Shown piece after piece: positions 1-64,000 of a stretch of DNA of 64,000 bases. The notes below the pieces were generated by a model, which was given only the letters and a program-made list of their open reading frames with translations, searched no databases and was not told where the DNA came from. The position numbers and the translations under genes are program-made. The DNA is taken from positions 2,616,501 through 2,680,500 of the forward strand of contig NZ_CP051131.1 in NCBI RefSeq assembly GCF_013378075.1, given 5' to 3'. Source of the DNA: Parasphingopyxis algicola (GTDB lineage: Bacteria > Pseudomonadota > Alphaproteobacteria > Sphingomonadales > Sphingomonadaceae). Each line of letters opens with the position of its first letter. The stretch's first letter is position 1.

Positions 1-109
1 TTCCCATCCTCACAATGCGCGGCGCCCGGGAGAGTTGCAATTATTGCGCAATCGGTCGCGACGCAGCGTTGCATCGCCGATCCGGCTGACCGATAAGCGC
101 CGAACGATC

Positions 110-1240
110 ATGGCAGATGCGGACCCCTCCTCCCAGCCGGCCTTGCCGCTGCCCGACCAGACGGCGCTGGTGCTTCAGGGCGGCGGCGCGCTCGGTTCCT
201 ATCAGGCGGGCGTGTTCGAGGCGCTGGCCCGTGCGGGTATCATGCCCGACTGGGTCGCCGGCATATCGATCGGCGCGATCAATGCCGCGATCATCGCCGG
301 CAATCCGCCCGAAAGTCGGGTCGACCAGCTGCGCAGTTTCTGGGAAGGGGTGACCGCCGCCCTGCCGAGCCTTCCGGTCTGGCCCAACGACTATATGCGC
401 GAACTGCTGCACGAATGGTCGGCGGGCTTCGTCGCGGCCTTCGGCGTTCCGGGCTTCTTTCAGCCGCGGCCCGTTCCGCCCTTTCTCGCGCTTCCGGGCA
501 GCGAGGCGGCGCTGAGTTTCTACGATAGCGGCCCGCTCGGCGATACGCTCGACGCGCATGTCGACTGGGGGCGGGTCAATGGCGGCGATGTCCGCCTGTC
601 GGTCGGCGCGGTGAATGTCGAGACCGGCAACTTCCGCTATTTCGACAGCGCGGCGGAGCCGCTCGACGCGCGGCACATCATGGCCTCGGGCGCGCTGCCG
701 CCGGGCCTGCCGCCGGTCGAGATCGACGGCTGCCTGTGGTGGGACGGCGGGCTCGTTTCCAACACCCCGCTCCAGCATGTCGTTGCCGAACGGACCGGCG
801 ACCTGCTCGTCTTCCAGGTCGATCTGTTCAGCGCCACCGATGTCCGCCCGACGACGATCGACGATGTGATGGCGCGCGCGAAGGAGATCCGCTATTCGAG
901 CCGCACCCGGCAGATCACCGATCAGTTTCTCGACCATTGCAACATGGCCGGAACCATCCGCGCCGCGCTCGACAAGCTGCCCGAAAGCCTGTGCGACGAT
1001 CCCGATATCGTCGCGCTCAAGGCGCTGGCCGAGGAGCCGGCGATCAACATCGTCCATCTGATCTACAAGGCCAATGCCTGGGAGGGCGGCGCGCGCGATT
1101 ATGAATTTTCGCGGCGGACGATGGAGGAGCATTGGCAGGCCGGCCGCGACGCCGTAGCCGAAACGATGGACCAGGGCGATGTGATCGCCCGCAACATTGT
1201 CGACGGCCGGAGCGCCGCCTTCGACCTGAACCCCGTCTAG
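110..1240 (+). CDS. Patatin-like phospholipase family protein (DUF3734-type)
   Basis: A 376-residue serine hydrolase of the patatin family. The oxyanion motif GGGALGS lies at residues 24-30, the nucleophile elbow GISIG puts the catalytic serine at 53, and the second member of the Ser/Asp dyad is in WWDGG at Asp212. The part after about residue 230 resembles the DUF3734 extension of this subfamily. There is no signal peptide, so it is probably cytosolic or peripheral on membranes. The ATG at 110 was chosen; an in-frame TTG at 35 would add 25 basic residues and has a badly spaced ribosome site. It lies 13 bases upstream of 3-hydroxybutyrate dehydrogenase, so a role in polyhydroxybutyrate or acyl-ester turnover is inferred. 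Confidence 0.88.
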   Translation: MADADPSSQPALPLPDQTALVLQGGGALGSYQAGVFEALARAGIMPDWVAGISIGAINAAIIAGNPPESRVDQLRSFWEGVTAALPSLPVWPNDYMRELLHEWSAGFVAAFGVPGFFQPRPVPPFLALPGSEAALSFYDSGPLGDTLDAHVDWGRVNGGDVRLSVGAVNVETGNFRYFDSAAEPLDARHIMASGALPPGLPPVEIDGCLWWDGGLVSNTPLQHVVAERTGDLLVFQVDLFSATDVRPTTIDDVMARAKEIRYSSRTRQITDQFLDHCNMAGTIRAALDKLPESLCDDPDIVALKALAEEPAINIVHLIYKANAWEGGARDYEFSRRTMEEHWQAGRDAVAETMDQGDVIARNIVDGRSAAFDLNPV

Positions 1241-1253
1241 CGAAAGGACGAAG

Positions 1254-2039
1254 ATGTTTCTGACAGGCAAAACGGCGATCATTACCGGGTCCACCTCCGG
1301 CATCGGCCTGACCTACGCCAAGGCGCTCGCCGCCGAGGGCGCGAGCGTCATGATCAACGGGTTCGGCGATGCGGACGAGATCGAGGCTGAGCGCACGGCG
1401 CTGGAAGAGACTTCGGGCGCCAAGGCCGTCTATTCGGATGCCGACATGTCCGATCCGGCGGCGATCGAGGCGATGGTGACGCAATGCGCGGAGGAACTCG
1501 GCACCGCCGATATCGCGATCGCCAATGCGGGCATCCAGCATGTCTCGCCGATCGAGGATTTTCCGGTCGAGAAATGGGATGCGATCATCGCGATCAATCT
1601 CTCCTCGGCCTGGCATCTGGCGCGGCTCACCGTACCGGCGATGAAGCGGAAGGGCTGGGGGCGGATCATTTGTACCGCCTCGGCGCATTCGCTCGTCGCG
1701 AGTCCCGACAAATCGGCCTATGTCGCCGCGAAGCACGGCATGGCCGGGCTGGTCAAGACGGTCGCGCTCGAAACCGCGCAGGACGGGATCACCGTCAACT
1801 GCATCAGCCCCGGCTATGTCTGGACGCCGCTCGTCGAACAGCAGATTCCCGACACGATGCGGGCACGCGGAATGACGCGGGACGAGGTGATGAACGATGT
1901 GCTGCTGGCCGCGCAACCGAGCAAGGCGTTCGTCACGCCGGAACAGGTGGCGAGCTTCGCCCTCTATCTGTGCCGCGACGAAGCCGCCTCGATCACCGGC
2001 GCGAACCTCTCGATGGACGGCGGCTGGACGGCGCAGTAG
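1254..2039 (+). CDS. bdhA: 3-hydroxybutyrate dehydrogenase (SDR family)
   Basis: Oxidises (R)-3-hydroxybutyrate to acetoacetate with NAD+, the step that channels PHB monomers to acetoacetyl-CoA. The 261-residue protein has the classical SDR layout: TGSTSGIG cofactor motif at 11-18, NAG around 90, and the catalytic YVAAK with Tyr156 and Lys160. The C-terminal part with WTPLVEQQIP and SMDGGWTAQ is typical of BdhA rather than of generic SDRs. AAAGGACGAAG precedes the ATG at good distance. It probably forms an operon with the patatin-like gene just upstream. Confidence 0.93.
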   Translation: MFLTGKTAIITGSTSGIGLTYAKALAAEGASVMINGFGDADEIEAERTALEETSGAKAVYSDADMSDPAAIEAMVTQCAEELGTADIAIANAGIQHVSPIEDFPVEKWDAIIAINLSSAWHLARLTVPAMKRKGWGRIICTASAHSLVASPDKSAYVAAKHGMAGLVKTVALETAQDGITVNCISPGYVWTPLVEQQIPDTMRARGMTRDEVMNDVLLAAQPSKAFVTPEQVASFALYLCRDEAASITGANLSMDGGWTAQ

Positions 2040-2074
2040 CGGGCTATGCGGCGACGGGGAGATCGGTTAGGCTG

Positions 2075-2764
2075 ATGGGCATGACGGGGCGCACGAACGC
2101 AACAATCGCAGCGATACCAGCGGCTTTGCTGCTCTCTGCCTGCGCCTATACGACCGGGGTGACGGGGCCGGAGGCGGGCTCCAATCCCGATCAGGAACTG
2201 CCGACCTTCTGGCAATCGATCGCCACGACGGACGATCGCCGCCGGATTTCGAACTGGCGCCGCGCCTTCCGCGAGGGCGTCGCCGACGCAGCGGCGGGCG
2301 GCCATGCGAACGAGGTGGCGGCCGAGGGCGTGCTGCTGCGTCCCGATGCGGGCCTTGCCGATCCGCGCCCGCCCGCGGGCGACTATCGCTGCCGCTTCGT
2401 GAAACTGGGCTCGCAGGGCAGCGTGCCGCTGTCTTTCGTCGCCTATCCCTGGTTCCGCTGCCGAATCGACGACCAGGGCGAGACGATGCGCTTCCGCAAG
2501 CTGACCGGATCGCAGCGTCCGAGCGGGACCTTCTATCCCGAGAACCGACTCAGGATGGTTTTTCTCGGCGTCCTCGAACTGGGCGACGAAACCCGGTCTC
2601 ATGTCTATGGCCGCGACGCCAATCGCGACATGGCCGGGACGCTCGAACGGATCGGCGAAGCGCGCTGGCGGATCGTGCTGCCCTATCCGCGCTTCGAATC
2701 CATCGTCGACGTGCTCGAGCTGGTGCCGGAAAACGACCCATCGCCGGACCGCTCCAGACCATAG
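2075..2764 (+). CDS. Lipoprotein, DUF4893-like
   Basis: A 229-residue predicted outer-membrane or periplasmic lipoprotein. A short hydrophobic signal ends in a lipobox LLLSAC near residue 22. The mature part opens with a segment of the kind ATTDDRRRISNWRRAF, which resembles the DUF4893 family of sphingomonads, and has a Cys pair (YRCRF and FRCRI) that could form a disulfide. ATG 2075 and ATG 2081 are both possible starts; the lipobox is preserved with either. The open frame extends far upstream over bdhA, but that part is a shadow. Biochemical function is unknown. Confidence 0.72.
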   Translation: MGMTGRTNATIAAIPAALLLSACAYTTGVTGPEAGSNPDQELPTFWQSIATTDDRRRISNWRRAFREGVADAAAGGHANEVAAEGVLLRPDAGLADPRPPAGDYRCRFVKLGSQGSVPLSFVAYPWFRCRIDDQGETMRFRKLTGSQRPSGTFYPENRLRMVFLGVLELGDETRSHVYGRDANRDMAGTLERIGEARWRIVLPYPRFESIVDVLELVPENDPSPDRSRP

Positions 2765-2799
2765 AGAATTAGATAGTTAGCTGAGCCTAGGAGAGTTTC

Positions 2800-4122
2800 A
2801 TGCGCCATCTGCTTTACGCCCTGCCCCTGCTGGTCGCCGCGCCGGCCCATGCCGACGAGCTGCACGATGCCGTTGCGGCCGACATGCCCGAGCTGATGGA
2901 GCTCTATCGCCATCTCCACGCCAATCCCGAACTCTCCTTCCAAGAAGACGATACCGCCGCGCACCTCGCCGCGATCGCCGAGGAGCTGGGCTTCGACGTG
3001 ACCACCGGGGTCGGCGGCCATGGCGTCGTTGCGGTCATGGAAAACGGGCCGGGGCCGGTGCTGCTGATGCGGGCCGATATGGACGGGCTGCCGGTCGAGG
3101 AGCAGACGGGCCTGCCGTTCGCCAGCACCGTGGTCGCGACGACCGACGAAGGCATCGAGTCCCATGTCATGCATGCCTGCGGGCATGATACGCACATGGC
3201 CGCCTGGGTCGGTGCGGCGCGACAGCTGGTGGCGCGTCGCGATCAATGGTCGGGCACTTTGGTGGCGATCCTGCAGCCCGCCGAGGAGCGCGGCGCGGGC
3301 GCGCGGATGATGCTCGAGGACGGGCTCTATGACCGTTTCCCGAGGCCCGATTATGCGATCACCTTTCACGATTCCGCCTCGGCCCCCGCCGGGTCGATCG
3401 GCGTCGTTCCGGGCTTCGCGATGGCCAATGTGGACAGTGTCGATATCCATGTCCGCGGCGTGGGCGGCCATGGCGCTTACCCGCATACGACGCGCGATCC
3501 GATCGTACTCGGGTCGCGGATCGTCGGCGCGCTCCAGACGCTGGTGAGCCGCGAGGTCGACCCGCAGCAACCCGCTGTCGTGACCGTCGGCAGCTTCCGG
3601 GCCGGTTCGAAACACAACATCATTTCGGACGAGGCGCAGCTGCTGCTGACCGTGCGCAGCTATACCGACGAAGTGCGCGAGCAATTGCTCTCGGGCATCG
3701 AGCGGATCGCGCGGGCCGAAGGCATGGTGGCCGGGCTGCCCGAGGAGCTGTGGCCTGAAGTTACCCGCCGCAACGAATATACGCCGGCGGTGTACAATAC
3801 GCCCGAACTCTCCGGCGAGCTGATGCAACTCTGGCGCGGCCGGTTCGGCGAAGACCGCGTGCTCGAGGGCGAGCCGGTGATGGGCGGCGAGGATTTCAGC
3901 CGCTATTACCGGGCCGATCGCGAGAATATCCAGAGCGTGTTGTTCTGGGTCGGCGGCGTGCCGCTCGATCGCTGGGAAGCCGCGCAGCGCGGCGAAATCG
4001 AACTGCCCTCGCTGCACAGCGCCTATTGGGCGCCGGATGCCGAAGCGGTGATCAGCACGGGGACGGAAGCGCTGGTCGCGGCGGCGCTGGATATCCTGGC
4101 GCCTGAACAGGCGGCGGATTAG
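2800..4122 (+). CDS. Exported M20-family amidohydrolase/peptidase
   Basis: A 440-residue metal-dependent amidohydrolase of the M20D type (hippurate hydrolase / amino-acylase family). A signal peptide ending in AHA around residue 18 predicts export. Metal-binding motifs are clear: RADMDGLPV, the HACGHDTHMA block, PAEERGAGA, and GGEDFSRY near the C terminus. The inserted dimerisation domain lies between about residues 210 and 330. Such enzymes remove acyl groups from amino acids or peptides; the substrate here cannot be read from sequence. AGGAG precedes the ATG. A compound palindromic repeat starts one base after the stop codon. Confidence 0.9.
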   Translation: MRHLLYALPLLVAAPAHADELHDAVAADMPELMELYRHLHANPELSFQEDDTAAHLAAIAEELGFDVTTGVGGHGVVAVMENGPGPVLLMRADMDGLPVEEQTGLPFASTVVATTDEGIESHVMHACGHDTHMAAWVGAARQLVARRDQWSGTLVAILQPAEERGAGARMMLEDGLYDRFPRPDYAITFHDSASAPAGSIGVVPGFAMANVDSVDIHVRGVGGHGAYPHTTRDPIVLGSRIVGALQTLVSREVDPQQPAVVTVGSFRAGSKHNIISDEAQLLLTVRSYTDEVREQLLSGIERIARAEGMVAGLPEELWPEVTRRNEYTPAVYNTPELSGELMQLWRGRFGEDRVLEGEPVMGGEDFSRYYRADRENIQSVLFWVGGVPLDRWEAAQRGEIELPSLHSAYWAPDAEAVISTGTEALVAAALDILAPEQAAD

Positions 4123-4123
4123 G

Positions 4124-4336
4124 TTTGCCAGACTCGACCTTGCGGGGATTCTGATCGTCAGAAACTACCTGTCGGAAGTTCGCCGCACCGGCCCGCTCCC
4201 CCTCCCGGCCTCCCACAGGGTATACTGAATGGGAGGCCGGGAGGGGGAGCGGGCCGGTGCGGCGACGTTGCGCGAGCAACGTTCTGACAAACCAATACCG
4301 GGTGCGGCGCTCAACCGTCCGGTTGAGTCTGACAAA
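4124..4336 (+). repeat. Compound palindromic repeat, family 1, copy 1
   Basis: The centre is a perfect 35-bp inverted repeat: left arm 4181-4215, 14-nt loop 4216-4229, right arm 4230-4264. On each side are smaller hairpins of 18 nt (4163-4180, 4265-4282, 4310-4327), each bounded on the outer side by TTTGTCAGA or its complement TCTGACAAA and on the inner side by CGCCGCACCGG or its complement. A degenerate outer module begins at 4124, one base after the stop codon of the M20 gene. The sequence is non-coding; arginine/proline-rich open frames inside it are artefacts of the palindrome. Four more copies are at 41870, 52541, 53981 and 55174. Confidence 0.95.
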
Positions 4337-4523
4337 GGAAAGCGCTCGCGCTGCCCTGATATTTGTCGAAAATAATTCTCAATAGATATCAGGCAATTGA
4401 TCACTTCTGTCGCTCAACCCGATGGGCAAATTCCGTTTCCATCGAATCGGATTGATCGGCTAGTACGATAATTGCGAATCCGGCTTTGCCCGGACCCCTC
4501 AGTTCCAACCAGGAGAGCAAATC
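4337..4523. other. Non-coding region upstream of rubrerythrin
   Basis: A relatively AT-rich stretch of about 190 bases between the repeat element and the rubrerythrin gene. It should contain the promoter of the rubrerythrin operon. A GATAAT resembling a -10 box occurs near 4467, but no well-spaced -35 box could be paired with it. The ribosome binding site is CAGGAGAG just before the ATG at 4524. No gene was seen. Confidence 0.5.
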
Positions 4524-4949
4524 ATGGATCTCAAAGGCAGCCAGACCGAAGAAAATCTCAAAGCCGCGTTTGCGGGCGAAAGCCAGGCCAATCGCCGCTA
4601 TCTCTATTTCGCACAAAAGGCCGATATCGAAGGGCATAACGATGTCGCCGCGGTGTTCCGTTCGACCGCCGAGGGCGAGACCGGCCATGCGCACGGCCAT
4701 CTCGAATTTCTCGAGGAAGTCGGCGATCCGGCGACCGGCGAGCCGATCGGCACGACCGAGCAGAATCTCGGCGCCGCCATCGCGGGCGAAACCCATGAAT
4801 ATACGGACATGTATCCGGGCATGGTGAAGACCGCCCGCGAAGAAGGGTTCGACGAAATCGCCGACTGGTTCGAAACGCTGGCCAAGGCCGAAAAGAGCCA
4901 TGCCGGCAAGTTCCAGCGGACGCTCGATACGCTGAAGGCCGAAGCGTAA
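4524..4949 (+). CDS. Rubrerythrin family protein (no rubredoxin domain)
   Basis: A 141-residue ferritin-like diiron protein. Glutamate/histidine ligands expected in the four-helix bundle are visible in [26 protein letters not shown] and EKSHAGKF. The usual C-terminal rubredoxin-like CxxC pair is absent, so this is the short form that must take electrons from a partner. Rubrerythrins reduce hydrogen peroxide. The following genes encode an Fe-S oxidoreductase and a DUF3501 protein; this trio recurs in proteobacteria, so the Fe-S protein is a plausible electron donor (inference). Confidence 0.93.
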
Positions 4950-4976
4950 GCGCTTTGCGCAGCTGACATGAATTGC

Positions 4977-5005
4977 GGGGATGGGCGAAAGCCCGTCCCC
5001 CTTTT
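4977..5005 (+). terminator. Rho-independent terminator after rubrerythrin
   Basis: A 10-bp stem with one G-T pair (GGGGATGGGC, loop GAAA, GCCCGTCCCC) is followed by CTTTTC. It lies between rubrerythrin and the Fe-S oxidoreductase, which are otherwise expected to be co-transcribed. It may work as a partial terminator giving more rubrerythrin than downstream message. Confidence 0.75.
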
Positions 5006-5038
5006 CTTATGAAACAGGGTCAATAGGGGAGCAGCCGC

Positions 5039-6370
5039 ATGCAGGAAGGCAGCCTGGAAGCGCCGACACGCCATCCGATCGCGTGGCAGGACGACGAATT
5101 TTACGACGAGGAACTGCTCGACAAGGAGCTGCGCCGGGTCTTCGACATCTGTCATGGCTGCCGCCGCTGCTTCAATCTGTGCGACAGCTTTCCCCAATTG
5201 TTCGACCTGATCGACGAGAGCGAGAATGAGGATGTCGAGAGCCTCGACAGCGCCGATTTCAAACCGGTCGTCGATGCCTGCACCCTGTGCGACATGTGCT
5301 TCATGGTGAAGTGCCCTTATGTGCCGCCGCACGAATTCGATCTCGATTTCCCGCACCTGATGCTCCGCGCCCGTGCGATCGAGCATAAGAAGGGCGAGAC
5401 GGGTTTCGCCGACCGGGAGCTCGCCAAGACCGACCGCAACGGCAAGATCGCGACTGCGATCCCCGGCATCGCCAACTGGGCGATGAAGGAATCGAACGGG
5501 CTCACGCGCGGCACGCTGGAAAAGACGCTGGGCATCGACAAGCGCGCGCACCTGCCGCGCTATGAGTCGAAACCGCTGGCCAAGACGCCGGCAAAAGCGA
5601 TGCCCGCAGTCAATATCGACGCACCCAGTTTCGGCCGGAAAGCGGCGATCTATGCGACCTGCTACGCCAATTTCAACGACCAGACGCCGGGCCGGGCCGC
5701 GCTCGACGTGCTCGCGCATAACGGCGTGTCATGCCGGATCGAACATCCGCATTGCTGCGGCATGCCGCTTCTAGAAAATGGCGATCTGAAGGGCGTCGCG
5801 AAAAGCGCCGAACCGGTGGCCGCGCATTTCGAGCCGCTGATCGATCGCGGCTACGATATCGTCGCGCTGACCCCGTCCTGCGCGCTGATGCTGAAATTCG
5901 AATGGCCGCTGATCCTGCCGGACGATCCGGTCGTCCAGAAACTCGCCGAGAATACGCGGGACCTCGCCCAATATGTCGTCGAGCTGTCGAAGGACAAAGG
6001 GCTGGTCGAGGTGCCGGAGATGGACAGCAAGATCGGCATGCACTTCGCCTGTCACAGTCGGGCGCAGAATATGGGGCCGAAAGCGCTCGAAATGCTGCGC
6101 CTGATCCCGGGCGCGACGCCGACGATCGTCGAGCGCTGCTCGGGCCATGGCGGCAAATGGGGCATCATGGCCGAGCATTACGACACCGCCGTCAAGCTGG
6201 CCCGGCCGACCGTTCGCAATCTGAAGAAAGCCGATCCCGATTATGTCGTCAGCGAATGCCCGCTCGCCGGTCCGCATCTGCGCGAGGTGATGGCAATGGC
6301 GGATGGCGATGCCGCGCCCGACCGGGTCGGCCACCCGATCGAGATACTGGCCAAGGCATATGGATTCTAG
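5039..6370 (+). CDS. Fe-S oxidoreductase, GlpC/heterodisulfide-reductase type
   Basis: A 443-residue cytosolic iron-sulfur protein. Two N-terminal [4Fe-4S] motifs are visible: [11 protein letters not shown] with cysteines at 38, 41, 44 and 48, and a second cluster CTLCDMC followed by KCPYVPP. The C-terminal half has cysteine-rich motifs of the heterodisulfide reductase subunit B / GlpC type: [26 protein letters not shown] and ECPLAGPHL; note CSGHGG in place of the usual CCGMGG. It probably passes electrons to the rubrerythrin encoded just upstream. The gene is 10 bases before the DUF3501 gene. Confidence 0.88.
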
Positions 6371-6380
6371 GGAGCAAGAC

Positions 6381-6974
6381 ATGCCGCGCAACAGCCGCGA
6401 AATTACCGCCGAGGATATCATGGGCCTGGAGGATTATGAGCAGATCCGCGCGGAGAAACGCGAAGAGAATCTGCTCCGCAAACGTTTCCGCCGGATCGCG
6501 GTCGGGCCGCATGTCACCGTCTATTTCGAGAGCTGGGACACGATGTGGCTCCAGGTCCAGGAAATGCTGCGCATCGAAAAGGGCGGTGAGGAGCAGCTCG
6601 TCGACGAGCTCCAGGCCTATAATCCGATGATCCCCGATGGCGACGAGCTGACCTGCACCCTGATGTTCGAAATCGAGGATCCGGGGCGGCGCGATGCGCT
6701 GCTCCACCAGCTCGGCGGCGTGATCGATCATATCCATCTGGTGATCGACAGCGAGAAGATCGGCGCCATGCCCGAACAGGACGTCGATCGCGAAAGCGAT
6801 AGCGGGAAGGCCTCGTCGGTACTGTTTCTCCATTTCCCGTTCACCGCGGAGCAGAAAGCCAAGTTCCGCGATCCCGCCAACCGGCTCTTCTTCCAGATCG
6901 ACCATCCTGCCTATGGCCATGCGGCCATCATCGGCGAGGAAATGCGCAACGAGCTGGCCAAGGACTTCGCCTGA
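6381..6974 (+). CDS. DUF3501 family protein
   Basis: A 197-residue soluble protein opening with SREITAEDIMGLEDYEQ and a basic stretch before a conserved-looking core. It resembles DUF3501, a family of unknown function that recurs downstream of rubrerythrin and an Fe-S oxidoreductase. The ATG at 6381 follows GGGAGCAAGAC; an earlier in-frame start at 6303 lies inside the preceding gene and has no support. No cofactor motif is evident. Gene order is the only hint to function: an accessory role in the peroxide or redox function of the cluster. Confidence 0.87.
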   Translation: MPRNSREITAEDIMGLEDYEQIRAEKREENLLRKRFRRIAVGPHVTVYFESWDTMWLQVQEMLRIEKGGEEQLVDELQAYNPMIPDGDELTCTLMFEIEDPGRRDALLHQLGGVIDHIHLVIDSEKIGAMPEQDVDRESDSGKASSVLFLHFPFTAEQKAKFRDPANRLFFQIDHPAYGHAAIIGEEMRNELAKDFA

Positions 6975-7099
6975 GGCAGCCGGGGCGGGCGTTGCGGTTG
7001 GAGCGTTTACGAGGCGGAGAGCCGGCCTCGAGCGGAACTAAAGGAATTGTTAGGCCGTCCACCCTATATGGTAAACGATTGATATGGTTGTTGGGGGGT

Positions 7100-9673
7100 A
7101 TGTTGTCCGATCACGAGGACACAGGTGGGAGTGATCGTTACGCGTCGCTGCGTGACTATGAAGCGCTCCAAAACCCTTCGGGAAGCCGATTCGATCCAAT
7201 ACTCGAGTTGGTCTGCGGCCTTATCGGCGTACCGCGAGCGACGATCTGGCTCGCCGAGACCGAGCGGCACCTATTCGAGCGCGCGACGGTCGAAGCCCTA
7301 GGCGGCCCCGCGCCGAGCGAACAGCTCCGCAGTGAACTGGTCAACGCCGAGCCGGAAGGCTTCGAAATCCACGACTTCGCCAAGGATCCTCAGTCCGCAG
7401 CGCTCGTGCAACCGGGCGATGCTCCAGAACCAAGCTATTATATCGGCTTTGCGCTGCGGTCGCGCGACGATCGGTTCGTCGGCGTGCTTTCGGCCATGGA
7501 TACGCGCCCGCGAGCGCCGCTCGACCAGCAACGCCGCGCACAATTGCGGTCTATCGCCGATATCGTGGTCGATGCGATAGAGCTGCGCAGGCTGGGCGTT
7601 TCGGGCGCGATATCGAAACTCGTCGGCGATACGATGTCCGATGCGCTGGTGCTGGCGGGACACGATCGTAGAATCCTGCTCTGGAACAATGCCGCCGAAC
7701 GGATATTCGGGTGGTCCGCCGTGGAGGCCGTCGGCAAGCCGGTCACCGAAATCATCGCGGAGCCCGATTGCCCCAAGTTCGACGATGCCTGTCGCCGGCT
7801 CGGTGCCGAAGGCAGCCGTGCAAGTTTCGCGCAGCCGATAGAGTTGAACGCACGTAACCGGGAAGGCGAACGCATTCCGGTGTGCGTCACGCTCGGCCAA
7901 TGGGAGGTCGCGGGCCTCGACAATCCGTCGGGCGTTGCCGCGTTGATCACGGACATCTCGGATCGCAAGCGGATCGAAACGGACTATGCGCACACCCAGA
8001 GTTTTCTCGACGTGATGCTCGAGAACCTGCCCTCGATGCTGTTCGTCAAGGATGTGGAAACACGCCGCTATGTTCGGGTGAACACGCCGGCGGCACGGGC
8101 GGCAGGCGTCGAGGCCGAAGAGATGATCGGCAAGACCGACACCGAACTGTTCGGCGCCGATCAGGCCAGGGAACTGCGCAAGCGCGACGATCAGGTCATC
8201 GCCTCCCGAAAGGTCCATATCTATGAAGGCGAAATGGCCGGCCGCGGCGAAAATCAGCTGGTGCGGACGCAGCGCGTCACATTTGCCGCTCCGAACGGCG
8301 CACACTATCTGCTCGGCATCTCCGACGACATAACCCGTCATGTGCGAGCCGAGGAAAAGGCCGCCTACCTCGCCAACCATTGTCAGGTCACCGGATTACG
8401 AAACCGAAAGGCGTTTACCAGATACCTGTCCGCCCGGATCGAAAATGGCGCGGATTTTGCGGTCATGCGCTGCCATATCGGCGGGCTTCAAAGGATTGCT
8501 GCCTTGCATGGGCAAACCACCGCCGATGCCGTTTTGAAGGACGGCGCGACGCGCCTTGAGCAGGCACTCGGTCCGGATCCCATTATTGCCAGGCTCAGCG
8601 AAAACGACTTGGCGATCGCGGTTCCGGAATCCGGCCCGGTGTCCAACCTCAGACGGCTCGGCATGCTCGTTCATTCCGCAATAGCGGCCCCCGGCTCGAT
8701 CAACAGCGGCACTCTCTCCCTGTCTGCGAAGGTCGGCATCGCCCGCCGGCCGGCCGATGGATCCGGTCTTTCGAAACTTTTGCGGGCCACCGAACTGGCT
8801 CTGGCATCGGCGATCACCGACCCCGATGAAGATGTCCGTTTCTTCGAAGCGTCCATGCAGGCCGAAGCGGGCCATCGCAGAACGCTGGAGCGCGATCTGC
8901 CTCGGGCCTTTGCACGCGGCGAGATGAGCCTGTCTTTCCAACCGCTCGCCTGCCTCGAAAGCGGCCGGATCGCGGGCTTCGAAGCGCTGGCCCGCTGGAC
9001 CCATCCGCAATATGGGTCGATCGATCCCGAGATCTTCGTGGCGCTTTCGGAAAGGAACGGCATGGTAATGGAGTTGGGCCGGGAGACCCTCCGGCGCGCG
9101 ACGAAAGAGGCCGCGTGCTGGGATCCGCCGCTGAGCATCGCAGTGAACGTCTCCCCGGTTCAGCTTCATGACGACGGTTTTGTCGAGAGCGTCGAGAAAT
9201 GCCTTGCCGAGAGCGGGTTGGCCGCTGAGCGGCTCGAACTGGAAATCACCGAAGGCGTCCTGTTGGGCGACAGCGAAAAGATCATTGACGTTCTCAATGC
9301 GCTGAAGACGCTTGGCGTTCGGATTTCGATCGACGATTTCGGCACCGGCTATTCGTCATTCGCCTATTTCGACATGTTCGCGTTCGACAAGGTCAAGCTC
9401 GACAAATCCTTCGTTCAGAAGATGCGAAACAGCAAACATGCGTTCGCGGTGGTGCGCGCCGTGGTCGGCCTCGGCGCCGACCTCGATATCCCGGTGGTCG
9501 GCGAAGGTGTGGAAGCCGATGCCGATCTCGAGCTGCTGAGAGAGCTGGGATGTGCGCAGGCGCAGGGCTATCTGATCGGCAAGCCAAGCCCGATCGAAAC
9601 GTTCGAGCGCGTCGTTTTGAGCCGCGACGTCGCTGCGGGCGAAGGGGCGGGACCGGCAAGGCGCATGGCCTAG
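7100..9673 (+). CDS. GAF-PAS-PAS-(degenerate GGDEF)-EAL signalling protein
   Basis: About 857 residues with no membrane segment. A GAF-like domain comes first, then two PAS domains (around residues 175-300 and 310-430), a GGDEF-like domain and a C-terminal EAL domain. The GGDEF signature is replaced by SENDL, so diguanylate cyclase activity is unlikely. The EAL domain keeps EAL, NVSPVQL, EITEG, DDFGTG, KLDKSF and GEGVE, the residues needed to hydrolyse cyclic di-GMP. It is best read as a sensory c-di-GMP phosphodiesterase, with the degenerate domain possibly regulatory. The start is uncertain: ATG 7100 was chosen; TTG 6992 is possible. Confidence 0.87.
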   Translation: MLSDHEDTGGSDRYASLRDYEALQNPSGSRFDPILELVCGLIGVPRATIWLAETERHLFERATVEALGGPAPSEQLRSELVNAEPEGFEIHDFAKDPQSAALVQPGDAPEPSYYIGFALRSRDDRFVGVLSAMDTRPRAPLDQQRRAQLRSIADIVVDAIELRRLGVSGAISKLVGDTMSDALVLAGHDRRILLWNNAAERIFGWSAVEAVGKPVTEIIAEPDCPKFDDACRRLGAEGSRASFAQPIELNARNREGERIPVCVTLGQWEVAGLDNPSGVAALITDISDRKRIETDYAHTQSFLDVMLENLPSMLFVKDVETRRYVRVNTPAARAAGVEAEEMIGKTDTELFGADQARELRKRDDQVIASRKVHIYEGEMAGRGENQLVRTQRVTFAAPNGAHYLLGISDDITRHVRAEEKAAYLANHCQVTGLRNRKAFTRYLSARIENGADFAVMRCHIGGLQRIAALHGQTTADAVLKDGATRLEQALGPDPIIARLSENDLAIAVPESGPVSNLRRLGMLVHSAIAAPGSINSGTLSLSAKVGIARRPADGSGLSKLLRATELALASAITDPDEDVRFFEASMQAEAGHRRTLERDLPRAFARGEMSLSFQPLACLESGRIAGFEALARWTHPQYGSIDPEIFVALSERNGMVMELGRETLRRATKEAACWDPPLSIAVNVSPVQLHDDGFVESVEKCLAESGLAAERLELEITEGVLLGDSEKIIDVLNALKTLGVRISIDDFGTGYSSFAYFDMFAFDKVKLDKSFVQKMRNSKHAFAVVRAVVGLGADLDIPVVGEGVEADADLELLRELGCAQAQGYLIGKPSPIETFERVVLSRDVAAGEGAGPARRMA

Positions 9674-9680
9674 ACCAAGC

Positions 9681-9808
9681 AAATGCCCGCCAGGCGCAAA
9701 GGCCGGACGGGCGTCTCTTCTCCTCCCCCCGGAAAAATTCGGTAGTCCGGGCAGGCGCCCTCCCCGAAGGGGTATGCGACAGGAAGGGGGGCACCGGCTC
9801 CGACCAGT
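9681..9808 (+). repeat. Interspersed repeat, family 2, copy A
   Basis: About 125 non-coding bases that recur, less exactly, at 12479-12608. The first 44 bases (from GCCCGCCAGGCGC) differ at one position only, followed by GTCTCTTCTCCTCCCC and a more divergent second half ending in CACC..CCAG. Internal inverted repeats such as GCCCG with CGGGC suggest a folded element of REP type. It begins about 8 bases after the stop codon of the EAL gene. Confidence 0.8.
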
Positions 9809-9900
9809 CAGATCGTGAATTCCATTCGAGGGGCTCGACAACCCTTCGGGCCGGTCATATCGATCGGGGACTGGTGATTGTCTGACCGGAATGGGGAGCT

Positions 9901-11280
9901 GTGGCGGAAAGCGGGCCGAGCGATGAACAAGAGGCAGCTCTGCAAGCGGCGGCCGACAGGATCGACGACCGCGACACGGCGGGAGCCGAGGCCGCCCTCG
10001 AACGGCTCGCCGAATATCCTGCTGGACGGCAGCAGGGGACGAAGCTGATCGCCGAGGCGATATTCGCGGCCCGCGACGATGACGAGAAACGCGCGATTTT
10101 CGACTTTCTGAGTCCGGCCGTCATCGCCAGTCTCCACTTCGTCAGCGGCACGAACGGCCGCTTCGCCCGGGCGATGATGATGACCTCATGGCACGATGAA
10201 ACCGCGGCGCTGCTTCGGGCCGCATGCGACCTTGTACCGGACGACGCCGGACTCGCCTATCAGTATGTCCGTTTCCTCACCCGGATCGACCGGCCGGACG
10301 AGCTGAAGCGCTTCATCGACGAGCGCGACGAAATGTTCGGCGATCCTGCCAACCTCATGGCGCTGCTCCCGGGCACCGGGCTGACGGCGGAACAACGCGA
10401 CGCCGTTCGCACACTTGTCGAAGAAATGGGCCCGGATACCCCCAAGGCGACGCGCCTGCTGGCCGTGCGCTGGTTGGCGAACCACGGGATGTGGGAAGCG
10501 GCGGCTGGCGCGGCACACAGGCTTGGGGTCAAGGGTTCCGCGTTTCGCGCCACCGGAATGCTCCTCGACCTCATCGACGAAGCGCCCGACACCGGATCCC
10601 GGCCGGAGCCGTTCGAGGGTGCCGACGATGTCTATCTTCGCCGTGCGCCGGAGAGCGGCGGACTGGTGCTGCTTTTCGGCGCCGTCGGCGATGCCAATCT
10701 GCTGACTCTCTGGCTTATCGACCGGTATCTCGCCGCACTCGGGCTCAGCTCGCTGATCATGCGCGACAATCACCGGATGGTGTTCATGCAGGGCGTACGC
10801 TCGCTCGCTCCGGATCGCGACGGCACGATCGACCGGCTCCGCGCAATCATCGACGATCTCGGTGTCGAGCGCCTCTATACGCTGAGCTCTTCGGGCGGGG
10901 GCTTCGGCGCGATGGCATATGGGCTGATGCTGACGGCGGAACGATGCCTGTGCTTCAGCCCGGTTTCGCGCATCGGCGGCGTCGCCGAACATGACCCGAG
11001 GACGCCCGTCATTCGCGAGCGGCTCGAACGGCAATGCCCGCCAGCGGAATGGGATATCCTCGACTGGATCGACCGGACGGAGCACCGCATGCCGATCTCG
11101 CTCTACTATGGGCGCGACAAGGCCGTCGACCGTTTCCACGCCGAGCACTTGGCCGGCCAGCCTGACGTGAATCTTTTCCCCGTCGAGTCGGGCGGCAAAG
11201 GCGGTTCGCTGCTCGCCGTGGCCGCGCAAAGAGATCTCGGCGAAGTGATCGCCCGCGCCTTCGATCTGGAAAGCCCTTAG
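9901..11280 (+). CDS. Helical-repeat protein fused to an alpha/beta-hydrolase-like domain
   Basis: A 459-residue protein starting at GTG after GGGGAG. The first half (to about residue 230) is alpha-helical, of TPR or solenoid character, rich in Ala and Leu. The second half looks like an alpha/beta hydrolase: a beta strand GLVLLFG, then a nucleophile-elbow-like TLSSSGGGFGAMAYG, a later LYYGRDKAVDRFHAEH that could hold the acid and a histidine. No signal peptide or membrane segment. The exact family was not recognised; the hydrolase assignment rests on motif order only. Its neighbours do not suggest a pathway. Confidence 0.7.
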   Translation: MAESGPSDEQEAALQAAADRIDDRDTAGAEAALERLAEYPAGRQQGTKLIAEAIFAARDDDEKRAIFDFLSPAVIASLHFVSGTNGRFARAMMMTSWHDETAALLRAACDLVPDDAGLAYQYVRFLTRIDRPDELKRFIDERDEMFGDPANLMALLPGTGLTAEQRDAVRTLVEEMGPDTPKATRLLAVRWLANHGMWEAAAGAAHRLGVKGSAFRATGMLLDLIDEAPDTGSRPEPFEGADDVYLRRAPESGGLVLLFGAVGDANLLTLWLIDRYLAALGLSSLIMRDNHRMVFMQGVRSLAPDRDGTIDRLRAIIDDLGVERLYTLSSSGGGFGAMAYGLMLTAERCLCFSPVSRIGGVAEHDPRTPVIRERLERQCPPAEWDILDWIDRTEHRMPISLYYGRDKAVDRFHAEHLAGQPDVNLFPVESGGKGGSLLAVAAQRDLGEVIARAFDLESP

Positions 11281-11319
11281 CCGGGCCCGGCGGTTACACG
11301 ATCCGGCCGCGCATTGCCC

Positions 11320-12366
11320 TCAGGCCGGCACGCTCTGCGGATAGTGCACCCTGTCCTGCTCGTAGAACTCCTTGCGGCGCTGCTCGTCGACCATATGCGC
11401 GAAAGTCTCATGGTCGTACTTCTTGCCGTCATAAAGGATGTGGTCGGCGGGCCCGTGATCCGGGAACAGATTGTCGACATAGGAGATCATCCGGCTCATC
11501 GTCCGGCTGTCGCCGTCCTGCACATTGGTCGGCCGCGCGTGCAGCGTGATATTCTGGTCCATGAAGACGATCTCGCCGTCATTCCAGTCGTGGGTGTAGA
11601 TATGGTCGGGCCGGTCGAGCAGCGACCAGAGATGGGCGCGGTATTGCATGCTTTCTTCGCGGGACATGCCGCGGAAATGGCTGAAACAGTGGCTGGGGAA
11701 ACGGATGCCCGTACGGCCTGTCGCCGTCCGGTCGACAAGCGCGCATTCCATATTCGGATAGGGGACCATGTTGTAGCGCACGATCTCCTTTTGCGACGGG
11801 ATCAGGTCCTGGCTCATCGAGCCGCCGTCCCAGTCCCACACCGTCACCAGCTCGTCGACCATGGACCGGTCTTCGCTGTTGAGCGCTGCATAGGCGGGCG
11901 CCGTGCAAAGGAATGCCGTCTGGCTGTTCTCGCTGCCCCACAGGCTCATCAGGCCGACGATACGCTGGCTGTCATGATAGGCCTGCTGATCGCTGTGCCA
12001 GTCGAGCTCGCCATTGGTGAAGACGCCGGTCGGCTTGCCCTTCTCGTTCTTCTCGAAGCTCACCCGGGACATTCCGGTCTTGCCCGAGATATGGTCGACG
12101 GCATTCGAGATATGGCCGAGATTGGCGAGCAGGCTCCGCCAGTGCCGCCCGGTCAGCCGTTTCTCGCCGACATATTTGTGCATGATGGCGCGGCAGGGTT
12201 GCCCCCAAAGCGCGTGGATCTGGTAGAGCCGTTCCTCCGAGACTCCCTGCCGGACCAGCGCGACGCATTCATGGGCGACGGTCCGGCCCAGTTCGCGGCA
12301 CGCCTCATCGTCCTCCAGATCGATATCCTCGATCTCGATGGCATTGTTGATCGGCATCATGCGCAT
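11320..12366 (-). CDS. TauD/TfdA family Fe(II)/2-oxoglutarate dioxygenase
   Basis: A 348-residue non-haem iron oxygenase. The metal ligands are readable: WHSDQQAY gives the HxD pair, and ITLHARPT gives the distal histidine, followed by RTMSRM supplying the 2-oxoglutarate-binding arginine. The start at 12366 is supported by GGGGAGGG at about 7 bases; the open frame continues further upstream through the repeat and is not coding there. Family members hydroxylate taurine, aryloxy acids, carnitine precursors or other small acids; the substrate is not predictable. It lies downstream of isocitrate lyase on the same strand, separated by a repeat. Confidence 0.86.
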   Translation of the reverse strand: MRMMPINNAIEIEDIDLEDDEACRELGRTVAHECVALVRQGVSEERLYQIHALWGQPCRAIMHKYVGEKRLTGRHWRSLLANLGHISNAVDHISGKTGMSRVSFEKNEKGKPTGVFTNGELDWHSDQQAYHDSQRIVGLMSLWGSENSQTAFLCTAPAYAALNSEDRSMVDELVTVWDWDGGSMSQDLIPSQKEIVRYNMVPYPNMECALVDRTATGRTGIRFPSHCFSHFRGMSREESMQYRAHLWSLLDRPDHIYTHDWNDGEIVFMDQNITLHARPTNVQDGDSRTMSRMISYVDNLFPDHGPADHILYDGKKYDHETFAHMVDEQRRKEFYEQDRVHYPQSVPA

Positions 12367-12478
12367 CGGAGCCCTCCCCGTACAACCAACACCATTCACC
12401 AAATCATTATCGAAATCGGGGATAGAGTCGAGGGCGAAATGATCCGGCCGCCCGCGACGGGATGGCGAACCGGACAGA

Positions 12479-12608
12479 AAACGCCCGCCAGGCGCGAAGG
12501 CCGGACGGGCGTCTCTTCTCCTCCCCAGGAAAAGCTCGGTAATCTGGGCAGGCACCCTCTCCCAAGGGCTCAAGCAATAAAAAGGATGGGGGCACCTGCC
12601 CCCACCAG
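12479..12608 (+). repeat. Interspersed repeat, family 2, copy B
   Basis: Second copy of the 125-base repeat at 9681, in the same orientation on the plus strand. The first 44 bases match copy A apart from one base. The latter part contains GGGCAGGCACCC and a terminal GGGGGCACCTGCCCCC palindrome. It ends 8 bases from the stop codon of isocitrate lyase (minus strand). It is non-coding and lies between that gene and the downstream dioxygenase. Confidence 0.8.
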
Positions 12609-12616
12609 TAAGCTCG

Positions 12617-13897
<1,281 letters not shown>

Positions 13898-13907
13898 TAC
13901 AGTTAAT

Positions 13908-14070
13908 CCTTTACATATCTTTTGAAACGGGGAGGAACGGCTTTGCGCCGCGCTTCTGCCAGTTTTATAGGCGATTCACGGCATTCCGCCTATGCTGCAC
14001 TGCGATATATCGGGTGTGACAGTCGGATTCAGCGCGCAATCACTCGTCATTTTGTAAAGATATTGACAAA
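13908..14070. promoter_or_regulatory. Candidate operator pair between aceA and its regulator
   Basis: Two related 20-mers lie near the two start codons. TTTGTAAAGATATTGACAAA is at 14051-14070 on the plus strand, 28 bases before the regulator. TTTCAAAAGATATGTAAAGG is at 13927-13908 on the minus strand and overlaps the ribosome site of aceA. They share the core AAAGATAT and resemble the TTTGCAAA type of site known for RamB/PccR-like regulators. Binding by the divergent regulator is inference. Confidence 0.45.
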
Positions 14071-14097
14071 GCCCGTGCGGGCCGTGAAGGAGGTCCC

Positions 14098-15489
14098 ATG
14101 GCCGACGCCAAACTCTTTGCCGGACACCGGATCAAGCGGCTCAGGCGCCAGGCCGGGCTCACCCAGGCGGCAATGGCCGGGACCTTGGATATCAGCCCAA
14201 GCTATCTCAACCTTATCGAGCGCAACCAGCGTCCCCTGTCGGCGACCCTGCTGCTGCGCCTGGCCGAGCATTTCGATTTCGATCCGCGCAGCCTATCCGA
14301 CGACGAGCCGGGCGGCGGCGAGACGGGCCTCAGGCGGCGGCTCGCCGACCCGCTGTTCGCCGATCTCGATATCGACCGCAACGAGCTGCAGGAATGGCTG
14401 GCTGCCGCGCCCGGCGGCGCCGAGGCCTTTGCCCGCGCCTTCGACCGGATGAGCCAGGGCGGGGGCGTGGCCGATCCCCAGACGCGCGATCCGGTCATCG
14501 CCGTCCGGCGCGAGATCGAGCGCTGGAAGAATCACTATGCCGATCTCGACGAACAGGCCGAGGCGCTGGCCGACGAACTCAGGCTCGGTGCCGGGGATCT
14601 CTATGGCGCGATCGCCGAGCGGCTCAGGAGCAAGCATCAGCTCACCATCCGTATCCTCCCGGCCGAGGTGATGCCCGACCGGCTCCGGCGGCTCGATCTC
14701 CATGCGCGGCAATTGCAGCTGTCCGAAATGCTCGACCAGGCCTCACGCACGTTCCAGGCGGGCTTCCAGCTGGCCCAGATCGAGGCCAAGGCGGAGATCG
14801 AGGCGCTGGTAAGCGGCGCGGAGTTCGCCGACCAGGTGCCCGCTCGTTTCTATCATCGCCATCTCGCCGGCTATTTTGCGGCCGGGCTGATGATGCCCTA
14901 TCGCCGTTTCCTGCGCGCCTGCGAGGCGAGCGGCTATGATTTCGAACTGCTCCAGCGCCGCTTTGGAGCAGGTTTCGAGCAGGTTGCGCATCGGCTGACG
15001 ACATTGCAGCGGGTCGGCGAGCGGGGCCTGCCTTTCTTCATGCTGCGGATCGACCGGGCGGGCACGGTGTCGAAACGCTATGCGGGGGCGAGCGGGTCGC
15101 CGCTCGTCGAGGCCGCGACCTTCTGTCCGCTCTGGCATATCCACCGCGCATTCGACCGGCCCGGCGAGTTCGCGCGGCAACTGGTGGAGCTGGAGGATGA
15201 GAGCCGCTGGCTGACCATCTCGCGCACCGTCCACCCGGTCAGCCGCGCGCCGAGCGGGGTGCGGGCCGAATTCGCGATTGGGCTGGGGCTCGCCGCGGAC
15301 CATGCGGCGCCGCTCGCCGAAGCGCGCGGCATCGATCTGCGCGCCGGCGCGGCGATGCCGATCGGGCTCGGATGCCGTGCCTGCACGCGGGCCGACTGCC
15401 CGCAGCGCAGCGCGCCGCCCGCCGGACGCGCCCTCCTGATCACCGAGCGCGAGAGGTCCTTGACGCCCTTTGCCTTTGCGGGCGATTAA
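14098..15489 (+). CDS. Short-chain fatty acyl transcriptional regulator (XRE type, ScfR/PccR/RamB-like)
   Basis: A 463-residue regulator with an N-terminal XRE helix-turn-helix (HRIKRLRRQAGLTQAAMAG to NLIERNQRPLSATLLLRLA, residues about 9-60), a central region of the ImmA/IrrE-like type and a C-terminal domain with the cysteine motif CRACTRADC. This architecture is that of regulators that sense short-chain acyl-CoA and control glyoxylate, methylcitrate or propionyl-CoA genes. Its divergent position to aceA strongly suggests it regulates that gene. A strong AAGGAGG precedes the ATG. Confidence 0.9.
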   Translation: MADAKLFAGHRIKRLRRQAGLTQAAMAGTLDISPSYLNLIERNQRPLSATLLLRLAEHFDFDPRSLSDDEPGGGETGLRRRLADPLFADLDIDRNELQEWLAAAPGGAEAFARAFDRMSQGGGVADPQTRDPVIAVRREIERWKNHYADLDEQAEALADELRLGAGDLYGAIAERLRSKHQLTIRILPAEVMPDRLRRLDLHARQLQLSEMLDQASRTFQAGFQLAQIEAKAEIEALVSGAEFADQVPARFYHRHLAGYFAAGLMMPYRRFLRACEASGYDFELLQRRFGAGFEQVAHRLTTLQRVGERGLPFFMLRIDRAGTVSKRYAGASGSPLVEAATFCPLWHIHRAFDRPGEFARQLVELEDESRWLTISRTVHPVSRAPSGVRAEFAIGLGLAADHAAPLAEARGIDLRAGAAMPIGLGCRACTRADCPQRSAPPAGRALLITERERSLTPFAFAGD

Positions 15490-15523
15490 CCGGTTTCAAC
15501 GATCTGTGCCCGGAGACCGAAAA

Positions 15524-16291
15524 ATGTCGAGATTCTGGACTCTTGCGCTCCCTGCAACGCTGCTCGCGCTGCCGCTTGCCGCGGCCGCTGAGCCAACCCC
15601 TGTAACGGTGCGCGTGCTGTCGGACGATGCGAAGTTCATCGGCACCACCCTGGGCGGGGCGCGCATCGTCATCCGCGACGCGGAGAGCGATGCGGTGCTT
15701 GCCGAAGGCGTGACGACCGGCATCACGGGCAATACCGAGCGCATCGTGACCGCGCCCCGCGTCCGTCATGGCAGTATCGCGAGCGAAGGCGATGGCGCGT
15801 TCGCGACGGTGCTCGATATCGATCGGCCGACCCGGGTGCGCATCGAGGCCAGCGGCCCGCTCGACCATCCGCAATCAATGGCCGAGGCTGCGCAGAGTCT
15901 CTGGCTGATTCCCGGGCGCGCGCCGCACGGCGCCGATGGCGTGGTCCTTACCCTGTCGGGCCTGATCGTCGGTTTCGGTTCGCCCTCCTCGTTCGGCCGG
16001 GATTTCTCCGCCGGCACCGAGGTGCCGATTATGGTCGAGGTCGCGCATCTGTGCGGCTGCCCGCTGACGCCGGACGGTACCTGGGATGCCAACCAGTATG
16101 AGATCGGCTATCGGGTGACGCGCGACGGCGCGGATGTCGCGGCGGGCGATCTCGATTATGCGGGGACGGCAAGCCAGTTCGCGGGCGGCTTCACACCGCC
16201 CGAGACCGGCGTCTACACGGTCTCGGTGATCGCCTATCATCCGCTCACCGGCAATACCGGCGTCGGCAGCCGGACGATCACCGTCCGCTAG
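15524..16291 (+). CDS. Exported protein of unknown function
   Basis: A 255-residue protein with a clear signal peptide (hydrophobic stretch ending LAAAAEP near residue 23), so it is periplasmic or outer surface. The start at 15524 was preferred to 15470 because it places the signal peptide at the N terminus. The mature chain looks beta-rich with two Ig-like stretches: one near VRVLSDDAKFIGTTLGGA, one near the C terminus (ETGVYTVSVIAYHPLTG). A CGCP motif lies near residue 180. The stop overlaps that of the convergent gene in a shared CTAG. Family not recognised. Confidence 0.7.
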   Translation: MSRFWTLALPATLLALPLAAAAEPTPVTVRVLSDDAKFIGTTLGGARIVIRDAESDAVLAEGVTTGITGNTERIVTAPRVRHGSIASEGDGAFATVLDIDRPTRVRIEASGPLDHPQSMAEAAQSLWLIPGRAPHGADGVVLTLSGLIVGFGSPSSFGRDFSAGTEVPIMVEVAHLCGCPLTPDGTWDANQYEIGYRVTRDGADVAAGDLDYAGTASQFAGGFTPPETGVYTVSVIAYHPLTGNTGVGSRTITVR

Positions 16292-17343
16292 AGCAGCTTG
16301 CCGCCATCCTTGCCGGCCTTCAGCGCCTCGACGGCTTCCTTCACCCGCTGGCTTTCGCCGCGCGGCAGGATCAGGACCGCATCGTCGGTGGCGACGACGA
16401 TCAGGTCCTCGACGCCGACCGTCGCGACCTTCGGGCCCTCGGACCGGATCAGGCTGTTCGCCGTATCGATGGCCAGCACATCACCGCGTAGGGAATTTCC
16501 CGCAATATCCTTGTCCATCAGGTCATGGAGCGCATCCCAGCTGCCGATATCGGACCAGCCCATCGCGACGGGGACGACGGCGACCTTCTCGGCCTTTTCC
16601 ATGACCGCATAATCGATCGAGATCGAGGGCGCTTCGGCGAAGCCAGCTGCTTCGGGCCGGTGGACCATGCCGTCGCGCCGCCCCGCGTCGAAGGCCGCGC
16701 GGGCGGCGGTAAGGATTTCGGGCGCGTGTTTGCCCAGCGCTTCGAGATAGCGGCCCGCGGTGAAGAGGAAAATCCCGCCATTCCAGTGATAGCCGCCGGC
16801 ATCCAGAAAGCCCTGCGCGGTCTCCCGGTCGGGCTTTTCGATGAAGCGATCGACCTGAAAGCCCCTATCGTCCAAGGCCTCGCCCTGACGGATATAGCCA
16901 TAACCGGTTTCCGGACCCGTCGGCGCGATCCCGAAGGTCACGAGCCAGCCATCGGCCGCCAGCGCCGCCGCCCCGCCGATCGCGGCTTCGAACGCCGCGA
17001 TATCGGCGATCACCTGATCGCTGGGCATGACGAGCATCGGCGTCTCGGGTGGCAAGGCAAGCGCGGCCAGCGCGATGGCCGGTGCCGTGTTGCGCGCCTC
17101 GGGTTCGAGTATCATCTCCGCCTCGCCGGCCAACGCCTGCAATATCTCCGCCTGCGCCGCCCCGCCGACGAGCAGCGGCGGGCCGAATCCTTCACCGCTC
17201 ACCCGGTCCATCGTCCGTTCGAGCATCGTCGTTTCGCCGGTCAGCGGCAGGAACTGTTTCGCGCGCGCGGCGCGCGACAGCGGCCAGAGCCGCGTGCCGC
17301 TGCCGCCGGTCAGGATGACGGGAATGATGGGTGGCTTCGTCAT
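16288..17343 (-). CDS. manC: Mannose-1-phosphate guanylyltransferase
   Basis: Makes GDP-mannose from mannose-1-phosphate and GTP. The 351-residue length corresponds to the nucleotidyltransferase domain alone, without the C-terminal isomerase domain of longer bifunctional enzymes. The signature LTGGSGTRLWPLSR with KQFLPL is at residues 11-33, PSDQVI around 108 and FIEKPD around 165. The separate isomerase it needs could be the class I mannose-6-phosphate isomerase at 46851-47693. GDP-mannose would feed exopolysaccharide or other glycan synthesis, such as that served by the sugar transferase at 20962. Confidence 0.92.
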   Translation of the reverse strand: MTKPPIIPVILTGGSGTRLWPLSRAARAKQFLPLTGETTMLERTMDRVSGEGFGPPLLVGGAAQAEILQALAGEAEMILEPEARNTAPAIALAALALPPETPMLVMPSDQVIADIAAFEAAIGGAAALAADGWLVTFGIAPTGPETGYGYIRQGEALDDRGFQVDRFIEKPDRETAQGFLDAGGYHWNGGIFLFTAGRYLEALGKHAPEILTAARAAFDAGRRDGMVHRPEAAGFAEAPSISIDYAVMEKAEKVAVVPVAMGWSDIGSWDALHDLMDKDIAGNSLRGDVLAIDTANSLIRSEGPKVATVGVEDLIVVATDDAVLILPRGESQRVKEAVEALKAGKDGGKLL

Positions 17344-17382
17344 CCCATCCTTATGACGGGTCCGTGCGACAGGCGAAAGCCA

Positions 17383-18204
17383 CTAGCCCGCTTCGCGATA
17401 ATAGCGGCTCCAGATGTCCTTCCCCCGCGCATCATAGTCTTTCATCGCCGCGACCAGCGAAGCGCGCAGGGTGCTGTCGACCATCTCCTCGGGCAGGAGC
17501 GGATCGAGATTGATGAGCCGGATCGCCGCCTGGCCGAGCAGCAGGGTCTCGCGCGCGGCCTCGGCCAGAGGGAGACCCTCGATCCGCGCGGCGCTGGTCT
17601 CGATCGCGGCGAGCGCTTCGGCGTAGCGGGCCTGGAGCGCTTCCACATCCCAGAGCGTCCGGAAATCGACGCCTTCGGGTGATGCGTAATCGCTGAGTTC
17701 GAACAGCATCGCCTTGTCGTCGAGACCGATCGCGACGAGCTCGGCCCGCAAATCGCGGAGTCCGGTCGTGAGATTGGCCGGGCGTACCCAGAGATCGGGT
17801 TCGGCCTCGGCGAACCCATGCAGTTTGAGCGCCTGCGACCGCGCGGTCAGCTGCTTGCGGTCCGTGCGGCCGAGATTGCCGGCCGGCACGGCGAGCCAGC
17901 CGCCATCCCAGGGTCTGGTCCGTTCGCCGACCCGGCGCCAGCCGCGCACCTGATCGCGCAAGGGGCGCGAGCCGGCGCCCGAGACATACAGTCCGCGCCC
18001 CGCGCTTTCGAGCAGGCCTTCCTTCGTCAGCCGGGTCGCGGCCATCCGCATCGCGCTGTCCTCGATGCCGAAGGCGTTGCCGGCGGCGACGAACTGCGCC
18101 GCCGTCATCTGCCGCGTGCCGATGGCGTTCATCAGCGACAGGATTAGCCCCCGTCCCGTTACCTCCTGTGCGTCCGGCGACTCGAATGAAACAGTAATTG
18201 ACAT
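17383..18204 (-). CDS. PaaX family transcriptional regulator
   Basis: A 273-residue GntR-like repressor of the PaaX family: an N-terminal winged helix (GRGLILSLMNAI with AMRMAATRLTKEGLL), a middle Cas2-like domain (WLAVPAGNLGRTDRKQL) and a C-terminal ligand-linked domain. The best known member represses phenylacetate catabolism through phenylacetyl-CoA. Here it is divergent from a desaturase/PhyH/SDR operon and its start codon overlaps the -35 box of that operon, so it is very likely the local repressor. The true ligand is unknown; no phenylacetate gene is nearby. Confidence 0.88.
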   Translation of the reverse strand: MSITVSFESPDAQEVTGRGLILSLMNAIGTRQMTAAQFVAAGNAFGIEDSAMRMAATRLTKEGLLESAGRGLYVSGAGSRPLRDQVRGWRRVGERTRPWDGGWLAVPAGNLGRTDRKQLTARSQALKLHGFAEAEPDLWVRPANLTTGLRDLRAELVAIGLDDKAMLFELSDYASPEGVDFRTLWDVEALQARYAEALAAIETSAARIEGLPLAEAARETLLLGQAAIRLINLDPLLPEEMVDSTLRASLVAAMKDYDARGKDIWSRYYREAG

Positions 18205-18227
18205 AATATGCGATTATCCGTTATAAA
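18198..18227 (+). promoter_or_regulatory. Promoter of the desaturase operon with candidate PaaX operator
   Basis: TTGACA at 18198-18203 and TATAAA at 18222-18227 are separated by 18 bases, a strong sigma70-type promoter pointing into the desaturase gene. An inverted repeat ATAAT-ATGCG-ATTAT (18203-18217) lies between the two boxes, an ideal place for a repressor. The -35 box overlaps the start codon of the divergent PaaX-type gene. Confidence 0.65.
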
Positions 18228-18256
18228 TACCGCCGACATATGACAAGGAGTCGCGC

Positions 18257-19168
18257 GTGTCGAAAACCGTAAGCCTGTCCGATGCCGTCACCAAGGACGA
18301 GCTGCGCGCACTTGTCAAAACCTCGGACGTGAAGGCGCTGGGGATATTGCTCGTCAATTATGCGATCATCGCGGGCGCATTCGCGGTCGCGATCCTGTGG
18401 CCCAATCCGCTGACGATCCTGCTCGCTATTGCGCTGCTCGCCGGGCGGCAGCTCGGCCTGGCCGTGATGATGCATGATTGTGCGCACCACGCCTTCTTCT
18501 CCAGCCGGCGGATCAACGAATTTGTCGGCCACTGGCTGACCGGCGGCCCGATGAACGTCTCGGTTCACGCCTATCGCGCCTATCATCTGAAGCATCACCA
18601 GCATGCGGGGACCGAGAAGGACCCGGACATCCCGCTCGTCAAAAACTATCCGGTGAGCCGGGACAGCCTGCGCCGCAAGTTCACGCGCGACTTTACCGGG
18701 CAGACGGGCATACGCGACCTGATCTTCAAACTGCGCAAGCTGAAACTGCCCAAGGACCTGCCTTGGCTCGTCTTCCATGGTGCGCTGTTCGCAGCGCTCT
18801 GGGCGGTCGGCGCGCCATGGGCCTACGCGCTGTGGTGGGGGGCGGAGCTGTTCGTCTATCCGGCGATAACCCGGCTCCGCAATATCGGCGAGCATGGCGT
18901 GGTGAAGGACCGGCTGAGCCTCGAACCGCGCGACAATACCAATACGACGCTCGCCAGTCCGATCGAGCGGCTGTTCGTCGCGCCCAATTTCGTCAACTAT
19001 CATTGCGAGCATCATCATTTCGCGGCCGTGCCGCCCTATAACCTGCCCAGGCTTCACCGCCTGCTCCGCGAACGGGGCTATTTCGATCGGCATGATTGCG
19101 TGACGCGCGGTTATCGCAATGTCATCCGCCGCGCGGTGCGCGCCGATGCCGTGCCGGCTGCCGCCTGA
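18257..19168 (+). CDS. Membrane fatty acid desaturase/hydroxylase family protein
   Basis: A 303-residue integral membrane diiron enzyme. The three histidine boxes are complete: HDCAHH near residue 74, HLKHHQH near 115 and HCEHHHF near 253, with hydrophobic spans between them. Such enzymes desaturate or hydroxylate acyl chains or lipid-like substrates using O2 and electrons from a reductase. The start is GTG at 18257 with AAGGAG upstream. It is the first gene of a three-gene operon with a PhyH-type dioxygenase and an SDR, controlled by the divergent PaaX-type gene. Confidence 0.9.
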   Translation: MSKTVSLSDAVTKDELRALVKTSDVKALGILLVNYAIIAGAFAVAILWPNPLTILLAIALLAGRQLGLAVMMHDCAHHAFFSSRRINEFVGHWLTGGPMNVSVHAYRAYHLKHHQHAGTEKDPDIPLVKNYPVSRDSLRRKFTRDFTGQTGIRDLIFKLRKLKLPKDLPWLVFHGALFAALWAVGAPWAYALWWGAELFVYPAITRLRNIGEHGVVKDRLSLEPRDNTNTTLASPIERLFVAPNFVNYHCEHHHFAAVPPYNLPRLHRLLRERGYFDRHDCVTRGYRNVIRRAVRADAVPAAA

Positions 19169-19169
19169 C

Positions 19170-20063
19170 ATGGCGCGGGGCGAAGACGCCATCGCCGAAG
19201 CCGATATCGCGCAGTGGCTCGGCGGCCGCTCCTTCGCCGATTGCAAAGCCGAGTTCGACGAGGCCGGCTATATCATCTTCGAAAACGTGCTCGACGCCGA
19301 CGCGGTGGCGCGGCAACGCGCGGCGTTGCAGCCCTGGCTCGAAGCGGATGTCACCGGGCGCAACGATTTCGAGGGGCTCAAATCGAACCGCGTCTATGCG
19401 ATGCTCGCCAAGTCGCCGGTCTTCGCCGAACTCGTCATCCATCCGCTCGCGCTCGCCTTTGCCGAGGCGGATTTGGGGCGGAGCTGCCTGCTCTCGGCCT
19501 GTCTCGCGATCAACCTCCAGCCGGGCGAAACCGTCCAACCCTGGCATTATGACGACAGCCATTTGCGGGTCGACCGGCCGCGCGATTCTTTCGGCGTCAG
19601 CACCTTCTGGGCGATCGATCCGATGACCGAGGACAATGGCGCGACCGAGCTTCTGCCCGGCAGCCATGAATGGCCGGAGAACAGCATCGACGGCGCGAAC
19701 ACGGCCGCGGACTTCGCCAATACCGAGGTCCGCGATGTGGACGACGATCCCGGTGCGCGGGACGATGCGATCAAGGCGATGATGCCGGCGGGGTCGCTGA
19801 TGGTGACGAAGGGAACGCTCTGGCATCGCGGCGGAGCGAACCGGTCGGGCGCACCGCGGCTGATCGTCACCCCGCAATATTGCCCGGGCTGGGCGCGGCA
19901 GCTCGAGAACATGGCGATGACGATGACGCCCGAACAGGCGGCGACGCTGCCCGAGCGCGCGCGCGAACTGATCGGCTATTCGATCCACCCGCCGTTCATG
20001 GGTTATGTCGACGGCATGCACCCGAACCGGGTATTGGAAGGGGAGAATCGGCAAGGAGCATAA
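19170..20063 (+). CDS. Phytanoyl-CoA dioxygenase (PhyH) family protein
   Basis: A 297-residue Fe(II)/2-oxoglutarate oxygenase. The facial triad is visible as WHYDD (HxD) around residue 126 and LWHRGG around 219, with an arginine soon after (NRSG). The start at 19170 lies one base after the stop codon of the desaturase gene, suggesting translational coupling; the open frame begins 51 bases earlier inside that gene. The family hydroxylates acyl-CoAs and many small molecules, so the substrate is open. Probably acts on the same compound as the desaturase. Confidence 0.87.
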   Translation: MARGEDAIAEADIAQWLGGRSFADCKAEFDEAGYIIFENVLDADAVARQRAALQPWLEADVTGRNDFEGLKSNRVYAMLAKSPVFAELVIHPLALAFAEADLGRSCLLSACLAINLQPGETVQPWHYDDSHLRVDRPRDSFGVSTFWAIDPMTEDNGATELLPGSHEWPENSIDGANTAADFANTEVRDVDDDPGARDDAIKAMMPAGSLMVTKGTLWHRGGANRSGAPRLIVTPQYCPGWARQLENMAMTMTPEQAATLPERARELIGYSIHPPFMGYVDGMHPNRVLEGENRQGA

Positions 20064-20066
20064 GGC

Positions 20067-20792
20067 ATGGCGGGATCGGCAATCGTATTGGGCGTGGGTG
20101 CGGAAAACGGACTGGGCGCCGCGATCGCCCGCCGTTTCGCGAAGGCCGGTCTCCATGTGATCGCCTCGGGCCGGACGCAGGAAAAGCTCGACGCCGTCAT
20201 CGATACGATCAAGGCCGATGGCGGCAGTGCCGAGGCGCGGGTCGCCGATGCCACGGACGCCGCGCAGGTCGAGACACTATTCGCCGACGTCGCCGCCAAC
20301 GGACCGATCGATGCGGTCATTCACAATGTCGGTAACAATGCGATCATCCCGTTCGAAGAGCTGACGGCGGAACGGTTCGAGCGGTTCTGGCGGGTCTGCT
20401 GCCTCGCCGGCATGCTTACCGCCAAGGCGGCGATGCCGATCCTGGCCGCGCAGGGCCATGGCTCGCTGCTGTTCACCGGCGCCTCGGCGTCGCTGCGCGG
20501 CAAACCGGATTTCGCGCATTTCGCCGCGGCGAAGGCCGGCCTCAGAATGCTCGCCCAGTCTCTGGCGCGCGAATATGGGTCGCAGGGCGTCCATGTCGGC
20601 CATGTTATCGTCGATGGCGTGATCGACGGCGAAATGGTGCGCAGCATCGCTCCGGAATATCTCGATCGGCTTGGCGATGATGGCGGGCTCGACCCCGACG
20701 CGATCGCCGAAAATTACTGGCATCTGCACGCCCAGCCGCGTTCGGCCTGGACGCACGAGCTGGATTTGCGCCCGTTCAGGGAAAACTGGTAG
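20067..20792 (+). CDS. SDR family protein with Phe in place of the catalytic Tyr
   Basis: A 241-residue short-chain dehydrogenase-like protein. The Rossmann motif is present (GVGAENGLGAAIA), as are the NVGNN region near 90 and a serine in TGASASLRG. The expected YxxxK is FAAAK, with Phe152 and Lys156, so the proton-donating tyrosine is missing. A group of SDRs shares this Phe, so the protein may use another acid, or catalyse a different step. It follows the PhyH gene by three bases and ends the operon. Confidence 0.85.
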   Translation: MAGSAIVLGVGAENGLGAAIARRFAKAGLHVIASGRTQEKLDAVIDTIKADGGSAEARVADATDAAQVETLFADVAANGPIDAVIHNVGNNAIIPFEELTAERFERFWRVCCLAGMLTAKAAMPILAAQGHGSLLFTGASASLRGKPDFAHFAAAKAGLRMLAQSLAREYGSQGVHVGHVIVDGVIDGEMVRSIAPEYLDRLGDDGGLDPDAIAENYWHLHAQPRSAWTHELDLRPFRENW

Positions 20793-20961
20793 CTAGGTGG
20801 CGCGAGCCAATTAACTGATTCAAAACAAGAAAGCTCTATCGCGCTCGCGTGAAGCGTCCGCCGTGGCGTAAAACATCCCGACAGCATCCATTGTGTCGGA
20901 TTTCTTTACGATTTGCGGCTAAGATACTCTTCACAGAAAGCAATAACGGACGTTTTCCAGC

Positions 20962-22350
20962 GTGATCAGGCTGTTCAAACATTATGTGCCTAATGCGGTG
21001 CTGCTGCTGGGCATCATGGATTTCATCCTGCTGCTCGTCGCGGCGGAACTCGGCTGGATCTACCGGCTGAGCCAGATCGGCAGCATCCCGGAGCCGGCGA
21101 CGACGCGGATTCCCGAATTGCTAGCCTTTGCCGTTGCGCTGGAAATCGCGATGATCGCAGTCGGCGTATACGGGATCGAGGCACTCAACTCGCTGCGCTT
21201 CGCGCTGGCGCGACTGCTCGTCGCCATTTCGATCGGCATCATCTGCCTATCGGCGATTTTCTTCCTCGTCCCCGATCTCTCGCTCTGGCGGTCGAACCTT
21301 TTCTATTCGATGATCATCTCGACGGCGCTGCTGTTCGGGATGCGGATATTGCTCGGCAAGACGCTGGGCGGCACCGCGTTCAAGCGGCGGCTGGTCGTGC
21401 TCGGTGCCGGCAGCCGCGCCCGGCGGATCAAGGAACTCGCAAAGGATCCGGGCTCGGGCTTCGTCGTCGTCGGCTATATCGCGATGAACGACGGGGCGCA
21501 GGAAATCCCCGAGGCGATCAACCGCGATGCGATCTACAATCTCGCCGACCATGTCGTGCTGCTCAACGCGTCGGAAGTCGTGCTGGCGCTCGAGGAACGG
21601 CGCAACGCGCTGCCGCTCGACGACCTGCTCCGGATCAAGACTACCGGCGTCCATGTCAACGACCTCTCGACCTTTCTCGAACGCGAGACGGGCCGCGTCG
21701 ATCTCGACAGCGTCAATCCGAGCTGGCTGATCTTCTCCGACGGCTTTTCGAGCGGACGGCGCATCTCGAGCGCGCTCAAGCGCCTGTTCGATATCGCCGC
21801 GAGCGCGGCGCTCCTCGTCGTTACCGCGCCGGTCATCCTGCTGACCGCGATCGCGATCAAGCTGGAAAGCCGCGGCCCGGCCTTTTTCCGGCAGAAACGC
21901 GTGGGCCAATACGGCCAGGAGTTCGAGCTCATCAAATTGCGTTCGATGCGCGACGATGCGGAAAAGGAAGGCGAAGCCGTCTGGGCGCAGAAGAACGATC
22001 CGCGGGTGACCCGGGTCGGCAAATTCATCCGCATGATCCGGATCGACGAACTGCCCCAGGCCTGGACCGTGCTGAAGGGCGAGATGAGCTTCGTCGGCCC
22101 GCGGCCCGAGCGCAAGCAGTTCGTCGACGATCTGGCGACCAAGATGCCCTATTATGCCGAACGGCACATGGTGAAGCCGGGGATCACCGGCTGGGCGCAG
22201 GTCAACTATCCCTATGGCGCGAGCCTCGAGGATGCGCGGCACAAGCTCGAATACGACCTCTATTATGCGAAAAACTACACGCCGTTTCTCGACCTGCTGA
22301 TCCTGCTCCAGACGGTGCGGGTCGTTATCTGGCCGGAAGGCGCGCGCTGA
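20962..22350 (+). CDS. XrtA/PEP-CTERM system sugar transferase (TIGR03013-like)
   Basis: A 462-residue polyprenyl-phosphate hexose-1-phosphate transferase. The N-terminal third has about four membrane segments, followed by a nucleotide-binding-like region (RLVVLGAGSRARRIKEL) and the C-terminal sugar transferase domain with KRLFDI, QKRVGQYG, LRSMRDDAE, IDELPQ, SFVGPRPERKQF and KPGITGWAQV. It starts exopolysaccharide repeat units on the lipid carrier. The subclass is assigned from its position directly before PrsK/PrsR-type genes, a hallmark of XrtA exosortase loci. The start is GTG. Confidence 0.9.
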   Translation: MIRLFKHYVPNAVLLLGIMDFILLLVAAELGWIYRLSQIGSIPEPATTRIPELLAFAVALEIAMIAVGVYGIEALNSLRFALARLLVAISIGIICLSAIFFLVPDLSLWRSNLFYSMIISTALLFGMRILLGKTLGGTAFKRRLVVLGAGSRARRIKELAKDPGSGFVVVGYIAMNDGAQEIPEAINRDAIYNLADHVVLLNASEVVLALEERRNALPLDDLLRIKTTGVHVNDLSTFLERETGRVDLDSVNPSWLIFSDGFSSGRRISSALKRLFDIAASAALLVVTAPVILLTAIAIKLESRGPAFFRQKRVGQYGQEFELIKLRSMRDDAEKEGEAVWAQKNDPRVTRVGKFIRMIRIDELPQAWTVLKGEMSFVGPRPERKQFVDDLATKMPYYAERHMVKPGITGWAQVNYPYGASLEDARHKLEYDLYYAKNYTPFLDLLILLQTVRVVIWPEGAR

Positions 22351-22351
22351 G

Positions 22352-24439
22352 ATGATCGCGCAAGCCGGCATCTGGAGCCATGCGATCGCGGCCGTGCTGT
22401 TCGGCGCTCTCGCCCTGTGGCAGTTCGCCAGCCAAGAGCGCCGCGCGGTTATGGCGATCCTCGGCGTTGCCTTCCTGCTGACCGCCATATGGGCGGCGCT
22501 CGCATCGGTCACCGCGCCTCATTCGATCCTTTCCGGACTCGGCGAGACGGCCCGCAATCTGGGCTTTTTGACCTTCATGTTCGTTCTGCTGCAGCGGGGG
22601 CTTGGCGAAGACCGGCGGCCCTTTATCGGGCTCATCTATGTCGCACTGTTCTCGGTCGCCCTGCTCCAGGTCATGATCAACGGCGCGCTCGGCGTGCTGA
22701 CAGCCAGCGAGGAGTTGCAGACGCTCGCATACGAATCGACCGTCATTCTCGATCTGTGTTTCGCAATCGGGGCGCTTCTCCTCGTCCATGCGCTCTATAC
22801 TTCGGCCGCGCCGGAAACCCGCTGGGGCATTCGCCTGACGATGATCGCGATCACCGCCATGTGGGCCTATGACCTCAACCTCTACACGCTCGCCTGGCTG
22901 ACCGGCCGGCCGCCTGTCGAACTGCTGGCGTTGCGCGGCGTCCTGATGATCGGGCTGGTCCCGACCTTCCTCCTCGCCACGCGTCGCAATGCGGAACTCA
23001 AGATGAAGCTCTCGCGCAAGGTGACCTTCCGCTCGCTCTCGCTGCTCGCCATCGCCGGCTATTTCCTGGCGATGTTCTTCGCCAGCCAGCTGATCGATCT
23101 GGTCGCGGGAAGCAGCGCCGCGCTCGTCCAGGTCGCGTTCGTCTTCCTGCTGTCGGTCGGCGCGGTCGTGCTGCTGCCGTCGAAGCGGGTGCGGGGCTGG
23201 TTGCGGGTCAAGGTCGCCAAGCATCTGTTCGAGCATCGTTACGATTACCGGGCGGAATGGATCCGGTTCAATCACACGCTCGCTCAATCCGGCGCCGATG
23301 CCGGTCCGCTCGACGTTCGCGTGGTGCAGGCGCTTGCCGAAATCACCGAAGCGCAGGGCGGCCTGCTCCTGCCGCGCAATGCGCAGGGACAGTTGCAGCC
23401 CGGGGCGCGCTGGAACTGGGACGAACTGTCCGGGGTCCGGGCGACCACGGATCGCGCGCTGGGCGACTGGCTCGAGGCCAGCGGGCATATCGCCGAACTC
23501 GATCCGCTGCGCGGCGGCAAGCATGGCAACCCGCTGGAAATCGCGACGCTCGTGCCGCGCTGGATGATCGACGCGCCGGATGCCTGGGTCTTGGCGCCGC
23601 TGATCCATCGCGACCGGCTCGTCGCCGCGATTCTGCTGAAACGCCCGCGGGTCGACCGGACGCTCGACTGGGAGGATCTCGATCTGCTCCGGATCGTCGG
23701 CCGGCAGGCGGCTAGCTATCTCGCCGAATCGCACAGCCAGGATGCGCTCGCCGAGGCGCGGCGCTTCGATGAGTTCAACCGCCGCTTTGCCTTCATCCTC
23801 CACGATATCAAGAATCTGGTCAGCCAGCTCAGCCTCGTCGCGCGCAATGCCGAGCGCCATGCCGACAATCCCGAATTTCGCGCCGACATGATCGCCACCT
23901 TGCAGGATTCGGTCGGCAAGATGAACGATCTGCTCGCCCGGCTCGCACCCAAGGAGCGCAGCCGCAGCGTGGCGCCGCGTCCCGTCGGTCTCAGGAAGCT
24001 GGCCGAACAGATTGCCGCGCAGAAGGGCGATGCGCATCCGATCCGCCTGGCGGCCGGGTCCGGGTGCCGGGCGCTGGCCGATCCGTTCCGGCTCGAAACC
24101 GCACTGACCCATCTCGTCCAGAATGCGATCGATGCCAGCCCGCCCGATGCGCCGGTCTGGCTGGCCGTCGGCGGCGACGGCGCGGAAGTATGGATCGCCG
24201 TCGAGGACAGCGGCGAAGGGATGGATCCGGCGTTCGTGCGCGACAAGCTGTTCCGCCCGTTCAGCACGTCCAAGACCGGCGGGTTCGGCATCGGGGCGTT
24301 CGAAGCGCGTTCGCTCGTCGCGGAGATGAACGGACGCGTCGACGTCGACAGCCGGCCGGGCGAAGGCACGCGCTTCACGATCACCCTGCCTGCCGCCGAT
24401 AGGGCGGTCATGGCGGACAAAGACAGAGAGACCGCATAG
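22352..24439 (+). CDS. prsK: XrtA/PEP-CTERM system histidine kinase PrsK
   Basis: A 695-residue membrane histidine kinase. Roughly eight membrane spans occupy the first 280 residues, a GAF-like domain lies around 310-460, then the dimerisation/phospho-acceptor helix FILHDIKNL with His484, and an ATPase domain with N box QNAIDAS, DSGEGMD and a GFGIGAFEA glycine box. The sensed signal is unknown. The stop overlaps the start of the response regulator gene, so the two are translated together. Known PrsK/PrsR pairs control PEP-CTERM proteins and associated polysaccharide. Confidence 0.92.
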   Translation: MIAQAGIWSHAIAAVLFGALALWQFASQERRAVMAILGVAFLLTAIWAALASVTAPHSILSGLGETARNLGFLTFMFVLLQRGLGEDRRPFIGLIYVALFSVALLQVMINGALGVLTASEELQTLAYESTVILDLCFAIGALLLVHALYTSAAPETRWGIRLTMIAITAMWAYDLNLYTLAWLTGRPPVELLALRGVLMIGLVPTFLLATRRNAELKMKLSRKVTFRSLSLLAIAGYFLAMFFASQLIDLVAGSSAALVQVAFVFLLSVGAVVLLPSKRVRGWLRVKVAKHLFEHRYDYRAEWIRFNHTLAQSGADAGPLDVRVVQALAEITEAQGGLLLPRNAQGQLQPGARWNWDELSGVRATTDRALGDWLEASGHIAELDPLRGGKHGNPLEIATLVPRWMIDAPDAWVLAPLIHRDRLVAAILLKRPRVDRTLDWEDLDLLRIVGRQAASYLAESHSQDALAEARRFDEFNRRFAFILHDIKNLVSQLSLVARNAERHADNPEFRADMIATLQDSVGKMNDLLARLAPKERSRSVAPRPVGLRKLAEQIAAQKGDAHPIRLAAGSGCRALADPFRLETALTHLVQNAIDASPPDAPVWLAVGGDGAEVWIAVEDSGEGMDPAFVRDKLFRPFSTSKTGGFGIGAFEARSLVAEMNGRVDVDSRPGEGTRFTITLPAADRAVMADKDRETA

Positions 24440-25800
24440 TGGCCGACAAGAAACCCGTTCTCCTGATCATCGAAGACGATGAAGGGCTCCAGCGTCAGCT
24501 GCGCTGGGCCTATGAAGACTATGAGGTCGTCGTGGCCGGAGACCGCGAAACCGCGATCGACATGCTGCGCCAGCATGAACCCGCTGTCGTCACGCTCGAT
24601 CTCGGCCTGCCGCCCGATCCCGACGGAACGAGCGAAGGCTTTGCCACGCTCGAGCAGATCCAGACGCTCAAGCCCGATACCAAGATCATCATCGCGTCCG
24701 GGCATGGAGCCCGCGAAAGCGCCCTCCGCGCCATATCGAGCGGGGCCTATGACTTCTACCAGAAGCCGGTCGATATCGACGATCTCGGCCTGATCGTCGC
24801 GCGTGCCTTCCAGCTCCACGCGATCGAGCGCGAGAATGAACGGCTGGCCAGCCGGGTCGGCGGCGGCGACGATACGGTGCTGGGCGGCATGATCACGGCC
24901 GCGCCCGAAATGCTGAAAGTCGCGCGGACGATCGAGCGCGTCGCCTCGGCCGATGTGTCGGTCATGCTGCTGGGCGCGAGCGGCACCGGCAAGGAACTGC
25001 TCGCCCGCGGGCTGCACGACGAGGGCCCGCGCGCCGACAAGCCGTTCGTCGCGATCAACTGCGCGGCGATCCCGGAAAACCTGCTCGAGGCGGAGCTGTT
25101 CGGCTATGAGAAGGGCGCCTTCACCGGGGCGGTGAAGACGACCGAAGGCAAGATCGAACTGGCCGAGGGCGGCACGCTGTTCCTCGACGAGGTCGGCGAC
25201 ATCCCGCTGCCGCTCCAGGTAAAGTTGCTGCGCTTCCTGCAGGAGCGCGTCGTCGAACGGATCGGCGGGCGCAAGACGATCCCGGTCGATGTCCGTATCG
25301 TCTGCGCCACGCATCAGGATCTCGACACGATGATCGCCGAGAAAAGCTTTCGCGACGATCTCTACTACCGGCTCGCCGAGATCGTCGTCACCATTCCCTC
25401 GCTGGCCGAACGGCCGGGCGACGCGACCTTGCTGGCCCGGCATTTCCTGCGCAAATATGCGGGCGAGATGAACTCGCCGGTCAAGGGGTTCGCGCCCGAG
25501 GCGCTGGCCGCGATCGAGGGATGGTCCTGGCCGGGCAATGTGCGCGAACTCGAAAATCGCGTGAAGCGCGCCGCGATCATGGCCGATGGCAAGCTGGTCA
25601 GCGCATCCGATCTCGATTTCGAAGGGGATGAGGAAGACGAACCGCTGAACCTCAAGGCGGTGCGCGAGATTGCCGACCGCAAGGCTATCCGGCTCGCCTT
25701 GTCGCGCTCGGAAAACAATATCTCGCAGGCCGCGAAGCTGCTCGGGATCAGCCGCCCGACGCTCTACGACCTGCTCAAGCAATATGATCTGAGCCCGTGA
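24439..25800 (+). CDS. prsR: PEP-CTERM-box sigma54-dependent response regulator PrsR
   Basis: A 453-residue NtrC-type activator. The receiver domain has the acidic pocket EDD at 12-14 and phosphorylated Asp54 in VTLDLG. The AAA+ domain has Walker A GASGTGKE, the sigma54-contacting GAFTGA and Walker B FLDEVGD. The C-terminal Fis-type helix-turn-helix is in NISQAAKLLGISRPTLYDLL. It should drive sigma54 promoters of PEP-CTERM protein genes, which lie outside the window. The start is GTG at 24439, overlapping the kinase stop by one base. Confidence 0.94.
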   Translation: MADKKPVLLIIEDDEGLQRQLRWAYEDYEVVVAGDRETAIDMLRQHEPAVVTLDLGLPPDPDGTSEGFATLEQIQTLKPDTKIIIASGHGARESALRAISSGAYDFYQKPVDIDDLGLIVARAFQLHAIERENERLASRVGGGDDTVLGGMITAAPEMLKVARTIERVASADVSVMLLGASGTGKELLARGLHDEGPRADKPFVAINCAAIPENLLEAELFGYEKGAFTGAVKTTEGKIELAEGGTLFLDEVGDIPLPLQVKLLRFLQERVVERIGGRKTIPVDVRIVCATHQDLDTMIAEKSFRDDLYYRLAEIVVTIPSLAERPGDATLLARHFLRKYAGEMNSPVKGFAPEALAAIEGWSWPGNVRELENRVKRAAIMADGKLVSASDLDFEGDEEDEPLNLKAVREIADRKAIRLALSRSENNISQAAKLLGISRPTLYDLLKQYDLSP

Positions 25801-27794
25801 GCAGGCGGCGGCGCAAACGGCCATCGCGCCCCGCCCGCAAGCCCGTCCCGTTCCGGACGATAATCGGGCTGGGTGCCGGGATCGTGCTGGTGCTAGCGGT
25901 CGGTGCGCTGCTGCTGATGCGCGGCAGCGACCCGGCTGGCGCCTATGCGCGGGCCGAGGCCTATGAAGCGACCGGCGATCTGCGCGCGGCCCGGGTCGAG
26001 GCGATGAACGCCGTCGATCATGCATCGGACAACGAGGCGGCATGGCGGTTGCTGGCGCGAACCCAGCTCGCGCTCGGCGATGGCGGTGCGGCGCGCACGA
26101 CGATCGAGCGTGCGCGCAATGCCGGCGTCCCGCCCGAGCGGACGCGCCACCTGATGGCCGAGGCCGTGCTTCTCGCCGGCGATGCCGAGGGTGCGCTGGG
26201 CGAGACCGAAAATGTCGTGATCGCGCCCGAATTCTTCGCCGCCGCGGTGCGGGTGCGCGGCCGGGCCTTCCAGGCGCTGGGGCGCACGGCCGCAGCCGCG
26301 GAGGCTTTCACGATGGCGATCGAGGACGATTCCGAAAGCGCCGGCCTGTGGGTTGACATCGCCCGGTTCCGTCTGGTCAACGGCGAACAGGCGGGTGCGA
26401 TCGATGCCGTGAACGAAGCGCTCACCGTCGATCCCGCCGATATCGAGGCGCTGATCCTCAAGGGCCGGATGGTCCGCGATCAATACGGCCTCGTCGCCAG
26501 CCTCGCCTGGTTCGACCGGGCTCTCGAGGTCGACGACCGCAATATCGAAGCGCTGCTCGAACGGGCGGCGACCCTGGGCGAGATCGGCCGGATGACGGAG
26601 ATGCTGGAGACGACGCGCCGGGTGCTGGCGTTCGAGCCCGGCAATGCACAGGCGCTGTACCTGCAGGCTGTAATGGCCGCGCGGGCGCGCAATTATCCGC
26701 TGGCACGGCGGTTGATCTCGCTGACCGGCGGCGCGCTGGACCGAGCGCCGGCCATGTTGCTGCTGCAGGCCGGTCTCGATTATCGCGCGCAGAATTACGA
26801 AGCCGCGATCCGGCGGCTCAATCGGCTGCTCGAAATCCAGCCGGCCAACCATGCCGCGGTTCGCCTGCTCGGCGCGGCCAAATTCCATGCCGGCGACATG
26901 CCCGCGGCGATCGCGGCACTGGCGCCGCTGGCGGACCGGCCCGATGCGGACAGCTATGTGCTGACCCTGATCGGGCGAGCCTGGGAACGGGAGGGCGACT
27001 TCGATCGCGCCGCACCCTATCTGGCGCGCGCCGCGCGCCCGGCGCGCACCGGGCTCACGCCGCTCGGCGCGCCGCCCGAGGATGCCGCGGCCCTCGCGCT
27101 GATCGAGCGCGATGCAAGGCAAGAGGGCGGGGCCCGGGCCGAGGTCGAGCTGATCCGCGCCTATCTCGCGCTCGGGCGAACGGGCGATGCGCTCGCGCGC
27201 GCGGAGCGGCTGCGCACCGCCAATCTCGGCGCGCCCGATGCGCATCTGATCTATGGCGATGCGCTGGGCGCGGTCGGCCGCTATGGCGACGCGGCGGCGG
27301 CCTATGCGACGGCCGCCAATATCCGCTTTTCCGAACGCGCCGCGCTCGGCATGTTCGAGGCGCTGCAGCGCGTCGGCCAGCCCGAAGAGGCGCTGCGCGT
27401 GCTGACCCTGTTCCGCCAGCAGAATCCGCGCAACATCGCGACCGGCCTCGTTTCGGCGCAGCTCAACCTGCAGGCCGGCCGCTGGCCGCAGGCCGCCGCG
27501 ATCCTCGAACAGCTCAGGCGGCGCATCGGCGATCGCGATGCCGCGATCCTCGCCAACCTCGCCTGGGCGCGATACGAGATGGGGGAAGCCGAGCGTGCGA
27601 CGGCGCTGGCCCGCCGCGCCTATCTGCTGCTCCCGATGAACGCGTCGACGAGCGAGATTTACGGCTGGATTCTCGCGGACAGCGGTGCGGACCGGACGCT
27701 CGGTCTCGAACTGCTCGAAAAGGCGCGGTCGCTGGCGCCGGACGACCCGCAGATCGCCGAACGATTAGTGGAGGCACGGTCGCGGGCCGGATAG
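25797..27794 (+). CDS. prsT: TPR-repeat membrane protein, PrsT-like
   Basis: A 665-residue protein with a basic N terminus, one membrane helix (residues about 23-43), and then a long series of tetratricopeptide-type repeats rich in Ala, exposed to the periplasm. It starts at a GTG overlapping the prsR stop by four bases. Its position and repeats match PrsT of XrtA/PEP-CTERM loci, but it is shorter than the usual PrsT and uses an anchor helix rather than a lipobox, so the name is tentative. It probably scaffolds polysaccharide assembly or export. Confidence 0.75.
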   Translation: MSRRRRKRPSRPARKPVPFRTIIGLGAGIVLVLAVGALLLMRGSDPAGAYARAEAYEATGDLRAARVEAMNAVDHASDNEAAWRLLARTQLALGDGGAARTTIERARNAGVPPERTRHLMAEAVLLAGDAEGALGETENVVIAPEFFAAAVRVRGRAFQALGRTAAAAEAFTMAIEDDSESAGLWVDIARFRLVNGEQAGAIDAVNEALTVDPADIEALILKGRMVRDQYGLVASLAWFDRALEVDDRNIEALLERAATLGEIGRMTEMLETTRRVLAFEPGNAQALYLQAVMAARARNYPLARRLISLTGGALDRAPAMLLLQAGLDYRAQNYEAAIRRLNRLLEIQPANHAAVRLLGAAKFHAGDMPAAIAALAPLADRPDADSYVLTLIGRAWEREGDFDRAAPYLARAARPARTGLTPLGAPPEDAAALALIERDARQEGGARAEVELIRAYLALGRTGDALARAERLRTANLGAPDAHLIYGDALGAVGRYGDAAAAYATAANIRFSERAALGMFEALQRVGQPEEALRVLTLFRQQNPRNIATGLVSAQLNLQAGRWPQAAAILEQLRRRIGDRDAAILANLAWARYEMGEAERATALARRAYLLLPMNASTSEIYGWILADSGADRTLGLELLEKARSLAPDDPQIAERLVEARSRAG

Positions 27795-27835
27795 GCGACT
27801 GGCATCGCGGCACGGTTAGCGGCTAAGACCGTCGC

Positions 27836-28654
27836 ATGACCGACGACGCCCTTTCCCGGATCGCCGACGCGCTGGATCGGATCGCCCCGCTGCCCGGCAC
27901 GCCCGCCGATCCGCTGGCCGATCCCGCCTATGTCTGGCGCGGCGACCGGCTCCATGCCGCGCAGCATTTCTTGCCGCTGCCGCTTGCGCTGCTGACCGGG
28001 ATAGACACGCAGAAAGAGGCCGTGCTCGAGAATAGCCGCCGGCTCGCGCGCGGCGCGGCGGCGCACGACATCCTGCTCTGGGGTTCGCGCGGTTCGGGCA
28101 AATCGATGCTCGCCAAGAGCGCAATCGCGGCGTTGCAGGCGGACGGCGACAATCTCGCCTTGGTCGAGGTCGCGCCCGACCGGCTCGACAGCCTCCCGGA
28201 CCTGTTCGCGCTGCTCGCCCCGGTGGATCGCGCTTTCGTCCTGTTTATAGACGATATCGGTTTCGACGGCGATGCGGTTGCCGCCCGGGCGCTGCGCTCG
28301 CTGCTCGAGGGCGGGGCCGAGGCGCGGCCGGCCAATATGCGGCTCTACGTCACCTCGAACCGCCGCCATATCGTGCCACGCTCGATGGCCGAGCAGGACG
28401 ATCCGGTGAACCCGCGCGACGCGCGCGACGACAGCCTCGCGCTCTCCGACCGGTTCGGTCTCAGCCTGGGCTTCCATGCGGCGAGCCAGCCCGATTATCT
28501 GGCGATGGTCGCGGCCTATGCCGCCCATTTCGATCTCGCCTTCGACGAAACCGATGCGATCGGCTGGGCGACCCGGCGCGGCGGCCGTTCGGGCAGGGTG
28601 GCATGGCAATATGTGGTGGAACTGGCGGGCCGCGCGGGGCGTTCGCTCGGTTAG
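27836..28654 (+). CDS. DUF815 family AAA+-like ATPase
   Basis: A 272-residue cytosolic P-loop protein. Walker A is GSRGSGKS near residue 83 and Walker B is LFIDDIGF near 137; the block from PLALLTGIDTQKEAVLEN to the end matches the DUF815 family layout. A sensor-like TSNRRH follows. The role of DUF815 proteins is not established; the fold suggests a chaperone-like or loader ATPase. It lies 41 bases after the PrsT-like gene and may be co-transcribed. Confidence 0.9.
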   Translation: MTDDALSRIADALDRIAPLPGTPADPLADPAYVWRGDRLHAAQHFLPLPLALLTGIDTQKEAVLENSRRLARGAAAHDILLWGSRGSGKSMLAKSAIAALQADGDNLALVEVAPDRLDSLPDLFALLAPVDRAFVLFIDDIGFDGDAVAARALRSLLEGGAEARPANMRLYVTSNRRHIVPRSMAEQDDPVNPRDARDDSLALSDRFGLSLGFHAASQPDYLAMVAAYAAHFDLAFDETDAIGWATRRGGRSGRVAWQYVVELAGRAGRSLG

Positions 28655-28682
28655 CCAAAAGAGCAGGACAGGCGAGCCTGAA

Positions 28683-28931
28683 TCATTCGAACGGTCCGCC
28701 CGGATCATCGGGATCGTCATCGCCGCCCGTTGCCATCTCGCCTTCGGCCATGCCGTTCATGGCTTCGGCCGCTTCGTCCATCGCCTCTTCCCCCTCGGCC
28801 ATCGCCTCCTCGGCCGTTTCTTCGACGGCCAGGGCCTCAGCGTCCGCGGCCTGTTCCGTGGCGGTTTCCGCACATCCGGCGATGGCCAACGGCCCAGCCA
28901 GCATCAAAAACAGATGAATTGATCTTCTCAT
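28683..28931 (-). CDS. Small acidic lipoprotein
   Basis: An 82-residue protein with a lipobox (AIAGC) around residue 19. The mature part is almost wholly Ala, Glu, Met and Asp with heptad-like spacing, probably a single helix or disordered, ending in DDDPDDPGGPFE. GAGGAGGAAT precedes the ATG. No known family; possibly a cell-envelope protein of low complexity. Confidence 0.65.
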   Translation of the reverse strand: MRRSIHLFLMLAGPLAIAGCAETATEQAADAEALAVEETAEEAMAEGEEAMDEAAEAMNGMAEGEMATGGDDDPDDPGGPFE

Positions 28932-28961
28932 ATATTCCTCCTCGTTGTCATGGTGCCGAAT

Positions 28962-29831
28962 CTATCCTTGGCCGGCATGGAGGACGGCGAGCGCGCCAAT
29001 ATCGCCGTCACAAACGTCCGCCAAGCTCACCAGGACCCGGTTCTTCCACCACAAATTCTCTTCGTTGCGGCCGAACAGGCCCTGCCAGGCGCCGTCGGTC
29101 TCTTGGACGGTAGCCGAAATGCGGGCGACTTCGAGATCGCACCGAACGACGAAATCGAAGATCCGTATGTCCCGTTCGCCCGGTTCGATGTCATGTTCTG
29201 CGATCCCCGAAAAACGGCGTACCCGGTCGAACCGCAATTCGCTCTGATTGGCGAAGCCGCGAGCCGCCTGATAGATACCCGGACGCTGCGGATAGAAGCG
29301 CGGCACGGGATCGCTCCGCAGGCAATCGGCTGGATACTGCGCCGTGGCCGTCGGTTCGAAATAGATCCATGGCCGCCAAAGCGTTCGCGGCCAGTATTCG
29401 GGCGGGAGTGCCACAATGTCCAGGAGGCACAGAGTGTTGGGTAGTACGCTCAGCAGTCGTACATCCCAGCGCTCGAGTTCGAGCAGCGTATGGCCGGCAT
29501 TTTCGACGATCACTTTGGCTTCGATCAGGGCATGGTTCTCGTCGAGCCGGACGGCGGTGACTTCCAGGTCGAGGATCGCGTGGGGCTCCGTCCGCCGGTC
29601 GAAAAAATACCAGGAGCCGGCCGCGATCAGCGCGACGACGGTGATCGCCGCTTGCAGGGTCTGCGCGATATATTTGGGCCGCTCGTCCTCCGGATAGGTG
29701 CGCGCCAGCCACCCCATCGAGAGATAGAGCAGCAGGAATGCAACGATGCAGATCAGGAATACGATATCGCCCTCCCGTCGCGTCGCGCGTGTCCTAGCGC
29801 GGATTTGACGCCGGCGAGCCGGAGATGGCAC
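28962..29831 (-). CDS. Membrane-anchored protein of unknown function
   Basis: A 289-residue protein with two N-terminal membrane helices (VFLICIVAFLLLYLSMGWL and a second around residues 58-76), then a large soluble region expected in the periplasm. That part looks beta-rich and contains four scattered cysteines. The first 23 residues are very basic, so the true start may be the GTG near residue 24. No family recognised. It faces the small lipoprotein gene on the same strand with 30 bases between. Confidence 0.62.
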   Translation of the reverse strand: MPSPARRRQIRARTRATRREGDIVFLICIVAFLLLYLSMGWLARTYPEDERPKYIAQTLQAAITVVALIAAGSWYFFDRRTEPHAILDLEVTAVRLDENHALIEAKVIVENAGHTLLELERWDVRLLSVLPNTLCLLDIVALPPEYWPRTLWRPWIYFEPTATAQYPADCLRSDPVPRFYPQRPGIYQAARGFANQSELRFDRVRRFSGIAEHDIEPGERDIRIFDFVVRCDLEVARISATVQETDGAWQGLFGRNEENLWWKNRVLVSLADVCDGDIGALAVLHAGQG

Positions 29832-29900
29832 CGGGATGGATCAAATCGGGCGGCTCGCGCTTTGATCCTTCGACACCAGCTTCAACCGGAAAGAACGAGA

Positions 29901-30479
29901 ATGAAACTCTATTACAGCCCCGGCGCCTGCAGCCTTGCGAGCCATATCGCGCTTGTCGAAAGCGGGCGGGACTTCGACGCCGTGAAAGTCGATCTGTCCC
30001 GGCACGAGACCGAAAATGGCCAGGATTTTTACGGGATCAGCAAGCGCGGTTATGTCCCGGTCATCGAGACCGATGAGGGCGTGCTGACCGAAAATCCGGC
30101 CGTTCTCGCCTATCTCGCGCGGTACACCGATGCCGCGCCCGAGGGCCGGGCCTGGTACAAGATGCTCGAATGGATCGGCTATGTCGGCTCGGAGATCCAC
30201 GGCGCCTACGGCCCTCTGTTCGGCAATGGCGGCGAGGCCGAAAAGGTGAACGCGAAGGACGAGGTCGCGCGCAAATTCCGGGTCGCGGTGGATATTCTCG
30301 ACCGGGACGACTGGCTCGTCGCCGACCGGCCGACCGTCGCCGACAATTATCTGTTCGTGACGACGCTCTGGGCGCGCAAGATGGGGATCGATACGCCTGA
30401 CTGGATCGCCGATTTCCGCGACCGCAATCTCGCGCGCGACAGCGTGAAGAAAGCGATGGCGGCTGAGGGGCTCGGCTAG
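29901..30479 (+). CDS. Glutathione S-transferase family protein
   Basis: A 192-residue cytosolic protein of the bacterial beta-class GST type. The N-terminal thioredoxin-like half opens with MKLYYSPGACSLASHIALVE, which contains the Cys10 typical of beta GSTs, then GYVPVIETDEG with the cis-proline and LTENPAVLAYLA with the glutathione-binding residues. The C-terminal half is helical. AAGAACGAGA precedes the ATG. Its stop overlaps that of the convergent ABC-F gene in a shared CTAG. Confidence 0.92.
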   Translation: MKLYYSPGACSLASHIALVESGRDFDAVKVDLSRHETENGQDFYGISKRGYVPVIETDEGVLTENPAVLAYLARYTDAAPEGRAWYKMLEWIGYVGSEIHGAYGPLFGNGGEAEKVNAKDEVARKFRVAVDILDRDDWLVADRPTVADNYLFVTTLWARKMGIDTPDWIADFRDRNLARDSVKKAMAAEGLG

Positions 30480-32269
30480 CCGGCTTCCAGCGCCTCGGCC
30501 ATTTCCGCCACCTCGAGCCAGCGTTCCTCATGCGCGGCGCGGGTGGCGCGGGCGTCCTCGATCTCCTTGGTCAGCGCATGGAACCGGTCGGGGTCGCGCC
30601 GGTAGAGATCGGGATCGGCAAGTTCGGCCTCGGCCTTGGCGGTCGCCGTGTCGATCTTGTCGATCTCGCCGGGCAACCGGTCGAGATCGCGCTGGTCCTT
30701 GTAGCTGAGCTTGGTCGGTTTCGACGGCGACGGCGGGGCGGACGGCGAAGCTTTCGGCCTGGCGGCGGGCTTGCGCGTTTCCGCGCGCGGCTTGCGCCGC
30801 CGCTCCCAGTCCTCGTAACCGCCTGCAACGATATCGACCGTGCCCGAGCCGTCCAGACCGAGCGTCACGGTGACGGTTCGGTCGAGAAAGTCGCGGTCAT
30901 GGCTGACGATCAGCACCGTGCCCTCATAATCGGCAATGACTTCCTGCAAGAGGTCGAGCGTCTCCATGTCGAGATCGTTGGTCGGCTCGTCGAGCACCAG
31001 CAGGTTGGACGTCTTTGCGAATTCGCGCGCCAGCAACAGCCGCGAGCGTTCGCCGCCCGAAAAGGTACCGATCCTGGCATCGGTGAGCGTCGGATCGAAC
31101 AGGAAATCCTTCAGATACGCCTCGATCCGCTTGGGCGTGCCGTTCACATCGATCCAGTCGCTACCCTCGGTCAGCACGTCGCGGACGCGTTTTTCCGGTT
31201 CCATCAGCGCGCGCTGCTGGTCGATGATCACGGCATCGAGCGTCTTCGCGCGCTTCACGCGCCCCGTATCGGGCTGGATCTCGCCGGTCAGAAGCTTGAG
31301 TAGCGTCGTCTTGCCCGCGCCGTTCGCGCCGACGATGCCGATCCGGTCGCCACGCTGAATCTTGAGGGTGAAATCGTCGATGATGGTGCGGTCGCCATAG
31401 CTCTTGGAGACCTTGCGCGCGTCGATCACGCTCTTTGCCTTCACCTCGTCGCTCTCGACAGAGAGCTTGGCGACGCCCGTCGGGCCGAGCATCTTCTCCC
31501 GCTGCGCGCGCAGCTCGTACAGCTTCGTCAGCCGTCCCTGGTTGCGTTTGCGCCGCGCGGTGACGCCGCGATGCAGCCAGTGCGTCTCGATCTTCAGTTT
31601 CGCGTCCATCCGCTCGGCGGCCTTCGCCTCCTCGGCGTAGATTTTCTCGACCCAGGCGTCGTACCCGCCAAAGCCGATCTCGGCGCGGCGGAGATTGCCG
31701 CGGTCGAGCCACAGGGTCGAGCGGGTCAGGCGTTTGAGGAACGTCCGGTCATGGCTGATCGCGATGAAGGCGCCCGTGTAGCGGCCGAGCCAGTCTTCGA
31801 GCCAGTCGATCGCGGTCAGGTCGAGATGGTTGGTCGGCTCGTCGAGAAGGAGCAGGTCCGGATTTTGCGCGAGCGCCCGGGATATCGCCGCTCGCCGCCG
31901 TTCCCCGCCCGATGCGGTGTCGGCAGGCGTATCGAGATCGATGCCGAGCTGGCCCGCGATCGCCTCTATCTCGTGCGGCGCGGGCGCATCCTCGCCATCG
32001 AGCGCCCAGTCTTTCAGCGTCGCATGGCCCACCATATCCGGGTCCTGTTCGAGCAGCACGACGCGCGTGCCCGGCTGGATCGTTCGCCGCCCCTCATCGG
32101 CCTCTATCTGGTCGGCCAGCAGGCGGAACAGCGTCGTCTTGCCCGTCCCGTTGCGGCCGATCAGCGCGAGCCGGTCGCGCGCACCGATATGAAGGTCGAG
32201 CCCGCGGAACAGCCAGCCCGTGCCCTGGTTGAGGCCGAGATTTTCGAAAGAGAGGATGGGTGCGGCCAT
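30476..32269 (-). CDS. ABC-F family ATPase (Uup-like)
   Basis: A 597-residue cytosolic protein with two ABC domains and no membrane segment. Walker A motifs are GRNGTGKTT near 39 and GANGAGKTT near 320; signature motifs are SGGERRR and SGGERSR; Walker B stretches are LLLDEPTNHLD and LVLDEPTNDLD. A linker between the domains and a C-terminal basic, coiled-coil tail (after about residue 510) match Uup. ABC-F proteins of this type act on the ribosome or on branched DNA. Substrate export is not expected. Confidence 0.93.
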   Translation of the reverse strand: MAAPILSFENLGLNQGTGWLFRGLDLHIGARDRLALIGRNGTGKTTLFRLLADQIEADEGRRTIQPGTRVVLLEQDPDMVGHATLKDWALDGEDAPAPHEIEAIAGQLGIDLDTPADTASGGERRRAAISRALAQNPDLLLLDEPTNHLDLTAIDWLEDWLGRYTGAFIAISHDRTFLKRLTRSTLWLDRGNLRRAEIGFGGYDAWVEKIYAEEAKAAERMDAKLKIETHWLHRGVTARRKRNQGRLTKLYELRAQREKMLGPTGVAKLSVESDEVKAKSVIDARKVSKSYGDRTIIDDFTLKIQRGDRIGIVGANGAGKTTLLKLLTGEIQPDTGRVKRAKTLDAVIIDQQRALMEPEKRVRDVLTEGSDWIDVNGTPKRIEAYLKDFLFDPTLTDARIGTFSGGERSRLLLAREFAKTSNLLVLDEPTNDLDMETLDLLQEVIADYEGTVLIVSHDRDFLDRTVTVTLGLDGSGTVDIVAGGYEDWERRRKPRAETRKPAARPKASPSAPPSPSKPTKLSYKDQRDLDRLPGEIDKIDTATAKAEAELADPDLYRRDPDRFHALTKEIEDARATRAAHEERWLEVAEMAEALEAG

Positions 32270-32324
32270 GGCGGCGCTTCATTCCGCGACGCCGCCTGCT
32301 TGTCAAAACTATTCGCGCCGCGAC

Positions 32325-32936
32325 TTAGCAGGTCAGATCGCCATATTCGAAGCCATGGGTCGGCGTCGCCAGGAGCCGTGGCAGCCCGAAATACTCGGCA
32401 ACGTCGCGGGCGCCGCGATTGCAGAACTCCTCGACTTCGGCGAATTGCGGATAGCTGTAATATTGGGCGGCCCAGTCGGCCTCATCCTTCGCGCGAACCT
32501 TCTTTCGCCCGTGTTTCGCTTTGCGCAGCTTTCGATACGCGTCCCATTGCTGCCGCCGGACCCGGTCTCCGGCTTCGCAGCCATGGATCACTTCGTGCAG
32601 CGCGATGAATTCCAGTCCGCCCGAATGCGCGCCCCATCCGAGTACGGTCGAATAACGGATCGTCGAGACCTTGCTGGGAAAATCGAACATGCCGCCATAG
32701 CCCGGCTGGAAGGCATCGCCGACGACGAGAAAATGGATCTTGTCCCACACCGCGTTGAACTCTTTGGCGGTCAGTTCGCTGCCGTCGGCGAAGGGTATCG
32801 ACCATTGTTTGCCGAGCTGCGCGATAGTGTTCGTGAAGCTGTCGATGAACCGCCGGAGATGGACGTCCGCGTCGCGGATCGCGATGATGGTTTCCGGCTT
32901 CAGCTCGTCGGATATCTTGTTCGATACACTGGCCAT
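32325..32936 (-). CDS. Putative HExxH-containing protein of unknown function
   Basis: A 203-residue soluble protein without signal peptide. It contains ALHEVIHGCE, a zincin-type HExxH, in the middle, preceded by a segment of mixed structure and followed by a lysine-rich patch (KLRKAKHGRKKVRAK). A third zinc ligand could not be assigned. No family was recognised. The ribosome site is weak. Metalloprotease activity is only a motif-based possibility. Confidence 0.62.
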   Translation of the reverse strand: MASVSNKISDELKPETIIAIRDADVHLRRFIDSFTNTIAQLGKQWSIPFADGSELTAKEFNAVWDKIHFLVVGDAFQPGYGGMFDFPSKVSTIRYSTVLGWGAHSGGLEFIALHEVIHGCEAGDRVRRQQWDAYRKLRKAKHGRKKVRAKDEADWAAQYYSYPQFAEVEEFCNRGARDVAEYFGLPRLLATPTHGFEYGDLTC

Positions 32937-33036
32937 GGCCGTGGCATCGTGCGCCCATTCCGGGCCGGTTGCGATTTCAGAACGATCCGAAGTGGAGGGT
33001 ATCGGACGGGCAGTCGCGCCGTACCTCGGCCGGCGG

Positions 33037-34389
33037 TCAGTCCCGACGGGTCCGGATCAGCGGCAGCCCGCCGTCCGGTTTCAGGGTCACGGTGCCGACC
33101 GGGCGCACGATATGGCCCGGCGGGAGTTGGAAGCGCCAGGCCGCAAGCCAGTGGGCGAGAATGACCAGCGCCTCGACGATCGAAAAGCGCATGCCGACAC
33201 AGACGCGCGGCCCGCCGCCGAACGGGACATATTGGAAGCGATGCTGCTTCGCCTTGGCATCCGGCAGAAACCGGTCGGCGTCGAACGCATCGGGATCGTC
33301 CCACAGCGCCTTGTGGCGATGCAACACCCAGGGCCAGATCGAGACGATATCGCCGGGCTCGACCGCCGTGCCGCTCAGCTCGTCATGCCCGATCGCCTGG
33401 CGATCGAAGCGCGGCACGGGCGGATAGAGACGCAACGTCTCGTCGAGGACGCGGCGGAGCAGGGGGAGGCGGTCGGCCAGAGTCGCCGGCTCTCCGTCGG
33501 CAAGCGCGGCCCGGGCTTCCGCCGCGGCCTGCTCCTGCAGATCGGGCTGGGCGGCGAGCGTATAGAGCGTCCAGGTGACCGCATTGGCCGTGGTCTCATG
33601 CCCGGCGAGGTAGAAGGTCGCCGCATTGTCGACCGCCAGCTGCAGCGCTTCGGCCGGGCTGAAACGGTCGTGCAGGTCGCTGATCAATTGCCCGAGAAAA
33701 TCGTCGCCGCCATCGGGCAGCCGGTCGCGCACCACATTGGCGAGCGTCCGGCGCAGCTCCTTCTGCGCGCGCTGGCCCGCGCGCATCGTGCGGTTCCAGG
33801 GCACGGGCGGCAGGCCGAGAATCGCCGACAGCCGCACCTCGCCTCCGGCCTTGAGCGAGGCGGCGATATTGTGCATCGCTTCGGGCGTTTTAAGCCGGGG
33901 ATCGCCGCCGAACAGCGTATCGGCGATGATCGTCATCGTCGTCGCCGTCGCTTCGGCCGCCATGTCGCCGGTGGAGCCGTCCGGCCAGCCGGCCATGCGC
34001 GCCTCGGCGGTAGACGCGAAAATGGACGCGACACTCTCGACCGCGCCGGGCGTGAAGCTCGCCGCGACGATCCGCCGCTGCGCGCGCCACAGATCGCCGT
34101 CCGCGCTCAACAGCCCCTTGCCGATCATCGGCGCGATCAGCTTCTTGACGATATCGGGCTTGGCATAATTGGCGGCATTGGTCTGGAGCACCCGCTGCAC
34201 GGCGTCGGGGTCGAGCGGGATATGGACGGTGAAGCGCAACACCTGGCGGCGGATATGCCGTATCTCGAACGCCTTTTGCGACCAGCCATAGACCGAATTG
34301 CGCGCCCGCTCGCCAAACAGGCCCCGCCATACCGGCGCGGCGACGGCCTCGCGCGGCGGATGGGGCGGGACGAAGCGCGGTTCGCTCAT
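33037..34389 (-). CDS. Cytochrome P450
   Basis: A 450-residue soluble haem monooxygenase. The I-helix oxygen motif AGHETT is near residue 263, the ExxR motif ETLR near 314, and the haem-binding loop FGGGPRVCVG carries the axial Cys397. The family resembles CYP enzymes acting on lipids or hydrophobic compounds, but the substrate cannot be assigned. No ferredoxin or reductase gene is adjacent. It is divergent to the TonB-dependent receptor gene. Confidence 0.94.
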   Translation of the reverse strand: MSEPRFVPPHPPREAVAAPVWRGLFGERARNSVYGWSQKAFEIRHIRRQVLRFTVHIPLDPDAVQRVLQTNAANYAKPDIVKKLIAPMIGKGLLSADGDLWRAQRRIVAASFTPGAVESVASIFASTAEARMAGWPDGSTGDMAAEATATTMTIIADTLFGGDPRLKTPEAMHNIAASLKAGGEVRLSAILGLPPVPWNRTMRAGQRAQKELRRTLANVVRDRLPDGGDDFLGQLISDLHDRFSPAEALQLAVDNAATFYLAGHETTANAVTWTLYTLAAQPDLQEQAAAEARAALADGEPATLADRLPLLRRVLDETLRLYPPVPRFDRQAIGHDELSGTAVEPGDIVSIWPWVLHRHKALWDDPDAFDADRFLPDAKAKQHRFQYVPFGGGPRVCVGMRFSIVEALVILAHWLAAWRFQLPPGHIVRPVGTVTLKPDGGLPLIRTRRD

Positions 34390-34538
34390 GGTCGCCGCCG
34401 GACGGGCGTTTGCAGTGCCATGCCAGCGGTTTACGCGGCGCGCCGATACGCCTCAAGCCTGTTCGCATGGCCAGGCTGGCATTGCCGACCGGCCCGGCCG
34501 TTTTGCTGTTGACCCTTCCAAAGCAGCCTCTTATTAAT

Positions 34539-34557
34539 ATTGCGAATCACTCGCATT
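34539..34557. promoter_or_regulatory. Candidate Fur box upstream of the TonB-dependent receptor
   Basis: The 19-mer ATTGCGAATCACTCGCATT is an imperfect palindrome with TGCGA and TCGCA half-sites separated by five bases. It lies 29 bases before the GTG start of the receptor gene and resembles Fur-type sites of alphaproteobacteria. Repression by iron is inferred. Confidence 0.6.
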
Positions 34558-34586
34558 AGCAAGTGAGGATCCGTAGGGGAATTTCA

Positions 34587-36809
34587 GTGAGCCGCATATC
34601 GTTTCTGGCGACCGCCGCCTTGGCAGGGGTCGCAATCGGCCATTCTCCCGTGCGCGCCGCGGAGGCGGCGATGGACGCCGTCGACGCCCGGCCGGTGATC
34701 ACCGTAACCGCGACCCGGCTGCCGCAGCTCACCAGCGAGGTGCCGGTGACGGTCACGGTGATTGACGAGGAGGAGATCGCCGATCTGCTCGCCACCGATA
34801 TCCGTGATATCCTGCGCTTCGAGCCCGGCGTGACCGTCCGCCGCGCGCCGGCGCGGTTCGGCGGCGTGCTCGGATCGACGGGGCGGGATGGAAACGCCGA
34901 TATCAATATTCGCGGCATCGGCGGCAATCGCGTGCTGATCCAGGTCGACGGCATCCGGGCACCGAACGGTTTCACCTTCGGCGCCCAGGCGGCCGGGCGC
35001 GGCGACTATGTCGATATCGGGCTCGTCAAATCGCTGGAAGTCCTGCGCGGACCCGGTTCCGCGCTGTACGGATCGGACGGCCTGGCCGGGGTCGTCAGTT
35101 TCCAGACCTCGGATCCCGAGGATCTGCTGGACGAGCAGCGCGCCATCACCGGCTCGCTGCGCGCCACCTATGATTCGGCGAGCGAGGAATTTTCCGAGAC
35201 CGCGATCCTGGCGGGGCGCACCGGCGACTGGTCGGCGATGATCGCCTATAGCCGGCGCGACGGCGAGGAACTCGACAATGAGGGCGATGTCGGCGGCACC
35301 GGCGAGACCCGCACGCGTCCCAATCCGCAGGACACACGCTCCGATGCACTGCTCGGCAAGATTGTCTACGCGCCGCATCCCGATCATCGCATCCGGCTGA
35401 CCGGCGAGTGGCTCGACAGCCGCGTTTCGGGCGACATATTGAGCGCGCGCGTCACCTCGCCCTTCACCGGCGCGACGACCGACCAGCTGCTCTCGCGCGA
35501 CACGATCGAGCGGATGCGGTTCAGCCTCGACTGGCGCTATCAGCCGGGTCCGGATCACGACGGGATAATCGATTCCGTTTGGATAGCGTTCTACTGGCAG
35601 GATGCCGACAACCGGCAGTTCGCCGACGAGGACAGAAGCGGCCCGACCGACCCGCCCGACCGCTTCCGAACCAATACGTTCGATAACCGGGTGTATGGCG
35701 CCCATGCGGAAGCCAGTGCCGGTTTCAGCACGGGCGGCATCGAGCACGACATCGTGTTCGGCGGCGACATCTCCTTCACCAACCAGACTGGCCTGCGCGA
35801 CGGCGACGTGCCGCCGGTCGGCGAGACTTTCCCGAGCGCGGCCTTTCCCGAGACCGACTTCATGCTCGGCGGCGTGTTCATCGGTAACCGGATGACGATC
35901 GGGCCGGTCTCGCTCTTTCCGGCATTGCGTTTCGATTTCTACGATCTCGATCCGAAGGACGATCCGCTGCTGCCGGCTTTCGATCCGGCCGGGCAGGACG
36001 GTTCGCGGGTAACGCCCAGGATTGGTGCGGTCGTCGATATGGGATCGGGTTTCAGCGTTTACGCAAATTACGCGCAAGGATTCCGCGCGCCCGAGCCGAG
36101 CCAGGTCAACCAGTTCTTCGAGAATTTCATCTTCGGCTACACCTCGCTCCCCAATCCCGATCTCGAGCCCGAGACCAGCGAGACCTGGGAAGGCGGCGTC
36201 CGCTATGTCGGCGATATCTTCACCGCCTCGCTGACCGGCTTTATCGGCCGCTACGACGATTTTATCAGCCAAGAGGTCGTTTCGGGCAGTTTCCGTCCGG
36301 GCGATCCCGGCGTCTTCCAGTTCGTCAATCTCGAAAGCGTCGATATCGAAGGGCTGGAAGGCCGGGCCTCGTTCGATTTTCCCGGCGGTTTCGATGTCGA
36401 TGCGAGCTTCGCCTGGGCGACCGGAGACGTCATCCAGCCGGATGGTTCAAAAGCGCCGCTCTCAACGATCAACCCGCTCGAAATCGTGCTCGGCGCGGGC
36501 TGGCGCGATCCCGATAACCGGTTCGGCGGCCAGGCGATCATGACCTTCGCCGCGCGCAAGGATCTGGAAGATGCCCAAGGCGTCTGCACCGCTGAGTGTT
36601 TCCGGCCCGGCAGTTTCACCGTGTTCGACGTCACCGGCTTCTGGCGGATCAACGACGCCTTCACCTTGCGCGCAGGCCTCTTCAATATTTTCGACACCCG
36701 ATATGCCTGGTGGGCCGATGTGCGCGGGCTGACCGTCGACGCCCCCGATCTCGACGCCTTCACCCAGCCGGGCCGCAATGTCCGCGTCTCGCTGACCGCC
36801 CGTTTTTGA
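34587..36809 (+). CDS. TonB-dependent receptor (haem/iron type)
   Basis: A 740-residue outer-membrane receptor. After a signal peptide ending at VRAAEA, the plug domain shows the TonB-box-like VITVTATRL, then NADINIRGIGGNRVLIQVDG and LRGPGSALYGSDGLAGVV; the rest is a beta barrel ending in the terminal phenylalanine (SLTARF). The plug resembles haem/siderophore receptors. GTG 34587 is preferred over GTG 34563 because AGGGGA lies at suitable distance. A Fur-like site just upstream and the DUF6607 gene just downstream support an iron or haem uptake role. Confidence 0.92.
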   Translation: MSRISFLATAALAGVAIGHSPVRAAEAAMDAVDARPVITVTATRLPQLTSEVPVTVTVIDEEEIADLLATDIRDILRFEPGVTVRRAPARFGGVLGSTGRDGNADINIRGIGGNRVLIQVDGIRAPNGFTFGAQAAGRGDYVDIGLVKSLEVLRGPGSALYGSDGLAGVVSFQTSDPEDLLDEQRAITGSLRATYDSASEEFSETAILAGRTGDWSAMIAYSRRDGEELDNEGDVGGTGETRTRPNPQDTRSDALLGKIVYAPHPDHRIRLTGEWLDSRVSGDILSARVTSPFTGATTDQLLSRDTIERMRFSLDWRYQPGPDHDGIIDSVWIAFYWQDADNRQFADEDRSGPTDPPDRFRTNTFDNRVYGAHAEASAGFSTGGIEHDIVFGGDISFTNQTGLRDGDVPPVGETFPSAAFPETDFMLGGVFIGNRMTIGPVSLFPALRFDFYDLDPKDDPLLPAFDPAGQDGSRVTPRIGAVVDMGSGFSVYANYAQGFRAPEPSQVNQFFENFIFGYTSLPNPDLEPETSETWEGGVRYVGDIFTASLTGFIGRYDDFISQEVVSGSFRPGDPGVFQFVNLESVDIEGLEGRASFDFPGGFDVDASFAWATGDVIQPDGSKAPLSTINPLEIVLGAGWRDPDNRFGGQAIMTFAARKDLEDAQGVCTAECFRPGSFTVFDVTGFWRINDAFTLRAGLFNIFDTRYAWWADVRGLTVDAPDLDAFTQPGRNVRVSLTARF

Positions 36810-36826
36810 CCATGAGGGGAATGACC

Positions 36827-37813
36827 ATGACCAGACCACGCCTTGTTCGCGCCATGCTCGGCGCCGCGCTTTTCACCGCCCTGCCGATTGCGCCCGTCGC
36901 GGCTACCGATCCGCTGCCCGAACGCAGCGCCGCCGAGGAAGCGGCCAGCTTCCAGGCCGATCGCGCGGCCATTCTCTCGATGGCGGGCGACTATCGCGTG
37001 CGGTTCGATATGCGCGAGACGACGAGCTGGCGGGACGATTACACGCCGCTCGAACCCAAACTGTCCGGCGGCTTCGAAAGCGTCCGCGTGATCGAGGACA
37101 CGGGGCGTTTCATCAGCCTCCAGCATCTGCTGGTGGTCGGCGATGCCGACAACCCGATGGTCGTCAAGCACTGGCGGCAGGACTGGACCTACGAGCCCGA
37201 AACCTATCTCGCCTATGCCGGCGAGGGACGCTGGAACCTCGAACCCGTTCCCGAGGATCGCCGACGCGGCGGCTGGTCGCAGACCGTCTGGCAGGTCGAC
37301 GATTCCCCGCGCTATGGCGCCTATGGCCGCTGGACCGAAGAAGGCGGCGTGCGGCGCTGGCGGTCGAGCTGGACCTGGCGGCCGCTGGCCCGCCGCGATG
37401 CGGTGCGCGATCCGCGCTACGACCGCTACCTCGCGATCAACCGCCACTCGCCGATGCCCGGCGGCTGGGTCCACTGGCAGGACAATATGAAGATGGGCCC
37501 GGTCGATGGCGAAGTTGCGCCGTTCGTCCAGGAATCGGTGCTCAACACCTATGCGGTCACCGAGGATTACGACCCGGCGCCGGCCGACGCCTATTGGGAG
37601 CAGACTCAAAGCTATTGGGCGGCCGTGCGCCAGGCCTGGGACGCGGCGATCCGGGCGGATAACGGCATCACGCTGACCGAAGAGCCCAATATGGGCAATA
37701 CCATCGCCGCGACGCTCTACAGCCTCGGCGAAGCGATCGCTGCTGGCGAGCGCGACCAGGCCTCGGCCATCGCCGAAGCGCGCGAGGCGATCCTGAGCGG
37801 CAGCGGCGGATAG
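36827..37813 (+). CDS. DUF6607 family exported protein
   Basis: A 328-residue protein with a signal peptide ending around AATDPLPE. It is rich in Trp and Tyr (for example HWRQDWTYEPETYLAYAGEG) and resembles the DUF6607 family. Of three nearby ATGs (36812, 36821, 36827) the last has GAGGGGA at ideal distance. It follows the TonB-dependent receptor by 17 bases, so it is probably iron-regulated and periplasmic or outer-membrane associated, an accessory to uptake. The mechanism is unknown. Confidence 0.83.
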   Translation: MTRPRLVRAMLGAALFTALPIAPVAATDPLPERSAAEEAASFQADRAAILSMAGDYRVRFDMRETTSWRDDYTPLEPKLSGGFESVRVIEDTGRFISLQHLLVVGDADNPMVVKHWRQDWTYEPETYLAYAGEGRWNLEPVPEDRRRGGWSQTVWQVDDSPRYGAYGRWTEEGGVRRWRSSWTWRPLARRDAVRDPRYDRYLAINRHSPMPGGWVHWQDNMKMGPVDGEVAPFVQESVLNTYAVTEDYDPAPADAYWEQTQSYWAAVRQAWDAAIRADNGITLTEEPNMGNTIAATLYSLGEAIAAGERDQASAIAEAREAILSGSGG

Positions 37814-37916
37814 GGCGCCAACACCGCATTGCGCCGCTTCCTTGCAACCGGCGGCGCAGGGCCGGCTCCCCCTTCCCAGCTCCCCCAAAGAGCGTGCCCG
37901 GGAAAGGCCGGCCACT

Positions 37917-37959
37917 GGGCGCTTCGCGGATTATGGTCCCGCGGAGCGCCCTTTTCTTT
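37917..37959 (+). terminator. Rho-independent terminator
   Basis: Stem of 13 bp with one G-T pair (GGGCGCTTCGCGG / CCGCGGAGCGCCC), a 9-base loop, and the tail TTTTCTTTC. It lies about 100 bases after the DUF6607 gene and should end the receptor operon. Confidence 0.8.
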
Positions 37960-38021
37960 CTCTGGTACGATCTGCCGCGCGCGATCTGGCCAAACCGTCC
38001 AAACTCTGCCAGCTTTTCCCG

Positions 38022-38435
38022 ATGTGGAGAACGGTGCTGTTCTATGCCCTTGCGCTCGCCGGCGCGGCCGCGCTGCTGGAATGGATCGAATATCAGTATC
38101 TGATGCGCAGCTTTTCGCGCGAACTCACGATCGTTCTGATCGCTGTCGGCTTTGCTGCGCTGGGCTTGTGGGCAGGCCATCGGCTGACGGCCAAGGCTCC
38201 GCGCATTGACGGCGAGATCAACGACGCCGCGATTGCCTCGCTCGGTTTGACGCCCCGCGAATGCGAGGTGCTGGAGCAGCTCGCGGCCGGACAGTCGAAC
38301 AAGGAAATCGCCCGCAGTCTCGGCATCTCGCCCAATACGGTCAAAACCCATATCGCGCGGCTATACGAGAAGCTCGAGGTGCAGCGCCGGACCCAGGCGA
38401 TCGACAAGGCGCGTCGCCTCGCGCTCATCCGATGA
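38022..38435 (+). CDS. Membrane-anchored LuxR-type regulator
   Basis: A 137-residue protein with two predicted membrane helices (FYALALAGAAALLEWI and ELTIVLIAVGFAALGLWAG) followed by a C-terminal LuxR/GerE helix-turn-helix (LTPRECEVLEQLAAGQSNKEIARSLG region, with NTVKTHIARLYEKL). No receiver domain is present, so it is not a classical response regulator. Anchoring the DNA-binding domain to the membrane suggests direct sensing of envelope state. The next gene encodes a DUF4199 membrane protein, a pairing seen in sphingomonads, so they may work together. Confidence 0.82.
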   Translation: MWRTVLFYALALAGAAALLEWIEYQYLMRSFSRELTIVLIAVGFAALGLWAGHRLTAKAPRIDGEINDAAIASLGLTPRECEVLEQLAAGQSNKEIARSLGISPNTVKTHIARLYEKLEVQRRTQAIDKARRLALIR

Positions 38436-38545
38436 AAATCGGTCGTGCAGACGGGCTATTTCGCGAAAATCACCCTTTCGGGCGATAGGATGAGTAGCCG
38501 TCGCGGCCTATCCCGAAGCCGTCAGATAACGGGGAGAGAGACATC

Positions 38546-39076
38546 ATGACCAGAATCGCGGTCATCTATGGCGCGCTGTCAGGCATCGTCGTGTGCGGGA
38601 TCATTACGATCGGGATGGCGACCCGCGACGAAATCGATTTTTCGGGATCGGTCTGGTTCGGCTATCTGATCATGCTGATCGGGCTGTCGCTCGTTTTTAT
38701 GGGCATCAAACGCTATCGCGATGTCGAGCGGGGCGGTGTGATAGGCTTCGGCCGTGCATTGCTACTCGGGCTGGCGATCTCGGCGGTTGCCGGCATTGCC
38801 TATGTCGTTACCTGGGAAATCTATCTGGCGAGCAGCAACTATGCCTTTATAGACGACTATATCGCTTCGATGATCCTCGCCAAACAGGAAGCCGGAATGG
38901 CCGGCGCAGAACTCGAACGTGAAATCGCCGCGTTGGAAGAGATGCGGGAAAGCTATGCCAACCCGTTCTTTCGCCTGCCGATGACTTTCCTCGAGATTTT
39001 CCCGGTTGGGCTCATCGTGTCGCTGATATCGGCGGCAATCCTGCGCAAATCAGAGGTTCTACCGGCGCAGGGCTAA
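38546..39076 (+). CDS. DUF4199 family membrane protein
   Basis: A 176-residue protein with four membrane helices and a central soluble segment (about 100-140) with Glu-rich helices. The pattern, including YVVTWEIYLASSNYAF-like sequence after the third helix, resembles DUF4199. GGGGAGAGAG precedes the ATG. It follows the membrane LuxR-type gene and ends 3 bases before the convergent amidohydrolase. Function unknown; a partner of the regulator is inferred from position. Confidence 0.82.
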   Translation: MTRIAVIYGALSGIVVCGIITIGMATRDEIDFSGSVWFGYLIMLIGLSLVFMGIKRYRDVERGGVIGFGRALLLGLAISAVAGIAYVVTWEIYLASSNYAFIDDYIASMILAKQEAGMAGAELEREIAALEEMRESYANPFFRLPMTFLEIFPVGLIVSLISAAILRKSEVLPAQG

Positions 39077-39079
39077 GGC

Positions 39080-40684
39080 TCAGGGCGCAGTGGGCATCGA
39101 CGCCCGCTGTGCCTCGACCATGCGCGCGACGCTCTCCAATAGCGCCGGCGCGTCGTAGACGATCCCGTCCTTGATCGTCCAGCGCACGCCGCCGACCCGC
39201 TCGAGTTGATTGCTCTCGCGGTCGAGGCGCAGATGCCCGGTGCCGTACAGCACCTTCAGATTCTCCAGCGGGTTTTCGGGCACGATCACGAGATCGGCGA
39301 GCATGCCGGGGCGGACGATGCCGAAGGGCGGTTCCTCGCCGCGCGGCGCGTAAATCTCCCGCGCGCCGTTGATCGTCGCCGCCTGGATCACTTCGAGCGG
39401 CGCAAAGCCCGCTTCCTGCAGCATCTCCAGTTCGCCGATATAGGCGAAGCCCCATGTCTGATAGATATAGCCGGGGTCCGATCCGACGCTGACCCGCCCG
39501 CCCCGGTTCTTGTACTCGTTGGTGAGCTGCATCCAGGGCCGGTAGAAATGGCGCCAGGCGACCTCATCCCCGGTCGACCAGTCATGATAGTAGGAGCCGT
39601 GATTGGTGAGGCTCGGCTGGAAGAAATTCCACAATGACGGCAGCGTATAGCGCTCGTGCCATTCCAGGGTGCGCGCCCGCATCACGTCGCGCGATGCGAC
39701 ATAGATGTTGAAGGTCGGGCTGAGCGTCACGTCATTTTCGAGCAGCAATTCCAGATATTCGTCCCATTCCTCGCTGCCCGGCTCGACGATCTGTTCGGCC
39801 AGCCGCGCGACCTCGGAGAAGCGCGATTGCTCGTCGAGATAATTGTAATCGGTCGGGTAGCGGACGACCGCGCCGTTCGCGAGCAGCGACTCGAAATGCC
39901 CGTAGAAATGGGTGATCCCGGCCAGGCCCAGTTCGACGGCGCGCGCCGCCGTCACCTCGGCGACGCCCCTTTGCCCGAGATGCGCGACCGTGCCGAGATC
40001 GTGGCCGTCCGCCTCGTCGAGCGCGGCTTCGAGGATCGCCGGCGGCACCTGGTTGAAGAATTTGACGCCGTCATAGCCCCGGTTCGCGGCCCAGCGGACC
40101 CAGGCGCGCGCCTGGGCCGGGCTGTCGACCGCGCCACCAGACCATTCGTCGCCGAACACCGCATAGGCGAAGATGCGCGGCGCCGTGATGCTGTTCGCCG
40201 CGCTGCGCGCCCGGTCGCTGATCGCCATATTGTCGGGGCCCGAATAGATCGGCACGCCGCGCACCGTCGTCACGCCATGGGCGAGCCACAGCCGGTAACC
40301 ATAGCTGGCGTTCGGCGCCTTGGACGGGTCGCCATTATGGCCGTGCACATCGACGAAACCCGGCAGCACGTACATGCCCTCGGCCTCGATGGCATGGTCG
40401 ACGGATTGGGGCGATCGCGCCCGCGCGTCGCCGCGATAGATGGCCTCGATCCGGTTGCTCGCGACGAGGATATCCACCGGGCCTTCGGGCGGCGCTCCGC
40501 TGCCGTCGATGAGGGTGGCGCCGCGGATCAGCATCCGGCCGAACGGCCCCACGCCCTCGCCGGGCGCGCGATCGGGCACCCGTTCCATGCGCGGCGCGTC
40601 CTGCGCCTGGCCGCCTGCGGGTATCGCGATCGCCGCCAATGCCAGCGCCGCGATACCGCACAATGATGTGATCAACCGTTTCAT
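39080..40684 (-). CDS. Exported amidohydrolase family protein
   Basis: A 534-residue metal-dependent hydrolase of the amidohydrolase superfamily. A signal peptide (ALAAIAIPAGGQAQ) predicts export. The metal site is indicated by VDVHGHNGD (HxH), further histidines in THFYGHFES and the late GSDPG aspartate. The N-terminal composite beta domain is marked by IRGATLIDGSG. Relatives act on imidazolonepropionate-like, dipeptide-like or cyclic amide substrates; the substrate here is unknown. Confidence 0.88.
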   Translation of the reverse strand: MKRLITSLCGIAALALAAIAIPAGGQAQDAPRMERVPDRAPGEGVGPFGRMLIRGATLIDGSGAPPEGPVDILVASNRIEAIYRGDARARSPQSVDHAIEAEGMYVLPGFVDVHGHNGDPSKAPNASYGYRLWLAHGVTTVRGVPIYSGPDNMAISDRARSAANSITAPRIFAYAVFGDEWSGGAVDSPAQARAWVRWAANRGYDGVKFFNQVPPAILEAALDEADGHDLGTVAHLGQRGVAEVTAARAVELGLAGITHFYGHFESLLANGAVVRYPTDYNYLDEQSRFSEVARLAEQIVEPGSEEWDEYLELLLENDVTLSPTFNIYVASRDVMRARTLEWHERYTLPSLWNFFQPSLTNHGSYYHDWSTGDEVAWRHFYRPWMQLTNEYKNRGGRVSVGSDPGYIYQTWGFAYIGELEMLQEAGFAPLEVIQAATINGAREIYAPRGEEPPFGIVRPGMLADLVIVPENPLENLKVLYGTGHLRLDRESNQLERVGGVRWTIKDGIVYDAPALLESVARMVEAQRASMPTAP

Positions 40685-40856
40685 GATGCGCCCCTTAAAA
40701 CCTGTCCGAAAGCCTTAACGCGACCCGGCCCCGCTTTCAAAGACCGGTTTCCGGGCCTCGATGCAGCCCTGCACCGGCCCTGCGGCATAGTTGCAACAGT
40801 TGTTCCTGAACAATCGCCGCCACCGATATTCACCAGTTGTTCAATGCCCCGCATCT

Positions 40857-41180
40857 ATGCAAGCCAGCATGTCAATGGGTGTCCGTCTTGCTTTCGCGCT
40901 TGGAGTCGCGGCGATGATCGCTGCGCCCGCGCCGTCGCTCGCGCAGCAGCGCAGCGAGCAGGACATGGTCTTTCAGAACCGCCAGGAAGGTCGCGCCATG
41001 CCGTTGCGCGTGATCGAACGGCGCGTCGTCACGCAGATGCGCGGCTATGACTATCTGGGCAACCCTATTTATTTTGAGCGCAGTAACACCTATCGCATGA
41101 CGTTCATGCGGGACGGCCAGGTCATTCGCGTCGAAGTGGATGCCGGGTCGGGCCGGATACGGAACCGAAGCGACAGGTAA
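40857..41180 (+). CDS. Small exported PepSY-like protein
   Basis: A 107-residue protein with a signal peptide ending at SLAQQ. The mature 75 residues end in VIRVEVDAGSGRIRNRSDR, which resembles the terminal strand of PepSY domains. It sits 6 bases before the response regulator gene and so probably belongs to the two-component operon; PepSY-like proteins next to such systems often modulate the sensor in the periplasm. The start could also be 40869 or 40875. Confidence 0.7.
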   Translation: MQASMSMGVRLAFALGVAAMIAAPAPSLAQQRSEQDMVFQNRQEGRAMPLRVIERRVVTQMRGYDYLGNPIYFERSNTYRMTFMRDGQVIRVEVDAGSGRIRNRSDR

Positions 41181-41186
41181 AACCCT

Positions 41187-41864
41187 ATGCGTGTACTCAT
41201 TGTCGAAGACGAACCGACACTCGGGCGGCAGCTTCGCGCGACGCTCGAAGGCGCCGGCTATGCCGTCGATCTCGCCACCGATGGCGAGGACGGGCATTTC
41301 CTCGGATCGACCGAAAGCTATGACGTGATCGTGCTCGATCTCGGCCTGCCCGAGATCGACGGGCTCACGGTGCTCGATCGCTGGCGCAAGGAGGATATCA
41401 CGATCCCCGTCCTGGTGCTGACGGCGCGCGACAGCTGGTCGGACAAGGTGGCCGGCCTCGATGCCGGGGCCGACGATTATCTGGCGAAGCCGTTCCAGAC
41501 CGAGGAGCTGATCGCGCGGCTCAGGGCGCTGATCCGGCGCGCGTCGGGTAACGCCTCGAGCGAGCTCGTCGCGGGCGATGTCCGTCTCGACACCCGCTCG
41601 GGCAAGGTCACGCTCGATGGCGAACCCGTGAAGCTGACCGCGCAGGAATACAAGCTGCTCAGCTACCTCATGCACCACAAGGGCAAGGTGGTCAGCCGGA
41701 CCGAACTGATCGAGCATATTTACGACCAGGATTTCGATCGGGATTCGAACACGATCGAGGTCTTCGTGACGCGCATCCGCAAGAAGCTCGGCGCGGAGGT
41801 CATCACGACGATCCGGGGTCTGGGGTACAGCCTCGAGGATCCGAGCGAGCGGCGGACGGAATAG
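41187..41864 (+). CDS. OmpR/PhoP-type response regulator
   Basis: A 225-residue two-domain regulator. The receiver domain has the acidic pair ED at 7-8, phosphorylated Asp51 in VIVLDLGLPE and the conserved Lys in AKPF. The C-terminal winged helix has YKLLSYLMHHKGKVVSRTEL and VFVTRIRKKLG. The cognate kinase is the next gene, but 232 bases containing a palindromic repeat element separate the two, unusual for such a pair. Target genes are unknown. Confidence 0.95.
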   Translation: MRVLIVEDEPTLGRQLRATLEGAGYAVDLATDGEDGHFLGSTESYDVIVLDLGLPEIDGLTVLDRWRKEDITIPVLVLTARDSWSDKVAGLDAGADDYLAKPFQTEELIARLRALIRRASGNASSELVAGDVRLDTRSGKVTLDGEPVKLTAQEYKLLSYLMHHKGKVVSRTELIEHIYDQDFDRDSNTIEVFVTRIRKKLGAEVITTIRGLGYSLEDPSERRTE

Positions 41865-41869
41865 GTCTG

Positions 41870-42052
41870 TTTGTCAGAATTTCCCTCGCGGAAAATCGCC
41901 GCACCGGCCCGCTCCCCCACCCGGCCTCCCAACAGGGTACACTCAATGGGAGGCCGGGTGGGGGAGCGGGCCGGTGCGGCGCTCGACCGACAGGTCGAGT
42001 CTGACAAATCAGCGCCGGTGCGGCGATTTCCTGCTAAGGAAATTCTGACACA
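41870..42052 (+). repeat. Compound palindromic repeat, family 1, copy 2
   Basis: Central 35-bp perfect inverted repeat: left arm 41897-41931, 15-base loop 41932-41946, right arm 41947-41981. Side modules: TTTGTCAGA at 41870 with hairpin 41879-41896 on the left; hairpins 41982-41999 and 42026-42043 on the right, each followed by TCTGACA. Arm position 23 is A where copies 1 and 3-5 have T, and the opposite arm has changed to match. The element starts 5 bases after the response regulator stop and ends about 45 bases before the kinase. Confidence 0.95.
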
Positions 42053-42096
42053 CTCAAATCGCCAATCCCGCGGCGCATGGGAGGACTGAAACGCCT

Positions 42097-43527
42097 TTGG
42101 ACCAGCCGACCAAAAAATTGAAAGACGCGGCCGCGAGCATCGATGCCGCGCGCAAGGGCGGGTCGCTCACCCGGCGCATGATCGGCATCGCCTCGATCTG
42201 GATCGTCGTGCTGCTCGCGATCGGCGGCCTCGCGCTCGACCGGGTGCTGACCCAGGCCTTCACCCGCAATTTCGATGCGCGGCTCGAATATGTGCTCTCC
42301 GCGATGATCGTTTCGGCCGAGCTCGACCAGGACGGCGAGATCCGGTTCATCCGTCAGCCGGCCGACCAGCGTTTCCTCGAACCCTATTCGGGCTTTTACT
42401 GGCAGGTGTCGGGCGGCGGCCGCGAGCCGTTCCGCTCGCGCTCGCTCTGGGATCGGGCCCTGCCCGTCGGCGCCGCGCACGAAGACACCGAAATCCACAG
42501 CTATAACGAAGAGGATTGGGCCGAAGGGCCGCTGCGCATCCTGGAGCGCGACGCGGTTCTGCCGGAAGCCGATACGCCGTTTCGCTTCCAGGTCGCCTCG
42601 TCGCGCGCCGTACTCGACGAGCAGATCGCCGAACTGCGCCGCACGCTGGTCCGTTCCTTCGCGCTGCTCGGCCTCGGCCTGATCGCGCTCGCCGCGCTCC
42701 AGGCGACCTTCGGCCTCTGGCCGCTCCGCCGCGTGCGCGAGGCGATCACCGATGTTCGCACCGGCCGCCGCTCGCGCGTCGACGAAACGCTGCCGCGCGA
42801 GATCGAGCCCTTGGTCGCCGAGCTCAACAACCTGCTCGATCATAATGAGCGTCAGGCCGAGGAAGCGCGCCGCCATGCGGGCAATCTCGCCCATGCGCTC
42901 AAGACCCCGCTGACCGTGATCCAGACCGAGGCGGAGACGGGCGATCCCGACCTTCCGGCGACCGTACTGCGCGAAGCCCGGGTCATGCGCCGCCAGGTCG
43001 ATCATCATCTCGCACGCGCTCGCGCGGTCGGGCGCCGCGGTGCCGGCCAGTCGCGCAGCCCGGTCTGGCAGGCGCTCCAGTCGGTCGAGCGCGCCGTTCG
43101 CCATCTGCACGAGGCGGTGACCGTGGATATCGCCGGGGCCAGGGACGCCATGGTGGCCGTCGAGCGCCAGGATCTCGACGAGATGCTCGGCAATCTGATC
43201 GAAAATGCGGCCAAATATGGCGGCGGGCGCGTTTTCGTGACCGTCGAGAAGCGCGAACGCCAGGCGGAGTCGGTGCCGGACTTTGTCGATATCCTGATCG
43301 AGGATGACGGGCCCGGCATTCCCGAGGCGGAGCGCGCGGCGATCTTCGGGCGCGGCGCGCGGCTCGACACTAACAAGCCGGGCACCGGCCTCGGTCTCGC
43401 GATCGTCCAGGACGTCGCCGAGATCTACGGCGGCGCGGCGGCGCTCGAGGAGAGCGAAGATCTGGGCGGATTGCTGGTGCGACTGAGCTTGCCGGCAGCG
43501 GAGAGCGCTGCACCCGGCGTCAGTTGA
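42097..43527 (+). CDS. Sensor histidine kinase
   Basis: A 476-residue PhoQ/QseC-like kinase. Two membrane helices (about 33-52 and 185-205) flank a periplasmic domain; a HAMP-like linker follows, then the phospho-acceptor helix LAHALKTPLT with His266, N box LIENAAKYGG, and G boxes DDGPGIP and GTGLGLAI. The start is probably TTG 42097 with GGGAGG upstream, or a later ATG at 42178. It forms a two-component system with the response regulator upstream; a repeat element lies between the two genes. Confidence 0.92.
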   Translation: MDQPTKKLKDAAASIDAARKGGSLTRRMIGIASIWIVVLLAIGGLALDRVLTQAFTRNFDARLEYVLSAMIVSAELDQDGEIRFIRQPADQRFLEPYSGFYWQVSGGGREPFRSRSLWDRALPVGAAHEDTEIHSYNEEDWAEGPLRILERDAVLPEADTPFRFQVASSRAVLDEQIAELRRTLVRSFALLGLGLIALAALQATFGLWPLRRVREAITDVRTGRRSRVDETLPREIEPLVAELNNLLDHNERQAEEARRHAGNLAHALKTPLTVIQTEAETGDPDLPATVLREARVMRRQVDHHLARARAVGRRGAGQSRSPVWQALQSVERAVRHLHEAVTVDIAGARDAMVAVERQDLDEMLGNLIENAAKYGGGRVFVTVEKRERQAESVPDFVDILIEDDGPGIPEAERAAIFGRGARLDTNKPGTGLGLAIVQDVAEIYGGAAALEESEDLGGLLVRLSLPAAESAAPGVS

Positions 43528-43623
43528 TCGGGCGCGCGATCGGATCGACGAGGGGCATCGGCCGGCTGCTCAGGCCGATGGGCAATACCGCGGCGATGGC
43601 GGGCTCCGGAGCCGCGCCGCGCT

Positions 43624-44076
43624 TCACAGCATCCGCTGCCTGAGGGCGGGGTCGGCGATGCCGCAGGCGGTGCGGCGGCCGAAGATGCGGTAGCGGTGGC
43701 GCGCAACGAGGTTGTAGAGCGCATCGCGGAGCGGTCGCGGGACGATCGCGAGCGCCGCGCCCGCCTTCCAGGGCCAGCCCAGCCGTTTCGCGATCTCGAC
43801 GATGGCGGTCGAGCGCTGGTGGATCGTGCCGTCGGCGACGAGCAGATAGGTTTCGAACCGGTCGGTGGGCAGCCCGAGATGGCGGTACAGGCCCTGGCCG
43901 ATCTCGCCTTGCGCCGGGGTCAGGCGGAATCTCTCGGCCCGGTCCAGTTTCAGGATCAGCCGCATCGATCGCGAGCAGAGCACGCAATCGCCGTCGAACA
44001 CGATGAGCGGCCGGCTGTCGTCGAAATCGGGAACCGCGGGATCGGCGCGCCAGCGATGGGTGTCGTCCTGCGCCAT
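43624..44076 (-). CDS. DCC-type thiol-disulfide oxidoreductase family protein
   Basis: A 150-residue protein with the family signature FDGDCVLCSRSM near residue 29, which includes a CxxC-like pair, followed by a helical region ending in YRIFGRRTACGIADP. The DCC family is annotated as thiol-disulfide oxidoreductase but its biochemistry is little known. The start ATG 44076 is preferred; the open frame extends upstream over the chorismate mutase region without support. It lies 11 bases from the chorismate mutase gene. Confidence 0.88.
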   Translation of the reverse strand: MAQDDTHRWRADPAVPDFDDSRPLIVFDGDCVLCSRSMRLILKLDRAERFRLTPAQGEIGQGLYRHLGLPTDRFETYLLVADGTIHQRSTAIVEIAKRLGWPWKAGAALAIVPRPLRDALYNLVARHRYRIFGRRTACGIADPALRQRML

Positions 44077-44087
44077 AAGCCCTGACC

Positions 44088-44393
44088 CTAGAGCGGCGAG
44101 GGCGCGTCGAAATCCTCGTTGCGGATCGCGCGGTGGTGGGAAACCACCTCGTCGATGATGATACGCAGGAAGCGTTCGAGGAAATCGGGGCTGAGGCCGG
44201 TTTCGGCCGCGAGCGTCTGGAGCCGCTCGACCTGGCGGCGTTCGCGGCCGGGATCGACGGGCGGGACTGCATTCTCCGCCTTCCAGCGACCGACCTCGGC
44301 CGTGATCTGGAACCGCTTGGCGAGCAACGCGACCATCTGGCCGTCGATTGCGTCGATCTGGTCGCGCCAATGCGCAAGGGGGTCGTCGGTCAT
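44088..44393 (-). CDS. Chorismate mutase (AroQ class)
   Basis: A 101-residue all-helical protein converting chorismate to prephenate, the branch point to phenylalanine and tyrosine. The opening WRDQIDAIDGQMVALLAKR carries the conserved arginine and the first helix, and later residues include VPPVDPGRERRQVERL. The short length is that of monofunctional AroQ; there is no signal peptide, so it is cytosolic. CAGGAG precedes the ATG at 44393. It likely forms a small operon with the DCC gene. Confidence 0.88.
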   Translation of the reverse strand: MTDDPLAHWRDQIDAIDGQMVALLAKRFQITAEVGRWKAENAVPPVDPGRERRQVERLQTLAAETGLSPDFLERFLRIIIDEVVSHHRAIRNEDFDAPSPL

Positions 44394-44538
44394 GCTCGGC
44401 TCCTGCTCGTCCCGCCTTGTCGCGGCAAGCGCGCGCCGATGCAAGCGGTCTGGAAGGGCGATGGCGCATGCCGCTTGAAATGTTGGATATTTCCAAAGAG
44501 ACAAGATCACCCATATGGTTATCGCAGGGAGTTCCGAC

Positions 44539-45314
44539 ATGATCGACGATCGCACATTGCAACGCAGGCTTATGGGCGACGGGGCGTATCGCGGGCCCGT
44601 TGACGGCATCTACGGCGACGCCTCGCGCCGCGCGGCGCGGCGGGCGCTGATCGACCGCGGCCATGATATCGCGGCATGGATCGATCCGCGCTGCCGGATC
44701 GCGCTCGAACAGACGATCATGGCCGAGATCGGTATCGAGACGGGACCGGTCGACGGGCTGGCCGGACCGCAAACCCGGATCGCGCTCGAACAATGGCAGG
44801 ACAAGCAGCGGGCGATGGAGTTGCGTTTGGCCGAAATTGCGCATCAGCCCGCTGTCTTTCCGCGCCAGCGCGATGTGCGCCGCTTCTATGGCAAACCGGG
44901 CACGCATCAGACCATGCTCGATCTGCCGTTCCGATGCGGCTCGCCTGGGACACCGATACAATCATCCGCCGTTTCTCGATCCACGAGAAAGCCCATGACA
45001 GCGCGGCGCGGGCGATGGCGCGCATTCGGGATCATTATGGCGAGACCGCGCTGCGCACGCTCGGACTCGATCTGTTCGGCGGCTGCCTCAACGTGCGCCG
45101 AATGCGCGGCGGCCGGGCGATGTCGATGCACAGCTGGGGCATCGCGATCGATTTCGATCCCGCGCACAATGCGCTGCGCTGGGGCCGCGATCGGGCGCGG
45201 ATGGCCCGCCCGGCCTATGCGCGTTTCCTCGACATCTGGGAGGAGGAGGGCTGGATCTGCCTCGGCCGCGAACGCAATTTCGACTGGATGCACGTCCAGG
45301 CGGCGCGGCTGTAG
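44539..45314 (+). pseudogene. Peptidoglycan-binding M15 peptidase gene with a frameshift
   Basis: The upstream frame from 44539 encodes a peptidoglycan-binding-like N-terminal region (RLMGDGAYRGPVDGIYG and IETGPVDGLAGPQTR) and runs to YGKPGTHQTMLDLPF. The continuation, RLAWDTDTIIRRFSIHEK to the end, is in another frame from about 44934. It holds an intact M15 (D-Ala-D-Ala carboxypeptidase-like) active site: SMHSWGIAIDFD and WMHVQ. Loss of one base near 44930 (TTCCG for TTCCCG) would explain the break. It could be a recent pseudogene, a sequencing error, or two separate proteins. AGGGAG supports the first start. Confidence 0.75.
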
Positions 45315-45369
45315 CATCCGGTCCGGGCGTCCCCCTTGCCCGTATCGCCCAGCCGTGTAGCAAGAGGCC

Positions 45370-46152
45370 ATGACTTTCGAGACCGAAACCAAGCCCGGCA
45401 TTCCCGCCGCCACCCTCGTCCTGGTCCGGGACCGGCCGCAGCGGCGGCCCGAGCTGCTGATGGTCGAGCGGGCGGCGAAGATGCGCTTTGCCGGCGGCGC
45501 GATGGTGTTTCCGGGCGGCCGGATCGATCCCGGCGATCATGCGCTGGCGGAAAATGACAGCGTGGTCCGCGGCGCGCCCGGGGATCCGCTGCAAACCGCG
45601 GCGCGCATAGCGGCGATTCGCGAGACGCTGGAGGAAACCGGGGTCGCGGTCGCCTTCGATCCGCTCCCCGATCATGGCGCGACCGTGCAATTGCGCGAGG
45701 CGCTGCACGAGGAAGCCGATTTCGGCGCGATGCTCGCGAGCGGCGGCTGGCAGCTCGATCTTCGCCTGTTGACGCCCTGGGCGCGCTGGAAACCCAATTT
45801 CAAGCAGGAACGGAGCTTCGATACCTGGTTCTTCGTCGCCAAGGCGCCGGACCTCGCCAGGGACGAAGCCGATGGCGGCGAAAGCGTGTCGAGCCGCTGG
45901 GCCAGCGCACGGCGCGTGATCGACGAGGCCGAGGCGGGCAAATGCTCGATCATCTTCCCGACCCATCGCAATCTCGAACGGCTGGCGATCTTCGAAAGCT
46001 ACGAGGAAACCCGCATTCATGCCGAAGCGCATGAGGTGAAGCTGATCACGCCGTGGGTCGAGGAGCGGAACGGCGAGAAATATCTGCGGATTCCCGACGA
46101 TGCCGGCTATCCGGTCACCGCGCAGCGGCTGACCGAGATGGTCCGCGGCTAG
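45370..46152 (+). CDS. NUDIX hydrolase with an insertion in the NUDIX box
   Basis: A 260-residue hydrolase of nucleoside diphosphates linked to another moiety. The box starts with FPGGRIDPGDHAL and ends with RETLEETGV, with about 25 residues between instead of the usual spacing. This resembles the NUDT7/NUDT19-type arrangement, some members of which cleave CoA derivatives. The rest (WARWKPNFKQERSFDTWFFVA) supports the same group. The substrate is inferred only loosely. Confidence 0.87.
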   Translation: MTFETETKPGIPAATLVLVRDRPQRRPELLMVERAAKMRFAGGAMVFPGGRIDPGDHALAENDSVVRGAPGDPLQTAARIAAIRETLEETGVAVAFDPLPDHGATVQLREALHEEADFGAMLASGGWQLDLRLLTPWARWKPNFKQERSFDTWFFVAKAPDLARDEADGGESVSSRWASARRVIDEAEAGKCSIIFPTHRNLERLAIFESYEETRIHAEAHEVKLITPWVEERNGEKYLRIPDDAGYPVTAQRLTEMVRG

Positions 46153-46229
46153 GCTCTTCCGGCTTCAGCCGCCGTTCAGCGATCCGCGTCGACATACCGG
46201 CCCGGACAGCCCCCTTCGGAGACACAAAG

Positions 46230-46841
46230 ATGCGATCGATATTCCTGCCGGCCCTGTTGGCCCTCGCGGCGGGGGCCCCGGTGGCGGCCCAGACCGAAAC
46301 GGGCGCCGAAACGCCCCGCGGCACCTATCTGGTCTATGCGGATACCGAGGGATCGGCCTTCGCCTCCTATGAGCCCGCGCTCGCCGAAACCGGTGTCTGG
46401 CCGCTGAGCTTCTTCTATTTTCAGGACGGCGCCATGGCGGGGACGGCACGGATCGCCGCCAATGCCGATTGCGCGCAGGGCGTCGTGCGCGGCCGCCTGA
46501 CCCATGCGACGGGCGCCGACGGGACGCTGATGGAACTGCCGCAAGGCGCCGAGACACCGCTGTTCGCGTTCGACCGGGCCGGAGGGGGCGGCGACGAAGC
46601 CATCGTCGCGTTCGTCTGCGGCACCGGCCAGGACCGGCTGGTCCAGGCGGAAACGCCGATCCATGCGAGCCCCGAAGCGACGGCCCGCGCCTATGCCGGG
46701 CTGCTTGCGCTGGGCGTCGAATCGCGGCTGGCGCAGAGCCTTGCGATTCGCGACCGCCGGACCGCGGATCCGCTGATCGGCACGGCGGTGCCGGACGACC
46801 TGCGCGCCGCGGTCCGTGCGCTGCTGGACGGGGCGAACTAG
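46230..46841 (+). CDS. Exported protein of unknown function
   Basis: A 203-residue protein with a signal peptide ending at VAAQTE around residue 21. The mature chain includes two cysteines (ADCAQG and AFVCGTG) and a C-terminal helix-rich part. The ATG at 46230 follows CGGAG; the open frame begins much earlier inside the NUDIX gene. No family recognised. Confidence 0.65.
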   Translation: MRSIFLPALLALAAGAPVAAQTETGAETPRGTYLVYADTEGSAFASYEPALAETGVWPLSFFYFQDGAMAGTARIAANADCAQGVVRGRLTHATGADGTLMELPQGAETPLFAFDRAGGGGDEAIVAFVCGTGQDRLVQAETPIHASPEATARAYAGLLALGVESRLAQSLAIRDRRTADPLIGTAVPDDLRAAVRALLDGAN

Positions 46842-46850
46842 AGTTCGATT

Positions 46851-47693
46851 CTAAGTCGGGCGGATCAAATCCGGCGCGACCGCGCCGCCCGGATAGGCGG
46901 CGAGCAGGGTGCCCGAATAGTCGAGATCGGCCGCATCGTCCGCGAGCCAGACGCCGCCGGGTTCGAGCGGCGCGTCGTCGATCGTGCCCGATCCGTCCAG
47001 CGGTATGAGCCAGAGCGGTCCCGGTTCCGGCTGGCCGAGCCTCGCCGTCCGGTCGCCGGTCCAGCGTTCGAGCACGAATGCGCGTCCCGCGGCGAGGATC
47101 GCGCGCCCCGGCGCGATCTCGCCCGGCGCGTCGGGCGGCTGCCACGGCGCGCGGGTCGCGACCGCCACCGCATCGTCGAGATGAAGATCGCGCGGCCGGC
47201 CATAATCGTAGAGCCGATAGGTGAGATCGATATTCTGCTGGACCTCGAGAAGCGTGACGCCGGCGCCGATCGCATGGATCGTCCCGGCGGGCAGATAGAA
47301 GAGATCGCCGGGCGTCACCGGCGTCCAGGCTAGCTTCCGTTCGATCGATCCGTCGATCGCGGCCGCGCGCAACGCTTCGGTCTCCATCGGCTCGACGAGC
47401 CCGATGCCGATCTCGGCATCCGGCTCTGCTTCGAGGATCAGCCAGCATTCCTCCTTGCCGCGCGCATGGCCCCCGGCGCGCGCCTGCGCATCGTCGGGAT
47501 GGACCTGGACCGAGAGTTTTTCGCTCGTGAACAGATATTTGACGAGCAGGTCCGGCGCCGCCCGGTCCGGCGTCTCGAACCAGATTTCGCCGACCGGGTT
47601 ACCATCGGCCGGCACGTCGGCAAAACCGAATCCGAGCTGGTAGCGGCCCCAGACTTTTTCGACGGACCTCGTGGTCAGGCGGACAGCGGACAT
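46851..47693 (-). CDS. manA: Class I mannose-6-phosphate isomerase
   Basis: Interconverts fructose-6-phosphate and mannose-6-phosphate. The 280-residue length fits the short bacterial type. Zinc-site motifs are visible: QVHPDD near 65, KEECWLI, and PAGTIHAIGAG near 140. The start at 47693 (MSAVRL) was preferred over one 22 codons upstream. The enzyme would supply mannose-6-phosphate for GDP-mannose; the guanylyltransferase is encoded 30 kb away at 16288. Confidence 0.9.
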   Translation of the reverse strand: MSAVRLTTRSVEKVWGRYQLGFGFADVPADGNPVGEIWFETPDRAAPDLLVKYLFTSEKLSVQVHPDDAQARAGGHARGKEECWLILEAEPDAEIGIGLVEPMETEALRAAAIDGSIERKLAWTPVTPGDLFYLPAGTIHAIGAGVTLLEVQQNIDLTYRLYDYGRPRDLHLDDAVAVATRAPWQPPDAPGEIAPGRAILAAGRAFVLERWTGDRTARLGQPEPGPLWLIPLDGSGTIDDAPLEPGGVWLADDAADLDYSGTLLAAYPGGAVAPDLIRPT

Positions 47694-47757
47694 GACGGCG
47701 GGCCTTCTAGCGCATACATCGCACGGCTTATGAACGAAAAAACCGCGAAAGGCATCC

Positions 47758-48483
47758 ATGATGAGGACGAAAATCTGGGCCCGGCGCCTGTTCGTGCTGG
47801 TGCTGCTCGCCGGCGCCGGATTGTGGGCCGCCGACTATATCCGCCATCATCCGGAGGACATGCCGTGGACCGCGCTCGATCTCCGGGATCCGGTGGGCGT
47901 CTTTACCGGGCAGAAGCTGGCGGCGCTGACCGGGGACGGGGCGCTCTGCCGCACGCTGCTGGAGGATGCGGATATCGCCTATCGGGCGCTCCCGGCCCGC
48001 GAGGCCGGCGATCGGTGCGGCTATCGTGACGGGGTGTCGTTGATCGTCGGACGCGGCATCGCCCACCGGCCGGGCGAAGCGGCGCTGAGCTGCCCGGTCG
48101 CCGCGGCGCTGGCGGTATGGGAGCGCGAGGGCATCCAGCCGGCAGCGATGCGCCACTTCGGTCAGCCCGTCGTGGCGATCGACCATCTCGGGACCTTCGC
48201 CTGCCGCCGCGTCAACGGCAGCGAAACCGGCCGCTGGTCCGAACATGCGACGGCCGATGCGATCGATATCGCCGCCTTCGAACTGGCCGACGGTTCGCGC
48301 ATCTCGATCGTCGAGGACTGGGCCGGACCGGAGCCGGAACGTGCGTTTCTGGTCGAAATCCGCGACCGCGCCTGCGGGCTGTTCGCCACCGTGCTGTCGC
48401 CCGATTACAACCGCGCGCACGCCGATCATTTCCATCTGGACCAGGCCGCGCGCGGGCGGCTCGGCCGATCGCTCTGCCGCTAG
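47758..48483 (+). CDS. Extensin-like family protein
   Basis: A 241-residue protein with one N-terminal membrane helix (FVLVLLAGAGLWAADYI). The soluble part has the conserved features of the extensin-like C-terminal family: cysteines paired across the domain, SEHATADAIDIAAFEL and DHFHLD, which resemble the HxxxxxxD and HxH zinc site of LAS peptidases. It probably acts on or binds peptidoglycan in the periplasm. ATG 47758 or 47761 can start. Confidence 0.9.
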   Translation: MMRTKIWARRLFVLVLLAGAGLWAADYIRHHPEDMPWTALDLRDPVGVFTGQKLAALTGDGALCRTLLEDADIAYRALPAREAGDRCGYRDGVSLIVGRGIAHRPGEAALSCPVAAALAVWEREGIQPAAMRHFGQPVVAIDHLGTFACRRVNGSETGRWSEHATADAIDIAAFELADGSRISIVEDWAGPEPERAFLVEIRDRACGLFATVLSPDYNRAHADHFHLDQAARGRLGRSLCR

Positions 48484-48493
48484 CGGCGTGGCC

Positions 48494-48946
48494 CTAGCTG
48501 CCGACCGGTCCTTCCTCGACCACGGTCATCTCGCCGCCGCTGTGGCGGAAGGCGTTATATTCGAGGACGTTGTTGAGCCGGTCGTCGCTGCGCTCCAGCG
48601 CCTCTTCGCGGTTCTCGCCGAACCCGAAACCGATCAGCCGGCGGACGCGGCCATTATATTCGACGCCGCCGGCAACCACGACATAATGGCCGCTGCCGCT
48701 ATAGGTCTGGCAGACGACGCGACCCGGATCTTCGTTGCGCGCCCGCAGCTCGGCTTCGGCCGCTTCGCGCAATGCCGAATTCTCGACCTCGCCGGCGGCG
48801 GCATGTGCCACCGCATAATCGTCGAAACTGACGATCCCGTCACGGTCTTCATTGGCCGCGATGCACCCCGCGATCGAACCCGCCGTTGCGGGCGCCGCTG
48901 CGCACAGAACCAGCGCCGGAACGCCGAATTTGACGATGGATTTCAT
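48494..48946 (-). CDS. Small exported protein of unknown function
   Basis: A 150-residue protein with a signal peptide ending at PATAGS. The mature part contains DGIVSFDDYAVAHAAAGE, which looks like an EF-hand-like loop but lacks clear full ligands, and two cysteines. The start at 48946 is backed by GGGAG at eight bases. No family recognised. Confidence 0.62.
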   Translation of the reverse strand: MKSIVKFGVPALVLCAAAPATAGSIAGCIAANEDRDGIVSFDDYAVAHAAAGEVENSALREAAEAELRARNEDPGRVVCQTYSGSGHYVVVAGGVEYNGRVRRLIGFGFGENREEALERSDDRLNNVLEYNAFRHSGGEMTVVEEGPVGS

Positions 48947-49038
48947 GGCTTTCACTCCCAATGCTGCCCAAGGCTTGAATGGCAGCATAGCGGAAAATCG
49001 ACGATGCCGGAAGCGCAGAAACGCGCGTCGGCGATGGC

Positions 49039-49590
49039 CTAGTGCGGCAGCGCGTTTTCCGGCACCTTCTCCACCCAGTCGGGATAGAAGGCGGGCGCGC
49101 GGTTCGACCATCCCGGCGCGGTCGCGGCGGCTTCGCTGATCGATTGCAGCAATGTCCGCCGGCGTTCGGGATGGATGTGCGGGAGCGCGGCCGCGGCGCA
49201 GAAGGAGCCCGGCAGCCAGGGCCGGATATAGGGGCCGAGCAGCCTTTCGTAGAGGAAACGATAGGCCGAAAAGCTCGGCAGCCGGTCCTGGCCCAGATCG
49301 AAGGCCGACACGGTGACCAGCGGTCCCATAAAGGGTTCGACACTGTCGAGCCCGCTATCGTCGGGAATAGTCTCGCGGATATCTTCGAGCCGCCGGTAGA
49401 CGCTGCGCTGCGCCTTGATGCTGGCGGCTTCCACCATGTCGCGCGACCAGCGGCGGATCGCGTCGCGCCGCTCCAGCCCGACATCGAGCGACCGGCGGAC
49501 ATAGCGTTGGGTTCCGGCTTCGAAAGACGCAAATTCCTTCATCTCGGCAAGCGCCAGGGCGCCGGGCTGGGGAGATTTGGCCTTTGTCAT
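49039..49590 (-). CDS. Conserved-looking cytosolic protein of unknown function
   Basis: A 183-residue soluble protein, mainly helical, with no signal peptide and no known motif. The first 65 residues are charged and coil-like (AEMKEFASFEAGTQRYVRRSL), the second half is less polar. GGAGGG precedes the ATG. The family was not recognised and neighbours give no clue. Confidence 0.62.
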   Translation of the reverse strand: MTKAKSPQPGALALAEMKEFASFEAGTQRYVRRSLDVGLERRDAIRRWSRDMVEAASIKAQRSVYRRLEDIRETIPDDSGLDSVEPFMGPLVTVSAFDLGQDRLPSFSAYRFLYERLLGPYIRPWLPGSFCAAAALPHIHPERRRTLLQSISEAAATAPGWSNRAPAFYPDWVEKVPENALPH

Positions 49591-49778
49591 CGAACCCTCC
49601 GGTTCGTTGTTGATCCGTCAGGCCATTATGGCACGCAAGAGGTTGACGAAGCGTTAACCATAAGGCGCTGTATCCCGTGTTGAATCAGCATTGTTGCAGC
49701 GTATCAACCGCGCGGCGCAATTTTATGTGGATTGACGCAACAATGTTGCAAGAAAACATCGGCCGGATCGCCGTATCG

Positions 49779-50123
49779 CTAGGGCGCGGCCCGGCTCGGT
49801 CCGAGCAGCACTATCCGGATGTCGCCGTCGGCGGAAAAGCTGGCGATCAGCAGATAGATGGTCAGAAACAGCCCGCCGCCGGAAAAGGCGAGCAGCGCGA
49901 GCGCGAAGCCCGTGGTGCTGAACGCGTGCCGCCAGGCGACCCAGACGGCCGACAGTATCAGGAAGCTCAGAAAATCGACATTGAACTGCCCGGGCCAGCC
50001 CAAAGCGGCGATATCGCCGAAAAAGGCGGGGAACAGGTTCATTCCGTGCTCGCCCACGACGATCGCCGTATACAGGACGATGCCGAGACAGAGCAGAACC
50101 AGCAATGTGCGGAACGCGGCCAT
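49779..50123 (-). CDS. Small integral membrane protein
   Basis: A 114-residue protein with three predicted membrane helices (LLVLLCLGIVLYTAIVV, around FLSFLILSAVWVAW, and GFALALLAFSGGGLFLTIYL). The loop FFGDIAALGWPGQFN between the first two looks conserved. Start at 50123 is supported by GGAG at eight bases; the longer open frame is not. A hairpin (CCGACGG / CCGTCGG) lies in its leader at about 50132-50154. Function unknown. Confidence 0.68.
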   Translation of the reverse strand: MAAFRTLLVLLCLGIVLYTAIVVGEHGMNLFPAFFGDIAALGWPGQFNVDFLSFLILSAVWVAWRHAFSTTGFALALLAFSGGGLFLTIYLLIASFSADGDIRIVLLGPSRAAP

Positions 50124-50216
50124 GATTATTCTCCGACGGGTCCGTGGTCCGTCGGCGTTAGGCGGGCAGGTGCCGCGTTTCAATTACCCCGGAGGTAAGG
50201 GCGTCCGGAACGACGC

Positions 50217-50456
50217 TCAGTCGTCCTTCTTTTCCTCGTAACCGGATGAGGGAACCGGCTGGTCGTGGCCGGGCTGCGTGTTGGCGGGCGGATCGGATGC
50301 GGGAAAGGTCTCCTTCAGCCCTTCCTCCAGTTCTTCCTCCTCGCGGGCCTTATCGGATTTGTCCGCATCGGCGCCTTTATCATCCGGATCGGGCGGCGCG
50401 ACGGACATTTTCCGCATCGCCTCTTCGTCGACAATCTGGTCCCTGTCGGCAGTCAT
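50217..50456 (-). CDS. Small charged protein with ETFPASDPP motif, likely stress-induced
   Basis: A 79-residue, highly charged, probably disordered protein. It carries the motif KETFPASDPPA found in many small alpha- and gammaproteobacterial proteins of unknown role. AAAGGAGA precedes the ATG at 50456. A good match to the EcfG promoter is found 26 bases upstream, so it is probably part of the general stress response. Confidence 0.78.
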   Translation of the reverse strand: MTADRDQIVDEEAMRKMSVAPPDPDDKGADADKSDKAREEEELEEGLKETFPASDPPANTQPGHDQPVPSSGYEEKKDD

Positions 50457-50481
50457 CGCAGGTCTCCTTTCTCCAATCACC

Positions 50482-50506
50482 AACCGCACAGGGCGCGCAT
50501 CGTTCC
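50482..50506 (-). promoter_or_regulatory. Candidate sigma-EcfG (general stress) promoter
   Basis: On the minus strand GGAAC (50506-50502) is followed after 16 bases by GGTT, matching the GGAAC-N16/17-cGTT pattern of the alphaproteobacterial stress sigma factor EcfG. It lies 26 bases upstream of the small ETFPASDPP gene. Confidence 0.65.
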
Positions 50507-50617
50507 CTCGCGAACGAAACTTGCGTTTCGACGAACGGATCGACCAAGCGCTAAGGCTGTTCGACTGGGAGCGGGCGGCGCCGAGACGGATCGCGATCCA
50601 GCCGCTACAAGGCCCCC

Positions 50618-51760
50618 ATGAATGTGAAGAGTTATGAATCGACGCGCAGCACATTGATCGGACATCGGCTCGGCCTCGTGTCGATCATCGGCCTTTGGGG
50701 GTTCTATTTCGCCGTCGTCACCATCCGCGCTGCGGTCATGGGCTATCCGGGCCAGTCCCAGATGCTGCTCTACCGCACCATCGTGATAGCGGTCGCGATC
50801 GGCCTCACCTTCCTGCTCTACCTGTTCCTCGAACGCTTCGCGGATCGGCCGCTGCGCTGGCGCATCCCCATCGCCTTCGCCGCGGCGCTGCCCGTGGCGG
50901 CGATCATCGCGGGCTTCAACCTCTACCTGTTCGAAGTCTGGGACCCGCTCGGCATCTTCCGCACGGAGGAATGGGCCGAAGAGCGCGAGATGATCGAGGA
51001 ATTCATGGCGCGCGATCCGCTGGCCATGTGGCGCGGCCTCGCCGAAGCCGTGATGGCGCGTTACTTCGTTACGATCGCCTGGGCCTTGCTCTACATGGCG
51101 CTGGGCTATGCGCAGATCGTCCGCCAGGCCGAACGCCGCGCCGCGATCTTCGCGCAGGAAGCGCAGACCGCGCAGCTTCGCGCACTGCGCTACCAGGTCA
51201 ATCCGCATTTCCTGTTCAATACGCTGAACGTCCTTTCCTCGCTCGTCATGCGCGACCGGCGCGACGAGGCAGAGAAGATGATCCTCAACCTTTCCACCTT
51301 CTACCGGACCAGCCTGACCTCCGAACCGGCCGACGATGTCGCGCTGGAGGAGGAGATCCGGCTGCAGCGCCTCTATCTCGATATCGAGGCGGTCCGCTTC
51401 CCCGAACGGCTGCTCGTCGACATTTCGATCCCCAAATCGCTGAACGGCTGCTGCGTGCCCGCGCTGATCCTCCAGCCGGTCGTGGAGAACGCGATCAAAT
51501 ATGGCGTGTCGCGGGTGCGGCGTCCGGTCACCGTGTCGATCCACGCGCGCGAGGAGAACGGCAAGCTGATCATCACCGTCACCGACGATGGCGATCCCCT
51601 GCCCGACGATGCGCCGCACGGCACCGGAGTCGGCCTCAACAATGTCCATGAGCGGCTCGACGCGCGCTATGGCGAGGAGAGCAGCGTCATCTGGGGGCCG
51701 CGTCCCGAGGGCGGCTTCGCCGTCACCATCGAATTGCCGATAAACCGGGAAACCTGTTAA
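50618..51760 (+). CDS. LytS/YehU-type sensor histidine kinase
   Basis: A 380-residue membrane kinase. Four membrane helices lie within the first 170 residues, then the His_kinase domain with RYQVNPHFLFNTLN, His197 being the likely phospho-acceptor, and an ATPase domain with PVVENAIKYG and GTGVGLNNVHERL. No periplasmic sensor domain of size is evident. The LytTR response regulator follows 27 bases downstream, so they form a two-component system. Confidence 0.92.
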   Translation: MNVKSYESTRSTLIGHRLGLVSIIGLWGFYFAVVTIRAAVMGYPGQSQMLLYRTIVIAVAIGLTFLLYLFLERFADRPLRWRIPIAFAAALPVAAIIAGFNLYLFEVWDPLGIFRTEEWAEEREMIEEFMARDPLAMWRGLAEAVMARYFVTIAWALLYMALGYAQIVRQAERRAAIFAQEAQTAQLRALRYQVNPHFLFNTLNVLSSLVMRDRRDEAEKMILNLSTFYRTSLTSEPADDVALEEEIRLQRLYLDIEAVRFPERLLVDISIPKSLNGCCVPALILQPVVENAIKYGVSRVRRPVTVSIHAREENGKLIITVTDDGDPLPDDAPHGTGVGLNNVHERLDARYGEESSVIWGPRPEGGFAVTIELPINRETC

Positions 51761-51787
51761 ACCCGCCCGCGGGGAGACTTCCAGACC

Positions 51788-52528
51788 ATGACCGACCCGA
51801 AACCGCTCCGCACCCTGCTCGTCGACGACGAGCCGCTCGCGATCGAACGCATGCAGATCCTGTGCGCCCGCACCGAGGGTATCGACCTGATCGGCACGGC
51901 GCAGGACGGGGAATCGGCGCTCCGGATGGTCGAGGCGCTGCAACCCGAGCTGCTGCTGCTCGATATCGCGATGCCGGGCATGGACGGGATGGAGGTCGCC
52001 CGCGCGCTCGAACATGTCGATCTCGCGCCGGCGATCATCTTTGTCACCGCGTTCGACAAGTTCGCGGTCGAGGCGTTCGATGTAGCGGCGGTCGACTATC
52101 TGCTGAAGCCGGTGGCGCCCGAGCGACTCGAAAAGGCGCTGGCCCGGGTCACCGAACAGTTACGCGAAACCGGGGACAGCGAGGCCGAACCCTCGCCCTG
52201 GACCGAGGAGTTCTGGGTCCCGCACCGCTCCGAGGTCATACGGCTCGCGGCCGACGATATCGACCGGATCGAGGCCGAACGCGATTATATGCGGCTCCAT
52301 ATCGGCGAGCGCAGCTATCTGCTCCACCAGACGATCAGCCATCTCGAGGAACGGCTCGATCCGGCGCGCTTCATGCGCGTCCACCGCTCCTCGATCCTCA
52401 ACCGCGACCGGATAGCCAAGCTCCGCCATGACGGGTCGGGCGGCTGGTATGCGGAGATGGAAGACGGCGCCGAAGTCCGGATCGGCCGCACCTATCTGAA
52501 GAAGGTCAAGCAGATCGCCGGGAAATAG
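51788..52528 (+). CDS. LytTR family response regulator
   Basis: A 246-residue regulator with a receiver domain (acidic pair DD at 13-14, phosphorylated Asp59 in LLLDIAMPG, Lys in LLKPV) and a C-terminal LytTR DNA-binding domain (IDRIEAERDYMRLHIGERSYLL region, FMRVHRSSILN, GRTYLKKV). The partner kinase is the gene upstream. A family 1 repeat starts 12 bases after its stop codon. Confidence 0.94.
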   Translation: MTDPKPLRTLLVDDEPLAIERMQILCARTEGIDLIGTAQDGESALRMVEALQPELLLLDIAMPGMDGMEVARALEHVDLAPAIIFVTAFDKFAVEAFDVAAVDYLLKPVAPERLEKALARVTEQLRETGDSEAEPSPWTEEFWVPHRSEVIRLAADDIDRIEAERDYMRLHIGERSYLLHQTISHLEERLDPARFMRVHRSSILNRDRIAKLRHDGSGGWYAEMEDGAEVRIGRTYLKKVKQIAGK

Positions 52529-52540
52529 GGGCGGGAGTTG

Positions 52541-52764
52541 TTCGTCAGAATTTTCCTTGCGGAAAATCGCGGCACCGGGAGTTGATTGTCAGGGTCGACC
52601 TTCCGGTCGACCGCGGCACCGGCCCGCACCCCCTCCCGACCTCCCAATCAGGATACACTCGTGGGAGGTCGGGAGGGGGTGCGGGCCGGTACCGCGCCTG
52701 AGCTTTAGCGAAGGTCTGACAAAAGGAATCTGCCGCGCTCGACCGGCAGGTCGAGTCTGACGAA
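52541..52764 (+). repeat. Compound palindromic repeat, family 1, copy 3
   Basis: Central inverted repeat with arms 52612-52646 and 52662-52696 and a 15-base loop. Compared with copy 1, arm positions 4, 17 and 28 have changed on both arms (compensated), and position 6 on one arm only, leaving a C-A mismatch. Two modules lie on the left (52541 and 52585, period 44) with hairpins 52550-52567 and 52594-52611; two lie on the right with hairpins 52697-52714 (imperfect) and 52738-52755. It lies between convergent genes. Confidence 0.95.
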
Positions 52765-52769
52765 ACCGA

Positions 52770-52797
52770 ACGCTCCCGGAGCGAACCCCGGGAGCGT
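52770..52797 (-). terminator. Terminator after the first UrcA gene
   Basis: Stem ACGCTCCCGG / CCGGGAGCGT (10 bp) with an eight-base centre. On the minus strand it is followed by TCGGTTTCG, a weak U-rich tail. It ends the UrcA transcript and, with the adjacent repeat, separates convergent genes; it may act in both directions. Confidence 0.6.
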
Positions 52798-52821
52798 CGG
52801 CATCGTTCGAAGGCGTTGGGC

Positions 52822-53121
52822 CTAGCGCGAAGCGCGGGTCCGCACGCGGCGCGCGTGTTCGTCGAGCTGGCGTATGGCCGATGCACGGGTTTCTTCCATA
52901 CAGCGGCGCTCCGACCGCCCGGCATAGACGGTGCGGGTGCCCGGGACGCTGCACAGCCGCCGCGCCGCGCCCGAAATCTGCCGCGCGGCGGCGTCATAGC
53001 CGGCTTGCGACTGGAGATTGTACCGGTCGATATCGATCGTGATCGCATTGTCCGACGCGATCGCTGGAGAAACCGCGAACGTCGCCGCGGCGGCGAGAAT
53101 ATTGGGACGGTAATCAAACAT
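52822..53121 (-). CDS. UrcA family protein
   Basis: A 99-residue small exported protein. Signal peptide to about PAIASD; the mature part has the UrcA pattern: a tyrosine-rich first segment (IDIDRYNLQSQAGYDAAARQI), an RRLC cysteine, and a second cysteine (RRCMEETRASAIRQL) that likely forms a disulfide. AGGAG precedes the ATG. The role of UrcA proteins is unknown; they are common in Sphingomonadales and Caulobacterales. A paralogue is 270 bases away. Confidence 0.85.
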   Translation of the reverse strand: MFDYRPNILAAAATFAVSPAIASDNAITIDIDRYNLQSQAGYDAAARQISGAARRLCSVPGTRTVYAGRSERRCMEETRASAIRQLDEHARRVRTRASR

Positions 53122-53302
53122 GATGATGCTCCTGAACAATTGTCTTTGGCCTGAGCCGGCGGCTTGCTGGATGACGGTCAAGAGTCGGCTCGGTCCGACG
53201 CCGCCGTCGGGCATCTGCTAGAAAAGAACTGTTACCGCTGCGGGTCAGACAACCGGATAAGCGACGAAACGCATTGCTTTTTCTGCATCCGCCACCGCAC
53301 GC

Positions 53303-53337
53303 GAAAACACCCCCGGGCAGAGGGACCCGGGGGTGTT
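53303..53337 (-). terminator. Rho-independent terminator of the second UrcA gene
   Basis: An 11-bp perfect stem (ACACCCCCGGG / CCCGGGGGTGT) with an eight-base loop at 53307-53336, followed on the minus strand by TTTTCG. It is about 50 bases downstream of the stop codon of the UrcA gene at 53388. Confidence 0.85.
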
Positions 53338-53387
53338 CGGTGCGGCCCTGTCGGGGCTGAGCAGGGCCGGGACTTAGCCCGTAAGGG

Positions 53388-53717
53388 CTAGCGCGAGGCG
53401 CCGACCGTGACTGACGGCGACCGCGCGACATCGTTGAGCTGTTCCATCGCATCCTCGACCGCCGCGCCCTGGCAGGCGCGGATCGCATAGGCTTCTTCGA
53501 TGTCGCGGACATCGACGGTGCCGCAGACCTGGCGCGAGGCGCGGTCGATCCGCTCGGTGAGCCGCGCATAGCCTTGGCTCGAGCGCAGGTCGTAGGTCCG
53601 CGTGTCGATGACGACGGTCTCGACCTTCGCCATGGCGGCGAGCGCCGGCGAGGTGGTGAAAGCGGTGGCGGCGCCGGCCATGGCGACCGCGGCGAAAGCG
53701 AAGGCAATTTTCTGCAT
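53388..53717 (-). CDS. UrcA family protein
   Basis: A 109-residue exported protein, paralogous to the UrcA protein just downstream. Signal peptide to about SPALAAM. The mature part holds VVIDTRTYDLRSSQGYARL, then RQVCG and RACQG cysteines. ATG 53717 is preferred over 53723, since AGGAG then lies at seven bases. The two proteins share the Tyr-Asp-Leu and Cys spacing. Its terminator at 53303 separates it from the other copy, so the two are independently transcribed. Confidence 0.85.
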   Translation of the reverse strand: MQKIAFAFAAVAMAGAATAFTTSPALAAMAKVETVVIDTRTYDLRSSQGYARLTERIDRASRQVCGTVDVRDIEEAYAIRACQGAAVEDAMEQLNDVARSPSVTVGASR

Positions 53718-53980
53718 GGTCATACTCCTGAACCTTGGCCCTCCGGGACGATCCCGGCGGATCCGGTCGACGGTCGCCTGCCGGATGATTCCGATCTCGC
53801 CGTCTGCCGTCCTTATAGGCGGTGCACCGATGCCGGTCGTGCCCGGATCGACAGCCGGGCGACGCCTTGCGTCAAATCGACAAACGTCGGAATTCTGTCG
53901 ATCAAGGTTTCGGTTTGTCGCGGCCGGGGCTCGGTTCGGAGGTTGGAAAACACCGTTCGTCGGTGGATTTGTGCGGTTTG
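53718..53980. other. Non-coding region upstream of the second UrcA gene
   Basis: About 260 bases that should carry the promoter of the UrcA gene. On the minus strand a TTGACG and a TATAAG occur, but their spacing is not that of one promoter. No gene or clear site was seen. The family 1 repeat copy 4 begins at its far end. Confidence 0.4.
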
Positions 53981-54238
53981 TTTGTTAGAATGTTGCTGGC
54001 GCAACGGGATTCTTTTGTCAGAATTTTCCTGTCGGAAAATCGCCGCACCGGGTTTTGATTTGTCAGAACATTGCTGTCGCAATGTCGCGGCACCGGCCCG
54101 CTCCCCCTCCCGGCCTCCCAATGAATATACCCTGTGGGAGGCCGGGAGGGGGAGCGGGCCGGTGCCGCGCCTGAGCGTTAGCGAAGGTCTGACAAAAGAA
54201 AACTTGCCGCGCTCGACCGACAGGCCCGGTCCGACAAA
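53981..54238 (+). repeat. Compound palindromic repeat, family 1, copy 4
   Basis: Central perfect inverted repeat: arms 54086-54120 and 54135-54169, 14-base loop. The loop reads ATGAATATACCCTG, the reverse complement of the loop type in the other copies, so the core is inverted here. Three modules lie on the left (53981 degenerate, 54014, 54059) with hairpins ending at 54085; two lie on the right with hairpins 54170-54187 and 54212-54229 (the latter decayed). It ends 13 bases from the stop codon of the esterase gene on the minus strand. Confidence 0.95.
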
Positions 54239-54251
54239 TCAACCTTCTTCC

Positions 54252-55118
54252 CTAGCTCACTTCCCGCGCGAACTGCTCGATATCCGCGAGCGACGGCACC
54301 GAGCCGCGGGTCCAGCGCGACAGCGCCGTCATGATCCGGATATGGCCGATCCCGTCATAGACGATATGGCGCACCGGGACGCCCGCGGTCTCGAGCCGCG
54401 CGGTGAGCCGGCGCGACTGGCGCGGTTTGACGGTATCGTCGGCGCTGCCGTGCAGCAGGAGGGCGGGCGGATCGCCTTCGCCCGCGTAATTGATCGGCTG
54501 GGTCACGGCGAGGTCGGGGACGCGGCCGAAGGCGCCGCGCGTGCTCGGCGTATCGAGCGGCAGGAAATCGTACGGCCCCGCCATGCCGACCCAGCCGGCG
54601 ATCGCCGCCCGGTCCGCGCCGAGCCAGCGTTCGTCCATCGCCAGCATCGCCGCGATGTGCGCCCCCGCGCTGTGGCCGACCATCACGATCCGGTCCGGGT
54701 CGCCGCCGCGCTCGGCGATGTTGGCGCGCACCCAGCGCAGCGCCGCCGCTCCGTCCTCGACAAAGGCGGGGAAATGGACGTCGGGCGAGAGGCGGTAATT
54801 GGGCACGACCGTCACGAAGCCGCGCGCGGCCAGCGCGCGGCCGGCAAATTCGTACCCCGCCTTGTCGCCGGCCCGCCAGCCGCCGCCATGGATGAAGACG
54901 ATGACGGGAAGCGCGGCATCCCCGCCGCGTTCTTCGGGCGCATAGATATCGAGCCGCTGGCGCGCGGCGTCGCCGAAGGCGATGTCCTGCCCGATCCTTT
55001 CGGATCCCGCATCCTTGGGCACCAGCCGGTTGAACAGTATGAGCCGGTCGGCCGTGTAGAGAAACACCCCGAGCGCGACGGCGAGCAGGGCGGCGGTAAG
55101 AAGCGCGGTGCGGAGCAT
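54252..55118 (-). CDS. Alpha/beta hydrolase, carboxylesterase type
   Basis: A 288-residue serine esterase with an N-terminal signal anchor (LLTAALLAVALGVFLYTA). The oxyanion motif HGGGW is near residue 76, the nucleophile Ser150 is in GHSAGAH, the acid in HGSADDTV and the histidine in GIGHIR. It is of the HSL/BD-FAE-like class acting on short acyl esters or polymers. It faces the periplasm. It is flanked on both sides by family 1 repeats, copy 4 being 13 bases from its stop codon. Confidence 0.9.
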   Translation of the reverse strand: MLRTALLTAALLAVALGVFLYTADRLILFNRLVPKDAGSERIGQDIAFGDAARQRLDIYAPEERGGDAALPVIVFIHGGGWRAGDKAGYEFAGRALAARGFVTVVPNYRLSPDVHFPAFVEDGAAALRWVRANIAERGGDPDRIVMVGHSAGAHIAAMLAMDERWLGADRAAIAGWVGMAGPYDFLPLDTPSTRGAFGRVPDLAVTQPINYAGEGDPPALLLHGSADDTVKPRQSRRLTARLETAGVPVRHIVYDGIGHIRIMTALSRWTRGSVPSLADIEQFAREVS

Positions 55119-55173
55119 CGGGCGGAGTTAGGCGCGGCGGGGGAGAATGTCGATATCGGGTCGGAGGGATTGG

Positions 55174-55444
55174 TTTATCAGGCTCAACCTGGCGGTCGAG
55201 GGCGGCACGGGGTTTTCTTTTTCAGAAACTTCCTGTCGGAAGTTCGCCGCACCGGATTTGGTTTGTCAGAAACTTTCTAGCGAAAGTTCGCGGCACCGGC
55301 CCGCTCCCCCTCCCGGCCTCCCAACAGGGTACACTCAATGGGAGGCCGGGAGGGGGAGCGGGCCGGTGCCGCGCTCGACCGGTAGGTCGAGTCTGACAAA
55401 AGAATCCCGATGCGGCGACATTGTGCAAGCACGGTTCCGGCAAA
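55174..55444 (+). repeat. Compound palindromic repeat, family 1, copy 5
   Basis: Central perfect inverted repeat: arms 55289-55323 and 55339-55373, 15-base loop. Three left modules begin at 55174, 55218 and 55262, an exact 44-base period, with hairpins 55183-55200, 55227-55244 and 55271-55288. Right hairpins are 55374-55391 and 55418-55435 (decayed). The last module ends at the base next to the stop codon of the transglutaminase gene. Confidence 0.95.
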
Positions 55445-56227
55445 TCAGTCCAGCCGCTCGACGCTGACCGATTGCTCGTTGAGATCCGCCTGGCCGAAGA
55501 CCGTCATGAAGGCGATGTCGGTGGCGTCGCGTCCGGCGACGATCGGGATCAGCCCTTCGACCGGCGCCATCTTGGTCGCGTCGACGAGATGCCAGGCGCC
55601 GTCGAGCCAGACTTCGGTCACGGCGTGGAAATCCTGCGGCTCGAGCTGCCAGGCATAGGCCGAGACCATCCGCGCCGGGATGCCGGCCGCGCGCGCGAAA
55701 CTGATCAGCAGGTGCGCATAGTCGCGGCAGATGCCCTTGCGCGCGATGAAGGTGTCGGCTGCGCCGGTTTTGCCGTCGCTCGATCCCGGCACATAGTCGA
55801 GCTCGGCATGGATCCAGTCCGCCATGGCGAGGATCTTCGCGCCGCCGTCCAGATCGCCGAACCGCGTCGCGACGAAGCTCGTGAACCGGTCGGACTGGCA
55901 GTAGCGGCTAGGCCAGATATAGGGCACGGCCTCGCCGGCCAGTTCGGAATAAGGTGTGGTGGCAAGGCCGGAGATGTCGGCGGGCGCGCGGGCGACCTCG
56001 ACCGTCGCGCGGTAATCGACCCGGAACGGGCCCGATCCCCGCGTCCAGGTCCGCCGCCCGACCCCGGCCTCGACCTGCATCGGATGGAGCTCCGCACCGG
56101 TCGCCACCGTCATCTTGCCGTCGATCACGCGCTGCGTGGGCTCGTCCGAAGCCGCCTCGATCTGCAGCAGCACATCGGCTTCGTCGTGGATGAGATAATC
56201 GAGCAGGGCGTGAATCGAAAGGCGCAT
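55445..56227 (-). CDS. Transglutaminase-like cysteine protease family protein
   Basis: A 260-residue cytosolic protein of the bacterial transglutaminase-like superfamily. The catalytic triad is visible: Cys167 in GICRDYAH, a histidine in DFHAVTEVW and an aspartate in LVDATK. The N-terminal segment is a beta domain. Members are proteases or amidotransferases of uncertain substrate. Its stop codon directly abuts repeat copy 5. Confidence 0.9.
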   Translation of the reverse strand: MRLSIHALLDYLIHDEADVLLQIEAASDEPTQRVIDGKMTVATGAELHPMQVEAGVGRRTWTRGSGPFRVDYRATVEVARAPADISGLATTPYSELAGEAVPYIWPSRYCQSDRFTSFVATRFGDLDGGAKILAMADWIHAELDYVPGSSDGKTGAADTFIARKGICRDYAHLLISFARAAGIPARMVSAYAWQLEPQDFHAVTEVWLDGAWHLVDATKMAPVEGLIPIVAGRDATDIAFMTVFGQADLNEQSVSVERLD

Positions 56228-56341
56228 GGTGGAGGGGCCATACCGCCCGCCCGTGGATCGCGCACCAAAAATCTCTGTTCTTTTCGCCGCAAGAAGCTAT
56301 CGCATTGATATTGGGGGCAAGAATACGGTCGGGAGACGCAG

Positions 56342-56992
56342 ATGGCGAACATAGCGGTGATCGGCCTGGGCGGGTTCGGCAGCACCCTGGCGATGGAGCT
56401 GGCGCGGCTCGGCGATCATGTCCTCGGCATCGACATCACCGAGCGGCAGGTGACGCCCTGTCTCGGCCGGCTGGCCGAGGCGATCATCGCCGACGGGCGG
56501 GATATCGAGGCGCTGAAAGAGGCCGGGCTCGCCAGCTACGAGATCGCCGTCATCGCGATCGGCGAGGATCTGGAAGCCAATATCCTGTGCCTGATGAACC
56601 TGCGCGAGATCGGCGTCGAGACGATCTGGGTGAAGGCGCTGGACGGCCCGCATGAACGCATCCTCGCGGCGCTCGGCGCCGAGCATATCATCGAGCCGGA
56701 GCGCGAGGTCGGCGTCCGGATCGCCCAGACGCTGCACAATCCGCTGATGCGCGATCATATCGCGCTCGCCAATGGCCAGTATCTGGCCGATATCGCGGTC
56801 CCGGCCACGCTGGCCGGCAAAACGCTCACATGGCTCGACCTGGAAGAACGGTTCGGGATCCGCTGTCTCGGCATCACGCGCGGCAAGGAATTCGTCACCG
56901 GGCACGGCACCGAGGCACCGCTCGAATATAACGATCATCTGCTGCTGCAGGGCGAACGCAAGCAGCTGCGCAAATTTTCCGAAGAGCTGTAG
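56342..56992 (+). CDS. ktrA: TrkA/KtrA-type potassium uptake regulator
   Basis: A 216-residue cytosolic RCK protein: a Rossmann domain with GLGGFGS near the N terminus and conserved acidic residues (GIDITE) followed by a C-terminal TrkA_C domain. It binds nucleotides and gates the adjacent TrkH/KtrB-type transporter. A single RCK unit makes it KtrA-like rather than a double-domain TrkA. GGGAGACGC precedes the ATG. The transporter gene follows after 8 bases. Confidence 0.9.
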   Translation: MANIAVIGLGGFGSTLAMELARLGDHVLGIDITERQVTPCLGRLAEAIIADGRDIEALKEAGLASYEIAVIAIGEDLEANILCLMNLREIGVETIWVKALDGPHERILAALGAEHIIEPEREVGVRIAQTLHNPLMRDHIALANGQYLADIAVPATLAGKTLTWLDLEERFGIRCLGITRGKEFVTGHGTEAPLEYNDHLLLQGERKQLRKFSEEL

Positions 56993-57000
56993 GGCACGCC

Positions 57001-58359
57001 GTGGCGCAGGACCGGGAAGGCGCGGTGGAAGAGGCGATCGGCGGCCGGACGATCAAGCTGCCGCCGCCCGCCCTGCTCGCCCTGCTTTATGCCGCCTTTA
57101 TCGCCACCGGCGCGCTGCTTCTCAAACTGCCGGCCGCGACCACCGCGCCGATCAGCTGGTCCGACGCCCTGTTCACCGCGACTTCGGCGGTCACCGTCAC
57201 CGGGCTGGTGGTCGTCGACACGGGCAGCGCCTTCACCCTGTTCGGCCAGATCGTCGTCGCGACGCTGATCCAGCTGGGCGGGCTCGGCCTGATGACCTTC
57301 GCGGTGCTCGTCCTCGCCTCGCTCGGTCTGCCGATCGGGATGCAGCAGCGCGTCTATCTGCGCGAGGATCTCAACCAGACTTCGGTCAGCGAATTGCTCT
57401 ATCTCGTCTTTACGATCCTCAAGGTCGTTCTGGTCATGGAGGCGATCGGCATCGTCGCGCTCGCCTTCGTTTTCGTGCCCGAATTCGGCTGGGGCGAGGG
57501 GATGTGGCATGCGATCTTCCACACCATCTCGGCCTTCAACAATGCCGGCTTCGCGCTGTTCCCGGACAGCCTCACGCGTTGGGCGACCGATCCGGTCGTC
57601 AACATCACCGTGCCGCTACTCTTCATCGTCAGCGGCGTCGGCTTCGCCGTGCTTTCCGATCTCGCTCGCACCCGCGCCTGGCGGCCGCTGATGCTGCACA
57701 GCAAGCTGACGCTGGCGGGGACCGGCGTGCTGATCGTTCTTTCGGTGATCGGGTTCGCCGCGCTCGAATGGAACAATCCGGGCACGTTGGGACCGCTCGC
57801 AACCGCCGGCGACAAATTGTGGGTCAGCTGGTTTCAGGGGGTGACGACGCGCACCGCCGGTTTCAACACGGCCGATACCGGCGCGATGTACGATGCGACG
57901 ACGATGATGACGATGGGGCTGATGGTGATCGGCGGCGGCAGCACCTCGACCGCCGGCGGCATCAAGGTCACGACCTTCGTGGTCCTGATCCTCGCGACCA
58001 TCGCTTTCTTCCGCCGCCGCGAGCGGATGCGCGCCTTCGGCCGCAGCCTTGGGCCCGAACAGGCGTTCAAGGTGATGGCGCTGACGACCGTCGCGATCTT
58101 CCTGATCCTGACCGGCATCTTCGTCATGTCGATCAGCTGGGAGGGCGAATTCATCGATCTCGCTTTCGAGGTAACGAGCGCGTTCGGCACGGTCGGCCTG
58201 TCGCGCGGCGCGACCGGCGAGCTCGACGAATTCGGTCGCGCGGTCATCATGCTGCTCATGTTCCTCGGCCGCGTCGGCCCGCTGACGCTCGGCTTCTTCC
58301 TCGCAACCCAGATCCCGAGCCGTATCCGCTACCCGGAGAGCAAGATCTATATCGGCTAG
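57001..58359 (+). CDS. ktrB: TrkH/KtrB-type potassium transporter
   Basis: A 452-residue membrane protein with about eight to ten helices and four P-loops carrying the selectivity-filter glycines: AVTVTGL, FNNAGF, RTAGFN and GTVGLS. It moves K+ together with the KtrA-type subunit encoded just upstream. The start is GTG. Contribution to osmotic adjustment is expected in a sphingomonad. Confidence 0.93.
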   Translation: MAQDREGAVEEAIGGRTIKLPPPALLALLYAAFIATGALLLKLPAATTAPISWSDALFTATSAVTVTGLVVVDTGSAFTLFGQIVVATLIQLGGLGLMTFAVLVLASLGLPIGMQQRVYLREDLNQTSVSELLYLVFTILKVVLVMEAIGIVALAFVFVPEFGWGEGMWHAIFHTISAFNNAGFALFPDSLTRWATDPVVNITVPLLFIVSGVGFAVLSDLARTRAWRPLMLHSKLTLAGTGVLIVLSVIGFAALEWNNPGTLGPLATAGDKLWVSWFQGVTTRTAGFNTADTGAMYDATTMMTMGLMVIGGGSTSTAGGIKVTTFVVLILATIAFFRRRERMRAFGRSLGPEQAFKVMALTTVAIFLILTGIFVMSISWEGEFIDLAFEVTSAFGTVGLSRGATGELDEFGRAVIMLLMFLGRVGPLTLGFFLATQIPSRIRYPESKIYIG

Positions 58360-58380
58360 CCGGTCCTGCCGACCGTGCAA

Positions 58381-59796
58381 TCAGCCTTCGGGCCCGCGAA
58401 CCCAGCGTCCGTCGAGCATGACCGCGGCTACCGTGTGGATATTCGCGATGTCCGCCAGCGGGTCGCCGCCGAGCAGAACGAGGTTTGCGCGCGCGCCGGG
58501 GCGGATGACCCCCTCGTCGGCCCGGCCAAGCATCGCAGCGGGGTTGACCGTCGCGGTCGCCAGCGCCTCCCGGGGCGACAGGCCGAGTTCGACGAACTGG
58601 CGGATCGAGCGGTGCAGCGCGCGGCCATAGCCCTGACAGTCGGTTGGCGCGTCGCTGCCGGCGAGCAGCGGAACGCCGGCCGCGCGCAACTCGGCCAGAT
58701 GGTCGGCCAGATCGGCGATCATCTGCGCGCGGACATCGGCGGTCACCGGCCGTTGCGACTCGAGCGCGCGTTCGCACGAAACGCGCGCGGCGGGGCTCAG
58801 CGCGAGAAGCTCCTCTTCGCCGACGACGAGATCGAGCGGCAGGTCGAGCTGCGGTGTCGGCGTGACGAACACCCCGGCCGCGGCCATCTCGCGATAGAAG
58901 GCGCGGCAGGCTTCGGCATCGCGGCCCGCATAGAGGGCGTGGAAGCGCCGGTAGCGTCCTTCATAACCCTCGGTGATCCAGGCCGAGAGGACCGAGGTCA
59001 TCGCCGCGTTGCCGGCCTCGGTGCAGTCCTTGAACAGGTTGACATAGGCATGCTCGATCTGGGTCATGCCGGCCGCGATCGCGCCGCTGGTCGAAACCGC
59101 GAACGGCACATGGCCGGCGATCGGCAGTCCCCGGCGCTGCGCGGCGGCGGCGATCGCGGCGAAGCTGTCGGGTGCGATACCGTTATAGACCTTCACGAAA
59201 TCGGCCCCCTGGTCGGCGAGGGCGTCGACGAGCGGCGCCGCCTGCTCCGGCGCTTCGACAAAGACCTCGACACCGGTGCTCCAGGGATTGGGCGGCCCCT
59301 GGATCACCGGCCCCGCAAGGACGAGGGAGGGCAGGCCGGGGCGCGCGCGCAGCCCGGAGACGAGTGGGAGCCAGCGCTGCGCCATGCCCGGATCGCGAAC
59401 GCCGGTCACACCGTGCGCGAGATAGGTGGCGAGGCGGCGGAGGACGCGCGCCTCGATCTGCGGCGCGGTCGGTTCCGGCGTGCCTTCCGGCCGGACATGG
59501 TCGTCGGCGGTGAGATGGGCATGCATGTCCCAGAGCCCCGGGATCATGAACAGGCCGCGGCCGTCGACGCGGCGGTCGCCGGGTTCGGGCGCGAGCGATC
59601 CGTGCGGCGCGACGGCCCCGATCCGCCCGCCGCGCACAGCGACATCGCGCCCGGCGAGCGCGCCTTCGCCGGTCATCGGTATCACGGTAACGTCGGCGAT
59701 GATCGTCCGTGTGCCGGCATTTTGCGCGAAGGCGGGCCCGACGGCGAGCGCCGCGAGGCAGAAGATGGACAGGAAACGCAGGAAACGGCTTGCCAT
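58381..59796 (-). CDS. Exported amidohydrolase family protein
   Basis: A 471-residue metal-dependent hydrolase. A signal peptide ends around GPAFAQ. The metal site is given by DMHAHLTAD (HxH), further histidines in AGHVPF and the late LLAGSDAPTD. The start at 59796 has GGAG at eight bases and places the signal peptide correctly. It lies downstream of a membrane LytTR regulator on the same strand and may be regulated by it. Substrate unknown; a second such enzyme lies at 39080. Confidence 0.88.
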   Translation of the reverse strand: MASRFLRFLSIFCLAALAVGPAFAQNAGTRTIIADVTVIPMTGEGALAGRDVAVRGGRIGAVAPHGSLAPEPGDRRVDGRGLFMIPGLWDMHAHLTADDHVRPEGTPEPTAPQIEARVLRRLATYLAHGVTGVRDPGMAQRWLPLVSGLRARPGLPSLVLAGPVIQGPPNPWSTGVEVFVEAPEQAAPLVDALADQGADFVKVYNGIAPDSFAAIAAAAQRRGLPIAGHVPFAVSTSGAIAAGMTQIEHAYVNLFKDCTEAGNAAMTSVLSAWITEGYEGRYRRFHALYAGRDAEACRAFYREMAAAGVFVTPTPQLDLPLDLVVGEEELLALSPAARVSCERALESQRPVTADVRAQMIADLADHLAELRAAGVPLLAGSDAPTDCQGYGRALHRSIRQFVELGLSPREALATATVNPAAMLGRADEGVIRPGARANLVLLGGDPLADIANIHTVAAVMLDGRWVRGPEG

Positions 59797-59911
59797 GAAA
59801 CGCTCCGGAAACATCGACAGGATGGCGGGGAAGCATAGGCGGATGCCGCGCAAATCCGCGGCTAATCGGTGAACGGACATCGCGGGCCGGTGAACGGACC
59901 GCGCGGCGCGG

Positions 59912-60697
59912 TTAAAGAACGCGGTCGCGCACGGCCTTCGCGCCGGCCCGGCTCGTGGTCAGCGAATCGCCATTGTCCATATGCAAGGTCATCCGCCCGC
60001 CGCCGGCCGGCTCCATCCGCGCGACCCGGTTCGTGTTGACGATCCGCGAGCGGTGGATGCGCAGAAACCCGTTGCCGAGGCTCGTCTCGAGCTCCGCAAG
60101 GGTCGTGCGCAGCAGGTGGCTGCCGCTTGGCGTGTGCATTTCGGCATAGTCGCCGGCGGCCGCGATATGGACGATCCGTTCGGGATCGAGCGGGCGCAGC
60201 TCGTCGCCGTCGCGGACGAACTGGGGCGGCGTCTCGCCGGTCGCCGGTTCGCGCGGCGTCATCGTTTCGCGCAGCAGCTCATAGTGAAAAAGCAGCGCCA
60301 GCACCGCGTAGATCGTCAGGCCCTGCATCAACTGCCAGGCCGCGGCAAGGCCCATGAACGGCTCGACCGAAAAGAGCACGGCGCTGTCGCCGTTGATCGC
60401 GCCGAGCAGCACCATCAGCAGCCAGAACCAGAACAGGGTGAAGAGCACCGCCATGGCGATGTGCGCGCCGAACTGCACGGCGACCCGGCGGCGCGCGACC
60501 CAGGACCGGATTGACGCCCGCACCGCCAGCCCGCCGATCACGATCGGTGCGATGTTGGCGATGGTCGATGCAAGCGCCCGGCCGACCGTAAGTCCGGCGG
60601 GAATGACCAGGATGAGGAAATAGAGCAGCGCGGCCGCCACAAGGGCCGCACTGTAAAATGCCGGGCTGCCCGGCTGCAAAGGCACGCTGCGCTTCAT
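59912..60697 (-). CDS. Membrane-anchored LytTR regulator
   Basis: A 261-residue protein with about four membrane helices in the first 150 residues and a C-terminal LytTR DNA-binding domain (IVHIAAAGDYAEMHT, FLRIHRSRIVNTNRVAR). There is no receiver domain, so it is a one-component membrane sensor-regulator. It precedes the amidohydrolase gene on the same strand by about 115 bases, suggesting that it controls that gene. This is the second LytTR protein in the window. Confidence 0.85.
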   Translation of the reverse strand: MKRSVPLQPGSPAFYSAALVAAALLYFLILVIPAGLTVGRALASTIANIAPIVIGGLAVRASIRSWVARRRVAVQFGAHIAMAVLFTLFWFWLLMVLLGAINGDSAVLFSVEPFMGLAAAWQLMQGLTIYAVLALLFHYELLRETMTPREPATGETPPQFVRDGDELRPLDPERIVHIAAAGDYAEMHTPSGSHLLRTTLAELETSLGNGFLRIHRSRIVNTNRVARMEPAGGGRMTLHMDNGDSLTTSRAGAKAVRDRVL

Positions 60698-60806
60698 TCG
60701 GCGGTGCGTGCCGTCCTATAATCGGGTCGCCCGTTTTTCAATATCGCGGGACCGGCGCGGCGTCGTTCGCCGGCCCGGAGCCCGCGGCGCGTACGTCCTT
60801 TTTTGC

Positions 60807-61001
60807 CTATTTCTTGGAGTGGCCCTTGGCGCTTTCCTTGCGCGCCTTCTCCAGTTCCGCGCCTTCCCCGCTCTTCAGCGCCTCGGCCGCTTCCTTGCCC
60901 TTGGCGTCGACCTTGCCCTTGTCCTTGGCGAATGCGTGCTGGTCCTTCTGATATTCTTTCGCCGCCTTGTAATTGCCTTCGCCTTTTTCCGCGTCCTTCA
61001 T
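60807..61001 (-). CDS. Small lysine-rich hydrophilic protein
   Basis: A 64-residue, very charged, Lys/Glu/Ala-rich protein, likely disordered or coiled. It opens MKDAEKGEGNYKAAKEYQKD and resembles a family of short alphaproteobacterial stress-type proteins. AGGAGG is at optimal distance from the ATG at 61001. A near-match to the EcfG promoter lies upstream. Confidence 0.72.
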   Translation of the reverse strand: MKDAEKGEGNYKAAKEYQKDQHAFAKDKGKVDAKGKEAAEALKSGEGAELEKARKESAKGHSKK

Positions 61002-61038
61002 GTCGGGATCCTCCTGTCGGGTTGGGTGCTGACGGATC

Positions 61039-61063
61039 AACGCGTGGGCCCCGCTTTCGTTGC
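61039..61063 (-). promoter_or_regulatory. Candidate EcfG-type promoter (one mismatch)
   Basis: On the minus strand GCAAC (61063-61059) followed after 16 bases by CGTT, close to GGAAC-N16-CGTT. It lies 38 bases upstream of the small lysine-rich gene. One mismatch in the -35 box, so only moderate support. Confidence 0.4.
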
Positions 61064-61392
61064 ACGCCGGGCCGCGGGCGCCTGAGCGTTCGGACCGTTG
61101 CGGCGGACCGTGCGGCGGCCATGACGGGGCGCTGCGGGGTGGATTGTAATTACAGACCTTGTGAGTTATTGAATTAATACAGTGAGTCGGATCGGCAGGT
61201 TGGATTGATAATGCGCAAGATTGAAACAATATCGCGCAATAGCCTCACAGAACGCTGTTGTTTGTCCGCCCCAAAGCAATATTCGCAGAACGACGCATGT
61301 CGTTGGTCTAATAGATTGTCTGCTTCGCCACGCGCTGCGGTACAGAATTGAGCAACGTATGATCACAATGCGGAATCAGGGAGTGTGATCGA
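61064..61392. other. Non-coding region between divergent genes
   Basis: About 330 bases without a gene. The part next to the right-hand gene (61140-61380) is AT-rich compared with the surroundings and should contain the promoter of the gene at 61393. No palindromic repeat, tRNA or obvious hairpin was found. Confidence 0.5.
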
Positions 61393-62202
61393 GTGGCGTT
61401 TTTGGAAGTCGCACGAGCCAGCGGGATAACCGCCTGGAAATCCAGCAACAGCTATGCCGAGGCAGAGCGTGCGATCGCCCGCTATCTGGCCGCCCTCTCG
61501 CTTTCCGACAAGGCTGCCCTCGCCAAGCTGCGCGATCCGGTATGGAGCCGCCGCAAGCTGAACGGCGGCGACAAGCTGCATTTTGCCGGCAATGCCGTTC
61601 CGATCGCGAGTGTTCGGGAACCGCTCGACTGGGCGAACGGCGTATGGCTGACCAGCCTGCAGATATTCCGCGACGGCCTGGCCGTCGCACGGCTCGACGA
61701 TTGGGATCACGACAAGGCGGCGATCATGCTGCTCTTTTTCGTCGACGGCAAATGGCGCGTCGCGAGCGAAATCTCGGTAACCGCCGAACATGGCGACAAC
61801 CGGGCGGGCATGCAGCTGGAAACGGCCGAGCAGGACGTGCTGGCGGTGCTGGCGCGCTTCTACGACGCGGTCGAACAGCGGTCGGTTGCCGCGCTGCGCG
61901 ACCTGTCTGACGAGAATTGGCACGTGAAGCGGCACAGCCCGATGCAGCATGTCATCGCCGAGGACATGGCGGGCTTTATCGACCGGATCGATATCGCGCC
62001 GCCCCGTCTCCATCGCGACAATTGCAAGGTCGCCGACGTCCAGATCCTCTTCAACCGCCTGGCCTGCGTCCGCATCGATACCCCGCGGCTCGCCCAGACG
62101 ACGATCTTCCTCCTGTGCCGCCGCGGGACCGACTGGGTGATCGCCGAAAAGGCCTCGTCCGGCGGCATGGCGGAGCAGGTGCGGCACCGGATGGCGATGT
62201 GA
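61393..62202 (+). CDS. Protein with two NTF2-like domains
   Basis: A 269-residue soluble protein starting at GTG with AGGGAG upstream. Two similar domains, about residues 20-125 and 140-255, each begin with a helix AExxxxxYLAALxxxDKAAL type and end in strands WRVASEI or WVIAEKA, as in SnoaL/NTF2-like folds. NTF2-like domains bind small ligands or act as isomerases. The tandem arrangement could form an internal dimer. No closer family was recognised. Confidence 0.62.
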   Translation: MAFLEVARASGITAWKSSNSYAEAERAIARYLAALSLSDKAALAKLRDPVWSRRKLNGGDKLHFAGNAVPIASVREPLDWANGVWLTSLQIFRDGLAVARLDDWDHDKAAIMLLFFVDGKWRVASEISVTAEHGDNRAGMQLETAEQDVLAVLARFYDAVEQRSVAALRDLSDENWHVKRHSPMQHVIAEDMAGFIDRIDIAPPRLHRDNCKVADVQILFNRLACVRIDTPRLAQTTIFLLCRRGTDWVIAEKASSGGMAEQVRHRMAM

Positions 62203-62226
62203 GGAGCGGTTAGCCGCCGGGCAGTC

Positions 62227-62451
62227 CTAATCTTCGAGGATCGTCAGCTCCTTTTTCGTTGCGATTACGAGCACCCAGTCTTCCGTTTCCCCGCTTTCCC
62301 ATATCAGCGCCGGCTGGGTCCCGTCGCTCAACTTGATGGCATCGGTCGGGCCGGCCACTGCGACGTTATATCCTTCGCCTTTCCAGAAGCCCGCAGCAGC
62401 GGCTGCGTCGTCATTTTTCCGGAATGCCAATACCCTCGTCATATCGGTCAT
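62227..62451 (-). CDS. Small protein of unknown function
   Basis: A 74-residue soluble protein (MTDMTRVLAFRKNDDAAAAA, then an alternating strand pattern ending KKELTILED). AGGGAG lies six bases from the ATG at 62451, which was preferred over longer forms. It is 10 bases downstream of the lipoprotein gene on the same strand, so likely in its operon. Confidence 0.6.
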   Translation of the reverse strand: MTDMTRVLAFRKNDDAAAAAGFWKGEGYNVAVAGPTDAIKLSDGTQPALIWESGETEDWVLVIATKKELTILED

Positions 62452-62461
62452 GATATTCTCC

Positions 62462-63301
62462 CTAAGCTTCATCCCACCGGCTGAGTGCTTCTTCGAACGC
62501 ATCGGGATTCACCCGATAATCGTCCGCATAAAAATCTCGCGCATCTATGAAGTCGGCACACTGATCCGGGGTCCGGCTGGCGCAGGCCGCGGCCCCGCCC
62601 AACATGACGCCCGCCCGGCGCTCGAAACTTTGCAGACGGTCGGCCAATTGTTCTGCGTTGGTGTTTCTTATCGCTGCCACCAACGTCGGTTCGAAGGCCT
62701 GATGGCGTTCCGAAAGACCTTCGCCTTGGCTAAACGCGCTTGAGCCAGTCAGCAAAGTGGCCAGCGTATTTCCGTCATTCTGACGGGCCGCCTCATCGGC
62801 CGCAGCGCCAGTCGCCACGACTGCGGCCCCGCCAGTTGCCGCCAGGACCTGGGCCGCCATGCCCGTGGCGAAATACTGTGCGAGTCCGCCACTGGCTTCT
62901 GGCGATGAACCGGACGAGGCTTCGAACTCGGCTCCGAAACTGGCTAGCACCGAATAGCTGTCCATTGCGCCTCCCCTGAATGCGACGAGCGAGCAGGGGT
63001 GGACGGCATAGCGAGTGCCAGAAGCCGTAACGTTGCGCGTGAGATCGCAAGGTTGCAAACGATTGTCCGGCGCGCGACTCCGGTCGACCGTATTCGCCAC
63101 CAACGGCAGAATCACGGCTTCCTGCCGATCATAGGCGAGCATGATCTCGGGCATCTGCGTGGCGTTGGTCCCCACCTTCAATCCCACGGTCGTATTCGTC
63201 CCGAAGATCATCGTATTGCTGTGGCGGGTCGCCTGGACGCATCCGGCGACGAGCGGCAGCAGCGCTAGCGCGGCAAGCTGTGTGTGTAATCGGCTATGCA
63301 T
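62462..63301 (-). CDS. Lipoprotein of unknown function
   Basis: A 279-residue protein with a lipobox LLPLVAGC near residue 21. The mature part includes KVGTNATQMPEIMLAYDRQEAVI, an Ala-rich hydrophobic stretch around residue 175 (AAQVLAATGGAAVVATGAAA), and a pair of cysteines near the C terminus (CASRTPDQC). ATG at 63301; its first 37 bases overlap the gene upstream. Family not recognised. Confidence 0.66.
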   Translation of the reverse strand: MHSRLHTQLAALALLPLVAGCVQATRHSNTMIFGTNTTVGLKVGTNATQMPEIMLAYDRQEAVILPLVANTVDRSRAPDNRLQPCDLTRNVTASGTRYAVHPCSLVAFRGGAMDSYSVLASFGAEFEASSGSSPEASGGLAQYFATGMAAQVLAATGGAAVVATGAAADEAARQNDGNTLATLLTGSSAFSQGEGLSERHQAFEPTLVAAIRNTNAEQLADRLQSFERRAGVMLGGAAACASRTPDQCADFIDARDFYADDYRVNPDAFEEALSRWDEA

Positions 63302-63612
63302 GGGTCCTGTCCTTCCAATGCCCGCAACACGGTTGCGGCGTTTTCGGCCTGGGCCGGCGAACGGATGACGATAAGCAGCTGGCACCGTGCGGGATCGGCG
63401 CTAATCCAGCTGCCTGAATGCCAGCCCAGGAACGGCCCGCCATCCCAGCCGAGACCGACCGTCTCGACATCGATCGCGTTCACCGCGCCTGCGGCTTCGG
63501 GCGTGACGACCCTGACCACGCCGATAAATGTCCGGGAGACCGCCCCGTCGCCGACTGTTATGGTCGTGCAACCGCCGAGCAGTGCTGCCAGCAGAAATAG
63601 GACACGCAGAAT
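63265..63612 (-). CDS. Putative small lipoprotein with a non-canonical start
   Basis: The frame open over 63265-63612 encodes a lipoprotein-like N terminus (ILRVLFLLAALLGGC) and a mature part with GWDGGPFLGWHSGSW and a C-terminal PAQAENAATVLRALEG. The only in-frame ATG/GTG/TTG start is GTG 63519, which would remove the signal. GAGAGGGGG lies six bases before an ATT codon at 63612, so an ATT (or next-codon CTG) start is proposed. It overlaps the next lipoprotein gene by 37 bases. Alternatively a base may be missing in the sequence. Confidence 0.42.
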   Translation of the reverse strand: MLRVLFLLAALLGGCTTITVGDGAVSRTFIGVVRVVTPEAAGAVNAIDVETVGLGWDGGPFLGWHSGSWISADPARCQLLIVIRSPAQAENAATVLRALEGQDPCIADYTHSLPR

Positions 63613-63784
63613 TCCATCCCCCTCTCGGGCCGAGGATAGGAAGAGGCGGCGGTCAGGCCAGCGCTATCGCATCCGTTTCGGAGACTTTGGATGCTGAATG
63701 TGTCCGGGTTAAACGCGAATTCACGCACCGTCTGGATGTTGCTTTTTAAGTCTTCCTTTCTGATAGTCGGACGAGGGAGAGAGA

Positions 63785-64000
63785 ATGAAAGCCAGAGTGC
63801 GTAAGATTATGGTGACGTTCCGCTCATTCAATAAGAGTGAGTGGTTAGTCATCGGATTCTACATCTCCATTCTTTGGATAGGCGTAGTATTGGCGGCACT
63901 TATTGCAGATGCATATTTTGATAAAGATACGCCCCCTCGACTCGTTGCGTTCGCCGTTATTGTGAGTTTGCTGATTCTCGTTTTTTACGTCCTGCCGGCG
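63785..64000 (+). CDS. Membrane protein, cut by the window end
   Basis: Translation from ATG 63785 is open to the last base (72 codons). After a basic N terminus (MKARVRKIMVTFRSFNKSEW) come two hydrophobic helices (residues about 22-42 and 57-72). GAGGGAGAGAG precedes the ATG. The base composition is AT-richer than the rest of the window. No family recognised from the fragment. Confidence 0.5.
   Translation, partial: MKARVRKIMVTFRSFNKSEWLVIGFYISILWIGVVLAALIADAYFDKDTPPRLVAFAVIVSLLILVFYVLPA

What the first reader, a model, noticed from the sequence alone, without database searches (positions are those of the whole stretch)
4124..55444. Five compound palindromes with compensated changes in the central stem
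Five copies (4124, 41870, 52541, 53981, 55174) share a 35-bp central inverted repeat. Compared with copy 1, arm positions 4 (copies 3-5), 17 (copy 3), 23 (copy 2) and 28 (copy 3) differ, and each time the opposite arm has changed to match; only copy 3 position 6 is unpaired. That is covariation. Either the stem is selected as RNA or DNA structure, or a hairpin-templated process copies one arm onto the other. The flanking modules make it larger and more regular than ordinary REP/REPIN elements.
Basis: partly seen in the sequence, partly recalled or inferred. Interest (0 to 1): 0.78.

Follow-up and report, generated by a model that had tools for sequence, protein, structure and literature searches.

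The report
Alphaproteobacteria-wide G-run hairpin behind genes
The five palindromes are copies of a repeated non-coding DNA element that sits just behind genes; its two central arms change together, its G-runs hardly ever change, and the same core turns up in distant members of the same bacterial class, so it looks like an old and apparently undescribed structured element whose job is still unknown.

Summary
The window (a Parasphingopyxis-type genome, 3.67 Mb) holds five of roughly 75 or more copies. In 55 aligned copies a four-way-junction fold (outer tag stem, two side hairpins, 35-bp core) is 95.6% paired; covariation score 0.272 against 0.087 in shuffles, 0 of 500 reach it.

New points. 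(1) Side hairpins are self-complementary but opposing ones avoid matching: 1 of 123 genus elements against 24.8 expected; this rule is not family-wide. (2) Core positions covary freely except G-runs of the 3' arm: compensated change in 1 of 20 G columns against 10 of 11 others, 57 family copies. (3) The core is not genus-specific: a covariance model finds it in 94 of 249 family genomes and 14 others of a 289-genome class sample; 20 of 20 order/class loci tested keep the G-run skeleton.

Copies lie close behind stop codons (47 of 60), favour convergent genes, show no target duplication and no linked RAYT here. G·T and A·C mismatches are about equal, against RNA-only selection. Best reading: a REP-like 3'-end element of a new variety, kept as a DNA hairpin. 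Function is inferred.

The parts
4124..4336 (.). Copy 1, whole element incl. a degenerate outer left module at 4124
4154..4291 (+). Copy 1, inner unit: tag, left hairpin, core, right hairpin, tag (four-way junction unit)
4181..4264 (.). Copy 1, core inverted repeat with 14-nt loop (arms 4181-4215, 4230-4264)
41870..42052 (.). Copy 2, whole element, starts 5 bp behind the stop codon of the gene ending at 41864
41870..42008 (+). Copy 2, inner four-way junction unit
41897..41981 (.). Copy 2, core (arms 41897-41931, 41947-41981)
52541..52764 (.). Copy 3, whole element, 12 bp behind the stop codon of the gene ending at 52528
52585..52723 (+). Copy 3, inner four-way junction unit
52612..52696 (.). 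Copy 3, core (arms 52612-52646, 52662-52696); one unpaired site at arm position 6
53981..54238 (.). Copy 4, whole element incl. a degenerate outer left module at 53981
54059..54196 (-). Copy 4, inner four-way junction unit (loop in reverse orientation)
54086..54169 (.). Copy 4, core (arms 54086-54120, 54135-54169)
55174..55444 (.). Copy 5, whole element; its right end abuts the stop codon of the minus-strand gene ending at 55445
55262..55400 (+). Copy 5, inner four-way junction unit
55289..55373 (.). Copy 5, core (arms 55289-55323, 55339-55373)

Best explanation
A dispersed, non-coding, REP-like element. Shown: a central palindrome (arms mostly 24-38 bp; C-rich 5' arm, loop mostly 12-18 nt, G-rich 3' arm with nearly invariant G-runs). 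In Parasphingopyxis it is flanked on each side by one to three inward-pointing modules (tag TTTGTCAGA, 7-bp hairpin of variable sequence with a TNNC loop, tail CGCSGCACCGG), so that one strand can fold into a long stem with a pair of side hairpins at each tier, a four-way junction with no unpaired base at the inner tier. Shown: it lies close behind stop codons and differs in presence and content between related species at the same gene junctions. Inferred: it spreads and is kept as a folded DNA strand (hairpin or cruciform), which keeps core arms matched through compensated changes on both strands alike and, in this genus, demands that opposing side hairpins stay non-complementary so that they fold out separately. 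Inferred: it persists behind genes because, reading alike from both directions, it serves (or is at least tolerated) as a bidirectional 3'-end element of mRNAs, as proposed for REPs. Inferred: the frozen G-runs point to a second requirement on the 3' arm, most simply a G-quadruplex state or a protein that reads the G-runs.
For: Structure: (95.6% of 3187 cells paired, covariation 0.272 v 0.087, 0/500 shuffles; slid structures 39-49% paired); the alternative zipped stem pairs less than its own shuffles (82.1 v 83.8%, 500/500 shuffles at least as high). Opposing hairpins: own 0 of 58 alike v 13.0 expected; loop-oriented 0 of 55 v 12.9; all genus copies without two fold-back contigs 1 of 123 v 24.8; second tier 0 of 18 v 3.6, p 0.016; cross-tier control 17 of 81 v 16.1. 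DNA rather than RNA: G·T about equal to A·C, compensated transversions common. 3'-end location: stop codon at most 12 bp before the outermost tag in 47 of 60 (fuzzy tag match); 29 of 58 element junctions convergent v 34 of 250 without element in the same stretches, 0 inside a predicted gene; 48 of 59 family copies have a stop within 60 nt of the core. Turnover. No target duplication of 3 bp or more in 58. G-runs.
Against: No transcript, folding or mobility experiment was available and no enzyme was found. Unlike opposing hairpins could also come from instability of long perfect palindromes, as Di Nocera et al. suggest for REP heterodimers (PMC3733652). The rule is not family-wide: 5 of the 20 copies from other genera in which both side hairpins were found have similar left and right stems, and both were found in only 20 of 59. 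The minimum-energy fold of copy 2 pairs an inner hairpin with an outer one instead of the junction. Same-side neighbours are also under-represented (7 of 82 v 15.0), which the junction model does not require. Terminator-like sites are not clearly enriched (5 v 2.6, sd 1.5) and some junctions carry a separate canonical terminator. A G-quadruplex would compete with a long G+C-rich stem. Enrichment opposite dnaA (33 of 60 in 20% of the genome) is not explained by a 3'-end role.
Confidence: 0.45

Rival explanations
1. A purely selfish miniature element (REPIN-like), mobilised in trans by an unidentified single-strand transposase; it is found behind genes only because insertions elsewhere are removed, and it has no function for the host.
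For: Presence/absence and different content at the same junctions, decayed and half copies, uneven copy number in the genus (matches on both strands: 149 own, 118 G005, 117 G008, 65 G002, down to 2 in G003), module anatomy (5' tag, free but paired stem, fixed loop T) like the hairpins read by TnpA-REP (PMC8266576, passages).
Against: No Y1/RAYT gene in this genome or in copy-rich G005; present in copy-rich G008 and in G006. No target duplication, although REPs have none either. Copies within a few bases of the stop codon are closer than mere tolerance of intergenic insertions would need.
Confidence: 0.3
2. The arms are matched because replication or repair copies one arm onto the other (quasi-palindrome correction), not because structure is selected.
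For: Compensated transversions without an excess of G·T intermediates; mixed haplotypes with all four combinations in 7 of 15 site pairs.
Against: The process would have to stop at the side hairpins, which stay different, and leaves the frozen G columns unexplained. 50 of 160 mismatched cells join two common alleles, which fits exchange between copies as well.
Confidence: 0.2
3. Opposing hairpins are unlike only because longer perfect palindromes are unstable or cut (SbcCD), not because a four-way junction is needed.
For: Proposed for REP heterodimers by Di Nocera et al. (PMC3733652, section 14 read). Alike pairs would lengthen the perfect stem; core-deleted copies exist.
Against: The 35-bp core is kept paired (98.4% of cells), already longer than the minimum for SbcCD quoted in that paper (8 to 16 bp). 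It does not explain why each side hairpin stays self-complementary. Five family copies have similar opposing stems.
Confidence: 0.35
4. A cis-acting RNA structure: selection acts on the transcript only.
For: Location behind stop codons, convergent and tandem contexts, stable RNA fold.
Against: No G·U excess over A·C on the sense strand (10 v 17) nor in module hairpins (26 v 26); no Rfam family at threshold.
Confidence: 0.12
5. An ordinary dimer of CGTC-type REPs with a structured spacer, as listed for many alphaproteobacteria.
For: Inverted dimer, YGTC in the tag, 4-base loop, no transposase, 3'-end location (PMC3733652).
Against: Tag is paired in the fold, stem 7 bp without fixed A-T first pairs, tail not CCA; the core occurs in other genera without these modules.
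Confidence: 0.1

Closest known systems
CGTC-tagged REPs (Di Nocera, De Gregorio, Rocco 2013, PMC3733652; abstract, passages, sections 14, 15 and first part of 17 seen)
   Same: Inverted pairs of tagged hairpins in alphaproteobacteria, no dedicated transposase, close to the 3' ends of convergent and tandem genes, unlike partners preferred in several families.
   Different: Here the tag is TTTGTCAGA and pairs with its partner, stems are 7 bp and mostly not A-T at the first pairs, the tail is CGCSGCACCGG, modules are stacked in tiers, and a long conserved G-run palindrome forms the centre.
GTAG REPs / BIMEs / REPINs with RAYT (TnpA-REP); PMC8266576 passages seen, PMC3116915 search listing only
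   Same: Hairpin with a fixed 5' tag, stem free in sequence but paired, fixed loop base; composite inverted arrays; many copies.
   Different: No GTAG/GGAG, no RAYT in this genome, long central palindrome, multi-tier junction fold.
TM intrastrand-triplex repeats (Holder et al. 2015, PMC4666352; abstract, passages, section 16 seen)
   Same: C-rich arm, loop, G-rich arm, dispersed in proteobacteria.
   Different: TM needs a second G-rich strand (CCCTCNCCC N3-6 GGGNGAGGG N3 GGGNGAGGG); the present core has one G-rich arm only and a much longer stem.
G-quadruplex-forming intergenic repeats of Xanthomonas and Nostoc (PMC4692102; passages seen)
   Same: G-tracts without point changes, dispersed, some in inverted pairs.
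   Different: Those are tandem heptamers; here a single palindrome with fixed run spacing and a complementary arm.

Membership tests
GTAG REP / REPIN | GTAG (or GGAG) tetranucleotide at the hairpin foot | tested here: not met
   Tag is TTTGTCAGA with variants.
GTAG REP / REPIN | RAYT (Y1_Tnp, PF01797) gene in the genome | tested here: not met
   0 matches in the own genome (control genomes ring); in the genus 2 of 10, G006 and G008.
GTAG REP / REPIN | Short palindromes in inverted pairs, many copies, extragenic | tested here: met
CGTC REP | Unpaired CGTC (or TGTC) at the foot of the stem | tested here: inconclusive
   YGTC is present, but inside a 9-base tag that pairs with the opposite tag (91.7% of cells) and is followed by AGA before the stem.
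CGTC REP | Stem of 8-9 bp with A-T at the first and second pairs | tested here: not met
   7 bp; first pair A-T 151 and C-G 98 of 262 modules.
CGTC REP | Three-base tail, mostly CCA | tested here: not met
   Tail CGCSGCACCGG.
CGTC REP | Loop of 4-5 bases; predominantly inverted dimers; no associated transposase | tested here: met
   Loop 4; dimers; no PF01797 (other transposase families not searched).
TM intrastrand triplex repeat | C-rich stem followed by two G-rich stems | tested here: not met
   Only one G-rich arm in the five window copies and in the family and class loci read.
MITE of a DDE transposon | Target-site duplication | tested here: not met
   0 of 58 with a direct repeat of 3 bp or more at the outermost tags; exact ends are uncertain.
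Intrinsic terminator | Hairpin followed directly by a T-run | tested here: not met
   No T-run behind the core; 5 terminator-like sites v 2.6 +/- 1.5 in shuffles of 52480-55500, none on the core.
Rfam RNA family | Score at or above a gathering threshold | tested here: not met
   0 in the window; sub-threshold microRNA-precursor and similar models only (52480-55500).
G-quadruplex element | Four runs of at least three G with spacers of 1-7 | tested here: met
   56 of 57 family and 114 of 122 genus 3' arms; 31% of shuffled arms.
G-quadruplex element | Folds into a quadruplex in vitro or in vivo | not testable with these tools
   Needs spectroscopy or probing.

The most novel reading that the evidence does not exclude
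An ancient, class-wide alphaproteobacterial 3'-end element whose core keeps two competing states, a perfect hairpin and a four-tract G-quadruplex (G-runs frozen, spacers free to change in sequence and even in length as long as the other arm follows), and which in Parasphingopyxis has been built up into a ladder of four-way junctions held open by unlike opposing side hairpins; it propagates as a folded DNA strand without a dedicated transposase.
Probability: 0.25. Interest if true: 0.88.

Novelty: new variant of a known kind. Interest (0 to 1): 0.74.

Why it matters
A multi-copy, covarying and apparently undescribed palindromic core shared by many families of one bacterial class gives a natural data set for an open question: what keeps and spreads palindromic repeats that have no transposase. 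Di Nocera et al. [quoted passage not shown] here that preference is measured, shown to be specific for hairpins that face each other, and tied to a concrete fold. The freezing of G-runs on one arm, inside a stem whose other positions covary freely, makes a hairpin/G-quadruplex switch or a G-run-reading protein testable with a few oligonucleotides.

Tried and rejected
Genus-specific family: suggested by the module pattern (8 of 60 relatives, own genome included, all within the ten genus genomes; 0 of 50 others), but the covariance model then found the core across family, order and class. Genus restriction holds for the TTTGTCAGA modules only; in named records the pattern also gave scattered single matches outside the genus, not followed.

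Linked RAYT: 0 in the own genome; G006 and copy-rich G008 have one Y1_Tnp match each, the other eight of ten genus genomes none. Other transposase families were not searched.

MITE with target duplication: 0 of 58. Stop codons supplied by the element: usage beside elements (TAG 35, TGA 26, TAA 10) does not differ from distant genes (84, 104, 33; p 0.22).

Intrinsic terminator. Rfam. RNA-only selection.

Replication: a dif-like pattern gave 3 one-mismatch matches, as many as its reversed control, so the terminus was placed only as the point opposite dnaA. Loop orientation shows no clear link with gene direction or replichore.

Arm copying at inherited insertions: of 19 junction pairs compared (some share one flank only) 18 carry plainly different elements; one (L071 against L173) has the same module types and loop orientation and may be inherited, with two both-arm differences. 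One doubtful case cannot test it.

Phage records: no match. The first gene finder was noisy and was replaced. Rows dropped: and 57 use 123 and 121 of 134 elements (arms too divergent or cut; two fold-back contigs); one search uses 55 of 58; one search uses 57 of 59; one search uses 20 of 21.
Full report
1. What is in the window. Five elements lie at 4124-4336, 41870-42052, 52541-52764, 53981-54238 and 55174-55444. Each has a 35-bp inverted repeat (loop 14-15 nt) flanked on both sides by one to three modules: a tag like TTTGTCAGA, a short hairpin with a four-base loop, and a tail like CGCSGCACCGG, pointing inward; some outer modules are degenerate.

2. The genome. The window is bases 2,616,501-2,680,500 of a 3.67-Mb single-contig genome. 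Most named records that hold the module are Parasphingopyxis (Sphingomonadales), so I take the window to belong to that genus; the species was not shown to me. The exact module pattern matches 77 times here against 0 for its reversed control. I worked with 60 core-bearing own elements found in fetched stretches. The covariance model later matched 149 of the 150 candidates that were scored, both strands counted, so there are roughly 75 places or more and my 60 are a part.

3. Structure. Of 58 own elements with modules on both sides I aligned the 55 of regular length. The structure tag stem (9 bp), left hairpin (7 bp), core (35 bp), right hairpin (7 bp) leaves no unpaired column at the junction. 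Of 3187 cells 95.6% pair (shuffles 84.9%), 354 cells have both sides changed (shuffles 128), the covariation score is 0.272 against 0.087 (sd 0.005), and none of 500 shuffles reaches it; sliding partners by one to three columns drops pairing to 39-49%. The tool warns that such shuffles ignore relatedness. The minimum-energy fold of copy 4 shows the inner junction in DNA and RNA; that of copy 2 pairs the inner left hairpin with the outer right one instead.

4. Module hairpins. Of 347 modules in genus elements, 262 are 19 bases long and not of the type with an internal mismatch. In these, 1740 of 1834 stem cells are Watson-Crick, 26 G·T, 26 A·C and 42 other; 19 different perfectly paired stems occur; the loop is T-N-N-C (T in 251, C in 255), that is G-N-N-A on the other strand.

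5. Opposing hairpins avoid each other. In own copies the inner left and right stems are alike (5 of 7 bases or more) in 0 of 58 against 13.0 expected from 20,000 permutations. Orienting by the asymmetric loop gives 0 of 55 against 12.9. In relatives 3 of 67 were alike against 12.5. Two of the three are contig starts that repeat the reverse complement of their own right flank, hence assembly fold-backs; the third (L147) is alike in its 5' half only. Without the two: 1 of 123 against 24.8 for the genus, 1 of 65 against 12.1 for relatives alone. Second tier: 0 of 18 against 3.6 (p 0.016). Same-side neighbours are also under-represented (7 of 82 against 15.0, p 0.008). Opposite hairpins of different tiers are not (17 of 81 against 16.1). 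Written as one zipped stem, the alignment pairs less than its own shuffles (82.1 against 83.8%; 500 of 500 at least as high). Di Nocera et al. 2013 (PMC3733652) report that unlike partners prevail in many REP families and suggest escape from SbcCD. Here a 35-bp core is kept paired (98.4%) next to hairpins kept unlike, which fits a required open junction at least as well as palindrome avoidance but does not exclude the latter. The rule is not general: among 59 copies of other genera both side hairpins were found in 20, and in 5 of these (G064 twice, G020, G250, G205) the two stems are similar.

6. What the mismatches say. In the 35-bp arms of 121 elements: 4075 Watson-Crick, 32 G·T, 27 A·C, 101 other cells. 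In tandem gene contexts, on the sense strand, 10 G·T and 17 A·C (small numbers). Selection on RNA should favour G·U over A·C, so the covariation is more likely made at the DNA level. At the six polymorphic sites 66 cells are mismatched against 307 expected for shuffled arms; 50 of all 160 mismatched cells join two common alleles, and 7 of 15 site pairs show all four combinations. Exchange between copies is therefore part of the picture, and the five window copies do not stand for five independent compensatory events.

7. The core is class-wide. Model R1 matched 94 of 249 family genomes (50 of 96 genera; E up to 1e-5, 13 candidates scored per genome), 95 of 296 genomes of the order and 15 of 289 of the class, own genome included (E up to 1e-8, 11 candidates scored). 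Copy numbers from these searches are capped. To see whether these were just any strong hairpins I read 59 family loci from 27 genomes outside the genus, chosen from the listed best places, 3 order loci and 18 class loci from the 14 matching genomes outside the order (10 family labels). Of the 59, 57 align to the core; L271 has a divergent stem and L286 was parsed badly. Of the 21 order and class loci 20 were tested (L317, like L316, left out): 20 of 20 keep the G-run skeleton, 18 of 20 with identical arms. BLAST with cores finds copies in unannotated stretches of plasmids of Novosphingobium resinovorum, Sphingomonas sanguinis and Sphingopyxis sp.; the gene table of the first is nearly empty, and in S. 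sanguinis one copy lies between two convergent annotated genes.

8. G-runs are frozen. On the 3' arm (31 columns) compensated changes occur in 1 of 20 G columns and 10 of 11 other columns of 57 family copies (Fisher p 2.6e-6). It is not G+C content: columns with C on the 3' arm vary in 5 of 6, with G in 1 of 20 (p 5e-4). Selection of loci by a model built from this genus could favour conserved columns; yet of columns conserved in the genus 4 of 6 non-G but 1 of 20 G columns fall below 95% in the family. In L327, L328 and L338 the spacer between two runs is one base longer on both arms. The four-run G-quadruplex pattern is present in 56 of 57 family and 114 of 122 genus arms against 31% of shuffled arms. 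Uncompensated changes in G columns do occur (4 cells in the family, 42 in the genus). The p-values count columns, not evolutionary events.

9. Where it sits. In 47 of 60 own copies a predicted stop codon lies at most 12 bp before the outermost tag; in 15 side records it abuts exactly (the tag was matched with up to two differences, so a few may be chance). With my home-made gene finder 29 of 58 element junctions are convergent, 24 tandem, 5 divergent, against 34, 160 and 56 of 250 element-free junctions in the same stretches; no element lies inside a predicted gene. In the family 48 of 59 copies have a stop within 60 nt of the core (simple frame test). For E. coli, REPs within 15 nt of a stop codon are reported to stall ribosomes (PMC12306157, passages, citing earlier work), and S. 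wittichii CGTC-1 REPs mostly lie within 20 bp of gene ends (PMC3733652, section 15), so the location itself is REP-like and not new. 33 of 60 copies lie in the 20% of the chromosome around the point opposite dnaA (binomial p 2e-9; dnaA at 982,523), assuming that dnaA marks the origin.

10. Mobility. G005 has an element directly behind a stop codon where this genome, G009, G004 and G002 have a short junction. The copy-3 junction holds other elements in G002 (decayed) and G008, other repeats in G009, G006 and G001, and none in G004 and G005. Half or core-deleted copies are seen in G002, G004 and G009. Of 19 junction pairs 18 carry plainly different elements and one may be inherited. No target duplication. 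No RAYT here; G006 and G008 have a Y1_Tnp match.

11. How it compares. The module anatomy resembles what TnpA-REP enzymes read: tag, paired stem of free sequence, fixed loop base (PMC8266576, passages). The TM triplex repeats (PMC4666352, abstract, passages, section 16) share a C-rich and a G-rich arm but need a third strand. Text searches for 17 core strings found one unrelated paper, Parasphingopyxis with 'palindromic' found none, and no Rfam family reaches its threshold in the window. These are my only grounds for 'apparently undescribed'; most subscription papers are outside the library.

12. Verdict. Observation confirmed and enlarged. It works like a REP/BIME-type 3'-end palindrome kept as a DNA hairpin. 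Membership in GTAG REPs, CGTC REPs, TM repeats or MITEs fails on at least one tested feature each. Function remains inferred.

Noticed in passing
G009, G006 (L214, L222) at the junction of window 52528-52821: Other palindromic repeats of the known CGTC-REP look (CGTCATGCTGAA..., CGTCATTGCGAGG...; type recalled and matched to the description in PMC3733652) sit where this genome has copy 3: the same gene end is a recurrent site for different repeat families.
   Followed up: partly
G001 (L221) and G008 (L219), junctions of copies 3 and 5: Repeats resembling the TM triplex motif (CCCTCTCCC...GGGAGAGGG...GGGTGAGGGG) at the same junctions.
   Followed up: no
G005 contigs C4 and C11 (L055, L122), first ~170 bases: Contig starts are exact reverse complements of the flank beyond the element: assembly fold-backs through the palindrome, which mimic elements with identical opposing hairpins.
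   Followed up: yes
own genome about 2.45-3.19 Mb: 33 of 60 copies cluster in the 20% of the chromosome opposite dnaA; cause unknown.
   Followed up: partly
L079 near 2188-2230 and L081 near 3130-3170: Canonical terminator hairpins whose T-run runs straight into the element's TTTGTCAG tag, as if T-runs were a preferred target.
   Followed up: no
modules of the CCT-tc-GGC-TTC-GCC-tc-AGG type, e.g. G000:C1:44240-44278: A common module type has a symmetric internal mismatch that reads as tandem G·A pairs with a GAA loop on the other strand; such motifs are recalled to be unusually stable in DNA.
   Followed up: no
L100 around 2209 and 2939 (own 2,710,909 and 2,711,639): Two neighbouring copies share inner left module and outer left module type but differ in the core on both arms and in loop orientation, as if the core had been exchanged as a block.
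   Followed up: no
G006:C142:2840-3163 and G008:C1:34681-35001: Y1_Tnp (PF01797) matches in two genus genomes; whether elements flank them was not looked at.
   Followed up: no
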